Assembly: GCF_051622035.1 (NCBI RefSeq)
Contig: NC_135358.1
Span: 3,040,501-3,104,500 of the forward strand
Direction of reading: 5' to 3'
Length of the DNA: 64,000 nucleotides
Source of the DNA: Arctopsyche grandis
Taxonomy: Eukaryota; Arthropoda; Insecta; Trichoptera; Hydropsychidae
The notes below the pieces were generated by a model. That model had not been told where the DNA came from. It searched no databases and saw nothing but the letters and a program-made list of their open reading frames with translations. Shown here piece by piece: positions 1-64,000 of the stretch (position 1 is the first letter of the stretch; every line of letters starts with the position of its first letter). The position numbers and the translations under genes are program-made.

Positions 1-249
1 AGTCTTTAATTAATATTATATATTAGATGTATTATGAGCATTTATAAGAATTGTAAATAGGTTTTTGTGCTCTTTTTTTCTATTATGCTGTACATTAACA
101 TTAGAATAATATAATACTACGATTACTAACAAAATTAAATTAAAATTGTAAAATCGAAAATGAGCAGTAGATCAGTAGCTATTAAATTAGATATAAGATG
201 TATTGTGAACATAATTTAGTAATAATAAAGAGCATTTAAAAATCAAATA
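1..249 (+). mobile_element. 3' UTR of a Jockey-family LINE, cut by the window edge
   Basis: The stretch matches, with scattered substitutions, the 3' untranslated region of the long Jockey-type element at 45913-46176. Shared landmarks are the AGTCTTTAATTAATATTA start, the TATTATGCTGTACATTAAC block and the terminal AGCATTTAAAAATCAAA. Its left end lies outside the window, so 5' extent is unknown. It is one of seven copies of this UTR here. Confidence 0.85.
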
Positions 250-2283
250 AAAGGTTCAAAACCTAATTAAATAATCAGGACAACGTTTTAAAAATTGTCA
301 TAAATCATGGGGATTTAATAAAAGAAATGACGATTTATTTAATAGTTCTTCGGTAGACTGTTTTATGTATCGATTTTTTTTGTTAGATATTTAAACGACA
401 TGTTTTTGGAAAGGAGTCGATGGTGATTTACATTTAAAGCTCAACTTTCATGCATTATGTTATCAAAATAGCATCATAAGAAGTTACTTGTGTGATTTGA
501 TATAATATGAAAACAATGATCAAATTGTTTAAAAAAAATCAATACTATCAAATCCCATGCATGTCACTTGATTTGCTCTAAGGACGCAAAAATTTATATA
601 TGTAATAAAAATTAGCCGCCTTTCAAAATTATGTAATTTTTATATAAGTTTTACAGCTTCTTTCGATGGATCGTCGACAGAAGACAGTTCGATACTTTTT
701 CTTATAAAAAATGGTGTACTACAGTTTTATGCCCTTTAACATAAACGTTTTATTGTGTTTCATAAAGAATTTTATACGTGAAAATACTCCTCGTTGGATT
801 CCGATTCCTGGTTAAGTGTACATGACAAAATAAAGAACAGAAAATATACTTGGATCCATTTGATGAGGAGTAAAAATAACCTGTTTTAATATTAATACTA
901 GTAAAATCAAATCAATATACTTTTAAAATGATGAATTAAGTCTTGAACTTTTTTTTATAACTGGGTCAATTAAGCTTTTCAGTTCAATTGAGGTTTTTTT
1001 CAAACCTCCTTTACTTTTATTACAATTTTATATAATTTTTTTTTTTTTTTGTGCCATCTTATCGATTCCCGATAAATCATCACCAGCGATATCGTTGCTC
1101 TTCAGATCATGTATAATATAGAATATAAATAATATTTCTGGCGTGACAGATTCATAAACATTTTCAAATAAAATTTTTCATAAGATTTTACATCTCAAAT
1201 TCTGATTTTACAAATTCCCCGTTCGGGGTGCATTTTTCAGTGTGGTTTTTATCAGTTTTCTGAAGGAAATATCTGAATTATTGCACTCCCTTCCGAAGCT
1301 ATAAAATTACTCACAAATTCATACATTTTTCCTAGAGCCAGTGGTCGAAAACCAACGAAGCGACGTCTCACAAAAAATTGCAAAAAAGAAAAAGCGTTCG
1401 TATTGAATTTTCTCCAAATGATATACGGCGGAAAAGCGTCGTCGACGTCGTCGCTCGAATTTGAATATATGCGAAATATTTTATTTATCGTATAAACAGC
1501 TCGGCCGTTTTTCTACACTGCTCCGTATTTTTTTTTATTATTTATGACGTAAATATTTGCCGAATCGACTTCAAAGTTGTGCGAATTTGACGAACCGGTT
1601 TCGAATCACTCTCACACGACTCGCATAGACGTATGATATGAACACTATTTTTGTACTATCGATAAATTGGAAATGAAATTTTACACGTGAAAAGTTTTGG
1701 TGATTTTATGGCAGGTATAACAGTCGATACGTAAATAATTCAACGCGTACATTACTATAATGAATAGTGGATGAAATTCCTTTTTTCCTCGGGCGATTCA
1801 TTATTCGTGCGATAAATAAATCGTGAGAAAAATCGCCCAATTTTCCGACCAATCGCTGTATTGATGAACGTATTTTTCCACACGTGAAAAAGAGGACGCG
1901 TTAATTGCACAGAGGAAACCTCGACGCTTGAAAATGTTGAATAAATAACACACCATTGAACAATGTTTTCTACTGTGGATATTATTTTTACTATATATAA
2001 CTACCTTTACTTTATGACTTTTAAATATTTAATAGAAATATCTAGTACAAATCTTTCGAATAATAGATGTCGAAAATAAATAAAACATGTAATATTTTTC
2101 TTCTTTTATTAGTAGAGAGGTTTCAACTCAATAAGTTCTAAATATGTATGGGTGATAATTAAAAATATTTCTTCACAAAAATATAATTTGAAAATTGATT
2201 GAAAAAGCTGATTTTTATTAAAAAAAAAAATACACTAAGTATTCATTCTAACTGTGGAATAAAGTTTCTAGTCGTTAGGTTAA
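250..2283. other. Non-coding, AT-rich with a GC-richer unique island
   Basis: No convincing reading frame or known repeat is visible. About 1290-1900 is visibly richer in CpG and less repetitive than its surroundings (for example GTCGTCGACGTCGTCGCTCG near 1437-1456). This island is a candidate conserved non-coding or regulatory element. That is inference from composition only. Confidence 0.4.
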
Positions 2284-2705
2284 ATAGCCTTACATACATA
2301 TGTTTATAAGTCATCACGATTTACCTTTCTACTAGGTCTTATAAAATTATGTAAATATGTACAAAAATTCCACTCAAATTTTATAAATAAAAAATGTGGT
2401 TAAATTATATAGATTAAAATTAATTTAACTTTAAATTTTTAAATCAAACATAACATTATTTCAAACATAACATAAATCAAACATAACAACTTGTTTAATT
2501 CGTTATAAATAACGAATTAAACAAGTTAATGTTATGTTTGATTTAAAAATTTAAAGTTAAATTAATTTTTATCTATATAATTTAACCACATTTTTTATTT
2601 ATAAAATTTTAGTGGAATTTTTGTACATATTTACATAATTTTATAAGACCTAGTAGAAAGGTAAATCGTGATGACTTATAAACATATGTATGTATGTAAG
2701 GCTAT
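2284..2705. repeat. Long near-perfect inverted repeat (about 420 bp)
   Basis: The left arm starts ATAGCCTTACATACATA and the right arm ends with its reverse complement, TATGTATGTAAGGCTAT. The arms pair almost base for base to a centre near 2508, where TTCGTTATAAATAACGAA forms the turn. The main asymmetries are about 35 extra bases in the left arm around 2455-2490 and one ATAC unit near the outer end. There is no coding capacity. It fits a foldback or MITE-type DNA element, but I could not define a target-site duplication. Arm identity suggests recent origin or gene conversion. Confidence 0.85.
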
Positions 2706-3320
2706 AAATAGCAATTCTGTTGATTGAAATACTCATTTTGAACATCATATTTTTTAACTGCAAAACAGTATAAAAAATGGAAAAATTAACTACTTTTGAA
2801 TTTGAAACATATTGTAAATATGTGGAAAAAATTTTTTTTCAACATAATCATAGTGATTATACATATGTAAAACGTATACTTATTTCTTTATAGATTTAAC
2901 TAGTGTTGTATCCCATGAAATATCATCGTATGGCTGTTGGCATATTAAGTTATTAAATAAAAAAATTTAAATAAATGTTTCGGTTCTGTGATCGATCCGC
3001 ACGCGGTCAATTTTTTTTCAAATACCTATTAAATATATTTAATTTCATATTTATATTTAATTGTTTTATATGAAAAAATGGTAAAAACTACCTATCTACC
3101 TACCTACTTATAAAAAATATAAAACACCAATCGAAAATCTAATTAATACCTGTGAAGCATGCGTATATGTGTAGGTGTGTATGTATGTATATGTATATAT
3201 GTGTATGTTTTTATATTTATGTATGTTTTTATATTTATGTATGTATGTATGTGTATTTGTGTATACGTGTAAGTATTTGTGTATATATGGATAGTGTACA
3301 TATATGTTTATATAATTGTC
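2706..3320. other. AT-rich non-coding with ATGT/GTAT simple repeat
   Basis: Nothing gene-like. Roughly 3165-3310 is a degenerate TGTATGTATATG-type simple repeat, which creates an artefactual Tyr/Val/Cys-rich reading frame. Confidence 0.5.
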
Positions 3321-3400
3321 TTTGGCCAGGAAGGCGCATTGGGTTTACCTGTTAGGCCTTCTTGGTGTAAATTAAATAAAAAATAAAAATAAAATAAAAA
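3321..3400 (+). mobile_element. SINE tail fragment, hairpin type A
   Basis: CCAGGAAGGC and GGCCTTCTTGG flank the loop GCATTGGGTTTACCTGTTA and form the type-A terminal stem-loop seen in about ten repeats of this window. An AAATAAAAAATAAA tail follows. The SINE head and core are absent. Confidence 0.75.
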
Positions 3401-4379
3401 TATCGAATCGAAACGACTATTATAGTACGGCGAGCGTTATCTCAGGAAGACAGACAGAATAGCGACATTATATATATGATAATATTTCAGTTCTATAATA
3501 CTATCATCTTCTACATCAAATTTTGTAAGGTTCAATGCGTTGAAACTTTTCGCTGAAACTAACAACCTTGGTTGGTGTTTTATTTAAGACTCGATTTGCT
3601 TCGTTAAAAAATTAAATTAAATACATTAACATAGCACTAGAGCCACTTTGTTCGAATATAAATAATATGTTCGAAAAAGTTTGTAAACTTTTGCACAAAT
3701 TGAGTTTTGAAAAAATAGTCCCGCTCAATTACGCCACACCATCCAAGCGAGTGACGAAAAAAAAACCGAACCGCGAAAGCTTCGTTGAATATGCACAAAA
3801 AAACACACTTGAAAAGGTCGTCCCTTTCACCTCGTAAAGAGGACCGTACCATTTAGACGAAGGGAAGGAAGGAAGGGAAAATTATCTCGCGCATTTGATA
3901 ATGCTATTAGGAGTTTAAGACCCTCGCTGATTGCTCTCCGGGTATAAATAATACATTCGGATAAAGTGCGGAGGGTGGCTGCAGGGGGGTGCGGATGATG
4001 AGGACGGGGTTGCATAATCCCTGTGTGAACAACAAAAGACATAGCCGAAAGGAAGAACAACAAAAACAGTGGTTGTTGTCGTTTCATCTGGAAAGTTGCC
4101 GAAGCCGCCGGCTTATTTGTTTACTCTCGCGTTCATAATTGCTAAGCCAAAAGGTAAAGACTTACCGTGCGTGTACTACTATCAAATCTTTTCGAGTGTT
4201 TTTGATGTGTGCCGGCGCTGATATACACTTATATAAACGCCTCGTTATCCTCCCTTAATATTCTGTACATAGATATATGAATACCTGTATACAGGGAGGC
4301 TCACTTAAGGACTGGCGAAAAAATATATAATATAATAAAGGAAAATGCTACAAATATCAGAATCGTTGAAATATACATG
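3401..4379. other. Unique non-coding stretch with a GC-richer island
   Basis: No protein family is recognisable. About 3690-4230 is less AT-rich and non-repetitive, with a G-rich run (GGCTGCAGGGGGGTGCGG near 3977). Two short minus-strand frames here (71 and 86 codons) show no recognisable motif. Candidate non-coding conserved element. Confidence 0.35.
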
Positions 4380-4640
4380 TCAATATTCCGCTTTTTTACA
4401 AACCTCCTTTACGTTTCACTTACATTACGATTCAGGAAAAAATTTGCCTCTTATCCGATCGTTTCATACTTTGCCATATTGCTCATTTTGGTCATCTATA
4501 TAAGTAAATGGATCCTCCGCCATTACGATAGAGATAAAATATCGTTTAAGACGCGTTTGAAGTTTGCAAATTCAAAATCTGGGCGACGTCTATGTAGTCT
4601 TTAGTTTTATACATAGATGGCGGTAGTAAAATAAAATTAT
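4380..4640 (-). repeat. Fragment of dispersed repeat family H
   Basis: Read on the minus strand it carries the family-H signature CCAAAATGAGCAATATGGCA and ends AAGTGAAACGTAAAGGAGG, like the copies at 19064, 21385, 22000, 30300, 30884, 34893 and 50870. The outer part (near 4600) matches sequence next to the 21985-22232 copy. This shows the family unit extends beyond the common core. Confidence 0.8.
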
Positions 4641-4882
4641 TGGTATTTTTAATCAAAATTTATATATCTTATTCTTTCTCTTCTGTTTAGCATTGCATTG
4701 ATTGGCTTCCTATACATACCCGTTTTAATATCTTAATATGCATTAAATAAAATACAGACAGTATAAACATAGCTCGAAATGTTCCAAGCGGTGAAAAACA
4801 GGCAATTAGCCAACTCTATTTAGAGTGTAAAATTATGCCACAAAATTATATTTTGAAGATACATAATGTTGCTCAAATACAT

Positions 4883-5111
<229 letters not shown>

Positions 5112-5113
<2 letters not shown>

Positions 5114-5455
5114 AATATACCAGGAAGGCTTAACAGGTAAACCCCAAATGCGCCTTCCTGGTCCACATAACGATAAATAACGATGAATAACTTTCATGTA
5201 ACAATACGAATTTTATATTCGATAAACAGCCACAGAGACATCTATGGTGAGCAATATGGCGAAACCTAAGATATAAAAATAACTAAAGGTTCAATAACAA
5301 CAGTAAAAATAAGAAAAATTGGCAAATTCTGATAAGAAATAATCGACCTTGACAAACCAAGGTCTGGCCAATAGCGAGACTTAGCGGGAATCGAACTCGT
5401 AACATCAAGTACGAGATAATTCAACACTCACCACTAGACCACGCTACTGGTTATG
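5112..5455 (-). mobile_element. tRNA-derived SINE, head type 1, hairpin tail type A
   Basis: On the minus strand: an A-box-like TGGTCTAGTGG, a B-box-like AGTTCGATTCC, a core with TTGCCAATTTTTCTTATTTT, a CATAGATGTCTCTGTGG block, and the hairpin CCAGGAAGGCGCATTTGGGG...GCCTTCCTGG. The complete head-core-tail order is present. Confidence 0.85.
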
Positions 5456-5978
5456 AGATCCAGTGAACTTTCAGACATCATCTATAGTTTACCTCAGCAT
5501 GGTCTTTTTTTTTTGGAAAATTAGAATATGAAATCTCGCTTTTTGCAATAGTTTGAATAGATGAGACTTGATTTATGAGTGTTTTAACTGGATGAGAGAT
5601 GGACACACTCTTTGGAAAGTTGCATCAAATATTTTTTCCACAACATGTTATGTCTCATTTCGGAAAAATATGTAGGCATTTAATTTCGCCAGATTTACTA
5701 TGAGTTTTCTATGTAGCTGCTTTGAAAAGAAAATAATTTATTAGTGAAGTGAAAATATATATGAGAGACGATGAGAGCCCACAATGCAAACTGTGTAAGA
5801 TGTAGCGTGAAAAATATAAAGTTATAGGCGTTTAAAAATTTAAATTGACAAAACGAGTAGGTGGCGGAGTGTCAAATAAATAAGGCTAATGGCTAATGCA
5901 AAGATTTAGCTGTCACTGATTCATTTTTTATTTTTAATTTATTGCAACAATTGAAATCTCTATCGGGGGCCAAACCTC
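5456..5978. other. Non-coding; short family-H remnant near 5810-5870
   Basis: No gene. The segment AAAGTTATAGGCGTTTAAA at about 5819 is the family-H interior. The following ACAAAACGAGTAGGTGG resembles the junction at 53670-53700 in opposite orientation. The rest is unassigned. Confidence 0.45.
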
Positions 5979-5991
5979 ACATAATGACAAA

Positions 5992-6187
5992 ATAGGTTTT
6001 TGAGCTCTTTTTCCTATTATGCTGTACATTAACATTAGAATAATATAATACTATATATTACTAACAAAATTAAATTAAAAGTGTAAAATAGAAAATGATC
6101 AGTAGATCAGTAGCTATTAAAATAGATATAAGATATATTGTGAACATAATTTCGTAATAATAAAAAGCATTTAAAAATCAAAATCAA
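5992..6187 (+). mobile_element. Severely 5'-truncated Jockey-family insertion
   Basis: About 196 bp equal to the last part of the Jockey-family 3' UTR. It is flanked by a perfect 13-bp direct repeat, ACATAATGACAAA, at 5979-5991 and 6188-6200. This is the expected target-site duplication of target-primed reverse transcription with early abortion. Confidence 0.92.
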
Positions 6188-6200
6188 ACATAATGACAAA

Positions 6201-8135
6201 GTTTCAAGAGTTTTAGGAAGGGACCACTTATCATTGGACTAAGTGAAACTAATGTATACCTTGTAATGATGTATGTTCATAGACTAAAAACTTCTAAATA
6301 GTAAAAGAATTAAAGCACCCGAACAGGAATGGAATTTTTACGTTAAAACAATAAATTAAAAATGATGGACAATGTTACGCAACCAAACAATGTTATGTGA
6401 CATTGCTTCAATAAATTACTTTGTGGCATAATAAATTTTGGTTTTATTTAGCAGGCTAATTTTTTAAAGATAATAATAGTTAATAATTTAATTTATAATT
6501 TACAAAGAGACTTTTTAAGGTTTAATGTACGATTTTAATGTAGTAGAATCCGTATATATGTACATGTAATAAAATAAAACTATTCAAATAAATTTAATAA
6601 AATGTTTACTCTTAGATTAGCTATTTTTAATCGGTTTATATTACAAATACCGAGCAAAGCCACGTAAAACCACAAGTAATATATAATATTACATAAAGAT
6701 AGCAAACGTGCTAGCATTTGATCAAAGTGCTTGTGTGCGCCCGGTTTGTCCGTGTACGATGATACATACATATTATATCAGATCTTTGTGGCTTAATATG
6801 TCGAGTTTCACTTTGTCAGTATTATATGTTATTAAATTGGTCAGGGATCTTCTGGAGATAGAAGTCGACAAGCGTTTCAGGGATCTGTAAGTTGGGTGCG
6901 GGTGAATAAACCATAAATGGAAATTATTATCGCAAGTCACCGAACGACGATCTCTGCTCTTATAAATAAAATATTCGTGTGAAATAATATATAATACGTA
7001 TGTATGCGGAGTATTTTCATAAATAAATTGTTGTATTTGAAGTTTATTAATTCGGTTTTGATTTGGGACTTGTTTGATGCATAGTTATGTACATACATAT
7101 GTATGTCATGTGTTTCAATATTTAATCTGGTTTAAAAATTAAATGAAAAATTATTACATATTTGTTTTTGCTATTATGTTTTCTGTAAAAAAAACGTTTA
7201 ATGTTTGGTTTCTGGAGTAATATGGATATCTGTTTTATTTATGACAGCCATGCTATGGTAAATAAATTCTTTTAATATCAAAATGGTCTTCATTATATGG
7301 CAAATGGAACTTTTAATTTGTTTGGTTTTCCAATAGGCGTATAAGCCTCTTATTGATACTCTCAAAAGTTTTTTTATAAACATATTTATGAGAGAATTTT
7401 TTTTTATAAAAATACTGTGAAATATATACTGTGAAATAATTATAAAAAAATAAATGATATGTCTTGACCTACATAAATATTTATTTCTACGTCTTCTTAT
7501 TTAATTGTTTTCATATCTTTTAAATGCAAAAGAAAATTATAACTATATAATACATATGATTTTTCACATTTGAAAAAATATACGACCGATTTTAATTAAT
7601 TTTTAGTCTCGTCTTTGTCCTTCTAAGGGATAATTATTTAAATCTGATGATTGATGAATATTAAAACCCGTATTTAAACAATATTCAATATATGTAAAAT
7701 TTGATATTCGATGTATCTAAAAAAATGCGAAAATATTTATAATTACGGCTATTCATTAATCGAGCTCCTTTTTCATCTCGTCAAGTTTATTCAGATTGTG
7801 TACTCGGCTCTTTTTACAAGCTTATTCTTAGTTTTTAATTGCAATATAATTAAAAAAGTGTTTTTAATAGTATTTAATCATACCGCGCCTTTGATCATGA
7901 TATAAGAATATCAACAAATTTCCAAGATAAAAGCGAAGAGTGTATATTCGTCGATTAATTTATAAAACGGGGAGGATGAGTCGTATAATAAACTTGTTAC
8001 CAAGAAAGTGGACTGGAAGGAGTGTCGTTACATAAAGTTAAGAAACCACTGAACTATGTAGATCGCAACGTCTTTTACTTTATCAAACATACATACATAC
8101 ATATATAATATATATGGACACACTTGACGTGTTTA
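6201..8135. other. AT-rich non-coding
   Basis: No gene is supported; short frames of 60-64 codons show no recognisable motif. A dispersed repeat at 6485-6695 is listed separately. Otherwise I see only AT-rich sequence and ATGT-type simple repeats. Confidence 0.4.
6485..6695 (+). repeat. Dispersed repeat G, Helitron-like 3' end
   Basis: Homologous along its length to 57010-57210: both carry AAGAGACTTT, TTCAAATAAATTTAATAAAA and ATTACAAATACYGAGCAAAGCC. The GAGCAAAGCC...GTAAAA end resembles short-hairpin 3' ends of insect Helitrons, but no CTRR terminus can be fixed, so the class is uncertain. Confidence 0.5.
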
Positions 8136-8845
8136 TACACTATATGTATAGACCATCCCGAAAGTAGGACTCGCTAGAAATTGCTTCGCGACCGGTCAGA
8201 GGAGTGTAAACATGAAAATAAACTTCTCGCATTTCTGTTTGCCGAATGCTTTCCACGTGAAATGGATTGAAAATATCACTCATCGACTTAAGCGAATGTT
8301 TTTCCGGTTGAAGGAGACCCTCGTTCTCGAAAAAACACAAGGTTCTGTAATATTTTCCCTCCGCATACGTACTTCGAACGATTTTCCGCAAGTGTGAGTC
8401 ACGGAAAAGTTGGCATTTCCAAAGGCATTGCATGTTCGGACTATTGACTGATTTTGAATAAACTAATATTGAATTGCGGTTCGGCGCGAATCACTATACT
8501 TACATACGTTGTAGGCATTATGGATGTTATCTGTGTGTACATAAACCGAATCCTGATTATTCGGTACGAACTTTATCCAATAATGCAAACTAAGTTCGTG
8601 AACTAAATTATCGATTGTATATATTTAGGAAAAGCTCACACAACATCCCAACACATTATAATATACATTTTGTATTTCAAGTTTTCATCAAATTCTTTGG
8701 GCACAGTTTAATCGATTAGCTTCGAAATTTTCAACTATATTTTTAATGGAAATTTATTACATTATAAATACATATAACTATTGCATGCCTGATAACATCG
8801 CAATAGACAGTAGAAGTAGTATATAGTGATTAATATTTAGGACAA
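8136..8845. other. Unique GC-richer island plus AT-rich flank
   Basis: 8140-8450 is non-repetitive and less AT-rich. It has a minus-strand 97-codon frame and an overlapping plus-strand 61-codon frame, neither with a recognisable domain or start context. I treat it as a candidate conserved non-coding element. 8450-8845 shows nothing. Confidence 0.35.
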
Positions 8846-9400
8846 ATGATAAACATGTCCGGTAGTAATAAAGATGAAATAAAGAGACGTATTAAATTAG
8901 GATGGAGTGCATTTGGACGAATGAATGCGGTTTTTAAATCAAAAATTCCACTTTGCCCGAAGAAAAAGATATTCGATCAATGTGTTTTGCCAGTGATGAC
9001 GTATGAATGTGAAACTTGGATATTGAACGCCAAGTTGCTACTCAAAGTCCAATGCGCTCAAGAAGTGTGGAACTTTGTATACTTGGCATAACGAGGAAAG
9101 ATAGGAAACGGAATACGTGGGTAAGAAGTATGACAAGGGTAGTGGATAGAGTGAAGAGATTGAAATGGCAATGGGTGGGCCACGTGGCTAGAAGAATGGA
9201 CGAAAGGTGGACAAAAGAAGTGCTAGAATGGTACCCAAGAGAATGAAAAGGGGTAAAAGGAAGACCGCACGGAAGGTGGGTGGACGAAATTAGGAAATGG
9301 TGTGGGATGAGATGAATGAGAGTTTCGCAAAACACAAACGAGTGGAAGCGTATTGGAGAGGTCTTCATCCAGCAGGGGATGGTGAATGACTGTTGACGAT
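8846..9400 (+). pseudogene. RTE-type LINE reverse transcriptase, C-terminal remnant
   Basis: Translation gives the end of an RTE-clade endonuclease/reverse transcriptase: a piece near IKLGWSAFGRM, then VLPVMTYECETW. A frame shift near 9040 follows, then LGITRKDRKRNTWVRS, KRLKWQWVGHVARRMD, EVLEWYPRE, and after a stop, KGRPHGRWVDEIRKW. At least one frameshift and two in-frame stops (near 9244 and 9311) mark it as dead. It ends near a GATGATGATAA tail typical of RTE 3' ends. Confidence 0.85.
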
Positions 9401-9639
9401 GATGATAAAGTATATGTATACATATGCTCATATACATATGTATTAACATGTTTTCCGATATCTTGTGTTTGTGGTTTTGCACATTTCAGACTAGGAACAG
9501 ATCATTTGGTATTTAACGGATGAATTTGTACTAAATGGCTTTACTAAACTGTATTTTTCAACTGTTTTTACTTTATAACTTCTCTTGAACACAGGAGGGA
9601 TGTTGCCCTAGTCAAGTTCTTGTTTTCTATATTTAGAGG
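9401..9639. other. Non-coding spacer between LINE remnants
   Basis: AT-rich, with no recognisable gene or repeat boundary. Confidence 0.4.
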
Positions 9640-10003
9640 TTTTATTTAATGCCAGTCTATTCTGGCCTTCATGCTCCCGTCAATCGTCCCTTATTTCATA
9701 TTCCTCTGGCAAGAACTGTGGCTTGTTTTAATTATCCCATTCCTCGAAGCCTCCATTTCTTAAATTCACTGGATGATGCCATTGATATTTGTCATATCTC
9801 TTTTCATTCGTTGCACCGTTTCCTCAATTACGGAGGTCGCGACCAACTAGAGCAGTTTTAATTGTTACCTGTTGACTATGCTGTTATATTTTAATTTATT
9901 GTAAGAATTTTTAAATCCATGCATTTTTTCTTCTGTGCTTAATTTGTTTAGCACACTCGTCGCTTTGGAGCAATCACTGCCTGATTAATTAAAATAAAAT
10001 AGC
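9640..10003 (+). pseudogene. LINE ORF2 C-terminus and 3' UTR with hairpin type C
   Basis: 9649-9861 encodes a C-terminal LINE peptide with the order RPLFHIPLARTVACFNYPI, RSLHFLN, IDICHISFHSLHRF. This layout (PxARTxxxxxSPxxRxxxxLN..IDIF) is familiar from CR1/L2/Jockey-like C-termini. It is followed by a 3' UTR containing TTAGCACACTCGTCGCTTTGG and an ATTAATTAAAATAAAAT tail. The CACTCGTCGCTTTGGAGCAA block recurs at 15735 and, with its pairing arm GACGAGTGT, at the end of the SINE at 15791-16302. Only the last about 70 residues remain. Confidence 0.7.
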
Positions 10004-10254
10004 AATATTAACTGTAGTGGAAGTGATAACGAAACATGCATGCTAATTATTATTTTTTAAAAAGCTCGATAATTTTTTGTGTGTTGCGTGTTCTTTGTCA
10101 AACAACAACTAATATCAACTGTAATTGTCAATTGGCATAAAATGCTGGTCACATTTTTTTGTCAAGAGTTTTCCGAAATAACTTAAATGAATAAATTAAA
10201 TGTTTTATTTTTACTGTATATATATAAATTAATAGTAAAAATGTATTTAATGAA

Positions 10255-10775
10255 GTTAGAATTGATGATAAAATTATTGAAATAGTTTATAATATAAAAT
10301 ATCTAGGAATCCATATAAACTCGAGCTGGATTTTATGGTGCACGCTGAATACATCATTAAAAAAATGGCTAGAAAGTGTGTGCCTTATTTAGGTTACGAA
10401 ATATTTTAAGTATAAAAAGTAAAATTTTAGTCTATAATACAATTGTCTTGCCACACGTGATTTATTGTGCCACTGTGCTTAAAATGTTTAATACCCAAGA
10501 TTTAGAAAAAATACAAAAATTACAAAATAAAGCTATGACAGGTATTTTGAATGTAGGCAGATTAAAAAGTATTAGAAGTACATAAGATGAATTGGGATGG
10601 ATGAGTATTAGAATTAGTTTAAATCTTAGTACATAGTATTTTGTTTATAACTTAGATCATAAGTTATTATCTAAGTATTTTAAGAATTATACAAGAAGAA
10701 ATGGAGATATCAATAGTTATTATACTAGAAATAAGAAAAATTTAGTTCTAGGTAGAATAAGGAACTAATTATAAT
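10255..10775 (+). pseudogene. LINE reverse transcriptase thumb-region remnant
   Basis: Frame-shifted translation gives YNIKYLGIHI, then ILVYNTIVLPHVIYCATV, LEKIQKLQNKAMTGILN, RSTxDELGWMSI and KYFKNYTRRNGDINSYYTRN. This order (KYLGV, thumb helix, LQNKA, LGW) is the C-terminal part of a non-LTR reverse transcriptase. It differs from the Jockey family at 41865. Several stops and frameshifts are present. Confidence 0.75.
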
Positions 10776-10970
10776 TAAAAAATCCCCGAAGAGTAATATA
10801 TTGATACCTCCAAAGAACTTGTCATTAGTCTTTAACTGCTTCAGTCTTGAATCAATCATGCACAGCATCTCGTAATAAACCATAGATATTTCATCGATGA
10901 ATAGAAACTGGACATCCTTCCACTGTTGCCGCATTTCTCTCAAATAATAACTCTAAGAATGGGTTCAGAA
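10776..10970 (-). pseudogene. Pif1-like helicase fragment, probably Helitron-derived
   Basis: The minus strand encodes a fragment with FLFIDEISMV (Walker B of Pif1/RecD helicases) and, about 30 residues on, FFGGINILLFGD, the next helicase motif. Only about 60 residues remain. The Walker A region and the Rep domain are not found nearby, and the frame runs on into antisense LINE sequence below 10775. A host PIF1 gene is unlikely because nothing upstream or downstream continues it. Confidence 0.75.
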
Positions 10971-10975
10971 CAATA

Positions 10976-11310
10976 AGAGATAATGAGAACCAATAAAGCA
11001 AATTTTATAAAATATAGAGTGAAAAAAGAAAAAGTTATAGGCGTTTAAACAATTGAAATCTGACATGGTGAAAAGTGAGAATAGTCTTTTAATAATAAAC
11101 GCTGGATAAACGTCAGGCACTTATTCGTAGGAGAATTTTCAAACGCTTCTAATTAGATATTTTTTCATCATCGTAATGGCGGAGGATACATTTACTTATA
11201 TAGATGACCAAAATGAGCAATATGGCAAAGTATAAAAACGATCGGATAGGATGCAAATTTTTTTCAGAATTGTAATCATAAGTCAAACTAAACAGAGGTT
11301 TGTAAAAAGA
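10976..11310 (+). repeat. Dispersed repeat family H copy
   Basis: Contains TAAAATATAGAGTGAAAAA, TTATAGGCGTTTAAACAATT, the CCAAAATGAGCAATATGGCA signature and the terminal AGAGGTTTGTA. It lacks the left-hand hairpin part seen at 19064. A 19-codon frame beginning MAEDTF and ending YGKV is present, as in other copies. Confidence 0.8.
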
Positions 11311-11630
11311 AGACAGCTGGTGTTGTTTTTTACAGGTGTGTGCTCATGTATGTAGATTGGTATGAATGAGAATATTTTAAGTTGGTAGGACTATGGCTGT
11401 CAGTCCGGCGATGGCCGAGCCCGAAGCTTGACATTATAAGAGTTGGTAAAGACTTTGACTTTGAATAACCTCCCGCACACATTCCTGGATCCCATATGTA
11501 TAATACCCTCCCTGAGTGCGACAAGTCTTCTAAGACCGTGGATGCATTCTTGTGAGGTGCGAGGAGACACCTCTGTGAAGGACAGTGCATATAAATTCAT
11601 GTATAAAATTTTAGAGTTAAGTAACTAATA
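11311..11630 (-). repeat. Dispersed repeat E (third copy, inverted)
   Basis: The reverse complement matches 40510-40700 and 52350-52545: CTCTAAAATTTTATA, ATATGCACT, ACAGAGGTGTCTCCTCGC, CGGTCTTAGAAGACTTG, GAGCACACACCTG. The plus strand translates in one frame with LLRPWMHSC, GDTSVKDSAYKF and YKILELSN, also readable in the other copies. It may be an eroded transposon C-terminus; I do not recognise the protein. Confidence 0.65.
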
Positions 11631-12260
11631 ATGTATTTTTAAATTAGCTAACATCCCCACATTATATACAGTCAAACTCCAAAAGCCTACAGATGGTTTA
11701 TATATACATACGTATAGAATTTTAAATATATCGATTCGATGGAATGAATCACGTTGACGATACGTTTGAGTGTGCCGTTGAAAGATTGCTTCGACGATAG
11801 TTGTATTTCGATATCCGCGAGGCCAGGGGCTTCCAAGCCGCGGGTCGCAGCCGGACGCCCGAAGAATTATTGCCGTGAATAATGAGAGGCGCCATGTCAA
11901 TTAGGGGCTGGTGATTGATGGCGCCCCCAGCATCCCCCGGTTCGCGGATCGAATCCGGCACCGGATATTCAAAAAGCGTTACAACCTTAAAAGCCATTAC
12001 TGCCCCCTGCTCTCCCCCGCCCGAACGAATAAATAGATCAGATTTTGCTTGAATTATGATTTTCGGTAATTACAAAACCCTTTCCACCGTGTCGGTCCAT
12101 TTTCGCGAAACATAACAACAATGGGGCTCATGCGGGCGATAAATTTTCATTAGCCGAATGTGCTGATTGACACATTTTCCGCGAAAATTCGCCTTTTCAT
12201 TTTCGTGCCACGCTCTCAAGGTAATGTTTCATTTGCTCGATTTTTTGTCAAATACGAGTC
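11631..12260. other. Unique GC-rich island
   Basis: About 11740-12260 is the most GC-rich non-repeat stretch of the left part (for example GGCGCCCCCAGCATCCCCCGG near 11919). Overlapping minus-strand frames of 91 and 82 codons exist in different registers without a recognised domain. A candidate conserved non-coding or regulatory element, or an unrecognised exon. Confidence 0.35.
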
Positions 12261-13458
12261 CAACCTTTGCTTTTATTAATTAAATTTTGTGAAAAGGATT
12301 TTGTAGAACTTTTAAAAATAATCTATTAAGTATTTAACCGTACGATGGGCGCTGATTCATATTTTTTTTGAATATCAAGTATTATTTGACAATTTGCGTG
12401 TTGATTCATATTCTAATCAAACGATTTGAGATGTTAATTGGAACCATCAAGCACTGTTTTACCATAAAATTAAGCAGTTAAAAGTAAAATTGAGCATGAC
12501 ACAAAATTTCGCATATAAAATATAAGGATAAGGATATACATATATTTTATAAAATATATTTATCAATTACACCATTTCTAAGTAAAAATAATATGTAAAA
12601 TTGATAAATGATTTTTTTAAATATTTTTTCCGTGTTTCTGTACATGTTCTACGCCCAAATTTATTATTTTCACGCAAAAAATCGCACAATGTATGGTTAA
12701 AATCTTAATTATTCAATAATTCATTACAGAAAATTAATTCGTATTCTTCAGTAGAGTAAATGTTGGTAAAATTGATCGGTCAAAGTTTCTATCTCCATTT
12801 AAAGTTTGATAAAAGCTATGTTTACATCTGATCAAATGCTTCGATTTTGCATTGTGCTTTTAAGTCAATTTTACACACATATGTATATTAAACGAATAAT
12901 CCCAAAAATTAAATCAAATCATTATCGGATAGAAAATAAGCGAATCACTTGAAATCAAGTACATTTTCACTTCACCAATTCAATCTAAAAATAAATTTCG
13001 CTAATGATTTTAATGCCCATATATACGAATTCCACATAGTAACTTAAAAGTTGTTCGTATTTTATAATAAAAATGAAATATCCAGATGTTGTATAGTGAA
13101 ATATTGCGGAAACATCATGAATAGAGTATTGTTGTAAATAAATATACGTTTAATATTATAAATACATATGTATGTACATTTAGTACATAAATTAAATTTA
13201 AATATATATGTACACTACTAATAAAGTTTGATTATCCACAATACAAATCTACGCTTTCTAATAAACAAACATTGCATTGCATGCTATTTTCTGTTGCATT
13301 GCAAATTATTTTCTGTCAACTTAAACTTACCGTAATTTTTGTTAGCATGTATGTATTATATTTGTATTGAAAATGAATCCTAAATTTTTTTGCCTGGATC
13401 ACTTTTCATAATATTTTTCGACGGTGAAATATCTTTGAGCAATGTCAAATGTGTGTAC
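12261..13458. other. AT-rich non-coding, nothing recognised
   Basis: No gene, RNA or repeat boundary is recognised. Low-complexity AT-rich sequence predominates. Confidence 0.4.
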
Positions 13459-13987
13459 TTAAGAGGGCTGTACACCCGAAACCTTAATTTTGTTACCGTT
13501 CCTTTCTTCGATATATATATTGAGTGTATGTATATATTGAGTGAAAGCGACAATATAAATCAATATATATATTGAATGAATGTGACAGTTGCGCCACGAC
13601 CAGATAAAACGTATTTTAAATTGACAAAATTGAGGTTTCGTATTCTCCTATTTTCTTCTACAAAACTGGACCAATTTTTAAAAAAATTTCATCATCGGTA
13701 TGAGAAAAATACTTTCTGTGCATCTATCGGCATATTTTTTTTTACAACGACCGTTAAATAAGCACGCTGGACTCGTTTCATGGGTGTAAAAAAGAGGCGA
13801 TTTTATAGATGTTTGGTGGCTCCTAGCTCCTATAAAAAATAATTAATCAAAAAAATACAACAATAGATGTACCCCAATGGTAGATATCCATAGCATATTA
13901 AAAAATAATTTTTCTAGTGCCATAATTGAGGAAGGGAGAAGTATAGTACATTTGTATGGACAAGGCGCTGCTGTCCAGCCCTCTTAA
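13459..13987. mobile_element. piggyBac-like MITE with TTAA ends
   Basis: TTAAGAGGGCTG at the left and CAGCCCTCTTAA at the right form terminal inverted repeats directly inside TTAA at both ends. TTAA duplication is the hallmark of the piggyBac superfamily. The 529-bp interior has a 61-codon plus-strand frame but no transposase motif, so it is non-autonomous. Confidence 0.75.
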
Positions 13988-15689
13988 GAGGAGAGCTTTT
14001 ACGTTCAAGGATTCACTTAGCGACATATATTTTTCGTACTTAAATTAAGTTATAACGACATGTAAAAAAATCAATTTAATCACTTGAGTGTTGAACGTTT
14101 AAATGTGGCAATAATAACATCGTTACCTATATAACTTTTTATTTTATTCAATATTTAGACGGAATACGTATTGCCGTTGAGGTTTTACGCGCTCGCGTAA
14201 TAAGTCGTAGATTCGCCTGCGTTTTCGGCAATAAATTTTTCGTCCGCCTTTAAAAAAATAAAAATAATAAAAAAAAAACAGAAAGCACAACAAAATATTC
14301 ATAAAATATGAGTCTCCGCGTTCTGGTGAGGAAGCTGTTAAAAGAAAGCCATTACGATTCCGCCCCCGCCACACGTAATAAAAATGACTAATGTAAATGC
14401 GTTTTGTTCGCTTGTAAAAATCAGGCCGAGACACGGAGTCGTTAACCCTTTAAGTGCGGCGGATGCGCCGGCGTCGTCGTCCTCGACGTCGTTTACTCCA
14501 CGGTTAATTGCCATGGCTAATTAAAACCCTTTTGTTTTCCCCTTTTTGTATCTCCGCGTTTATTGAAAGTAATGAGCACTACGCGTAAAAGGAATTTTTC
14601 CGTATAAAAAGCTCCCAAGTTTAACGATACCTTAATTTTATTTTAAATTTATTTTATATTCGAACGCGTAAAAAACATTATGAATTCAAATTTATCCGTC
14701 GTAGAAAAGAAAACCTTAAGCAAAAAATACACACTCCAAAGAAAAAGTTTCACTTTGATATAATAATATACTAGTATATGTATAGATCGTACCATTTATG
14801 TATAATTTCGCTTAAAATCTATTTTATATTTATATATTATACAAATGTATTTTTTTAATAATACCTGACCCACTTTTACGATGGAAGCAACTATATTCCC
14901 GCCTTAGATAAATACGTGTCAAATTGATCGCTTAATAAAAGCCTTTTGAGAATGAAAGTTCTTTGAAGTCAACTTCCTGTCAAATTGGTGGGCGATATAA
15001 AAAAGATTTTCCTATTTATTTTTTATTTCTGGGAAATTTTCATTAGAATTTCGACAAATTTTTCCGTTTAAACCGACATTTTCTTTGTTGACAAAACATA
15101 ATGATTCATCACGTAATGTGAAAAACATTCTGAAAAACCAACTAATATTTAAATTAATAATAAATTCACTCGGATTCTAGACTTTTGTTAAGGTTTCATG
15201 TAAAAATTATTTACCTTATTTACTGAATCTTCAGATATTACTTTTATATGTATTTATGTCAACATTTACATTCACTCATTTTATATGAAAAAGAAAGCCT
15301 TCGAAATTCAAGGGAATGAGGTTAATAATTAAAATATAAATATGGTATTATTATTTGATTGCTCAAAAATTCCATCAAAAAGGCTAAATTTTGACAAATT
15401 GTTGACCTCATTGACTTTATCATATCATAAATCATAAAAAAATCTTCAATATACTACTTAACTTTTAAATTTGAATTTCCTTTTAACAAAAAGATTTTGC
15501 TTTGATTTCCTAAATTTCCTATTCATTTATACAATATTTACTTACCAGCATTGTATATATACAAACTGTTCATTTTTCGTATTTTTTCGATTAATAACAA
15601 TGATAATAAAGTACCATAGTATGTTTAAAAATATATTTTATAATAACAGTCGCCACAAGTTCTCATTTAAATAATGACACTTATTTTAT
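13988..15689. other. Non-coding; GC-richer island at 14160-14560
   Basis: The island contains GTTAACCCTTTAAGTGCGG at about 14442 (a piggyBac-like end motif without a visible partner), the CpG-rich GCGCCGGCGTCGTCGTCC and TAATTGCCATGGCTAATTAA, which has TAAT-core homeodomain-like sites. 14600-15689 is AT-rich with no gene. Regulatory meaning is inference. Confidence 0.35.
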
Positions 15690-15790
15690 TTTTTAATTCA
15701 TGTAAATTTTCTTCTATTCTTAATCTGTTTAGTGCACTCATTGCTTTGGAGTGATATTTTAGACCAGTTTGCATGATTAATAGATACAAA
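15690..15790 (+). mobile_element. LINE 3' UTR fragment with type-C tail
   Basis: TTTTCTTCTATTCTTAATCTG, TTTAGTGCACTCATTGC and TTTGGAGTGA match the LINE 3' end at 9915-10003 with substitutions. The upstream coding part is gone. Confidence 0.6.
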
Positions 15791-16302
15791 ATAGCCAGAA
15801 GTTTGGCTTAGTGGTAGCGTATATATTTAGCACCACTGAGGTCAAAGGTTCGAGTCCTCGCCATCTGCTGGTTAGATTTGGGGGTTTTGTGACTCCAAAT
15901 CGATCGTTTCTCTGTCAGAGTTTGCCAATTTTATCTCATCATTGCTGAAACGGTTCCTGAAAATTGGTAAAATCTATACCTGTTGTCAAAAAATCTGCCT
16001 GTGTATAATTTGTAATAATTATACACAGTAATCATAAATCTATAGATATCTCTATAATTTCGTATTTATTATATGTATAAAAATTGTACACAAAAAAAAA
16101 TCTAAAAATAATCCATAGATGTCTCTATGGTTATTATTTCTGATTAATTGTTATATGCTATATATTCTGATTGTATATGTATTACTGTATTTCTGATTTC
16201 TGATTGTTTATGTATTCTGTATTTCGTTAACGTACACCCGTCGCATTGGAGCAAATCTGTAATGACGAGTGTATATTGATTTGTAACAATAAAAAAAATA
16301 TG
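15791..16302 (+). mobile_element. tRNA-derived SINE, hairpin tail type C
   Basis: The A-box TGGCTTAGTGG and B-box GGTTCGAGTCC match the RNA polymerase III consensus closely. The core follows (AGAGTTTGCCAATTTTATCT, TTGCTGAAACGGTTCCTG), then a diverged TAGATATCTCTATA block. It ends with ACACCCGTC...GACGAGTGT, which pair into a hairpin around GCATTGGAGCAAATCTGTAAT, and an ACAATAAAAAAAATA tail. Confidence 0.85.
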
Positions 16303-17217
16303 TTTATCTATTAAATAAAATCATTAAAATATACTAAATCAATTTAATTTATGTAATGATACATAGTTTTCACTTTGCAAATACTGATACAAGTTTAATT
16401 TCGAGTTGAAATTTCGGCTTTAAACCTTTTAAATATATTCTAAATCGCTAACAGAAACAAATTAAACTGAGATTTTCACTGGATTGTGAACACTAACACC
16501 AAAGATTTTTTTTTCAAAGTTTTTCAAAAATAAATATATGATATTACAATTGAAAAATATTACGACTTATACGTAATAACACTGTTATGTATATACGTAA
16601 AATAACAGTATTATTTTTTATCAAAGAACAAACAAAGAAACAAAAAAAAAAACACTGCCAAGACATGTGTACGCCAACACGCAACGTAATGAGTTTTCCG
16701 AGAATTTTCCGAGCTTAACACTCTCCGATTTAAATTAAAACTCATCAAACACAAGAACTGACATTTTGGCATGCCTGTAGATAACCCACACGTGTACAGG
16801 GTCGTATATTCGATTGTATTTTATCGTCGTGGTGTCCGCGGCGTTATTATAATTAGCGGCAGTGGCAGTTAGTCGGTCGTGGTAATTTATAGATACAATA
16901 TCCCGTAAATAGGCAGCAATTACTGTCAGCGACTGGCGTTGCCTGCGGACATGTTGCCAACATGCAACTTTATACCTGAATTACTATTTTAATATCACCG
17001 CTAGCCGACACAAACACGTACAAACCGGAACCCGGATGGCTAACTAACTCGTCGAGTTACATTTAACGCTCGCGATCGCTTTTTAACCGCACGAGATTAT
17101 TGTTTAAAATGTCCAAATACTTTAATTTTGACCCAATTGAATAAAATTCCGTCTTCTTATTCCATATTCATGTTGAAAATTGCGTAAAGTCGGTTAATAC
17201 GGATGCATTGATAAATT
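16303..17217. other. AT-rich sequence and a unique GC-richer island
   Basis: 16303-16720 shows nothing. 16720-17080 is non-repetitive, with ATGTTGCCAACATGCAAC and GGCGTTGCCTGCGG near 16930, and carries no coding signal. Candidate conserved non-coding element. 17151-17237 is the left part of a duplicated unit described with the next entries. Confidence 0.35.
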
Positions 17218-17237
17218 ATATTAATATATACATAGAT

Positions 17238-17520
17238 TACCTAAACGCAATCTGCTTAAGGTCATCGAGAGTCTTTAATTAATATTATGTATTAGATGTA
17301 TTATGAGCATTTATAAGAATTGTAAATAGGTTTTTGAGCTCTTTTTCCTATTATGCTGTACATTAACATTAGAATAATATAATACTATGATTACAAACTA
17401 AATTAAATTGAAATTGTAAAATAAAAAATGATCAGTTGATCAGTAGCTATTAAAATAGAAGTAAGATGTATTGTAAACATAATTTAGTAATAATAAAAAT
17501 TATTTAAAAATCAAAAACAA
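17238..17520 (+). mobile_element. 5'-truncated Jockey-family insertion, tandem copy 1
   Basis: Starts TACCTAAACGCAATCTGC, the last codons of ORF2, and runs through the 3' UTR. The same 20-bp sequence, ATATTAATATATACATAGAT, flanks it at 17218-17237 and 17521-17540, so it carries a target-site duplication. Confidence 0.88.
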
Positions 17521-17644
17521 ATATTAATATATACATAGATATATTGATATTTGTTTCTTCTTATTGCATATTCATGTTGAAAATTACGTAAAGTCCTCAA
17601 TTAATACGGATGCATTGATAAATTATATTAATATATACATAGAT

Positions 17645-17934
17645 TACCTAAACGCAATCTGCTTAAGGTCATCGACTTTAGAGAGTCTTTAATTAATATT
17701 ATGTATTAGATGTATTATGAGCATTTATAAGAATTGTAAATAGGTTTTTGAGCTCTTTTTCTTATTATGCTGTACATTAACATTAGAATAATATAATACT
17801 ATGATTACAAACAAAATTAGATTAAAATTGTAAAATAGAAAATGATCAGTTGATCAGTTGCTATTAAAATGTAAATAAGACGTATTGTAAACATAATTTA
17901 GTAATAATAAAAAGTATTTAAAAATCAAAAACAA
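17645..17934 (+). mobile_element. 5'-truncated Jockey-family insertion, tandem copy 2
   Basis: Same truncation point and the same 20-bp left flank (17625-17644) as copy 1. The flanking host sequence (ATTCATGTTGAAAATTRCG...) is also repeated about 404 bp apart. This copy therefore arose by tandem duplication of insertion plus flank, not by an independent insertion. Confidence 0.88.
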
Positions 17935-18294
17935 ATATTAATATATACATATATACCTGTATGATCATTCCACACAACGATATGAAATATAAATTATATG
18001 AATGAAATATTCATATTCATTTTATATATTATTTACTTCGATAGTGTTTTTTTAAATTATATTGTATTTATGAAGCGTGAAATTTTATCTCAAGTTTGCA
18101 ATAATGATAAGTCTTTTAAAAATAATGTGTTATAAATTAATCTCGGTTTTGTCTTTCAGACTTTTAAATGTTTAAAAAATCAAAAATTATTGATGAATTT
18201 CAAAAAATTATGTAATATTTTGCCAGTTAAAAAAAACGAACATCGCATACCTATCCTTAAAATCTTCCATATACCTCACTGTAATATCTTTCAT

Positions 18295-18330
<36 letters not shown>

Positions 18331-18704
18331 AATTTAAATATGCTTCAATACCTCTTAAAACATATACATTGTCACTCTCAAATTCTCAAATCTAAATACA
18401 TACATCATTATTTCGTCTAAAATTTTCCTTACAAGAAACTATGTAGTAATATTTAAATTTATAATGAATGGAATTAAAAAAATATGTACATACATTCATA
18501 TAGTAGTATCATTTTTGAAACATACATACCTACATATTTGTACTTAAAATTAGTAATCTTCAAATTTCATTCATAGATTTTCTATCTTAAATATTAGTTC
18601 ACCGAAATTCAAGTAAAAAATGCTATCAGTATAACAACGTAATATATGTATATAAACATACATACATATATATAAACAATTTTTCTGATCTACATTTATA
18701 CAGT
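17935..18704. other. AT-rich non-coding with short (TA)n
   Basis: A (TA)n run lies at about 18294-18320 and ACATACAT simple repeats lie near 18655. No gene is visible. Confidence 0.45.
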
Positions 18705-19063
18705 CAGCAGTATGACTTGGTGGTTTCGTTTATGATTAGCACCGAGAAGTTACCGAGTTCAATCCCGTGCTAATCTTTAATACTGCTGATCAGACTTAGA
18801 TATTTGTGACTCAAAGCCAATCGTTTCAATTTTATCAGAGTTTGCCAATTTTATCTGATTTTATTGTTGAAACGTTTCCTCCATCAAATTGGCAAAAACC
18901 ACCCTACCCGCTATGTCACAAATATCTGAATTTGAATTATGTTCAATTTGTAAAAATGAACATAAGAATGTAATGTACAAGTCCAAATCCATAGATGTCT
19001 CTATGGATTAATTAATTGCTGATTTTGTATTCGTCAGCATTTCGGAAAACAGCGATTTATGTA
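18705..19063 (+). mobile_element. tRNA-derived SINE, head type 2, tail missing
   Basis: TGACTTGGTGG (A-box-like) and AGTTCAATCCC (B-box-like), then TTTGTGACTC, ATCAGAGTTTGCCAATTTTA, GTTGAAACGTTTCCTCC and CATAGATGTCTCTATGG. It stops at TTTATGTAATAATTAGATAC, where family H begins, so the hairpin tail was lost or replaced at that junction. Confidence 0.82.
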
Positions 19064-19645
19064 ATAATTAGATACAACATAACTTCTTATTGAATACTTA
19101 TCTCGCAGATAAGTATTCAATAAGATATTCAACTCGGCTAAAAGTATATCTCCGTGAAGAGATATACTTTTAGCCGTGAAATGTCAGATCTGACATATTT
19201 GGCCAAAAATCAATATACATATATCGTATATTACATTACATGAAGCTAGACGCCAAATTTGAAATTTATATATACATATGAGAGTTAAAACTATAAATAT
19301 TTAAATATTAGAGATAACGAGGACCTATAGAGCAAATTTTATAAAATATAGAGTGAATTATAGGCGTTTAAACAATTAAAATCTGAAATGGCCATATCAA
19401 GGCGAAAAGGTTGAAGATAGATTATGGTAGTTTGCCGTACCGTCATAGACGTCACCGTACCCGAGATTCTGGATATTTGATACGCATTGTATACGATATT
19501 TTATCTCCAACGTAATGGCAGACGATACATTAACGTATATTGATGACCAAAATGAGCAATATGGCAAAGTATGAAAACGATCGGATAAGAGATAAGAGAT
19601 ATAAAAAATGACCACTAACACGAAAACCATGTGAACTTAATAAGA
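19064..19645 (+). repeat. Dispersed repeat family H, copy with two intact hairpins
   Basis: Two consecutive perfect stem-loops: 19086-19103/19107-19124 (18-bp stem, loop CGC) and 19136-19152/19159-19175 (17-bp stem, loop CGTGAA). A palindrome ATGTCAGATCTGACAT comes next. The common body includes GCTAGACGCCAAATTTG, TATAGGCGTTTAAACAATTA, CCAAAATGAGCAATATGGCA and ACGATCGGATAAGAG. Other copies (30300, 50870) have lost the facing arms of the two hairpins. Superfamily unknown. Confidence 0.85.
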
Positions 19646-19669
19646 GGTAAGTAAAAATGCTGCAATTAG

Positions 19670-19745
19670 TTGTCTAGAAAGGCGCATTGTATTCTATCTG
19701 TTAGGCTTTCCTAGTTTATATTTATGTAAAATAAAATAAATAAAT
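19670..19745 (+). mobile_element. SINE tail fragment, hairpin type A (diverged)
   Basis: TAGAAAGGCGCATTGTATTC followed by GTTAGGCTTTCCTA, then AAATAAAATAAATAAAT. It keeps the type-A stem-loop layout with compensating changes (GAAAGGC/GGCTTTC). Confidence 0.65.
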
Positions 19746-20444
19746 ATAATACCATATTTTTCAGATATAAACTCTATCAAAAGCTAGGTTGGTATGTGTA
19801 TTACAATAATAAACACAATTATCATTAATACCACGCTTTACTATCAAAATCTATGAAGTATAAACACAGTATAGCCACTCAAAGCAATAACTGAAATTAA
19901 TAGATTGTCACTAAATTCTACATTCATTAAAAATATTCAATATATCCGTGTATTTGTGCACATCATGATATGACCAATTTACGGGTTGCTGTTTTAAAGT
20001 TGTACCGGATGTTTTTTGAATGCGAGCTTTCGCAATCATGTTTCATCTCGTTTCGCTTACAATTTGGAACCGCTGGTTTGCATTTACACAGCATGCATGT
20101 TAATCGTAACACCGTACCGGGCAAATGGATCGAGAATAATGATGATATATGTATGTAGGTGCAGGATGTATGAATGTGCATGTGTTGTATTCACCGCATA
20201 ATGCGCTCGTACGACACGACTGATCTGGAATGATGACGATTTCACTGACGCTACACAATATTGAATCACTATTATTGCCAATGGGCAAATGAACAATGCC
20301 TAAAATAAAAAGAATATCAGACTATAAAACCTTCACAAGTATAGGGATCAAAAATTTTCGCCAAATTAACATTAAATTCACATAAAATGGCTATCCCCGA
20401 TCAACTAACAAAATGGTTGCAAGTGCATTCAAATAACTCTAGTG
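19746..20444. other. Unique non-coding sequence
   Basis: 19960-20300 contains several overlapping 61-72-codon frames on both strands with no recognisable domain. I see no repeat. Nothing further can be supported. Confidence 0.35.
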
Positions 20445-20931
20445 ATTAGTAACTTTTTATTTTTCCATAATTTAATGGCCAATGTGGTTATAAATTCGAG
20501 TCACACTGCTTAGTTTGTAACTTGACCTTGCAGACCTTGGTTTGTAACTTGTTTGATTTTCATTGAAACGATTTCTGCAAAATTGGCTTTCCCTCCCCAT
20601 TTCTCTCGCGAAATCTTGAGTTATTGTATTATATCTCAGGATTCACCGAGTTTCTCTCTATAGATGTCTCTGTGGATGTTTATTGTATAAATTCATATTG
20701 TTGTATAAAATTGTTTATTGAGCGTAATGTATTCGATGTTCATTGATCGTATTGTATACGATGTTTGCAATGTCTGACCATAGATGTCATGTATGGTTTC
20801 GAAATTTTCGAATGATTATGTATTAAAAGTATTGTATACGATGTTTATTGATCGTATTGTATACGGTGTTTGCAATGTCTGACCATAGATGTCATGTATG
20901 GTTTCGAATTATTCGAATGATTTTGTATTAA
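20445..20931 (+). mobile_element. Diverged SINE with internal 105-bp tandem duplication
   Basis: The B-box remnant AAATTCGAGTCAC, ACCTTGGTTTGTAACTTG, CATTGAAACGATTTCTGC, TAGATGTCTCTGTGG and ACCATAGATGTCATGTATGG place it with the head-type-1 SINE (26585). The block TTTGCAATGTCTGACCATAG occurs at about 20764 and again about 105 bp later, so the 3' module is duplicated. Confidence 0.7.
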
Positions 20932-21330
20932 CCTTTGAAGGACGGAGCGTCGAGATCGAACGAGTGTCCCTAACCGGGGTCGAGTAAGACCTCAGTATTT
21001 TTTAAACAAAATACAGCTTTTTTCAATACAAATGGGTTCAATATATATCTTTTTAATCATTTTATACATCAACATTAAAAAGTTTTAGTCCTATAGCATG
21101 TGTTTGACTATTTTTGTATTAAAAAATAACGACAACCATCGACATGCAAACGCACATAGGTAAGGCCAACAGGCGACTGCATGAATCAATAGCCACGCGC
21201 CAAAAGCGACGAAAACAATAGCTTACGAAAATATAGCTGTCTCTTTTTCTCGCATTGATTCATCGATCAACAAGAATGTGCATGCGAACAGTCACAAACA
21301 TGACTTATCGCTACCGCCTTTAAATTATAC
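20932..21330. other. Possible decayed piggyBac-like MITE
   Basis: Begins TTAACCTTTGAAGGACGGAG, reminiscent of TTAA + CCTTT piggyBac-type ends. A weakly matching inverted end may be CGCTACCGCCTTTAAATTA near 21307-21326. The interior is non-repetitive and non-coding. Boundaries are guesses. Confidence 0.3.
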
Positions 21331-21384
21331 TTTGGCCCGTAGAAATGTATAAATGTATTTTTTTACAATGTACCCCTTTTTTAA

Positions 21385-21790
21385 ATAACCTCCTTTGCAT
21401 TTCACATGGCTTTCGTGTTAGTGGTAATTTTTTATATCTCTTATCTCTTATCCGATCGTTGTCATACTTTGCCATATTGCTCATTTTGGTCATCAATATA
21501 CGTTAATGTATCGTCTGCCATTACGTTGGAGATAAAATATCGTATACAACGCGTTTTAAAAACGGGGCCCGTAGACCTTCTTGACGTTTAACAAGCGTTC
21601 GTCCCGTGTCTTCCAACCTGTTCGCCTTGATATGGCCATATCAGATTTTAATTGTTTAAACGCCTAAAATTCACTCTATATTTTATCAAATTTGCTCTAT
21701 AGGTTCTCGTTATCTCTAATATTTAAATATTTATAGTTTTAACTCTCATATGTACATATATATAAATTTCAAATTTTTAAATCATACAAA
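21385..21790 (-). repeat. Dispersed repeat family H copy, minus
   Basis: The reverse complement carries the terminal CAAAGGAGGTTATTT, the CCAAAATGAGCAATATGGCA signature, TCTCCAACGTAATGGCAGAC and TATAGAGCAAATTTGATAAA. It lacks the hairpin end. Confidence 0.82.
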
Positions 21791-21984
21791 TAAATTTTTT
21801 GTAGTTCATTCTAGGAGTACAATAAATATATGGTGTATAGCTTTGAACATCACATAATTATTATGAAAAACGTAATAATAAAGAAGTACATATGTAAAAA
21901 AAACCTGTGCATTAAAAAAAAGTTTTTTAAAAACATACCTCTTGTATAATTTGTATATAAAATTATTATTTTGAATAAAAACAC

Positions 21985-22232
21985 TATTTTTTTTACTACC
22001 GCCATCTATGTATAAAATTAATGACTACCAACTGTCACCGAGATTAAAAATCTTCGGACCTGAAATGCTTCTTATACGATATTTTATCTCTATCGTAATG
22101 GCGGAGGCTCCATTTACTTATATTGATTACCAAAATGAGCAATATGGCAAAGTATGAAAACGATCGGATAAGAGGCGAACTTTTTCCTGAATTGTAATCG
22201 TAAGTGAAACGTAAAGGAGGTATCTAAAAATT
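21985..22232 (+). repeat. Dispersed repeat family H copy
   Basis: Includes TTTTACTACCGCCATCTATG (shared with the copy at 4380-4640), TCGTAATGGCGGAGGCTCC, CCAAAATGAGCAATATGGCA and AAGTGAAACGTAAAGGAGG. It lies about 200 bp from the opposite-strand copy at 21385-21790, making an imperfect inverted pair. Confidence 0.8.
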
Positions 22233-22244
22233 GGAGCACTTGCA

Positions 22245-22330
22245 TACTCCACTTTGGTGAGGGAGGGTTAAAATGGAGCTATCTGTAATGACGAGTGTAC
22301 TTTGATTGATTGAATAAAATAAATATGTAT
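22245..22330 (+). mobile_element. Type-C LINE/SINE tail fragment
   Basis: ATCTGTAATGACGAGTGTAC, then a TTTGATTGATTGAATAAAATAAATA tail, equals the end of the SINE at 15791-16302. The left arm is scrambled. Confidence 0.6.
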
Positions 22331-23249
22331 ATAGGGATGAATTTTTCATGTCGCAGCTGCCCCTAACTAGTGCATACGTAGTTTTCAGTACATCAGAATT
22401 AAATCATAGAAAAGGCCCACATTATAAATATTTAAATTTTGAGATGGAACAAACGCGACCGTTTCCTGCTTCGGCACAAAAGAGGTGATGAATGTTTGCA
22501 GAGGTAGAGGCTCTCGATTTTAAGGTTTTCCCGCACCCCCTCCGGTAGGCAGGGGTTTGAAGGGTGCGTTGTCAGATTTGGGAAGATTCATTGCCTTTGT
22601 GCCGTACTCTGGCTCAGGATCTATAAATTGTTTACCCCTGACGTTCACAACCATTACCGAGAGGAAAGGTGACGTCTAGGCAACGAAGCTCCGGCTCGCG
22701 TATGTGTCATCGCAGCGCACGCGCACCGAACACCACAAATCACTCGTATTAACGCGAAATCACCACCAGCCGAGGTGATTTATCTCGCAGCCTCCCCTCT
22801 ATCGGAAAAATAGATATACGAAACAATTTTCTTTATTCATTCAGGTGTTATTTACGATATTTCGATATTCGACGGGTGGGCGAAAGCTCGACTCGACTAG
22901 GAATTTGACTCGGCGTAATTTAAGTGGAACTTTTCCGTTCGTGTATTAAATTGATTTTTTTTCAATATAACATATATGTACATACATATACATATAGAAA
23001 AATAAACTTCTAGTTTTTTTTTCAATATATACTCATTGCTTTAATGTTTCGAGGTCGCACGTTTGAAGGTTGTCGTTGTTATGCTTATTTTGTGTTTGTT
23101 CGATATTGGTTGTAAGGATTGTTTATTTTATGGTAGGTTCAAACTGATCAAACTTTACGTATGCAGAAAACAAAATATTATTATTGCAAACATATACGTA
23201 TATATGTACTTCCTATGTATGTACATATTTTTTGTTATATTAAGTTTAG
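22331..23249. other. Unique non-coding; GC-richer island 22440-22900
   Basis: The island has no repeat signature and no long frame. It is visibly GC/CpG-richer (for example GCAGCGCACGCGCACCGAAC near 22711). Candidate regulatory or conserved non-coding element. The remainder is AT-rich with no gene. Confidence 0.35.
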
Positions 23250-23300
23250 GTTTGGACCATTGTGGTATTACAGGAGTCGCTAATGCACCACAATGGTTGG
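23250..23300 (+). mobile_element. Hairpin tail type B fragment
   Basis: GGACCATTGTGGTATTACAG...GCACCACAATGGTTGG pairs ACCATTGTGGT with its inverted copy. The same layout occurs at 23485 and 35505. Confidence 0.6.
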
Positions 23301-23484
23301 AAAAATACGGAAATGAGAAAAAAAAATATATAATATATTATACATACGTATACAGACAAAAAATATATTTATACCTAATAATAAAATCAATAGCATTATT
23401 TTGTTATGTATAATTGATGAGTATATTATTTTCGTTATGTATTAATTTATGTTTAATTGTTATTTTGTTTTTTTTGTGTTATAT

Positions 23485-23555
23485 TTTTTGACCATTGTGG
23501 CGCTTTAGGAATTCCTGTTATGCCACAATGGTCTGTTTAGAATAAAATAAATAAA
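23485..23555 (+). mobile_element. Hairpin tail type B with AAATA tail
   Basis: GACCATTGTGGCGCTTTAGG...GCCACAATGGTC is an 11-bp stem followed by TAAAATAAATAAATAAAT. The upstream T-rich segment from about 23400 resembles 35380-35505, so a short element body precedes it. Confidence 0.65.
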
Positions 23556-24102
23556 TAAATATCAAAGAAATAATATAAAATAATATAATAATAGCAGATA
23601 AAGTAAAATTTTCAAATAGTAAAATACAAAGTAGGGAATGTCTTGCACCTATAGGCCAGAACCAATATATAAGAACCAGCTGCAAATAAAAAAAAACTTC
23701 ACTGCGAGGTCCAAAATGAAGGAAAAAGATCAAAACATGTATACAAAGAAAAATAAAAATATATTTTGTACACGCAAGTCGAATATACAGAATATTCGAC
23801 TTGCTTTTTGTATATATTTTATATTTTTTTGATCTTTTAAAAACTATCGAAATATTTCAAAGCGTGATATCTGAAATATTTACAAAGCTTGCTAATAAAT
23901 AGAGAGTTTTAGTGCAAATAAAAAATAATTTTTGTTGTATGTTAATATAAATGAAACAAACTGTATATAAAGCTTATATTTTAGAAAAACTCAGTGGAAA
24001 ATATCAGTGGAATTTCTCCTTAATTTTCTATTATTCCGTTAATTGATATTGCGACATTATTCTTAAACTATTCTTTTTGATACTACATATGTATATGTAT
24101 AC
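23556..24102. other. AT-rich non-coding
   Basis: No gene or repeat signature apart from a short palindrome, GCAAGTCGAATATACAGAATATTCGACTTGC, around 23775-23805 (13-bp arms). Confidence 0.4.
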
Positions 24103-24447
24103 TAGGGTTTCTGATTTCCCGGACTTTTTCAATTCCCGGGACACGGGACGGAGCCCGGGATCGTTCCCGGGATTCCCGGAATCCCGGGACACTTGTAAAA
24201 AAACTTTTTTTTTTATTTAATATATTTTTTATTAAAAAAATATTTATTTATTTACAAAAAAATACATAATATATGTATCTATTAACTCGAAAAAATGTAA
24301 TTATAAAGGTAAACTTATTTAAAGTAGCTTCTTAAGAATACTAAAATATTTAAATGAGAATCCCAAAGTCTAATTCTAGATTTGGTACAAAAATTTCCAG
24401 CTATGGAAAAAATGTTTGTCCCGGGTCGACCCGGGTCAGAAACCCTA
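24103..24447. mobile_element. Non-autonomous TIR element with CCCGGG arrays
   Basis: Ends TAGGGTTTCTGA and TCAGAAACCCTA are perfect 12-bp terminal inverted repeats. The left subterminal 80 bp repeats CCCGGGA about six times; the right end has CCCGGGTCGACCCGGGTC. Flanks ATGTATAC and GTATATAC are similar 8-mers, which would suit hAT but are not identical. No coding capacity. Confidence 0.72.
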
Positions 24448-24599
24448 GTATATACATATGTATGATCAAATAAATAACATATTCATTTGATTCATACATA
24501 AACATTTTGGATAGCATGTGAAGACTAAAATAAAAATAAATGTATTTATGAAGCATGTGAATATTAAAAATAAAATGTATTTTTTAAATATCTTACATG

Positions 24600-24958
24600 T
24601 ATGTAAATATATGTACATATATATATAAAAAAAATTAATGTCTGTTTGTCTGTCTGTCTCGTATAGGCTCTTAAGCCACACAACCGATTACGATGGACTT
24701 TCAGGATTTGTTGTATGCATGTCCGGGAAACTTACTGCAAAAAAAATTGCCCCAAAACGGGAACGGAAACGGAAAAAACGAGAATGAGTGGCATTTTATT
24801 ACACCGCAATAATTTCAAATGTTTTCGCGTCGCGACCTGCGTTGTTAGGGTAAAATAAACAAACCATTTCATAATTTCAAATGTGCATTTTTCAAACAAA
24901 TGGGAACGGAAACGGGAACGCAACGGGAACGGTAAACGCATGCTGGGTTCAGTTAGTG
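24600..24958 (+). mobile_element. Helitron-like non-autonomous fragment
   Basis: Begins near a GTCTGTTTGTCTGTCTGTCT run followed by TAAGCCACACAACCGATTACG. It has repeated GGGAACGGAAACGG motifs and ends GCATGCTGGGTTCAGTTAGT. The sequence TGGGTTCAGYTAGT resembles known insect Helitron 3' ends (CTRR then T). The 5' end is not defined. Confidence 0.5.
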
Positions 24959-26584
24959 TATATAAAATGTCTATTATTCTTATCTAGTCACAGTGTCATA
25001 TTGAGATTACCTGTGAAGACACTGTGGTATATGTTGATAAATAAATACATACCACAAATAAATGATAAAATAAAATATAGGTATATAAAAACATTCTGAA
25101 ATATATACACATATACAAATATTTACACAGTTACATTCTTGTATTATAATTTTTTTTTTGAATAACCAGTTTTTGGGGGCTTACAATCAAAGGTTATAGC
25201 GAAACAAGACGACGGCGATTATCCGTAGAGTGGAAGATCGATATTCGCAGGGGTTGCGGTTTAATCGAGTTAGTTTTTGGCCGCTGAAAATGCTGAAGGA
25301 TTAAAGAAATCCCGGCACGTTCGCTTATCACTTCCCGGAGCATTCAATATGAGGAAAAGTTTCCCTTTTGAAATGAAACTCGAGCGAAAGGAAAATCTGG
25401 CGCGAAAGCCTCCTCGTCGACCTGCGCCGGATTTCCAACGCAATTAAAACTTCCATAACTGACCTGGCGCAATTATTGAGTTTCTGGCCACGAATGCCAT
25501 TGATTGTCCAACGAACCCTGTTCAAATATTCTATTGTTCGAATGTGAATCAAATATTTCCACTACATTTGCATATTTTATATCTACATACATACATATGT
25601 GCTTTGTCCCAAGTGCTTATGATGTACGTAAATGATGAGGCGGATGAATTGTTAATAGTTTTGTGGCTTTAATAGTCCACATTGAATCTAAACAGCAAAT
25701 TCTCTGTAGACTTATCTATTCACATACATACAATATTCTGATATTGCTATATACAATATATGAACAAAGCTTCTAAAATCTTCATACATGTATACAATTG
25801 AATATAAATCTATATTAAATCGTGATATTTTTAGCTTAAAGTTGCAGCAAAAATATTGAAACGATGCATTTGATACAAGTCTATATACCGTAACGTGAAA
25901 GTTTTCAATAATAAAGTACCTTAATATTTATTTTATTATAAATGAGCCGATATATTTGAAAGTGGCGCGGGAGTTCAATTTTCAGTTCCAAAAACACTAT
26001 TTCAGTTTTACTTAATTTACAAAGTGTTATCCTATTTTTAATTCGTTATGCCCAGAATCTTGGATAGAAGAATAAACTTATAGCAAACCACCAGTATTTT
26101 TAAATAATAATCGCGCAAAACATTAAAAATATTCAATGTTTTGCGAGATATTTCTCAAAATCAAGGAAAATGGCCACTTACATACAAATATTATATACAT
26201 ATGTATGTAGGTATAACGGCTCAAACGCAAAATACAGGATTTCCAATCAGAAATAAATTCAAAAGAGATTTTTATACTCTTTTATATGTATGTATATGAA
26301 CAATATAATTTTCTTTATCTTGAATTGTCATTTTCGTTAAATATAAAGCAAATTTAAGATTTAGAAATGGAGAACTTGCGACTTATCAAGGAAAGTAAAT
26401 GTAAAAATAAAATAAAATAAATATCTTTACTAAAATAAAAATAAATATATGTTATTGTACAAATTTAATAAATTTAATGATAGCTCAAATATGTATGTAT
26501 GTATACTAAATGATGTTACAATAGTAATCTAGAATATTCGAATACAAATATAATAAAAATGTACATATGTATGTACACACCATT
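24959..26584. other. Non-coding; GC-richer island 25190-25550
   Basis: The island (for example CGCGAAAGCCTCCTCGTCGACC near 25401) is unique. It carries a 74-codon minus-strand frame without any recognised motif. 25560-26584 is AT-rich with ATGT simple repeats and no gene. Confidence 0.35.
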
Positions 26585-27050
26585 AACCAGCAGCGTGGTC
26601 TAGTGGTGAGTATTGAATTTTTTCGTGCTTGATTTCACGGGTTCGATTCCCACTAAGAGTCTCGCTGTTAGCCAGACCTTGGTTTGTCGAGGTCAATCGA
26701 TTGTTATCAGAATTTGCCAATTTTTCTGATTTTCACTGAAACGGTTCCTGTAAAATTGGCTTTTACTTCCCAATTTTCTGTTGCAAACCTTGAGCTATCG
26801 TTATATCTCAGGTTTCGCCAGATTTCTCACCATAGATGTCTCTGTGCTTGTTTATCGAATGTAAAAATTCGTATCGTTACATGAAAAATGTTATTAATCG
26901 TATTTATACGATGTTTGTAATATCTGACCATAGATGTCAGGTATTGTTTCGATTTACATGTCTCGTCAATTATGAGTTTTCAATGTCGTGTAATAAATTA
27001 GCCATAGCAATAACCTGGAGCTAATCTGTATTGTCACTATGGCGAAAATG
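26585..27050 (+). mobile_element. tRNA-derived SINE, head type 1, hairpin tail type D
   Basis: A-box TGGTCTAGTGG and a consensus B-box GGTTCGATTCC, then CAGACCTTGGTTTGTCGAGG, GAATTTGCCAATTTTTCTGA, CACTGAAACGGTTCCTG and CATAGATGTCTCTGTG. It ends in GCCATAG...CTATGGC, a different tail from the 5112 SINE that shares this head. Confidence 0.85.
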
Positions 27051-28170
27051 TATAAACCTATTTGACAGTTTTCAAATGTCAAAGTATATATGTATTAACA
27101 TATGTTTTAGGTATAATACTTTGAATAATTTGTCTATATACACACGTAGTACTGAGAAAATGTGTGTAGCGAGCGAGTCAAGCTCGAAAAACATTACATT
27201 ATAATAATCCAATAATTTGACTACGTTCAAACAGTGACAATTCCTCGACAAGCATCCCGTTGAATAATTTTGAGCAAAGGCTCCATTAAACCGTCGAGGC
27301 TCCCGGGGCTGGTTTTGGTTTGACTTTTGGCGCAGATTTCCCGGACTAAATTTATTCTGATTAATGTGTATTTAAGCCCGCTTTCATAGTACGGGAGCAG
27401 AAGAGGGTCTACGCGGAAATGATTGACAGATAGTTTCTCAAACCCACCTCATTCCTTACCCGTTCTCCCCATCCTCGAGTCTGGAACATTTGCGGGAATG
27501 GAACGTCACAGACAACTCCTTTCCCATTCCGCTCGGGCAATTTGTAAATATTGCCTGTACTAATGCAAACAGGCTCGAAGCGGTCGTATTTAATCAACAT
27601 GGAGGTGTATTCGAATGGATCTTGTAGATTTTATGCCTTTTGAACATTTCATATGCCTTTCAAGTATTTTTTTAATGACGAAAACGATCTGAGTGATATT
27701 AATTTTCGTACACTTGAAAGGTTTTCAAACGGATTTTTATTTAAAAAAACTTTCACAATATAATTTGGTCCAAAATGAATCGCTCAGATTTTCGAAAGCT
27801 TAAAAAAAACAACATTCAGACTTAAAATTGATTTTAAAGTCATATTTATTTAAATGATAGGTATATACATATGTAATATATTGACCTTGGCATTTTAAAA
27901 AAATTCTCTCTCTGGATGAATAATTTTTATTTTGCTCTTACCGCGGCTTACAATGATTTATTTCGATTTAAATCTTTTAAATCATCCCTATTATGACATT
28001 TTTATTACACGAAATTTTTTTTATGAAATATTTAATATGAAAGTTAACTACTTCTTAATGGAAATATTATTTACTGAACGTAAACAGTGCGTCGAATTTT
28101 AAACGATCGACATACATAATTAAACCATTGCAAGCCTTTACTAATATACAGATAAAAATTGGTTGGTTGA
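27051..28170. other. Non-coding; GC-richer island 27230-27640
   Basis: The island holds a 63-codon minus-strand frame but no recognisable domain. The rest is AT-rich with nothing recognised. Confidence 0.35.
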
Positions 28171-28603
28171 TTTTGATTTTTAAATGCTTTTTTATTATTA
28201 CTAGATTATGTTCACAATGTATCTTATTTCTATTTTAATAGCTACTGATCTACGGATCATTTTCTATTTTACAATTTTATTTTATTTATGTTAGTAATTA
28301 AAGTATTATATTATTTTAATACTAATGTACAGCATAATAGGAAAAAGAGCTCAAAAACCTATTTACAATTCTTATAAATGCTCATAATACATCTAATACA
28401 TAATATTAACTAAAGACTATCCCAAGTCGACGATAAAAAGCAGATTGTGTTTAGGTAATCTGTGTTTATACCTGAAGGGTATATATATTTTGTTGTAATC
28501 ACCGAGACTCTTTACAAGTGTGTTAGAATGGTTATTAGTGATTCTGTCATAGAATCTATTGGTCAGTTTGTTAGTAATGTCGTAACTAACGGATTGATTG
28601 GTT
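28171..28603 (-). mobile_element. 5'-truncated Jockey-family copy, ORF2 end plus 3' UTR
   Basis: On the minus strand the last ORF2 residues (FYDRITNN, SLGDYNK, IPFRYKHRLPKHNLL) run into the full 3' UTR ending TTTAAAAATCAAAA. It matches 45780-46176. The ORF2 part is too short to judge function. Confidence 0.88.
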
Positions 28604-28689
28604 CATTTGATTGTCTTCTATGTAAATCTACAGTTTAATTTAGAACGCTATCAAAATAGCTTAACTTATATCTTATATTTATATCGCCA

Positions 28690-28935
28690 TATTGCTCACC
28701 ATAGATATCTCTGTGGTTGTTTATCGAATATAAAATTCGTATTATTACATGAAAGTTATTCATCGTTATTTATCGTATTAATACGATATTTGTAATATCT
28801 GACGATAGATGTCAGATATTGTTTAGATTTACATGTATCTATGTAATAATTATGTGGACCAGGAAGGCGCATTTAGGGTTTACCTGCTAAGCCTTCCTGG
28901 TATATTTGTATATATGTATGTAAATTAAATAAATT
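28690..28935 (+). mobile_element. SINE 3' half with hairpin tail type A
   Basis: CACCATAGATATCTCTGTGG, ATTACATGAAAGTTATTCAT, GACGATAGATGTCAGATATTG, then the perfect hairpin CCAGGAAGGC...GCCTTCCTGG and a TATATTTGTATATATGTATG tail. It is the same 3' half as in the 5112-5455 SINE; the head is missing. Confidence 0.82.
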
Positions 28936-30299
28936 AAAATAACATTAAGACGTAAAATACAAAATATTCTGAAATAGTCTCATTTACTTTTTTCTATTTT
29001 TATTTTATTTTCTTTTAGTGTCATTGTTAACTTTCACCCACCCCAGCATCACCTAGTATAGTATGTATGTATGTAAAAATTTAGGCTTTGTTTGAAAATT
29101 CGCAGATTTCAATTTAAAGTGACAATATCAGATATACGTAATCGCATAGTACTTTAAATTAAGCCATAGACTTAAATTATCTGTTAAGGTTTCATTTTTC
29201 ACTTTTTTCCCAAATTTATCCGAGCAACGCCGGAAAATTCAGCTAGTTTATACAAAGTGCTAATTTATAATAAACCGGTCTGAATTTATAGATCATTCAG
29301 CGGTATTATCTGCTAAATGACCGCATAGACTTCAGCACTTTTCACACACGATTACATTATCGTGAAAATCTATCGTTAAAAATACATTATCGTCTATCAC
29401 GTGCTGAGGTAGCTGGTCCATTGTGAGGTAGGATGAAAAAAAAAATAATAGCAAGTGACCTCTCGAGTGACACCTAGAAGAGTCAAAGCCTCTCTACCGA
29501 AGCCGGGTAAGCATTATGCAGATAGGGATGTCGCGTGTGCGGCTATCCGGTGTATAAAAGGGACCGAATTATATCCTGTAATAAATTATGTAGACACTGG
29601 AAGTGTCACGACACATTTTAAATTACTTTTATAATTAGGTTTTTGAAGCGGCCAATACATACGTGCGGTACTTTTATCCTTTCTTTTTTTGTAATGCGTA
29701 CGAGTTGGAAAATCTGTATGTGGGGAAATTCAAAACCGACCGAAAGGCCGACTGATCGATATCGCACTAATGCGTTTTTCACGCGATCGTTATCGATTCG
29801 AGGGTGAATTTTTGATTTCATATCTTATTTTTGTTTTTTGTGACGATTTGAAAATGACACTATTGACGTGCAATATTCGATTGTTTAAAATTGTTATAAA
29901 CCGACATTTTTGTACCGTAAAAAATACACAATTTTTAACCAAATAGTAAACGTAATACGTGTACGTGTTCATATCATATTTCTTTGCTTCTTAGAAAATT
30001 AATAAAATATCATAAACCTAAATAATTGTTATTTTATTTATAATTATAAGACATATTATAACTAAGAATTCAGACCTACACCGCACAGATATTCCACTGT
30101 CACTGAATTTAAAGTATTATAATTCTTCAATGCGAATTATTAATAGAGAACTTACTACCTTGAGGTTGATGAGGCTTTCCCGTCGTATTAAACCATATAT
30201 TATACACTTTTTATAAACATTCGGCCACCGGTATGATATTATGAATCTGATACATGAAATATATGAGCATTAAATAGTTATATAACCGGAATAAAACTT
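28936..30299. other. Non-coding; Helitron-like end at 29216-29249 and GC-richer island
   Basis: 29216-29249 reads CCGAGCAACGCCGG, AAAATTCAGCTAGT, matching the GC hairpin plus CTAG-T layout of Helitron 3' ends; its 5' end is not visible. 29400-29800 is a unique GC-richer island with no coding evidence. 29830-30299 shows nothing. Confidence 0.4.
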
Positions 30300-30870
30300 T
30301 TAAATCAGCTGACAACTAAAAATAAAACTATCACTGTATGATCCGTGTACATATATTAAGCCTGTATTGGTTAGAAGGAAGTTTGTTTTGGAGGAAGAAA
30401 CAACTGAAATTTGAGGTTATGGGTTAAACGTCAAATGCGGCCAGCTTTATTTATTGGCGGAAAACTATTTGATAAATGATATTAACAATTAGATACAACA
30501 TAATGTCTTATTGAATACTTATCTCGCAGATAAAACTCCGTGAAGAGATATACTTTTAGCCGTGAAATGTCAGATTTGACATATTTGGCCAAAAATCAAT
30601 ATATGTATATCGTGTATTAAATTACATGAAGCTAGACGCCAAATTTGAAATTTATATATACATATGAGAGTTAAAACTATAAATATTTAGATATTAGAGA
30701 TAACGAGAACCTATAGAGCAAATTTTATAAAATATAGAGTGAATTATAGGCGTTTAAACAATTAAAATCTGAAATAGGCATATCAAGGCGATAAAGTTGA
30801 AGATAGATTATGGTAGGCTTACGTACCGTCATAGACGTCACCGTATCCGAGATTCTGAAAACTATTTGAT
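30300..30870 (+). repeat. Dispersed repeat family H, extended copy
   Basis: TCAGCTGACAACTAAAAATA and TTTGAGGTTATGGGTTAAAC at the left match 50870-51000. The H body then follows with TTATTGAATACTTATCTCGC, the deleted hairpin junction GATAAAACTCCGTGAAGAG, and GACGTCACCGTATCCGAGATTCTG. Confidence 0.8.
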
Positions 30871-30883
30871 AAATGATATTAAC

Positions 30884-31412
30884 AATTAGATACAACATAA
30901 TGTCTTATTGAATACTTATCTCGTAGATAACGCTCAGTGAAGAGATGTAGTTCTAGCTGTGAAATGTCAGATCCGACACATTTGGCCGTAAATCGATATA
31001 TAACGGCTATATCGATTTACGCTCAGTGAATTATATATATATATATATATACATATGAGAGTTAAAACTATAAATATTTATATATAAGAGATAACGAGAA
31101 CCTATAAAGCAAATTTTATAAAATATAGAGAGAAAAAATAAAAAGTTATAGGCGTTTAAACAATTGAAATCTGACATGGCGAAAAGTGAGAATAATCTAA
31201 GCAAACGCTGGATAAACGTCAAGAACTTTTTCGTGGGAGCGTTTTCAAATGCGTCTTACACGATATTTTTGCACCATCGTAATTCGGTGCCATGCGTCTT
31301 ACATTGATGACCAAAATGAGCAATATGGCAAAGTATGAAAACGATCGGATAAGAGGCAAATTTTTTCCTAAATTGTAATCTTAAGTGAAACGTAAAGAAG
31401 GTTTGTAATAAT
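30884..31412 (+). repeat. Dispersed repeat family H, second adjacent copy
   Basis: Begins AACAATTAGATACAACATAA like the preceding copy, has a diverged hairpin region (AACGCTCAGTGAAGAGATG) and a (TA)n at 31027-31052. It continues to CCAAAATGAGCAATATGGCA and AAGTGAAACGTAAAGAAGG. Two H copies in direct tandem. Confidence 0.8.
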
Positions 31413-31694
31413 AAAAATCAACGTAGGAATTACCAAGAAATCGTAAAAGAATCATACATGAATTTAGCATTCATTAAGAACCAATAAATAATTGGCTCTC
31501 CTTTCTATTCTAATTATTTAAAATATTTTAATTCGAAATTATTTTTATATCATTTGTCACTCATTCATTTAAATCAATCACATATATCATCAAAGACATG
31601 AAAAAGAGATTGTTACTCGTATGAAGATAAAACGACAAATGCTTTAGATTTCAACTATCGAAGCTTGCTCAAATTTACCGAAAAACCTATTTCA

Positions 31695-32090
31695 AAATAA
31701 ACCAGCAGAATAAATTACTAGCTTTGAAAAAAGTGGTCATGGGTTCAAATCTCACTGGTTTATGCCGGCCAGAACTTGAATGTGTGACTCTAGGTCGATC
31801 GTTTCCTATCAAAATTTGCCAATTTATCTGATTTTCATTGAAACAGTTCCAATAAATTGGGAACTTTGTCCATTTTCTCACAAATCTCGAGCTTTCAGCA
31901 ATTTTGAATTTCGCAAAATTGTATAAAATGCTGCAAATTTGACCATAGATTTGACTCTGTGGGTGTTAATTGATATGTATTTATTTTTTATAATACTAAT
32001 AATACTTGTATCAAATGTACAATGTTTCTGGCCAGGAAGGCGCATTGAGTTTACCTACTAGACCTTCTTGGTATTAATAAAAAATATAAA
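31695..32090 (+). mobile_element. Diverged SINE with hairpin tail type A
   Basis: The B-box remnant GGTTCAAATCTC, AAATTTGCCAATTTATCTGA, CATTGAAACAGTTCC, ACCATAGATTTGACTCTGTGG, then CCAGGAAGGCGCATTGAG...AGACCTTCTTGG and an AATAAAAAATATAAATAAAT tail. The A-box is eroded, so this is probably an older copy. Confidence 0.78.
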
Positions 32091-33683
32091 TAAATATATA
32101 TAAACCTGGTAAATGCTTAACAATTTCCAAAATGTTAGATGGACATTGACACGAATTATATAAAGACTTATTATAATATTTGCCTTTGTAGGCATCAGTT
32201 TCATCTCAATCATTCAAATAACTCTCACAATATTAATAATGTTTTCTAAGAACAGCTTATACAGGTAAGAATTTCACACGAAATACCACAGTCGATCGTT
32301 ATTATTAAGCTATATATAATAAGAACGAGCTTGGATATATTGGACGAGCGTTTATTGGAAATAATATATTTCAGATAATTTGAGTCATGATTATTATGAA
32401 TTCAGATTGTATAAGGGAAGAGAGAGCAGGTTGTATCTTTTCAATAATAAAAAAGGCGATTTTGACTTACGGCCGGCCATTTTTAAGAGCGTTACCCGTC
32501 GTAAATCTGGGAACCGTCTGTACAACATATTTTTCATCTTACGCATATTTCTTATACATGAGATAATACCGATTTTCTTTAGCTTTTTCCCCTACTTTTT
32601 GCATTTTTTGTTTCACTCTTCTCACTCGTTATAAAATATGGCCCATTTGCTGGATGCTTTCGGAATAATGTATTGAATAGAAAGCAGTACCTATGTATGT
32701 ACATACATACCTACCCGATATGCGTAATAGTTTATTCATATTTTCAAGCTGGAACATACAATATGTAGCGACTTTATATTATCTTTGAAAAAAATTCAAG
32801 CACTTGATAAGATTAAAATGATTCCTTTAAAAAAAATAATCGGTTCATATTTTTTATTTATGAAAAGGCGCTTCGGCTTACTTTACAAAATTATATTGGA
32901 ATGTGTTTCTAATTTTTTGTATTTAAGGATTTTTAAGTTGATATCGCTGTTGGCCACACTCTCGCTGTGAAGATGATTGATTTTAAAATAATTGACAGGA
33001 AAATCCCGTGAGCTCCGAGCGGATGCGAAGTTGTTCCAGTTTTTCTAAACTTTCTCATAACACTTGGGATACGAATTTTTATCTGAGGCTCCTTCAGCTA
33101 CCTCTCAGTTTCGCTTTGAATTAATAAAGAGAAAAAAATTGAGATAAATGAAGTAATAAAAAAAACCTGAGTTGAAATTCCAAGCACTCTCATGTATACA
33201 GAAATTAATCTTAAATTTGAGCGACCATTTTCCGCCTGACTAATTAATTTTCATTAATCAAAAATAGGCATTTTTGTTCTCCTTTTCATTACGGCACACT
33301 TTTTGGTTAGTTATTAGTAACGGTTGGTCAGTTAATTTATCAGTAAATATGTATTTTTGTTGGATTCATCTACAAGCCCTTTTTATCATAATAGAAAATT
33401 AATCATGTACTTTCGATTCAGATTTTTTTCTATTATGCGTAATAGTACTAAAGAACTTTATAAATAAATATATAAACCAACTATCAAAATAAATATTTAA
33501 TTACATCACTATGCGTTAAACATACATACATATGACCAATCGATACATAAATTTCTGCATATAACCATTTATATGTAATTATAATTTATGACCATTTTAT
33601 CAAATTTATAATTTCGAAAGAGACTTTGTATATAAGTATTTTTGGTTTGGAACATCGAAAACGAGTCAAAGTTTCTTTGACAT
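32091..33683. other. AT-rich non-coding
   Basis: 32380-32640 and 32985-33080 are slightly less AT-rich and non-repetitive. An 84-codon frame at 32380 and a 61-codon frame at 32785 have no recognisable features. Near 33590-33640 a short piece of repeat G (GAAAGAGACTTTGTATATAA) occurs. No gene can be supported. Confidence 0.4.
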
Positions 33684-34178
33684 TTAGTTGTAATCACCGA
33701 GACCCTTCACAATTGTGTTAGTATAATTATTAGTTATTCTGTCATAGAATCTACTGGTTGGTTTGTTAGTAATGTATGTAACAAACGGAATATTAGATAT
33801 GGCATGCAGTTTTTTCAAGTTAGTATATATGGGTGTATTATAAATTATTTTTAGGGATTTATTTTGTTTTATTTGGATCTTGGAAAGGTAAGTATTCGAG
33901 GCGTTATTCCATACAGGTGAAGCATAGGTTAATAATGGTAATATGAGCGCGCGATATAATTTTATTTTATTTTGAGTTGATAAAGAACTATGGTGATTAA
34001 ATGTTGGGTATATTGAAGATATACCACGCATCACCTTGCATTTCGCTGTCTCAATATGAGGTGCCCATCTCATTATTTTATCGAACGTTACTCCTAAATA
34101 TTTTATTACTGACTGCCATTTCAGACTTTCTCCATCATTAACGAGTATAGTTTTTTTATATTTAAACTCTAAAACCAT
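33684..34178 (-). pseudogene. Jockey-family ORF2 C-terminal fragment (164 codons, open)
   Basis: Nearly identical in sequence to the end of the ORF2 at 45400-45826: GESLKWQSVIKYLGVTFDKI, LPLLTYASPVWNNAS, NKSLKIIYNTPIYTNLKK. It remains open for 164 codons but lacks the catalytic palm, the last about 20 residues and the 3' UTR, so it is truncated at both ends. Before GESLKW it reads FKYKKTILVND, where the long copy has a different, shorter join. The long copy may have a small deletion there. Confidence 0.88.
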
Positions 34179-34892
34179 TCATCAAGCGATTAATATTCAC
34201 ATTTTTATGATTCTCGTGATAATACATATGCACATATGTACATACATATATAAATTATTGTATTGATTATAGAAGTCGGTCACGCCATATAACATCTTGT
34301 TACACACGACATACCACAGACTCCGTATCTAAAATCCTTTCAAAGAAATGCTATGTACATACATACAACATACCACAGAATCTCTCACACACAATCCAGC
34401 TTTATTATTCGCTTTACGAATACCCAACGAGTATTAATAGTCGAGCATTAATCATGTTGCACATGTGCGTGACACTTGCAATTTCGACGCCAAAATCGTG
34501 TCGCAAACACACACAAATACCTAATAAAATGCTAGCGACACGCTCTTTTATTTCCAGCATTAATTCCGATTCAGTTATCAATGAGAATATTAATAATAAA
34601 AACGACGTATTTCTGTGAAACTTGCCCGATGGAAACGAATGGTATCCATGACATTATTGACAATACACCCGATACTTTATATCGATACAAACGTACATAT
34701 TATAACGATACACTACTACATTAAATTTGTAAAATTACTCATTTTATGAAAATGTGCAATTTTGTCAATTTCACGAACGAAGCAACTGGTTTGCACCATT
34801 CATGAACTAAGCTATTTTTCATTGAGCAATTTCGTGAATCAGATATATATTTGATAGTTTTACGTATCTGCTATCATAATTGCTATTGTTTT
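34179..34892. other. Unique AT-rich non-coding
   Basis: No repeat or gene recognised. The stretch contains recurrent ACATACAT and CACACA simple motifs. Confidence 0.4.
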
Positions 34893-35330
34893 TACATACC
34901 TCCTTTACGTTTCACATGGCTTTCGTGTCAGTGGTCATTTTTATCTCTTATCCGATCGTTTTCATATTTTGCCATGTTGCTCATTTTGGTCATCAATACA
35001 CGTTAATGTATCGTCTGCCATTACGTTGGAGATAAAATATCGTATACAACGCGTTTTAAAAACGGGGCCCGTAAACCATCCTGGCGTTTAATAAGCATTC
35101 GTCCCCTGTCTTCCAACCTGTTCGCCTTAATATGGCCAAATAAGATTTTAATTGTTTAAACGCCTATAATTCACTCTATATTTTATAAAATATTTAAAGT
35201 TTTAACTCTCATATGTATATATAAATTTCAAATTTGGCCTCTAGCTTCATGTAATGTAATACACGATATATATTGATTTTTGGCCAAATATGTCAAAACT
35301 GACATTTCACTGTATATCTCCTCAGTCTCA
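34893..35330 (-). repeat. Dispersed repeat family H copy, minus
   Basis: The reverse complement has GTGAAACGTAAAGGAGGTAT, the signature with GAGCAACATGGCAAAATATG, GGCGTTTAAACAATTAAAAT, GCTAGAGGCCAAATTTG and TGTCAGTTTTGACATATTTG. The paired hairpins beyond this point are lost. Confidence 0.82.
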
Positions 35331-35339
35331 TTTATTTTT

Positions 35340-35568
35340 CTTTGTCTCTTTTATAAGACATTCCCTTCTTTATTGTTTTTTATAATGTGTAATTATTATT
35401 ATTATCATTATAAGTTGTTTGTGTTCATATATATGTTTTGTTTTTGTTATGTCTAATTTCTTAAATTATTATTTTGTTTCTTTTCTTTTCTGTTATATTT
35501 TTGACCATTGTGGTGCATTAGGATTTCCTGAAATGCTACAATGGTCCAAACTTTAAATAAATAAATAT
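35340..35568 (+). mobile_element. Short element ending in hairpin tail type B
   Basis: A T-rich body (TTGTTTTTTATAATGTGTAA...TTTTCTGTTATATTTTTGACC) ends with GACCATTGTGG...CTACAATGGTCC and AAATAAATAAATAT. It resembles 23400-23555. No A/B boxes are visible in this copy. Confidence 0.55.
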
Positions 35569-35577
35569 AACCATAGC

Positions 35578-35690
35578 CAGCAGTATGGCTCGGTAGTTGA
35601 GTTTATGTTTAGCACCGAGAGGTTGACGGGTTCGATCCCATGCTAATCTTTAATACCGCTGGTCAGTTTAGGTATTTAAATGACAAATTA
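35578..35690 (+). mobile_element. SINE head fragment, type 2
   Basis: CAGCAGTATGGCTCGGTAG (A-box region), GGTTCGATCCC (B-box) and ATACCGCTGGTCAG, then the match ends. A 5' piece of the family complete at 35885. Confidence 0.75.
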
Positions 35691-35884
35691 CTGTCAAAAA
35701 GTACACCAAGATCACGAATCATATACACTCGATTCAGAACAATCTCGTTTGAATATTGGAAACTTGAGAATTTTCGCGATCTAGTGAAAGTGATTGCTTT
35801 ACATTTGGAAAATGAAAATTATAATACAATAATTTTATAGAAAATTTTTATATAATAATATCCCTCAGTTGTTTTCAAATAATA

Positions 35885-36335
35885 CATATACATATCTTAG
35901 CCGTATGGCTCGGTGGTTACGTATATTTTTAGCACCGAAAGGTTGACGGGTTCGATCCCACGCTAATCTTTAATGCTGCTGGTCAGACTTGAATATTTTT
36001 GACTCCAAGTTAATCGTTTATTATCAGAGTTTGCCAATTTCTCTGATTTTAGTGTTGAAACGGTTCCTCCATCAACTTGGCAAAAATCATCCAACCCGCT
36101 ATGTCACAAATACCTGAATTTGATTTATGTACAATATGTAAAAATTTATGTACAAGTCTAAATCCATAGATGTCTCTATGGATTAATTCAATAATTAATT
36201 ATTTTTTAATTTCATGTTCTTCAGCCGAAATACACCGATTTATGTAATAAAAAATTCTGCAATGTTTGTGATTTATTGTCTAGGAAGGCGCATCGGAGTT
36301 TACCTGTTAAGCTTTTCTGGTATATATCTATTTAA
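35885..36335 (+). mobile_element. tRNA-derived SINE, head type 2, hairpin tail type A
   Basis: A-box TGGCTCGGTGG, B-box GGTTCGATCCC, ATCAGAGTTTGCCAATTTCT, TTGAAACGGTTCCTCC, CCATAGATGTCTCTATGG and the tail TAGGAAGGCGCATCGGAG...AAGCTTTTCTGG followed by AAATAAAATAAAATAA. Complete in order. Confidence 0.88.
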
Positions 36336-36749
36336 AATAAAATAAAATAACAAATACATATATTTACGATCCGAAAGTTAGCTAGAATGTTCATATGTAG
36401 GTCATAATGCAATATTCATATGTGTATATTATGGCGTGTGACGCTAAATATAATAAACAGAGTAAATACTGGTGAATGGCAGGAAAAACTCGGAAAAATC
36501 TAGCGGCGCGCGTCCCAAAGCAAAAGAATCAAATGAGATGCAGTTTTTCCCGTGCCAAATCTAGCGTCACTAACGAGCAACCAAGATCCGCTTCCGTCAA
36601 AGAAGAACTCTTTTTTTAAATAAATTTATTCTAAGCAGAAAATTGCAGTTTGAGCGACGCCATTTAATGAAAACAATCTGCGCAATGTTTCAATAAAAAT
36701 GTTATAACCGAATTAAATTTTTTATAATCGTAAAAAAATTATTTGATAA
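36336..36749. other. Unique non-coding
   Basis: 36460-36620 is GC-richer (AATCTAGCGGCGCGCGTCCC), otherwise featureless. No gene. Confidence 0.35.
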
Positions 36750-37147
36750 ACACAACGTATCTGAACGTATCAAGCTGAAAATTTATATTTGTATTCTTTG
36801 TGTATTACCTGAGAGTAAATAAGGTTTTGGTCAGAATTTGTAAACCTGATGTAGTAGTAATTATTTTAAAACAATATTTCTTTATTTTATTTTGACCTTT
36901 AAAAATTTTTTTATAATTCGATATTTAATGTGTATAAAATTTATGGTCATTCATTTGAACAAAATCCGACAACTGGAACTTTTGTCCTGTATACGATTTG
37001 TAACATTTGCGCTCAGTATTTATATCTAAAATGCTCCCATAGCCGGTATGTACGAACGTGTATTTTTCGTGTAAATGAGTAGATAAGTAGGATAGGTAAG
37101 AAACTAGAAATACAATAGGAACATAATGAGTTTCGTTGGTGATCTAT
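36750..37147. repeat. Dispersed repeat D, copy 1
   Basis: Shares AACGTATCTGAACGTATCAAG, ATCCGACAACTGGAACTTTTG and GCCGGTATGT with 48190-48640 (close match) and 60440-60860 (diverged). Here it forms the outer flank of the segment duplication that contains SPH-A. Element class unknown. Confidence 0.75.
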
Positions 37148-37156
37148 GTACATACA

Positions 37157-38457
37157 TTAGTGCTTCCAATCCCGGAAGGTTACTTCAGCACCGAAATTGC
37201 GGTGCTGGGAATTTCCGATCCCGGGATTCCGGTGCTAGCACCGGGATTAAATGTATAAGAAAAAAAAGTTCAATTGCATGTTTTCATATTTCAAAAACGT
37301 TCAATTGCATTTTGCAAACTCTCCCGATGTTTCACGCAAAAAATACTCCCATATTGGCGTTCTTATTTTGAGAGTTTGGCTACATTCTTTAAATTTTCGG
37401 TTCGAATCCATTGATTTCTAAGATTAAATAAAACACAATAAATAAATTAAAAAACATCACTTTGAATCCGCCGTGATAGAGTGTACCGTCTAGTAATTAT
37501 TAATCGAAACAATCCACCTAAAATAAAAATTGCAATTACATACATTGACTTTATTAAAAAAAATCGGATGTGACCAACCCACGACTTTATCTATGTATTT
37601 GATGAATATAAGAAGGATAAAAAACGAAATTCGATAATCAAACATATGTACATATGTATGTACATACACGTTCACACATACCAGCTAAAAGCATTTTCGA
37701 TACAAATTGAACACTTGCACAAGACAAAAGTTCTACTTTTGATTTCTGAGAAAAACATAAAAAACCTTGAATCTCTAGATTAAATTAATACTTTTGTTTT
37801 AGGAAAAAATATTTAAAAAATTTTGGGGGAAAATATTAATAATTTCTATTACAAGTAAAAAAAAATCTGTCCTATTTGATTAGCGGTTTGGCAGATAATT
37901 GAATTCAAAAACTTAAAATAAGAGAACACCTATAAAGGGAGGTACCATTTCCATTTAACTTCAGAATTTGAAAAAAATTACATCGTATCGATAAGAATTT
38001 TAGTAACTGATACTAAGTTTCAGTTCGATTGGACGAACGGTGTTCAAAAAATCCCCAAAATACACTGATACACAATACACAGTTTTCTAAATCATGAAAA
38101 GGTGATCAGTGATCGATTTTGAGTTCGAATCAGACAAAATATGCATCAAATATCATTGCGGTTGAGCACAATATCTGCGACACAATACAGGGCGTTCATA
38201 CCATTTCATGGAAACGGCAAGCCGGCGTCGAAACGGGTTAGAGCAAGCAAATGAACTATGACTGTCACTGCTCATCCCACTATTGTTCATTATATAATGT
38301 TGTTTTATGTTTTTTCCATATTATTTTTGTAAAAATAATATTTTTAAAGAAATTTCTGCCAGCACCGTAATCCCGGTATTCAGACTAGTTTCAGCACCGG
38401 GATTTACGGTACCAGAAAACACCGGGATCCCGGGATCCCGGGATTGGAAGCCTTAAC
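37157..38457. mobile_element. 1.3-kb TIR element with CCGGGATC-type subterminal repeats
   Basis: GTGCTTCCAATCCCGG at the left and CCGGGATTGGAAGC at the right are terminal inverted repeats. GTACATACA occurs just outside both ends (37148-37156, 38458-38466) as a likely 9-bp target duplication. The paralogous site at about 48630 lacks the element. Subterminal AGCACCGGGAT and GGGATCCCGGGATCCCGGG repeats resemble those in the element at 24103. The interior (37690-38150) shares sequence with 47590-47830. No transposase frame. Confidence 0.75.
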
Positions 38458-38469
38458 GTACATACATAG

Positions 38470-38925
38470 TACATAGCCATCAGTATAGCTCAATGGCAGC
38501 GTGTATGTTTAGCACCAAGTGATCAGTGGGTTCGATCCGGTATACTGCTGGTTAAATTTGGGGGTTTTGTGACTCAAAATCGATCATTTCTTATCAGAGT
38601 TTGTCAATTCTATCTGATCATGGTTGAAACGGTTCCTCAAAAATTAGCAACAAATCATCTTTCCCGTTGTCACAAATCTTCTGTATTTATTGTGTACAAT
38701 TTGTAAAAAATATGTACAAATCTAAATCCACAGGTGTCTCATTGGATTAATTATTAAATCAATTCATTAATTATTTGTTATTTCGTGGTCTTCAGCTTCT
38801 CGAAATACAGTGATTTATGTAATAATAAAATGCTGCATTGTTTGTAAGTAATTGTCCAGAAAGGCGCATTGGGGTCTTCCTGTCAAGCCTACCTGGTAAA
38901 TATCTATGTTAAATAAAATAAATAA
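38470..38925 (+). mobile_element. tRNA-derived SINE, hairpin tail type A
   Basis: TATAGCTCAATGGCAGCG (A-box region), GGTTCGATCC (B-box), AGAGTTTGTCAATTCTATCT, GTTGAAACGGTTCCTC and CCAGAAAGGCGCATTGGGG...AAGCCTACCTGG. Orthologous in the duplication to 48648-49620 and, inverted, to 47265-47590. It therefore predates the duplication. Confidence 0.88.
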
Positions 38926-39001
38926 AATATTATGTATTTTATACGGTTAATCAACAGGATTGATTAACCGTTACAAACAAATATCCGTTGAAAATTTACA
39001 C

Positions 39002-39007
39002 TTTATT
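39002..39007 (-). terminator. Putative polyadenylation signal of SPH-A
   Basis: AATAAA on the minus strand about 125 bp after the SPH-A stop codon. The paralogue SPH-C has AATAAA at the equivalent place (49746-49751). Confidence 0.5.
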
Positions 39008-39130
39008 ATTAGTGATACTACATTATTCAGTATACAATTTTTTTAGATCTTCCAGATAAACAAAAAATAAAAGTCATAAAGTATTTTATCTTAAAGTAAT
39101 GTCAACAAAATACGTCTTTACTGTGGTACT

Positions 39131-40195
39131 CTATATGTGTTGATCGATCCAATCTCGGAACACTGATACTTTGGTATATGCTGAAGGGGATTGAGGGTTG
39201 TCACATCCCACATTCCTATTTCTCCATGAAATGATACCAATTACTTGTCCGTTGTAAGCGAGTGGGCCACCTTCGTCTCCATCGCAAGGCCCTTGACTGT
39301 CCACTCCTAGAGTACATATCATAGACCCGGTGACTGGATAATCAGGTAAATAATTTTGACAAATGAATCGGCTCATAATTTTAACAGTTGCCCGGTGAAA
39401 TCGGTCAGGTTTGCTCAAGTCATTCTATAATTCACAAAAAAAATTGAACTATCTTCGCATCGTTTAATTAAATAATTTATAGGATATTTGACTCACGTTT
39501 GTTCCCCAACCAGTTACCACAGCATTTGAGCCTGGCTCGGGTTCTATAAATGGACTAGGGAGGTTGATAATGCCAATGCCGATTCCCATAGTCAAAGCAG
39601 TGCTCAAGAAAACGAGAGAAATATCGTTTTCGTGATTACCACCGATCTCGTAATATTCGTGTGGGATGATCTTGGAGACTACAGAAATTACTCCACCACT
39701 CTTATGGGAGTTGGATCCAGCTCGGACTCTGTATGATTCCGGTCTACGTACACGTCTATATGATTTTTTTTACATATGTTTGTATTATTATTTTTTTTTA
39801 TAATTGATGAATGGTGGTAGAATTCAATGATTCGATTGAGTTTGTTAATTACCCGTCAGTGCATTTAGCAGCAGTCAAGATGATGTGATTGTTGATGATG
39901 GCACCACCGCAAATATGTCTAAAATTTCCGGTGACAAATTCGTCGTATAACAAGGATACCAGGTAAGGAGTTTCGATGATATTACCCTCGAGACCTCCTA
40001 CAATACGGTTGTCAACCATGGGGGCAGATTTGAGGCCAGCGCCTATATTTACAAAAATAATAAATGAAACGGCTCAAAAATCTAAATGTTTAACATGGAT
40101 ATAAGTGAAACGTAAAGGAGGTTTGTAATAAAAATGATTAATTTGTTACCATGGACGCACACCAAGAAGGCAGCAAACATAGTAAAGATCAGCAT
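39131..40195 (-). CDS. SPH-A: secreted S1A serine protease homologue, catalytically dead
   Basis: Four exons on the minus strand: 40195-40150, 40042-39853, 39755-39497, 39424-39131, all with GT-AG junctions (phases 1, 2, 0), giving 262 residues. Residues 1-16 (MLIFTMFAAFLVCVHG) are a signal peptide. A short pro-region ends at Arg28 before IVGG, so zymogen-type cleavage looks possible. The fold is that of chymotrypsin: CGG around Cys60, TAAKC at 72-76, NDIS with Asp123 (Asp102 of chymotrypsin), GWG at 161-163, PCDGDEGGP at 211-219, SWR at 231-233. Three expected disulphides (42-58, 168-182, 191-220 numbering) have their cysteines. The His57 position is Lys75 and the Ser195 position is Glu216, so no peptidase activity is expected. 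Position 189 is Gly and 216 is Arg, so the S1 pocket is not trypsin-like. A binding or regulatory role (as for azurocidin or insect protease homologues) is inference. Confidence 0.93.
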
Positions 40196-40250
40196 GGTGA
40201 ACACCGCGAAGTGACACTGCTCTATAAAAATCATATGCGAACTCGTGTGT

Positions 40251-40257
40251 ATTTATA
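40251..40257 (-). promoter_or_regulatory. TATA box of SPH-A
   Basis: TATAAAT followed by ACACACGAGT, 62 nt before the ATG. An upstream in-frame ATG at 40234 lies only 23 nt from the TATA box, before the expected transcription start about 30 nt downstream. This supports the ATG at 40195 as the true start. Confidence 0.75.
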
Positions 40258-41026
40258 CTCACTATTTCTTATTAAAAACAATGGCTGTAATCTAATGCAA
40301 TACATGTCAAAAATATTCTGAACTATTTATGTTTCTAAGAAAACGAAAAGCATTTTAATCATACGTAGAATCCATTCATGGTGATGGAAATCTGTCGCCA
40401 TCAATCAAAGCTGTTGTGTTATTTACGATAAGAATATGAAAGAGCTGATATCGCGTTTGGAGATTATTTAAATTAATGAAAAGTGTAGACAATAAATTTA
40501 ATGTAATTTAAATCCTTATAATTGCTCAACTCTAAAATTTTATATATACTAAATTTATATGCACTATCTCTCACAGAGGTGTCTCCTTGCGTATTGCAAG
40601 AATACATCCACGGTCTTAGAAGACCTGACACACTCGGGGAGGGCATTGTACATGAGCACACCCCTGTGAAAGACACAACCAGCTGTCTTCTTTTTCATTA
40701 CTCTACCTATGTACAGCTAAATTGTTCTTATTTCTATAATTACTATGGATATCACTATGTATTATTGTAAAATCCTTAAAATGATATGTATTGCATATAC
40801 TGTATATGTTATGCATCTATTGCATACATATGTATACTGTCTCGGTGGCCGTCACTGCAACGAAAGTGACTTATTCAAAAGTCGAAGAACCAAGGTTTTT
40901 CGCGATTTTTATGACAATATGTGAAATAGTCCGTTTACCATGCATACATATGCGTAGTATATACAAGAGCGGGTAGTTTTACCATACATATATAGTACTG
41001 TTTACCCAGAGACGTCTTTTCAGCTT
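40258..41026. other. Head-to-head intergenic region with repeat E
   Basis: Lies between the 5' ends of SPH-A (minus) and SPH-B (plus). 40258-40830 is duplicated at 51956-52960. Repeat E (40510-40700) is embedded, including AGAGGTGTCTCCTTGC and CCACGGTCTTAGAAGACC. ACTATGGATATC at 40742 is the empty target site of the hAT-type element found at 52592. No gene. Confidence 0.6.
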
Positions 41027-42190
41027 TTTCTGATCTTTACTATTTTTGATGCCTTCTTGGTGTGCGTCCATGGTAACTAATTAATCATTTTTATATCCAT
41101 GTTAAACATTTAGATTTTTGAGCCGTTTCATTTATTATTTTTGTAAATATAGGCGCTGGCCTCAAATCTGCCCCCATGGCAGACAGCCGTATTGTAGGAG
41201 GATTCGAGGGTAATATCATCGAAACTCCTTACCTGTTATACGACGAATTTGTCACCGGAAGTTTTAGACACATTTGCGGTGGTGCCATCATCAACAATCG
41301 CATCATCTTGACTGCCGCTAACTGCACTGACGGGTAATTAACAAACTTAATCGAATCATTGAATCCTACCACCATTTATCAATTATAAAAAAAATAATAA
41401 TACAAACATATGTAAAAAAAATCATATAGACGTGTACATAGACCGGAATCATACAGAGTCCGAGCTGGATCCAACTCCCATAACAGTGGTGGAGTAATTT
41501 CTGTAGTCTCCAAGATCATCCCACACGAATATTACGAGATCGGTGGTAATCACGAAAACGATATTTCTCTCGTTTTCTTGAGCACTGCATTGACTATGGG
41601 AAACGGCATTGGCATTATCAATCTCCCTAGTCCATTTACAGAACCCGCGCCAGGCTCAAATGCTGTGGTAACTGGTTGGGGAACAAACGTGAGTCAAATA
41701 TCCTATTAAACATTTAATTGAACGATGCGAACATAGTTCAATTTTTTTTGTGAATTATAGAATGACCTGAGCAAACCTGACCGATTTAACCGGGCAACTG
41801 TTCAAATTATAAGCCGATTCATTTGTCAAAATTCTTTACCTGCTTATCCAGTCACCGGGTACATCACCACTCGTCTCTCGACGCTCCGTGAGAACGGACG
41901 TGCCGAAGACGTACTCTCTGTGCGAGCGCTCATAATACAGCGATACGCCATACCGTCAAAAAACCCACACCTTTTTACATACACAACAAACACCCCCCAC
42001 AAAACGAACACCAAAAGAACACATGTTGGCACCATGCGAGGATCCAACCTGAAAAAGCGACTTAAGAAGACACTGATAACTACAACCGAAGCTCCTCAAC
42101 CAGGCTGCTCTCAGACCGCTCAGATGGAGACCGAGTGGCAGTTTCCAAAACATACGGCAAAGAACGTGAAAGATGTTTTTTGAATTTTAA

Positions 42191-43234
42191 ATTCAGGAGA
42201 AAAACAAATTTGAAGGGCTCTTGGAAGTTTCCGATGTCCCCAGAAGCGGTGGAAGAATCCCGCCCATCATCATGACAGCTACTGGCACTCACGGCAGCAT
42301 GATCGAGTCGATCAAGAAGTTTATAAAAGACTTCACAATGACTTACATTGGTCAAAATGATGTCAAGATACAATGTAAAAGTCTTGAAGACTTTAAAAAA
42401 CTTCGGGATGGATTGACACCAGACCGACAATTCCATACCTTTTCCAGGAAGGAGGAAAAGGAAATAAAAAGTGTCGTACGTGGCTTGCCAAAATTGCCGG
42501 AAGCTGATATTAAAGATGACATCATCAGACAGGGATTTCCTGTAACCAAAGTCATACAGATGAAGACGAAGGAGCCTAGGAGCAACGCCACCGAGCTATA
42601 CTTGGTGTTCTTCGAGCCATCGGTATCGGCAAAGAAGATTAAAGAAATCCGGTACATCTGTTACACAAAGGTCAGTGTCGTTAAATATACTAGTAAATCA
42701 CAAAATATTACTCAATGTTTCAGATGCCAAGAATATGGACACGCTGCGAAAAACTGCAATCGGCAGGCCAAGTGCGTCAAATGTGCCGGCACTCACCTCA
42801 CCGCACAATGCAATCAAGGAATAGTTACCCCTGCTGTCTGCTCAGGCTGTTCAGGATCTCACCCCGCTAACTTCAAAGACTGTCCAAAAAGACAGAGCTA
42901 TCTGAAAATGCTGGAATCGAGGAAGAATCGAGCATCAATTGTCAAAGCCAACCCTTGGAAACTCCCAGTGGTGCAGCCACAAAATATCCCGGTCGTTAAC
43001 GATCATAACTTCCCAAAGCTACCGACCATTAAAACTCCTTCACCAAATATCCCAAATATCCCTATAAAACCCCAACAACCAACCAATCCCAACATTCAAC
43101 CAACAACAGACCTAACTTCCATGGCGTCTATGACGAAGATGTTGAAGATCCTCCAGGAGATTCGTGCCAAGGCCAGCGGTTGCACCGACAAACTAGAACT
43201 CATGCTTGTCGAATATCTCGATGTCTTTGATTAA
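42191..43234 (+). pseudogene. Jockey-type ORF1 (gag-like, three zinc knuckles), 5' end broken
   Basis: Frame open from 42191 to the TAA at 43232-43234. Three cysteine knuckles follow one another around 42717-42890: CFRCQEYGHAAKNC, CVKCAGTHLTAQC and CSGCSGSHPANFKDC. They imply RNA binding in the retrotransposon RNP. A proline-rich C-terminal tail and a helical end (MTKMLKILQEIRAK) follow. The likely N-terminal part lies in another frame (from the ATG at 42033 or further upstream, to TGA at 42181-42183). A frameshift plus a TAA at 42188-42190 separates the two. ORF1 overlaps the start of ORF2 by a few bases. Confidence 0.88.
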
Positions 43235-45909
43235 CGGGAGGCGCCTGAACATTCTAGCTTGGAATGCTCGTGGACTTAAGAATAAGATTGACGAACTGGA
43301 GTCGGCGATCGGTGAGTACTGTGTTGACATAGTTTTAATCTCCGAGACCTTCTTGAAACCTCATATCCATATTAACCTACCTAACTTTAACTGCTATCGC
43401 GAAGACCGAGAACAGCATGGAGGGGGAGTTGCCATTTTTATAAAATCCTCAATTAAACATTGTCGCGTAATAACTCCGCCACTAAAAAATTTAGAACTAA
43501 CCGCCATCGATATAACAATTAACAACACCTGTCACATAGTAGCATCCGCTTACAATCCTCCCCAAAAACGATTATTGGCATCCGATCTTAACAAAATATT
43601 TAACATTGGTAGTTCGGTAGTGGTAGCTGGTGACTTTAATGCCAAACATCCGTTATGGAGTTGCGTAAACACTGACCAACAAGGCACAACTCTTTTTAAA
43701 TACATTCAACTAACAGATACAATCTTACTTCATCCGGATACATACACACACTATCCCACAAATAACTTAAACCATCCACACTAGATCTTGTCCTCGTCAA
43801 GAACTGCCCAAAAATATCGACACCAAATGCCCTTCAAACCCTGTCGTCTGATCATCTCCCGATAATCTTCTCAATCGACGGGAAACCCGAGGAAATCATC
43901 AAGCATAGTTGGGATTACGGGAGAGCTAACTGGCGAGAGTTCAAGTCGTACATAAATGACCAAACCATTCTAACTTCTACCACACTCACAAAAAAAACCG
44001 AAATCGACAGCTCCATAATACACCTAACGGAATCAATAACTCGATCCAAACACCTTCACATACCTAAGACACAATACATTGAACACAAATTAGAGATAAC
44101 TGACTTTGTTGCAAATCTAATTAAAAGTAAAAATAAACTCCGTAAAATTTGGCAAACATCAAAAAATCCAGCATTGAAAACATTAATTAAAAAGCTCACA
44201 TATCAAATTAAAATTAGAATCAAAGAAATCAAAAATGAAGCTTGGTCTAAAAAATTAGAAAAATTGAGCTCAGTTGATGGCTCTCTATGGAAATTAGCTA
44301 AAGCGATTCGCAGGACAAAAAACTCGATTCCTCCATTAGATGATGCAGGAATCTCAGTGACGCGTGATTGCGACAAAGCAGAACTATTATCAAAATCCTT
44401 CCAAAAACATCACACACTCACACAACATTACAATCACATACCAACGCATAATAAAGTCAACCGGTCCATTAAAATCATCACAAAAACTCCCACTAACAGT
44501 ACTAAAAATATAAAATTGGTGCATCCGTGTGAAATCCAAAATATAATACGTAATTTAAAAAATAAAAAGGCACCTAGGCGAGATTCAATAGATAACATCA
44601 TAATCAAACAACTTCCATTTAAAGCTTTAGTCTCACTATCTAAAATATTCAACGCATGTTTACTCACCGGGTATTTCCCAGAATACTGGAAAACAGCCAA
44701 CGTAATTCCCATACTTAAGCCCGATAAAAGCTCAAAAAACCCGGCCAATTATCGACCCATTAGCTTACTTTGAACGCTTTCAAAAATTCTGGAAAAAATA
44801 ATATACACACGTTTACTTAAAGTCGTAAATAAGAAATTAATAAATGAACAATTTGGATTTCGCACTGGACATTCCACGACCCAACAACTAACAAGACTAA
44901 CTGAACACGTGACGAAGAACTTTAATATGAAGAGAAGTACCGGAATGGTATGTCTCGACATAGAAAAGGCCTTCGACACGGTTTGGCACGATGGACTCAT
45001 TCATAAGCTCCTTAATAACAAAATACCAAACTACCTAATTCTCATCATCAAATCGTACTTAACTCGTAGAAAGCTAGTGGTTAGCGTAAATAATGAATTA
45101 TCGTCTCCAAAAATAATCGCAGCTGGCGTTCCGCAGGGGAGCTTGCTTGGCCCACTCTTGTTCTCCATATATATAAATGACATACCTATTCCAAAAAACT
45201 GTCACATAGCCCTATATGCAGATGATACAGCTTGCTTCACAAGTAGCAAAAAACCAGACACTATTCTTAAAAATCTTGAATTTGCAATTAAAAAAATTAC
45301 TGAACACTTCACAAAGTGGAAAATTCAAATTAATCAAACCAAAACAGACGCCATATTCTTTAGTGTTAGAAAACATAAGCCAAGTTCAGATCTGAAAATC
45401 CCCTCTGGAGAAAGTCTGAAATGGCAGTCAGTAATAAAATATTTAGGAGTAACGTTCGATAAAATAATGAGATGGGCACCTCACATTGAGGCAGCGAATT
45501 GCAAGGTGATGCGGGGTACATCCTCAATATACCCAATATTTAATCGCCACAGTTCTTTATCACCTCTAAATAAAATAAAATCATATCGCGCGCTCATATT
45601 ACCATTATTAACATATGCTTCACTTATATGGAATAACGCATCGAATACTAACCTTTCCATGCTCCAAATAATACAAAATAAATCCCTAAAAATAATTTAT
45701 AATACACCCATATATACTAACTTGAAAAAACTGTATGCCATATATAATATTCCGTTTGTTACAGACATTACTAACAAACTTACCAGTAGATTCTACAACA
45801 GAATCACTAATAAACATACTTACTAACGTGTGAAGAGTCTCGTTGATTACAAGAAAATGTCTATACCCTTCAGGTATAAACACAGATTACCTAAACACAA
45901 TCTGCTTTA
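43221..45909 (+). pseudogene. Jockey-type ORF2 (endonuclease + reverse transcriptase), mutated
   Basis: The ATG at 43221 overlaps the end of ORF1. Endonuclease landmarks: ILAWNARGLKNKIDEL, LISETFLKP, GGGVAIFIK, VVAGDFNAKHPLW. A one-base loss near 43778 shifts the frame. The protein continues in frame 2 without stops to a TGA at 44771-44773 (after NYRPISLL), then on through the palm: DIEKAFDTVW (about 44953-44985), GVPQGSLLGPLLF, and YADD at 45215-45226. A TAA at 45824-45826 precedes the probable original end near 45909 (IPFRYKHRLPKHNLL). No RNase H domain. Three lesions make it non-functional. Confidence 0.92.
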
Positions 45910-46266
45910 GGTCATCGACTTTAGAAAGTCTTTAATTAATATTATGTATTAGATGAATTATGAACATTTATAAGGATTGTAAATAGGTTTTTGAGCTATT
46001 TTTCCTATTATGCTTTAGATTAACATTATAATAATATAATACTGTGATTACTAAACAAATTAAATTAAAATTGTAAAATAGAAAATGATCAGTAGATCAG
46101 TAGCTATTAAAATAGATATAAGATGTATTGTGAACATAATTTCGTAATAATAAAAAGCATTTAAAAATCAAAAAAAACCGGGTACATAATATGTGCTCTA
46201 GGAGCGGGCAGTCAAGGGCCTTGCGATGGAGACGAAGGTGGCCCACTCGCTTACAACGGACAAGTA

Positions 46267-46899
46267 GAGTCTGTTCAAGAAACGAGCGACCTGGTTGACA
46301 GTGTTCGTAACTACCGGTTGACTGCAAAGTATGCGTTATGCATATATGTATATACATATGTATATTAATTTTTTAAAGTTTTTCTCAAAAATGAAACAAA
46401 GGGAACTTTTTTGTTATCTTAATTTATTTATATCTATATTACGTAATATATAAAAGTACAAAAACAAATACAAATAAAAATACAAAATATTTTTTATTTA
46501 GATTTATTATACGATATACAATCGAGCGCGGTGATGTAGTGGTAAGCTTAAAAGTAGTAATTTTGTCAATTATTGAAACAGGTAATTTTTCTGGAATTTT
46601 GAAACGGAATTGACGGGTTTTTTTGGATTATTATCTAGTTTTGGCGGAGGGAAATACCGGAGCGCACATGCCGCACCACTACATCACGCACGACTGTATT
46701 ATACCTATACTTTTACATTGTTGAAAAAAATAATTAACAATTTTTTTTATATTACTTATGTGTTGGGAACTTTGTAACCATCGTGTATGAAAAAGCGAAG
46801 ATACGTCCTCCTACGTCGAACGTCGAAGCGAAACTAATGACTACTGCATGTATGTACACTAATACTATCACCCAGGTCGCTCGTTTCTTGAATAGACTC
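46267..46899. mobile_element. TIR element inserted at TA in SPH-B exon 4
   Basis: GAGTCTGTTCAAGAAACGAG at the left and CTCGTTTCTTGAATAGACTC at the right are inverted repeats (one mismatch) that extend inward through CGACCTGG. TA flanks both ends (46265-46266, 46900-46901). Removing it restores the codon order GTA ATT GGT seen in SPH-A. TA targeting suggests Tc1/mariner-type mobilisation. No transposase; a second TIR element sits inside. Confidence 0.82.
46519..46696. mobile_element. Nested 178-bp TIR element
   Basis: CAATCGAGCGCGGTGATG and, inverted, CATCACGCACGACTG share GTGATGTAGTGG. They bound a short non-coding interior within the 46267 element. The target duplication is unclear (TATA/TATT). 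Confidence 0.55.
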
Positions 46900-47264
46900 T
46901 AATTGGTATCACTTCATGGAGAAATAGGAATGTGGGATGTGACAACCCTCAATCCCCTGCAGTATATACCAAAGTATCAATGTTCCGAGATTGGATCGAT
47001 CAACACATATAGAGTACCACAGTAAAGACGTACTTTGTTGACGTTACTTTAAGATAAAATACTTTTAAACTTCTACTTTTGTTTATCTGGAAGATATAAA
47101 AAAAATGTATACCGAATTAGTATCACCAATAATAAAGTATAAATTTTCAACGGATAATTGTTTTTATCAGAAATTTTTTTCAAACGAACATATGTACATA
47201 TGTATATCCTATTGATTAACCGTATAAAATTACATATTATGTATTTTATTTAACATATGTATAT

Positions 47265-47590
47265 TTACCAGGTAGGCTTGACAGGAAGACCCCAAAGTGC
47301 CTTCCCGGACAATTAAGTACATACAATGCAGCATTTTATTATTACATAAATCGCTGAATTAATCCATGTAGACATCTATGGATTTTAGATTTGTACATAA
47401 TTTTTATAAATTGTACATACAATAAATACAAAAGATTTGTGACAACAGGAAAGATGATTTTTTGCCAATTTTTGAGAAACCGTTTCAACAATGATCAGAT
47501 AGAATTGACAAACTCTGATGAGAAACGATCGATTTTGAGGCGCAAAACCCCCAAATCTAACCAGCAGTAAAGCGGATCGAACCCACTGAT
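47265..47590 (-). mobile_element. SINE with hairpin tail type A, head truncated
   Basis: The minus strand reads GGTTCGATCCGC, GGGGGTTTTGCG, AGAGTTTGTCAATTCTATCT, GTTGAAACGGTTTCTC, CCGGGAAGGCACTTTGGGG...AAGCCTACCTGG. It is the inverted counterpart of the SINEs at 38470 and 48648, placed beyond the 3' end of SPH-B just as those lie beyond SPH-A and SPH-C. Confidence 0.82.
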
Positions 47591-48189
47591 TCGAACTCAT
47601 AATCGATCACTGGTCACGTTTTCATGATCTATAAAAATGTGTGTCAGTGAATTTTAGAGATTTTTTTGAACACCGTTCGTCCTATCGAACTAAAACTTAG
47701 TATCGGATATTGAAATTCTCATCGAAACGACGATAATTTTTTTCAAATTTTTAAATTGACCAGAAATGGTACTTTTTTTAAGTTTTTGAATTCAATTATC
47801 TCCCAGTCGATAATTTTTTTTATATTTTAAAAATTTATATGTTATATAAATTATATTTTTTAAATGTTTTTACCTCAACCGGAAGTAGTATTTTCACTCA
47901 AGAGAATCGAGGTTTTTTAAGGTTTTTCTCAGAAACCTTTTTACTTTATTGAACTGAAATTACATATCTAGAAATTTAAGCTTAATGTGAAATTATATTT
48001 AAAACTTAGTGAGCATCTGTAAATTGGAAGTGGCAGTTCACTCTTGTTCGATTTTCCTTCCACCATTTTTTTCGACCTCTTCAACGTGTGTACTCTTCGC
48101 AAGAAAACTCAAGTATTATCCTTGTATCAATGTGATGACAATACAGAAAAATAGTTCAATTGAATAAACCGAAAGCGTGATTTTTTCCT
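47591..48189. repeat. Repeat F, shared with the 37157 element interior
   Basis: TTTTTGAACACCGTTCGTCC and AACTTAGTATCGGATATTGA occur here and, in reverse orientation, near 38000-38050. AAGTTTTTGAATTCAATTATC also matches near 37900. 47880-48189 is unassigned AT-rich sequence. Confidence 0.55.
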
Positions 48190-48640
48190 CGTAGAAAAGT
48201 CAAAATCGTTATGACCACAAGATTTTTTCCACAACGTATCTGAACGTATCAAGCTGAAAATTTATATTTGTATTCTTTATGTACTGCCTGAGAGTTAATA
48301 AGACTTTGGTCAGAATTTGTAAACCGGAAGTAGTAGTTATTATTTTAAAACAATATTTCATTATTTTATTTTGACCTTTTAAATTATTTTTGATATTTAA
48401 TGTGTATAATATTTATGGTCATTAATTTGAACAAAATCCGACAACTGGAACTTTTGTCTTGTGTACGATTCGTTACATTTGCGCTCAGTATTTATGTATA
48501 TCGAAAATTCTTTCACAGCCGGTATGTGTGAATGTGTATATTTCGTGTAAATGAGTAGGTAGGTAGGATAGGTAGAAACTAGAAATACAATAGGAACATA
48601 TTGAGTTTCGTTTGTGATCTATGTACATACATACATATGT
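48190..48640. repeat. Dispersed repeat D, copy 2
   Basis: Close match to 36750-37147 in the same orientation (AACGTATCTGAACGTATCAAG, AACCGGAAGTAGTAGT, CGACAACTGGAACTTTTGTC, AATACAATAGGAACATA). It marks the outer edge of the SPH-C segment. Confidence 0.78.
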
Positions 48641-48647
48641 AGTTCAT

Positions 48648-49620
48648 AGCCAGCAGTATACCTCAATGGCAGCGTGTATGTTTAGCACCAAGTGATCAGT
48701 GTTTTCGATCAGTTATACTGCTGGTTAGATTTGGGGGTATTTTGGACTCAAAATCGATCGTTTTTTATCAAAGTTTCTCAATTCTATCTGATCATTGTTG
48801 AAACGGTTCCTCAAAAATTAGCAAAAAATCATCTTTCTTGCTGTCACAAATCTTCTGTATTTATTGTGTACAATTTGTAAAAATTATGTACAAATCTAAA
48901 TTCTTAGATGTCTCAGTGGATTAATTATTTAATCAATTAATTAATTAATTAATTGTTATTTTGTGGTATTCAGCTTCTCGAAATACAGTGATTTATGTAA
49001 TAATAAAAGGTTGTGGCTATTTGCAGGTACTATATCTGTGAATTATTGGCTATTTGCAGATATTATATATGCGAAAGCATTCTGCGCATGCGCGTGAAAT
49101 TATAATCCGATTATAATTTATTACATTTAATGTATATGCTAGACTTGTTTAATCAATCGTTCATTATACACGAGGCAAATAAATTTCGCACGTTATTATA
49201 ATAGAGTTATATTATTTAGATAGTTCGCGGCTTGAACTTATATGTTCGAGTAGGTATTATACGTTTTATATGATAATAATTTTCTAACAATTATTAATAT
49301 TAACTAATTTGGATTATATTTTTTACCTACGTCACTTTACGAGTTCGAACTAAATTTTAAGAGGTTTAAAACAAAATTTTAACAGGAAACACGCTGACAG
49401 TGACAGTTCACGCGCATGCGCAGAAGGCTTTGCGCTTGACACAGATATAGTACCTGCAAATAGCCAACAATTCACAGATAACGTACCTGCAAATAGCCAA
49501 TAATTTGCAGATATAGTACCTGCAAATAGCCACAACCATAATAAAATGCTGTATTGTTTGTAAATAATTGTCCAGGAAGGCGCATTGGGGTCTTTCTGTC
49601 AAGCCTACTTGTTATATATG
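48648..49620 (+). mobile_element. tRNA-derived SINE, tail type A, split by a TIR element
   Basis: Head TATACCTCAATGGCAGCG and a decayed B-box, core TTTCTCAATTCTATCTGATC, GTTGAAACGGTTCCTC, then interruption at 49009-49537. After the interruption come AATGCTGTATTGTTTG and the hairpin CCAGGAAGGCGCATTGGGG...AAGCCTACTTG. Counterpart of the uninterrupted SINE at 38470. Confidence 0.87.
49009..49537. mobile_element. 529-bp TIR element inserted in the SINE
   Basis: GGTTGTGGCTATTTGCAGG and its perfect inverse CCTGCAAATAGCCACAACC extend to about 30 bp. ATAATAAAA flanks both ends (49000-49008, 49538-49546), a 9-bp target duplication that would suit Mutator-like elements. The right end repeats the GTACCTGCAAATAGCCA unit three times; GCGCATGCGC-type palindromes sit subterminally on both sides. 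No transposase. The uninterrupted paralogous SINE (38470) shows the empty site. Confidence 0.88.
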
Positions 49621-49745
49621 TTAAATAAAATACATATTATGTAATTTTATACGGCTAATCAATAGGATATACATACATACATATGTATGTATGTTCGTTT
49701 GAAAAATAGTTGTGAAAAAAACAAATATCCGTTGAAAATTTATAC

Positions 49746-49751
49746 TTTATT
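49746..49751 (-). terminator. Putative polyadenylation signal of SPH-C
   Basis: Minus-strand AATAAA about 116 bp past the stop, at the same relative position as in SPH-A. Confidence 0.5.
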
Positions 49752-49866
49752 GGTGATACTAATTCGGTATACATTTTTTTTAGATCTTCCAGATAAACAA
49801 AAGTAAAAGTTTAAAAGTATTTTATCTTAAAGTAATGTCAACAAAGTACGTCTTTACTGTGGTACT

Positions 49867-51893
49867 CTATATGTGTTGATCGATCCAATCCCGGAACATT
49901 GATACTTTGGTATATACTGCAGGGGATAGAGGGTTGTCACATCCCACATTCCTATTTCTCCATGAAGTGATACCAATTATTTGTCCGTTGTAAGCGAGTG
50001 GGCCACCTTCGTCTCCATCGCAAGGCCCTTGACTTCCCCCTCCTAGAGCACATATCATGAACCGGGAGACTGGATAGGCAGGTAAAGAATTTTGACAATT
50101 GAATAGGCTCTGAATTTGAACAGTTGCCTTGTTAAATCGGTCGGGTTTGCTCAAGTCAGTCTATAATTCATAAAAAAAATTGAACTTTCTTCGTATCATT
50201 TACTTAAATGTTTAATAGGATATTTGACTCACGTTTGTTCCCCAACCAGTTACCAAAGCAATTGAGCCTGGATTGGGTTCTGTAAATGGACTAGGGAGAT
50301 TGATAATGCCAATGCTGTTTCCCAAAGGCAATGCAGTGCTCAAGAAAACGAGAGAAATATCGTTTTCGTGATTACCACCAATCTCGTAATATTCGTGTGG
50401 GATGATCTTGGAGACTACAGAAATAACTCCACCACTGTTATGGGAGTTGGATCCAGCTCGGACTCTGTATGATTCCGGTCTACGTACACGTCTATATGAT
50501 TTTTTTTACATATGTTTGTATTATTATTTTTTTTATAATTGATGAATGGTGGTAGAATTCAATGATTCGATTAAGTTTGTTAATTACCCGTCAGTGCAGT
50601 TAGCAGCAGTCAAGATGATGTGATTGTTGATGATGGCACCACCGCAAATATGTCTAAAATTTCCGGTGACAAATTCGTCGTATAACAAGGATACCAGGTA
50701 AGGAGTTTCGATGATATTACCCTCGACACCTCCTACAATACGGTTGTCAACCATGGGGGCAGATTTGAGGCCAGCGCCTATATTTACAAAAATAATAAAT
50801 GAAACGGCTCAAAAATCTAAATGTTTAACATGGATATAAGTGAAACGTAAAGGAGGTTTGTAATAAATCAGCTGATAACTAAAAATAAAACTATCACTGT
50901 TTGATCTGTGTACATATGTAGCTTGTATTGGTTAGAAAGTTTGTTTTGGTGGAATAAACAATGAAATTTGAGGTTATGAGTTGCAGCCGGAAATACATAT
51001 GTATACTCATTTATGCCGGGAACCTTACAGTTTAGAATAGTTTATTAATACTAAGATTGCTTTAATGATTTGCTTTAAGAATAGATTATCAATGAGTGGT
51101 TGTCCATAAATGAGTTTATGTATTTACAGAAATGAACTTTTCAATCATCAGATAAATTAAATCAGCTGATAACTAAAAATAATTGTATGTGATGTATGTA
51201 TGTAAGCTTATTGTAAAAAACTAAATGTATGTAAGCTTATTGTAAATCATATTAACAATTAGATACAACATAACTTCTTATTGAATACTTATCTCGCAGA
51301 TAAAACTCCGTGAAGAGATATACTTTTAGCCGTGAAATGTCAGATTTGACATATTTGGCCAAAAATCAATATATGTATATCGTGTATTAAATTACATGAA
51401 GCTAGACGCCAAATTTGAAATTTATATATACATATGAGAGTTAAAACTATACATGTTTAAATATTAGAGATAACGAGAACCTATAGAGCAAATTTTATAA
51501 AATATAGAGTGAATTATAGGCGTTAAAACAATTAAAATCTGGAATGGGCATATCAAGGCGAAAAGGTTGAAGATAGATTATGGTAGGCTTACGTACCGTC
51601 ATAGACGTCACCATATCCGAGATTCTGGATTTTTGATACGCATTGTATACAATATTTTATCTCCAACGTAATGGCAGACGATACATTAACGTATATTGAT
51701 GACCAAAATGAGCAATACGGCAAAGTATGAAAACGATTGGATAAGATATAAGAGATATAAATAAAGGAGGTATGTTAAAATGACCACTAACACGAAAACC
51801 ATGTGAACTTAATAAGAGGTAAGTAATAAAAATTATTAATTTGTTACCATGGACGCACACCAAGAAGGCAGCAAAAATAGTAAAGATCAGCAT
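49867..51893 (-). CDS. SPH-C: secreted S1A serine protease homologue, catalytically dead
   Basis: Four exons on the minus strand: 51893-51848, 50777-50588, 50491-50233, 50160-49867; 262 residues; same phases as SPH-A. The signal peptide MLIFTIFAAFLVCVHG and the Arg28/IVGG junction are kept. The His57 position is Asn75 (TAANC, which also forms an N-C-T glycosylation sequon), Asp123 is kept, the Ser195 position is Glu216 (GDEGGP), and SWR is at 231-233. Intron 1 is 1,070 bp against 107 bp in SPH-A because a family-H repeat and flank were inserted. It is the nearest relative of SPH-A and lies in direct orientation in the duplicated segment. Differences from SPH-A cluster in exon 4 (QSLFNCQNSLPAYPVSRF). 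A pseudogene is not indicated: all splice sites and the frame are intact. Confidence 0.92.
50870..51800 (+). repeat. Dispersed repeat family H inside SPH-C intron 1
   Basis: The left part (TCAGCTGATAACTAAAAATA, TTTGAGGTTATGAGTTGC) matches 30300-30480. The H body from 51255 (AACAATTAGATACAACATAA) includes the deleted hairpin junction GATAAAACTCCGTGAAGAG and the CCAAAATGAGCAATACGGCA signature. SPH-A intron 1 keeps only the terminal AAGTGAAACGTAAAGGAGG. This hints that a repeat once sat there too. Confidence 0.82.
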
Positions 51894-51948
51894 GGTGAAC
51901 ACAGCGAAGTGACACTGCTCTATAAAAATCATATGCGAACTCGTGTGT

Positions 51949-51955
51949 ATTTATA
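51949..51955 (-). promoter_or_regulatory. TATA box of SPH-C
   Basis: TATAAAT followed by ACACACGAGT, 62 nt before the ATG at 51893, identical in layout to SPH-A. Confidence 0.72.
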
Positions 51956-52583
51956 CTGACAATTTCTTATTTAAAACAATGGCTGTAATCTTAGAGATAA
52001 CATATATATATATGTATATGTATGTGTAATACATGTCACAAATTTTATTAACTATTTATATTTCTAAGAAAACGAAAAGCTTGGCATTTTAATCATACGT
52101 AAAATCCTTTCATGGTGATAGAAATCTGTCGCCAACAATCAAATCTGTTGTGTTGTTTACGATAAGCCGATGAAAGAGCTGATATCGCGTTTGGAGATTA
52201 TTTAAATTAATGAAAAGTGTAGACAATAAATTTAATGTAATTGAAATCCTTATAATTTCGTTTTCTCAGAAATATAAATAGTTCATTAAAATTTTGTTTA
52301 TTTATATAATTTTAGCTAATTTAACACAACTATTTTTAATCAAATACATTCTTAATTGCTCAACTCTAAAATTTTATATATACTAAATTTATATGCACTA
52401 TCTCTCACAGAGGTGTCTCCTTGCACATTGCAAGAATGCATCCACGATCTTAGAAGACCTGACACACTAGGGGAGGAGATTGTACATGAGCACACCCCTG
52501 TGAAAGACACAACCAGCTGTCTTCTTTTTCATTACTCTACCTATGTATGTATGTACAGCTAAATTGTTCTTATTTCTATAACT
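51956..52583. other. Duplicated upstream flank with repeat E
   Basis: Matches 40258-40750 (upstream of SPH-A) with small indels, including repeat E at about 52350-52545. An extra stretch near 52255-52350 is present only here. No gene. Confidence 0.65.
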
Positions 52584-52591
52584 ACTATGGA

Positions 52592-52840
52592 CAGGCGCGG
52601 CTCGTGCATAGGAACTGCGGCGCTGCAGCACCCCCAGTAAAAATACAAAAAAATCACATTTGTATACATTTACAACTTAAATATAATTTAAATAAGAATG
52701 TTTAGATATTTGACATAATCATTATTAATGAGTATGTCAAATACATCTAAATACAAGTTGTAAATGCGTTTGTAAAATTTATTTGTAATATTTTCTGGAG
52801 GTGCTGCAGCGCCGCAGTTCCTATGCACGAGCCGCGCCTG
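52592..52840. mobile_element. hAT-type palindromic MITE
   Basis: CAGGCGCGGCTCGTGCATAG and its exact inverse bound the element, and the perfect inverted repeats continue to about 41 bp. An 8-bp target duplication, ACTATGGA, lies at 52584-52591 and 52841-52848. CAGG ends and 8-bp duplications are typical of hAT. The interior is also roughly palindromic (TTTGACATA...TATGTCAAA). The empty site survives at 40742 in the paralogous segment. Confidence 0.92.
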
Positions 52841-53135
52841 ACTATGGATATCACTATTTCTTATTGTAAAATCCTTAAAATGACATGTATTCCATATACT
52901 GTATATGCTTTACATGTATTACATACATATACTGTATATGTATGTGAATATGTAAGTATACATTTTTTTTAATTTTTATGTTTTCTCTATTTTTTTAATC
53001 ATGCGATTATTCCGCGATTTGGATTTCTCAGAAATGCCATATATTGTTTTTTTACGTAAGCTGTAAATTGTGGGTATAAATGCACGAGTATGCGTATTAT
53101 AATATAAAAGCGTTTATCATTTTGCAGTGATAACC

Positions 53136-53388
53136 ATGCTGATCTTTATCATTACTGCTGCCATCTTGATCATCGATTTTCTACATCCATCTTAAAAATG
53201 TAGATTTTTGAGATCATTTATTTATTATCTTTATAAATATAGGCGATGTCAAATCTTCGCCCATGGTTAATGAACGCATTGTAAGAGGCAGTCCAGATGA
53301 CATCGTCAATGTTTCTTTCCATGAAAGCTTCAGACATGTTTGCGGTGGTACCATCATCAGATGTGACTGCAGTTAATTGAATTGACAG
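53136..53388 (+). pseudogene. SPH-D: decayed serine protease homologue, exons 1-2 only
   Basis: A TATA box (TATAAAT at 53075) lies 61 nt before ATGCTGATCTTTATCATTAC, the family exon 1. The exon-1 donor is deleted and the frame runs into TAA. Exon 2 (53243-53388) reads PMVNERIVRGSP, FRHVCGGTII, then a stop (TGC AGT TAA) where the active-site region should be, and lacks about 40 bp. Exons 3-4 are absent, except possibly the scrap at 54405. Confidence 0.85.
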
Positions 53389-53424
53389 GTAATTACTAAA
53401 CTTAATTTTATTTTTATATACCAA

Positions 53425-53470
53425 AAAGGCCTCACAGGTAAGCCCCAATGCGCCTTCCTGGCAACTTACA
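53425..53470 (-). mobile_element. SINE tail fragment, hairpin type A
   Basis: The minus strand reads CCAGGAAGGCGCATTGGGGC, TTACCTGTGAGGCCTTTTTGG. Located where SPH-D intron 2 would be. Confidence 0.7.
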
Positions 53471-54404
53471 AACATCAATATACAATTTTTAGAATACTTT
53501 TAACGAAGCGTCATAGAGATCGAAGCCAAGGTTGGCCACCAATTTCATCCGCTAATTCGATGGTGAAATATAATCGTAATGAACACGTTTAAGAATCCAA
53601 AAAAGCAGAACGTGACAGCTCACTCACTGTAAATAGCCAGTAGCCTTGTTTGTTTGACTCCCCCCCCCACTCGTTTTGTCATATTTCAATTGTTTAAACG
53701 CCTATAACTTTATTATATTTTTATATTTTTTCTTCATTAATAGGTTATATAATATAATGAATGATAAAAATTAGTTTTTATAAAATTCAAATGGCCGATG
53801 CCGTGTTTGCTTTTTGGCCAAGTTGTTCTCGTCGCTTGTTTGACGTCTCTCATCTCGATCTCTTCTATTTTTGTTTTCAACTCTCTGATGTCGACTTGTT
53901 GGATTAATTTTGGACTGAGAGCGTCTCTTTCGAACTGTGATATTTTACGAACCTTTTATCATACTAGATTTTATATTTTAAAGTCGTCTTACTTTGTTTC
54001 TGTCATCCCACACGTCGAAAATTAGAACTGTCAAATAGTGAAATAGAAATAAAAAATATAAAATGCATCCATTTTGTAATTAAACTTGCGAAGTATATAA
54101 AATTAAATTTTATCCACACCAGGTCCAGATTTTAGTTTTAGTATTGGGTCATCGATTTTGTTTGACAGTCATCGGCGAATCAGTCGCCTTTATATCATAT
54201 TTTCCTTCCGTGATCCAAGGTTTTAAGTAATACATTTAATTACATTAATCGTCTAGTATACATAATATATATTTATATGAAGTAATATATTGATTTACAT
54301 TAATCCATTACGTTCATTATCTAGTATACATATTATTTTTGATTCATATAAAGAAACTTCTCTAAGATTTTAATTTCTTTTATATTTTTGAAATTTTTAT
54401 AGTT
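53471..54404. other. Non-coding; family-H remnant near 53685-53760
   Basis: CAATTGTTTAAACGCCTATAAC at about 53690 is inverted family-H interior. A 75-codon frame at 53798 has no recognised features. The rest is AT-rich. Confidence 0.4.
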
Positions 54405-54475
54405 ACTTTTATGACACCAATTAATTTATCTCCCATGAAATGTGGTCCACCTTCATCTCCATGAAAAGGCCCTTA
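54405..54475 (-). pseudogene. Exon-4 scrap of a serine protease homologue
   Basis: The minus strand reads AAGGGCCTTTTCATGGAG, ATGAAGGTGGACCAC and AATTAATTGGTGTCAT, aligning with the GPCDGDEGGP...LIGI region of SPH-E/F exon 4. The codon frame is lost. Confidence 0.65.
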
Positions 54476-54635
54476 AGCACGAACAATTGACAAATACAAA
54501 AAAATAAAAATGATTTTGTTTTCTGAATTTTATTTACAAGCTTAAAAATGAAAAAAGAGTTTCTTAAAAATAAAGTCATAATCAATAAAAATACACATCA
54601 GTTATTTATCAATGAGATTTTTGTTGTTGTACATT

Positions 54636-55741
54636 CTATGACAAATTCTTAATATTTGGTTCATATTTCGTCACTTTTAGTAATATGCACGACCAACTGG
54701 ATTCATCAGTTATTCTATTTCTTAAACTACATTTTATAAAATTAATTTCTGAAAATAATGACTCCAAGCATATGTAGAAGAGAAAATTGATAATATTGCC
54801 CTCGCTAGTTTTTTTTAAATCGGTAAAGATTTCTAGAACGGAATTCCAAGTTCTCATTATTTATTCTTCTGCGTTTTTATTATTTATGTTCTTTAATCGA
54901 TCACTTTCAATTATTTCCAAATCATTTCTCAAATCAACAAATTTTTGTTTCCATATCGAACTCGTTTGAAATTGGATGAATTGCATTTCAATATCTTCCA
55001 GATTTATCGAACTCGATTGGAATTCAATAAATTGCATTTCAATATCTTCCAGATTTATCAAATCGAAAATCTCCAAATTGTAGTCATCTGATAGTGTGTC
55101 TGGATATAAAATAAATTTTGATGTCTTTTCAAATCTCCTGAATTGTTTGAATATTTAAGAAAACTCGTTGATTATCCATTGAATAACTACAGATAATTCT
55201 CGGGTTAATTTCATTTGATCTGGCTTTTCTTCTGCATTTTTTTTTGTATTTGGAAAATATTTAAAGGTGTTAGATACAATATCACGATCGATAATTTGTA
55301 ATTTGGCTTGAAATGCTTTGATTAAATCAAACATAACAATATTTTTTTTGTTAACACCTTGCTGTTTAATATTTAATTCATTGTAAAAAACATTGTAAAT
55401 AAGTTTTTGAGCTCTTTTTCCTATTATGCTGTACATTAACATTAGAATAATATAATACTATGATTACTAACCGAATTAAATGAAAATTGTAAAATAGAAA
55501 ATGATCAGTAGATCATTTGCTATTAAAATAGATATAAGATGTATTGTGAACATAATTTTGTAATAATAAAAAGAATTTATAAATCAAAAAATCAAAAATC
55601 ATTCAATAAATTCTTTTTGTTCTTATTTAATTTTTTTCCAGTGAGAGATTTATTATTTGTCTCAAAATGCCGTTTAACTGACGAAGTTCTGCATACAACT
55701 GTCCCAGAACCTAAAACACATATGTACTGCTTTTTCGCCAT
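54636..55741 (-). pseudogene. hAT transposase remnant (SCND3/GTF2IRD2-like lineage)
   Basis: Minus-strand fragments in order: a start near 55741 with MAKKQYICVLGSG and SSVKRHFETNNKSLTG (BED-finger-like end). A Jockey insertion and a large deletion follow. Then FYNELNIKQQGVN, IKAFQAKLQIIDRD and FKYFPNTKK, then IEMQFIEFQSSS with an internal 63-bp tandem duplication, and finally LFSEINFIKCSLRNRITDES with TKYEPNIKNL, the hAT dimerisation end. Frames are broken by stops. The lineage is recalled from the typical ELQ-D-L-K-F / RSRLTDEHL layout. Not a functional gene. Confidence 0.8.
55392..55585 (+). mobile_element. 5'-truncated Jockey-family insertion in the hAT remnant
   Basis: TTTTTGAGCTCTTTTTCC to AATTTATAAATCAAAA matches the last about 195 bp of the family 3' UTR. 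It lies between the N- and C-terminal hAT fragments. The target duplication could not be fixed. Confidence 0.85.
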
Positions 55742-57009
55742 TGTTAATCATGCCATACTGTGGAAGTCTCTGCGGTTCGTTTCTGATACTTTTTTACCAC
55801 CAGCAATGTTAAATATAATTTATTAAAAAATCCAATTCACTTTCGACGTGATAATATATTTTTTTGTAATGCCGAATAATAACGAATAATTTAAATTATG
55901 CTTTAATTAAATTACTTTTATAGTTCACACATTAAGCAAAAGTTCGAGCAAAAACAAAACAGCTCATTTTATGACATCGTTTTTGGTGAAAAAAAATGGC
56001 GTATTTATTGTACATATATGTACATACATATATGAACATGGTCAATGTTAACCACTCAACTATCAGCGAGATGTTAGAGATCGACGAACTTATCTTCACT
56101 GATAGTTACACCTGCGACGGCGATAAACAACAACAAATAACAACGAACATAACCTCAATTGATAGCAAACTTTAATGGCAATGTTGCCAGCATAAAAGTT
56201 GTTTGAAGTTGCCACGATAAAATAATAAACGACTGTGGTTTATCTTGGGAAACATATGATAATTAATAAAACGGAATAAATTAATAATTCACGGATTATT
56301 TAATCAAAATTTTAATTTTTTAAACTTGAAAATTTATAAAAAAAATTTTGAACTTAGAAATCGTTCGCGTGCCATCCCTATAATTCTCACTCTTGCTTTT
56401 TTATTTTTTCCTTCTTTAATTTCATATTTATCTCCCATTTTTTTCTGTATATGTTACATTATTTTTAATTTATCCGCTTTACTATTCCATGTTATTGCTA
56501 ATCCACCGTTACTAATTTTTTTAACACCCTGTATTCCTATTTTTAGTGTATTCGGTTTAATTAATTTTTACATTCTTCTTTAGTTTTATTTGTTTGTTGG
56601 ACTTCTTTTGGTATTATTAAAGTCACTTCCTTTTTTGTTGCCTCAGCGTAATTCATTTTTTACTGTCGTTGCTACTATTCTTGACACCTTTTAGTTCTTT
56701 AATTTCATCTTTTATTTCTTTGAACATCTCCATGATTACACTTTTTTGTTTTATATCACCAATATATTGACATTTATCAATTTCTTCGTCTTTTTCACAA
56801 ATATATAAAACTAATTGCTTATAAATATATCAGTTTTATTTTATTATTTATTTATTATTCAGAACACTTAATTTGTTAAACAAGGAAAATGTTAAAAAAC
56901 AAACAAGGAAAATGTTGTTATCTCATAACGTGTAAAAATGTAATTATTGATTAGAAAGCTTAAAAAGCTCAATCTTTCCAAAATTAGCATTGGACTCATT
57001 TTATAAAAT
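55742..57009. other. AT-rich non-coding
   Basis: An 85-codon hydrophobic frame at 56326 is AT-driven, with no recognisable motif. Nothing else is recognised. Confidence 0.4.
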
Positions 57010-57210
57010 GAAGATTTTTACATCTAATATATAATTTTGAAAGAGACTTTGTAAGTATGTGTATATCTTTGGTTGGGAAATTTTTTTTCGATTCAAATAA
57101 ATTTAATAAAAAAAACAAATGAATATTTACTATTAGATTCTCCAATGTTTACGCTGTTTCTATTACAAATACTGAGCAAAGCCGGGTAAAAAAACTAATA
57201 AATATATTAT
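57010..57210 (+). repeat. Dispersed repeat G, Helitron-like 3' end, copy 2
   Basis: GAAAGAGACTTTGTAAGTAT, TTCAAATAAATTTAATAAAA and ATTACAAATACTGAGCAAAGCC match 6485-6695. GAGCAAAGCCGGGTAAAA is close to Helitron terminal hairpins. Confidence 0.5.
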
Positions 57211-57212
57211 AT

Positions 57213-58060
57213 TTTGAACATTTGAAACAGCTTCATGAGGATATGCAAGTTAGATTTAATGATATTATAGGTATAAATATAAATATTCCAGATTGGGTGA
57301 TAGATCCACTTAGTTTGAATTTAATTGATATTGATATCGCATTGCAAAAAAGTCTGATATATCTGCTATGTAATATGAATGCACAAGTAATATTTAAACT
57401 AAATAAATATAGTTTTTGGATCAGTACTGAAATAACGAGTATATTTCCACAACTTTGGAAGAAGGCAAGTTTATATTTCACTGTATTTCCCATATACATA
57501 TTGTTGCGTAGGGGTGGGTGGAGGATCCAAATAAATGGCCAAAGTCGCTTCAAAGTATTTATTGGGTGATTAAGGATATCCACGCACTGCCAGTGCTTCG
57601 TCCAGAATGCCTTCATATGGCCTAAGTACCTGCTTATAAAGGGCAGCTTGCTCAGTGCATCTTCCTCGACGCGTTTGTTTACCTATCGTTATAGTCACGC
57701 ACCAGATATGGAGTCCCACAGTCTCGCGCTGTCAGTTCTGAGAACTCTAGCGGGAAGTGGCTGGGTGCCGTTGCCGACCACCAAGTCCATTCGGGGGTCT
57801 CCATTGTAAGCCGACAGCACTTATATCTGGAGATTATTCTTGAAAACCAATTATAACGGCGGTTCCTTGTAGCATATGCTACAATATTATCTCGTCGAAT
57901 CTGGATTTAGTCGAGTTATGCGTCTCTTCCCAAAATCTCGTAACTGTCTTGATGTTCTTAAAAGAGGCGATCTCCATATGTCACTAACAACATTTGGGTC
58001 AGATATAAATAAACTCGCTAAGTTTACCTCAGGCACAAGCATCACATTAAATAAAATAAT
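57213..58060 (+). pseudogene. Second hAT transposase C-terminus, split by an LTR
   Basis: 57213-57500 encodes FEHLKQLHEDMQVRFNDI, IPDWVIDPLSLNL, and FWISTEITSIFPQLWKKA with FTVFPI. After a 382-bp insertion, 57890-58060 continues YYLVESGFSRVMRL, RNCLDVLKRGDLHMSLT and INKLAKF. This is the hAT dimerisation region in the ZBED5/SCND3 style (YLVESGFS, RNRLDxxKRGDL). It is a different protein from the 54636 remnant. The N-terminal two-thirds is missing. Confidence 0.83.
57502..57883. mobile_element. Solo LTR-like insertion (382 bp)
   Basis: Begins TGTTGCGTAGGGGTGGGTGG, ends TGTAGCATATGCTACA (TG...CA), and is flanked by ATAT at 57498-57501 and 57884-57887. A 4-bp target duplication fits Gypsy/Ty3-type integration. 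No internal coding region remains. Confidence 0.7.
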
Positions 58061-58226
58061 GTTTCAATTTATTACTTATTTTCATTACATTATGTTTAAA
58101 ACAAAACTTCATCGATTGTTACTACGTACATAGATAAAGTAAAAATATATTTCGTAAAAATATGTTTATTCAAATTTGTAAATATAAAATAAAGTTTATA
58201 TAATATATAATATTTTGTTTTAATAT

Positions 58227-58532
58227 TGTTGCGTGGACGTGAAGAGGGGGCTTCCAGGATCGGAGAGAAAGATGCAGGAGGGTTGTAGAATTCGTTTATT
58301 CGTCTGCTCTCGTCGGCGCTCCGGGTCTGCCAGAATGGTTTCCAATTCGATAGTGCCAATTCCAATGGTTTCCAATTCGACAACTATTGGTCGATGAGTC
58401 AGACGATCCTATTGGCCGTTGCATATGGCTCATTCATTCGTTGAGGCCATTTTGGCGGGAACGAGAGATCAGGTGATCTGCGCTAGTAAACCATCGGTCC
58501 ACGAGCGCCACTCACCTAATCTCTACGTTACA
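58227..58532. mobile_element. Second solo LTR-like insertion (306 bp)
   Basis: Starts TGTTGCGTGGACGTG, ends CTCTACGTTACA, with ATAT flanks at 58223-58226 and 58533-58536. It shares only the terminal TGTTGCGT with the LTR at 57502, so it belongs to a different family. It contains a direct repeat, GGTTTCCAATTCGA, at about 58336 and 58367. Confidence 0.7.
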
Positions 58533-58813
58533 ATATGTACTTTTTTTTCGAGCAGATATGGGGGGGGGGAGGCACAGAAAATTATTTAACGCAAAAGAAG
58601 GCCACGGTTCAAAAAAGGTTGAGAAACGCTGATTTAAATAATCTCCAAAAGCGATATCTCCTCTTTCGTCGTCTTATCGTAAAAATCACAATCAACAACA
58701 CATTTGATTGTTACCGACAAACTTATGATAAATGATAAAAACAAATTTGATAGCGACAAAATTTTTCAAAAATGACATGTGTTGCTTTTCATGTGAGCTA
58801 TACATCGTGGGTT

Positions 58814-58823
58814 TATATAAATA
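58814..58823 (+). promoter_or_regulatory. TATA box of SPH-E
   Basis: TATATAAATA followed by CACGAGT, 63 nt before the ATG. The TATA-to-ATG distance and the CACGAGT neighbour match SPH-A, C and D. Confidence 0.75.
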
Positions 58824-58876
58824 CACGAGTACACGTGTTATTATATTAAAGCGTTTCTAACTTCGCTTTGCTAACC

Positions 58877-59911
58877 ATGCTGATCTTTACTATTGCTGCT
58901 GCCTTCTTGGTGTGCGTCCATGGTAACAAATCAATCATTATCCTTTTTTTTTTTTTTTTTTGATTTTTAATAACATTTATTAATTATTTTTGTAAATATA
59001 GGCGCTGCCCAATCTCCGCCCATGGTTAATGAACGCGTTGTGGCAGGTATTCCAGGCGAGATCGCCAAATTTCCTTACCTAGTATCCATGTTATACGACG
59101 AACTCCTCACCGACAACTTCAAACATGTTTGCGGTGGTGCTATCATCAGAGTTGATGTTGTCATAACTGCTGCTAACTGCACTTACGGGTAATTAGCAAA
59201 CTAAATCGATTAATTAAATTCTACAACCATTTATTTTCTATGAAAAATGAAATAGTGCCTACTATGTAAACAATTGCATGTAGACGTGTACGTCAAGCGG
59301 CACAATACAGAATCCGAGCTGGATCCAACTTTCATAACGCTGGCGGACAAATACGCAAAGTCTCCAGAATCGTCCAACATGAAAAATACTTGACCAATGG
59401 TAATCACGATAGCGATATTTCCCTCCTTTATTTGGAAGCAGAATTGACTTTGGGACCCACGGTTGCCATCATAACCCTCCCAGTTCTAAATGAAAATGTC
59501 TTAGACAATTCTCCTGCTGTCGTATCGGGTTGGGGACTTGGGAGCGTGAGTAAAACATTCCATGGAACATTTTATTCAATTTTGTTATGTTTATATTCAT
59601 ATGTTTTTTTTTATAAATTGTAGAACAATTTGAAACCTGACAGATTTAACAGCGGAACCGTCCAAATTTATAACCCTTCCAGTTGTACTGCACTTTTAGC
59701 TAATATTAATGAAGTCACCGATAGTATGATATGTGCTACATCATCGCTAAATCAAGCGCCTTGCGATGGAGATGAAGGTGGCCCACTTGTCATCGGAAAT
59801 AAGCTAATTGGTATCATTTCATGGAGATATAGGAGCATGCCATGTGGCAGTAATAATTATCCTTTAATATATACCAAAGTATCCAGGTTCAGATCCTGGA
59901 TAGGATTTTAA
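58877..59911 (+). CDS. SPH-E: secreted S1A serine protease homologue, catalytically dead
   Basis: Exons 58877-58922, 59002-59188, 59284-59545, 59624-59911; 260 residues. Signal peptide MLIFTIAAAFLVCVHG. The pro-region ends ER27, but the mature start is VVAG instead of IVGG. TAANC has Asn74 at the His57 place; SDIS has Asp122 (Asp102); GWG; PCDGDEGGP has Glu216 at the Ser195 place; SWR follows. The two cysteine pairs around the active site are kept. It is diverged from SPH-A/C (no duplicated flanks), so it is an older paralogue. The persistence of Glu and Asn at the same two sites suggests selection for a non-enzymatic role. Confidence 0.93.
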
Positions 59912-60439
59912 ATGTAAATACTACATCAAATACTTTATAAGTTTATGCTACTTTATTAAGATGTAATCAATGTAAGCTTCAACTTTCAAAGTATATATGT
60001 ATGTATAGTATTATATATCCAATAAATTATTCAACGGATAATAATTGTTTTTATCACTATTATTGTTTTACAATATCATATCGATTAAACGTTTAAAAAT
60101 GACATACATAATGATACATGAATATGTATGTATGTAGATCTCCAACGAAGCTCAATATGTACCTGTATTGTTTTATACGTGAACCTATTGAAACTTGCCT
60201 ATCAGTAACAAATTCTTCTCATATACTATGCATAAAATAGCAATTCATTTATCTTTGTTAGTTTTTTTGTTTGTAAAAAACTTTAATAACGATTTTGATT
60301 AGATTACCCCGACAACCTTTTTCTGTCTATAAAAATGATTGAAATAATTATCGACTTTTTCCGATCAGTCGGAAATTTTTCAGATCATTTTTTCCAGTAT
60401 AATAATAAATATATTTATAAAAAAACCAAAACTGTGCAG
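59912..60439. other. 3' flank of SPH-E
   Basis: Non-coding AT-rich sequence with an AATAAA at 60021-60026, about 110 bp past the stop. Confidence 0.45.
60021..60026 (+). terminator. Putative polyadenylation signal of SPH-E
   Basis: AATAAA in CCAATAAATTATTCAACGG. The ATTTTCAACGG neighbourhood also occurs after SPH-A and SPH-C, which supports a shared 3' end. Confidence 0.55.
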
Positions 60440-60860
60440 TCTATTCAAAATTTATCTACTACAAGTGAGATCTTTTCCTTTTAGAAAAGTCAAAAATGTT
60501 GTGACCACACACAATTTTTTCCACACTATCTATTGAAAATTTATAATTGTATTTTTATGTGCTTAATTATAAATGACAAAGTTTTGGGTAGAATTCGTAA
60601 ACTGGAAGTAGAATTCGTAAACCGGAAGTAGTATTATTTTTAAACAATACTTCATTATTTTATTTTTACCTTTTAAATTATTTTCTTGATAGTTTATGCT
60701 TATAGCATTTATGGTGATATTAAGTAATAAAAAAAATATTTAACAAAATTCAACAACCAGAAGTGGAACTTTTGTCTTGTGTGAGTTTCCCCACATTAGC
60801 GCTTAAACTTGTATCGAAAATGTTCTCACAGCCGGTATGTGTGCGTCATTATTGAATTTT
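60440..60860. repeat. Dispersed repeat D, copy 3 (diverged)
   Basis: TTTTAGAAAAGTCAAAAATG, CGTAAACCGGAAGTAGTATT, CACAGCCGGTATGTGTG match 48180-48530. It contains a local duplication of GTAGAATTCGTAAACYGGAA. Confidence 0.68.
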
Positions 60861-60874
60861 GCATTTAAATAACA

Positions 60875-61146
60875 CATTGATAAAGTCGTGGGTTTATGTG
60901 TGTGGTAAAATAAATTTATGTTCGGCGAGATTTATTGATACACACACACAGAGAAATAGCGTTTATGGGGAATGACGGGGTTGTTTTGACTACTGCATAT
61001 CCGAACATTTAAAAGGAGGGTGCACACAGTAGATGGACAGTTCAAAGAAGCAGGGGTTCCATATGGACCTCTTGAGTCGTAGAATAAAAGCCATGAATTA
61101 ATTTCGTCCTATCATATAGATCGCTGAATCCACCCCTATGCAACAA
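60875..61146 (-). mobile_element. LTR-like fragment, minus
   Basis: The minus strand starts TGTTGCATAGGGGTGGATTC, resembling the start of the LTR at 57502 (TGTTGCGTAGGGGTGGGTGG). The other end and target duplication are not clear, so boundaries are approximate. Confidence 0.45.
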
Positions 61147-62921
61147 TACATAATACGTACTTTCAATACCAGTAAAACACTTATTTTATGAATCATAAAT
61201 TCTTTAAAAATTGTTTATATAAAAATATATTTGACTCATTTAAACTACAACAGGTGGCCCTTGATTGTTTCTTTAAAAACAATAAAACAATTATCAATTT
61301 AAAAAATCCAATTTTTTGATATGAAGATCGATCTTTTATACTTATCGTTATCTTTATAAATTGCATTATTGTCACTTCCGTCTATATGTTCTTTAGATAT
61401 CTCAATTACTTTGTCTAAATGTGACCGCAATTTAAAAATGCAGTCGTAATTAATATTTCATGTTTTGTACAGTAAAAATATGGAACATCAATGGAAATCA
61501 TTCATTGACAATCGAATCTATTGTATGTACTAACAGATTGATTTTATCTACAAGACGATGAAAAAAGTATTTTAATGAATAATAGGTACGGTACAGTCAT
61601 GGATAGATACGTATTTGTAAATGTCCGAAATACTCGGTAATTCAAAACAGCCACTACTTGCATTGCCTCTTACTAGGAATTCCTCTATTGTTTAACCCTA
61701 CTTTCTCTTCTCTGGATTGCTTATTATTAAAAAAAAAAATACAAATCTGTATTGCGAGATTATTGGTTTTTTCGCGGTCTTTTCATAATTTCTGTTTCTA
61801 TTTATTTTTTTAATTACGTGCATCTTATTTTAATGAAAAATGGCACAAACACGAAAATCGATTGAAAGAAACAGGCTCATATTATTTTAATACATTTCCA
61901 AAGGCCAGGATAGATGTAAAATTCTGAGAAACTTTAATTATTGCGATGTGCAATTCAAACAACGTTAATAAAATACAGTCAGATTAGTTCTATAAAATAA
62001 ATCGATCAAAAGTCAGAAGAACTAGGAAGAGAACACTGTGTCAAGATGTGACTTCAACGACCAATTCATTCAAAATGCCAAAAACAGACCTTCTGAGCTA
62101 GCTGGAGACATGAAAAAAAGAATGAAATTAAAATTTTTCTTCGCAAACCATAAGAAGAAGGCTGATGAAAGCTGAATAAAATTTATCAATATTTTTAATA
62201 ATTTAATTATTATTTTAAAATGTCCAATATCAACACTAGACGAAACAATCTTAATTAGACAATATATAGCATTCGTTAAGAAATTATTTATATGTATATA
62301 TACAAACATATAATGATATGAATTTCCAAAGGTGGAAGATAAGAATCAACCGGTAATAATGGATAATTGCATATTAGAGAAAACTAAATCAAGAATACAA
62401 TTACAATATTAATGATTATATATTTAATATTATCGATTAGGTATTTAATATTAACGATTGTGTATTTAATATCAATGATTATGTATTTAACATCTTTCTA
62501 TTGTGTAACAGTGATAATCGATACTTTTATCTACAGGCTTTTTGGGATAAAGTCTTTAAACATATGTACATACGTAGGTGCAAATACACATGTATCATAT
62601 ATACATTATGCTCGAGTGAAAATCATGAATTTTGGATTTTCAATAATGGACTTTAAAATCGTACGAAAGGAACGTGAAATAAAAATAATCATTGATTTTA
62701 AACAATTTCTTGTGCCTCCAACCAATCGGTTTATCTCAACAAAAACTTTGGAAAGGTCCAAAAATTTTGAAATGGTAAAAAGGAAAAGTGAAAATCTAAA
62801 ATTCGCGTTTTTCGCTCCTACTTTATATTTATTTTTCATCTAGTATCTTATCTCTAAGATGATATCTTATCATTTAATTTTTATTGTTTTAATTATTTTT
62901 TCGTGAGTAATAAATTGTGGG
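61147..62921. other. AT-rich non-coding upstream of SPH-F
   Basis: 62410-62490 carries three imperfect TTAATATYRWYGATTRTGTATT units. A 143-codon plus-strand frame at 62412-62843 begins in these repeats and has a matching antisense frame. I see no domain, signal or splice support and do not call it a gene. Confidence 0.4.
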
Positions 62922-62928
62922 TATAATA
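62922..62928 (+). promoter_or_regulatory. TATA box of SPH-F
   Basis: TATAATA, 63 nt before the ATG. The CACGAGT neighbour seen in paralogues is changed to CGCCAGT. Confidence 0.65.
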
Positions 62929-62984
62929 CGCCAGTACTTACACTATTTTGTTAGAGCATTTTATTTCATTTTGCTGCATTAGCA

Positions 62985-63999
62985 ATGCTGATCTTTTCTA
63001 TTGCTGCTGCCTTCTTGGTTTGCGTCCATGGTAACAAATCAATCATCTTGATCCAATTTTTGATTTTTGAGATCTTTTATTAACTATATTTGAAAATATA
63101 GGCGCTGTTCAATTTCCACGAATGGTTGATGAACGCATTGTAGGAGGCGTTCCAGGTGAGATCATCTTCGAACCTTACGTGGTATCCTTGTTATACGACG
63201 AACTCCTCACAGGAAATTTCAACCATATTTGCGGTGGTTCCATCATCAGTATTGATGTTATCTTGACTGCTGCCAACTGCACTGATGGGTAACTAACTTA
63301 ATCGACTCATAAAATTTTACGACCATTTATCTGTTAAAAAATAAATAATGCATATGTAAAAAAAATCAAATAGACGTGTACGTAGACCGGAACAATTCAG
63401 GATCCGATCTGGATCCAACTTCCATAATGCCGGCGGGGAAATAGACTTGGTCCAAAGGATCGTCCAACACGAAAAATACCAGTACGGTAAACACGATTAC
63501 GATATTTCCCTCATTTTCTTGACCAGACAATTGATTTTGGGACCCAAAATTCGCGTCATCAACCTCCCAGCGCAAAATCTAGATCTTGCTGACAGTACTA
63601 GTCTTACCATATCGGGTTGGGGACTCAACGTAAGTAAATCATTCCATTAAACATTTAATAAAATTGTGTCATGATAATTCAAATTTCTTTTACGAACTGT
63701 AGAAGAACCTCAAACCTGACAATTTTAACATGGCATCCGTCAATACGTTTAACCACGGCCTATGTGTCTCATATTTATCTCCAATCAATCCAGTCACCGA
63801 CAACATGATCTGTGCTATAGGATTACACAATCAAGGGCCTTGCGATGGAGATGAAGGTGGTCCACTTGCCACCAGAAATAATGTTCTAATTGGTATCACT
63901 TCATGGAGAAATAAAAACGTTATGTGCGGCGACTATGATTACCCCGCTGTGTATACCAAAGTATCCAAGTTCAGAAACTGGATCGAAGAAAACATGTGA
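62985..63999 (+). CDS. SPH-F: secreted S1A serine protease homologue, catalytically dead
   Basis: Exons 62985-63030, 63102-63288, 63374-63629, 63703-63999; 261 residues, ending one base before the window end. Signal peptide MLIFSIAAAFLVCVHG. The pro-region ends ER27 before IVGG. TAANC has Asn74 at the His57 site, YDIS has Asp121, GWG is at the exon 3 end, PCDGDEGGP has Glu214 at the Ser195 site, and SWR is followed by a conserved Cys. Intron 3 uses GTAAGT. It is closest to SPH-E (AGSNFHNAGG, RIVQHEKY, LGP) and about 3 kb downstream in the same orientation, so the two look like a tandem pair. Non-enzymatic secreted function is inferred. Confidence 0.93.
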
Positions 64000-64000
64000 A

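Follow-up and report, generated by a model that had tools for sequence, protein, structure and literature searches.

The stretch of Arctopsyche grandis DNA analysed here (the window; 64 kb, GC content about 32%) carries a cluster of four intact trypsin-like genes (A, C, E and F), a copy broken by transposons (B) and two relics (D and D') located between the intact genes (Table 1). The relics are additions to the list drawn up in an earlier sequence-only reading of this DNA. The window contains six occurrences of the codon pattern for GDEGGP, in which Glu stands in place of Ser195; 100 shuffles averaged 0.00, and a codon-pattern search of the window for GDSGGP gave no match. An Rfam search returned nothing, and no relatives were found in bacterial/archaeal and viral contig collections.

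Table 1. Features of the cluster, in window positions.
Feature	Position	Strand	Structure	Residues	Evidence
Gene A, intact, 262 aa	39131..40195	-	exons 40195-40150, 40042-39853, 39755-39497, 39424-39131	Lys57, Asp102, Glu195, Arg after Trp215	splice model and translation, PF00089 E 5.8e-46
Pseudogene B	41027..47009	+	exon 2 41153-41333, with in-frame 9-nt loss; exon 3 41430-41688	Asn57, Glu195 and SWR still legible	tblastn pieces, exon-1 scan, sequence
Jockey-type LINE within B exon 4	41865..46176	+			ORFs, domain matches, flanks
Second insertion in B exon 4	46267..46899	+			both edges read
Gene C, intact, 262 aa	49867..51893	-	exons 51893-51848, 50777-50588, 50491-50233, 50160-49867	Asn57, Asp102, Glu195, Arg after Trp215	splice model and translation, PF00089 E 2.4e-47
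Relic D	53242..53367	+	exon 2 fragment with internal loss		tblastn, sequence
Relic D'	54410..54472	-	exon 4 fragment	GDEGGP intact, Cys191 lost	
Gene E, intact, 260 aa	58877..59911	+	exons 58877-58922, 59002-59188, 59284-59545, 59624-59911	Asn57, Asp102, Glu195, Arg after Trp215, Leu226	splice model and translation, PF00089 E 2.1e-46
Gene F, intact, 261 aa	62985..63999	+	exons 62985-63030, 63102-63288, 63374-63629, 63703-63999	Asn57, Asp102, Glu195, Arg after Trp215	splice model and translation, PF00089 E 1.5e-45

Genes A, C, E and F each consist of four exons; their splice sites are GT/AG, and their reading frames are free of internal stops. We searched their spliced proteins, taken without the signal exon, and the Pfam Trypsin profile PF00089 matched all four (E 2.4e-47 to 1.5e-45) over the whole domain, from profile position 1 or 2 to 220 of 220. 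Only PF00089 was reported, and no clip domain was found before the protease domain in these queries, which exclude the signal exon. About 10-12 residues, counted by eye, separate the signal-like start from Arg15. Intron 1 of gene C is 1,070 nt long and holds an insertion, with the signal exon about 1 kb upstream of the rest; repeats D5, D6 and D10 figure in the evidence for the structure of this gene.

The signal exon of B has no ATG, and its exon 4 lies in three pieces with the two insertions between them. The Jockey-type LINE matches Exo_endo_phos (E 1e-16) and RVT_1 (E 9.5e-39) and shows by eye the target-site duplication ACCGGGTACAT on both sides; the second insertion is a short element with inverted ends of about 28 nt and TA on either side, also read by eye. 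Just past the fragment of relic D, alignment by eye places Asn57 and then a stop codon where Cys58 is expected.

The next gene, G, lies 2.2 kb beyond the window and has an intact reading frame. Its motif is GDDGGP, with Asp195 and Ser57, and His99 is replaced by Tyr. In the flanking DNA (30 kb upstream of the window and 50 kb downstream), nothing but G matched the exons of this family. The sequence-only reading had held that catalytic orthologues at these loci in close relatives would argue against its interpretation; within this genome no catalytic copy was found at the locus, either as GDSGGP in the window or in these flanks. Read by eye, Asn57-Cys58-Thr59 forms an N-glycosylation sequon; C, E and F have it, A and G do not.

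Cleft residues and origin of the family

The five intact copies, A, C, E, F and G, all have His57 and Ser195 replaced and keep Asp102. Replacement of at least one of these three residues marks a serine protease homologue (SPH), and the encoded proteins are accordingly predicted SPHs. The earlier description of Glu195 combined with Asn or Lys at position 57 is correct for the four intact window genes and for B, Lys57 being confined to A; likewise Asp102, the activation site (Arg15, Ile/Val16) and the six domain cysteines are retained in A, C, E and F, as it had stated. Its generalisation that Ser195 is always replaced by Glu stands within the window but not just outside it, and the sister gene G, with Asp195 and Ser57, does not bear out in that form its view that the paralogues keep the same two unusual residues. 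Since G has Asp195, the constant feature at this position is an acid, present in all six readable window copies and in G, and not always Glu. Position 57 is variable among the five genes (Asn, Ser or Lys).

The changes extend beyond the catalytic residues. Asp192, an Arg after Trp215 and a three-residue insertion in the 217-220 loop are common to all five genes; Asp189 is lost from all of them, with Gly, Ala or Ser in its place, and Pro190 is found in four of the five. Gly193 and Asp194 are retained in the family, and the cysteines, Arg15 and the 191-197 motif are fixed, apart from the choice of Asp or Glu at 195. Of the catalytic genes, T1 matches best; it encodes a trypsin, lies on another contig and has the same exon plan and a trypsin-type pocket. 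Invariant columns in the five genes number 89 of 255, and 16 of these are unlike both T1 and T6, a further catalytic relative, with T6 or both gapped in 7 of the 16.

The 17-row tree places A, C, E, F and G in one acid-195 clade (support 99/99), with G branching outside A/C/E/F (82/88). This supports a single ancestral loss of catalysis within the sample from this genome, in agreement with what had been proposed from the window.

We examined both motifs across the 475.7-Mb genome. GDEGGP has 25 matches, 6 within the cluster and 19 elsewhere. Of the latter, 11 have Asp encoded at 194 and 8 have Glu. The 11 were read and none looks like a trypsin exon, although one of them (L038) gave a weak, relic-like match (E 0.001). 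GDDGGP has 11 matches, G and 10 others, all of which were read, and one of the 10 (C11, L053/L058) is an S1 exon of a more distant gene, which has Asp195, keeps His57 and is without the Arg after Trp215. Position 195 became acidic a second time in this gene, and the C11 combination indicates that such an acid does not require that Arg.

Evolutionary rate and selection

With its stem, the acid-195 clade has an omega of 0.84, above the 0.24 found for the branches of its catalytic relatives T1 and T6 (LRT 27.1, P 1.9e-7). For A, C, E and F, the comparison of M1a with M2a gave an LRT of 52.2, with 25% of sites at omega 6, and the highest value in 40 null simulations was 6.74. By exon the LRT is 15.1 for exon 3, 26.8 for exon 4 and 3.9 for exon 2, the last not significant. 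In line with selection on the mature protein, signal exons of A, C, E and F are 89-98% identical, and exons 3 and 4 are 66-73% identical outside the A-C pair. The result persists when multi-nucleotide substitution is allowed (LRT 20.9, P 2.9e-5 with four genes; 18.3, P 1.1e-4 with five). These site models were run with our own code on four to five sequences from one genome. Diversifying positions (83-84, 117, 128-137, 147-150, 163-171, 185-186 and 223) fall mostly in loops by alignment and may lie at the surface, and residue 195 belongs to the constrained class (0.83), as do most invariant columns.

It is conceivable, though in our judgement unlikely, that constraint has simply been relaxed: a redundant family would be drifting to its death, and the apparent positive selection would stem from the small number of sequences together with multi-nucleotide mutation and gene conversion. 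Several observations point in this direction. Pairwise dN/dS is 0.61-1.21, and M0 is indistinguishable from an omega of 1 (P 0.29). Divergence of the mature exons did not exceed the intron level, with dN/K at 0.96-1.29 and every interval spanning 1. One pseudogene and two relics lie next to the four intact copies, and trees of exons 3 and 4 fail to resolve E and F from G (support 33 and 49). Yet the frames of all five genes are intact, and simulated neutral drift would rarely leave C (P 0.004), E (0.0055) or F (0.0125) free of stops, the value for A, a recent duplicate, being 0.355. The fixed cysteines, Arg15 and 191-197 motif also speak against drift, as do an M2a improvement far beyond the null simulations and its survival under multi-nucleotide terms. 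The sequence-only reading had named dN/dS near 1 together with frequent frameshifts as evidence against a conserved non-enzymatic function; the first of these is seen, but frameshifts and internal stops are absent from the intact genes. The site models reveal a mixture of strong constraint and positive selection, not neutrality, and diversifying selection with intact frames bears out the earlier suggestion of selection for something other than catalysis.

Proposed role and comparison with known systems

The signal-peptide-like start, the Arg15-Ile/Val16 site and the retained Asp194 suggest that the products are probably secreted and have an activated-trypsin-like fold. We consider it reasonably probable that the cluster encodes a family of secreted pseudo-trypsins in which the cleft is sealed and variable loops bind a partner that itself changes. 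A trypsin-gene copy at this locus would have lost catalysis once, before the present copies diverged, with His57 giving way to Asn, Ser or Lys, Ser195 to one of the acids, Asp or Glu, and Asp189 being lost; Asp192, the Arg after Trp215 and the insertion in the 217-220 loop would have been gained alongside. The secreted products would be cut at Arg15-Ile/Val16 and fold with a cleft that no longer cuts. Their most likely job would be binding, the loops of a pseudo-trypsin scaffold keeping pace with a protein partner as it changes, be it from a host, a microbe or a mate, or an inhibitor. Binding proteins in arms races often combine fast change with intact coding. More tentatively, this may be a previously undescribed family in which the acid at 195, Asp192 and the Arg lock the dead cleft into a rigid scaffold and the loops around it are variable, arms-race binding surfaces for a host, microbe or mate protein.

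The proteins might instead be inactive gut trypsins that act as decoys, sequestering inhibitors of dietary origin or of serpin type and so shielding the catalytic trypsins. The pocket and exon plan of T1 would suit such an origin, and diversifying selection could act on loops that face inhibitors, but the pocket used by canonical inhibitors is destroyed in the cluster by the changes at 189 and 190, the Arg after Trp215 and Leu226 in E, and we regard a decoy role as improbable. We give still less credence to the acid at 195 as a working part that, with Asp102, Asp192 and nearby bases, would bind a cation or a ligand at the former active site. The constancy of the acid and of Asp192 and the Arg would fit, synonymous differences within the GDEGGP motif of the window copies indicate enough time to vary, and four other inactive S1 genes that were read carry Leu, Val, Met or Ile at 195. 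However, G has lost His99, position 57 varies, a single clade offers no independent co-variation, and the C11 gene combines Asp195 with His57 and no Arg. That the proteins are still enzymes with a rewired triad is very improbable, as the fold, activation site, Gly193 and Asp102 are retained but there is no nucleophile at 195, no His57, and the pocket residues are replaced.

Inactive proteases are common in insects. Their role is poorly understood according to a recent survey (PMC11172050), which gives 125 SPHs for Tenebrio molitor, 26 of them with Gly at 195, and lists D and E among the residues found there in 1-4 SPHs. The cluster resembles insect non-clip SPHs in its S1A fold, lost triad residues and trypsin-type activation site, and differs from them as a single-origin tandem array with an acid at 195, Arg after Trp215, the three-residue insertion and evidence of diversifying selection. 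A literature search found nothing on GDEGGP with serine protease, nor on glutamate with catalytic serine.

The inactivated protease paralogues of the scabies mite (SMIPP-S) likewise belong to S1 and are inactive, and both substitutions and altered loops surround their cleft and pocket (PMC13194640). Membership in this group, suspected from a match to Der p 3, found no support among the PDB matches listed: Der p 3 is the best match, followed by other S1 proteases, and no chain named SMIPP-S is among the best 60 of 345 or the best 60 of 101. In the vertebrate S1 pseudoprotease protein Z, Lys and Asp replace His and Ser, and both protein Z and haptoglobin, another vertebrate S1 pseudoprotease, carry extra domains, whereas the cluster proteins have only a short propeptide before the protease domain. 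Protein Z and haptoglobin both bind via an inactive S1 domain (PMC13194640).

The genes for small secreted salivary gland proteins of the Hessian fly are clustered; their signal exon and intron are conserved, their mature exons have diversified under positive selection, and their non-coding parts are described as highly conserved and their coding parts as highly variable (PMC2955719). The likeness is one of clustered secreted-protein genes with a conserved signal exon and diversifying mature exons; the Hessian fly proteins are small and different, and in our cluster the mature exons have diverged to about the same extent as the introns.

This one genome brings together a catalytic relative of matching exon plan, five intact copies that are predicted to be inactive and have a derived cleft in common, and transposon-broken copies; a change in selection, purifying in the catalytic relatives and diversifying in the cluster, has been measured. 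With these genes and the mapped variable positions, the question of what a dead protease does becomes testable.

Acid-195 genes in the window and their relatives

A codon-pattern search of the window returned six occurrences of GDEGGP and none of GDSGGP, in agreement with the sequence-only reading, which had reported the former in place of the latter. Four genes are intact according to the splice models: A and C are encoded on the minus strand, E and F on the plus strand. From these models and Pfam, each is predicted to have four exons encoding a signal-peptide-like start (MLIF...VCVHG), followed by a short propeptide and a complete trypsin domain. Repeat spacings and intron length indicate that an insertion of ~960 bases separates the signal exon of C from the rest (intron 1, 1,070 nt). 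B is dead: it lacks a start codon, and its exon 4 is interrupted by two insertions, a Jockey-type LINE and another, short element. D and D' are relics. Residue 57 (chymotrypsinogen numbering) is Lys in A and Asn in B, C, E, F and, by eye, D. B also sits inverted between the two duplicated pieces that carry A and C.

In eight stretches flanking the window (C4:3040501-3104500), 30 kb on the upstream side and 50 kb on the downstream side, the sole further match to family exons was the sister gene G, reading TAASC, GDDGGP and SWRN. The claim that Ser195 is always replaced by Glu thus holds for the readable window copies (A, B, C, D', E and F) but fails for G, which has Asp195. Searching F exon 4 against the whole 475.7 Mb assembly, with all 98 candidates scored, yielded 42 matches. 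The five best were F, G, E, A and C, followed by two genes on C1, the inactive S2 and T1. The latter is a trypsin of the catalytic type (His57, Asp102, Ser195, Asp189); its four-exon plan is identical to that of the clade genes (A, C, E, F and G), and its start, MLFLTIAAAFLVCANG, is similar.

The inactive C1 genes S2, S3, S8 and S9 lost the triad by other replacements than the acid-195 clade, and triad loss apparently occurred more than once in this genome. These four lie at loci L017, L018, L032 and L033; those at L017 and L018 adjoin catalytic trypsins. A more distant Asp195 gene, on C11, has no Arg in the loop; its Ser195Asp change is apparently an independent event. This gene is preceded by an acidic, repetitive spacer (DDRKDGDD...).

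Locations and properties of the features (window positions are those of the 64,000-nt stretch)
Feature	Location	Strand	Remarks
Gene G	~C4:3106692-3107702		sister gene past window end
Direct duplication	window 36751-40713 and 48230-52547		pieces ~10-12 kb apart; carries A and C
Jockey-type LINE	window 41865-46176		ORFs: zinc-knuckle-like, endonuclease, reverse transcriptase
Jockey-type LINE, partial copies	near window 74, 6009, 17342, 17756, 28171, 33679, 55415
Short element inside B	window 46267-46899		~28-nt inverted ends, TA target
Inverted repeat, 168 nt	window 2291-2694		arms 99% complementary, 68-nt spacer; perhaps a recent foldback element
PIF1-helicase fragment	window 10728-10952	-	Pfam E 6.2e-8; perhaps a Helitron remnant
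S2	C1		inactive: Gln57/Leu195
S3	C1		inactive: Arg57/Val195
S8	C1		inactive: Gln57/Met195
S9	C1		inactive: Tyr57/Ile195
C11 S1 gene (L053/L058)	C11:25231708-25234500	-	TAAHC (His57) with GDDGGP (Asp195)
T6 and T7 (L027)	C7:5121586-5126652		near-identical trypsin genes, opposite orientation, ~3.3 kb apart

Origin of the clade

A tree of joined segments (17 rows, midpoint-rooted only) places A, C, E, F and G in one clade (support 99/99), within which G branches outside the other four (82/88) and E and F are weakly ordered (81/74). The clade, T1 and other genes meet in an unresolved fork, and 4 of the 17 rows, other inactive genes, fell in no group. Common to the clade are Asp192, an Arg immediately following Trp215 and a three-residue insertion in the 217-220 loop; because of this insertion, 'Arg216' is a label by order after Trp215, not by structure. 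Invariant in the clade are 89 of 255 shared columns, 16 of which differ from both T1 and T6, seven of these counting as different through a gap in T6 or in both. At codon 195, A, C, E and F have GAA, G has GAT and T1/T6 have TCT; at codon 57, A has AAA, C, E and F have AAC, G has AGC and T1/T6 have CAC. The Asp-Glu, Asn-Lys and Asn-Ser changes here are single steps, and Ser(TCT) to Asp(GAT) takes two. The acid-195 clade has one origin in the sampled genes, and the single ancestral loss proposed earlier is supported by the tree together with the shared derived cleft residues.

Selection on the mature protein

Nei-Gojobori dN/dS values are 1.21 (A-C), 1.01 (A-E), 0.64 (A-F), 0.93 (C-E), 0.61 (C-F) and 0.80 (E-F). 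Of the coding parts, the signal exon is usually conserved best; introns and exons 3 and 4 show about equal conservation. The ratio of mature dN to intron divergence is 0.96-1.29 with 1 inside every interval, and therefore is alone no proof of positive selection; nor is M0, for which omega is not different from 1 (P 0.29).

Unlike these measures, codon site models (self-written in Python; 257 of 264 columns) do show positive selection. For A, C, E and F, M2a improved on M1a with an LRT of 52.2, the maximum among 40 simulations under M1a, a parametric bootstrap of the plain four-gene model only, being 6.74. By exon, the LRT was 3.9 (exon 2), 15.1 (exon 3) and 26.8 (exon 4). Allowing double and triple substitutions gave 20.9 (P 2.9e-5), and including G (255 codons) gave 56.2, or 18.3 with multi-nucleotide terms (P 1.1e-4). 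A two-ratio model (219 codons) assigns omega 0.84 to the clade and its stem versus 0.24 to the T1 and T6 branches (LRT 27.1, P 1.9e-7); a separate stem ratio (1.52) was unsupported in the branch model (LRT 1.6). Exon trees show no strong conflict, exon 2 pairing E with F (95) and exons 3 and 4 being unresolved there (33, 49).

Selected sites (naive empirical Bayes posterior >0.9, numbered by alignment to chymotrypsinogen) are 26, 27, 83, 84, 95, 109, 117, 128, 131, 135, 137, 147, 150, 157, 163, 165, 167, 169, 170, 171, 179, 185, 186, 208, 223, 226, 241 and one unnumbered insert position. Position 226 lies inside the old pocket, off the rim. Positions 190-197 are invariant in A, C, E and F; with G added, 190 (Ala/Pro) and 195 (Asp/Glu) vary.

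Precedents and proposed function

Asp and Glu at 195 are among the residues found in 1-4 of 125 serine protease homologues (SPHs) of Tenebrio molitor (PMC11172050), and S195E is thus not unheard of. Clustered secreted-protein genes of the Hessian fly, in which signal exons are conserved and mature exons diversified (PMC2955719), parallel the pattern seen here, and a rapidly evolving cluster of serine proteases has been described in the female reproductive tract of Anopheles (PMC3068966). With inactive S1 domains that bind, namely protein Z, haptoglobin, viper VaaSPH-1 and the MET/RON ligands (PMC13194640), which are precedents for the binding proposed here, this kind of system is therefore already known. 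Among the open-licence papers listed by our searches, none was seen to describe this acid-195/Asp192/Arg cluster; what is new is the combination of the shared cleft, a catalytic relative and a shift in selection that could be measured.

The clade retains the gene plan, activation site and Asp194, has lost the nucleophile, base and specificity pocket, and has undergone accelerated and diversifying change. A role as decoy for inhibitors is weakened because the pocket is ruined. For the acid at 195 the data are equally compatible with a pairing to residue 57, a pairing to the Arg that follows Trp215, and simple tolerance. We propose that the protein would be secreted, cleaved at Arg15 and folded into a closed scaffold, the loops of which may bind a changing partner.
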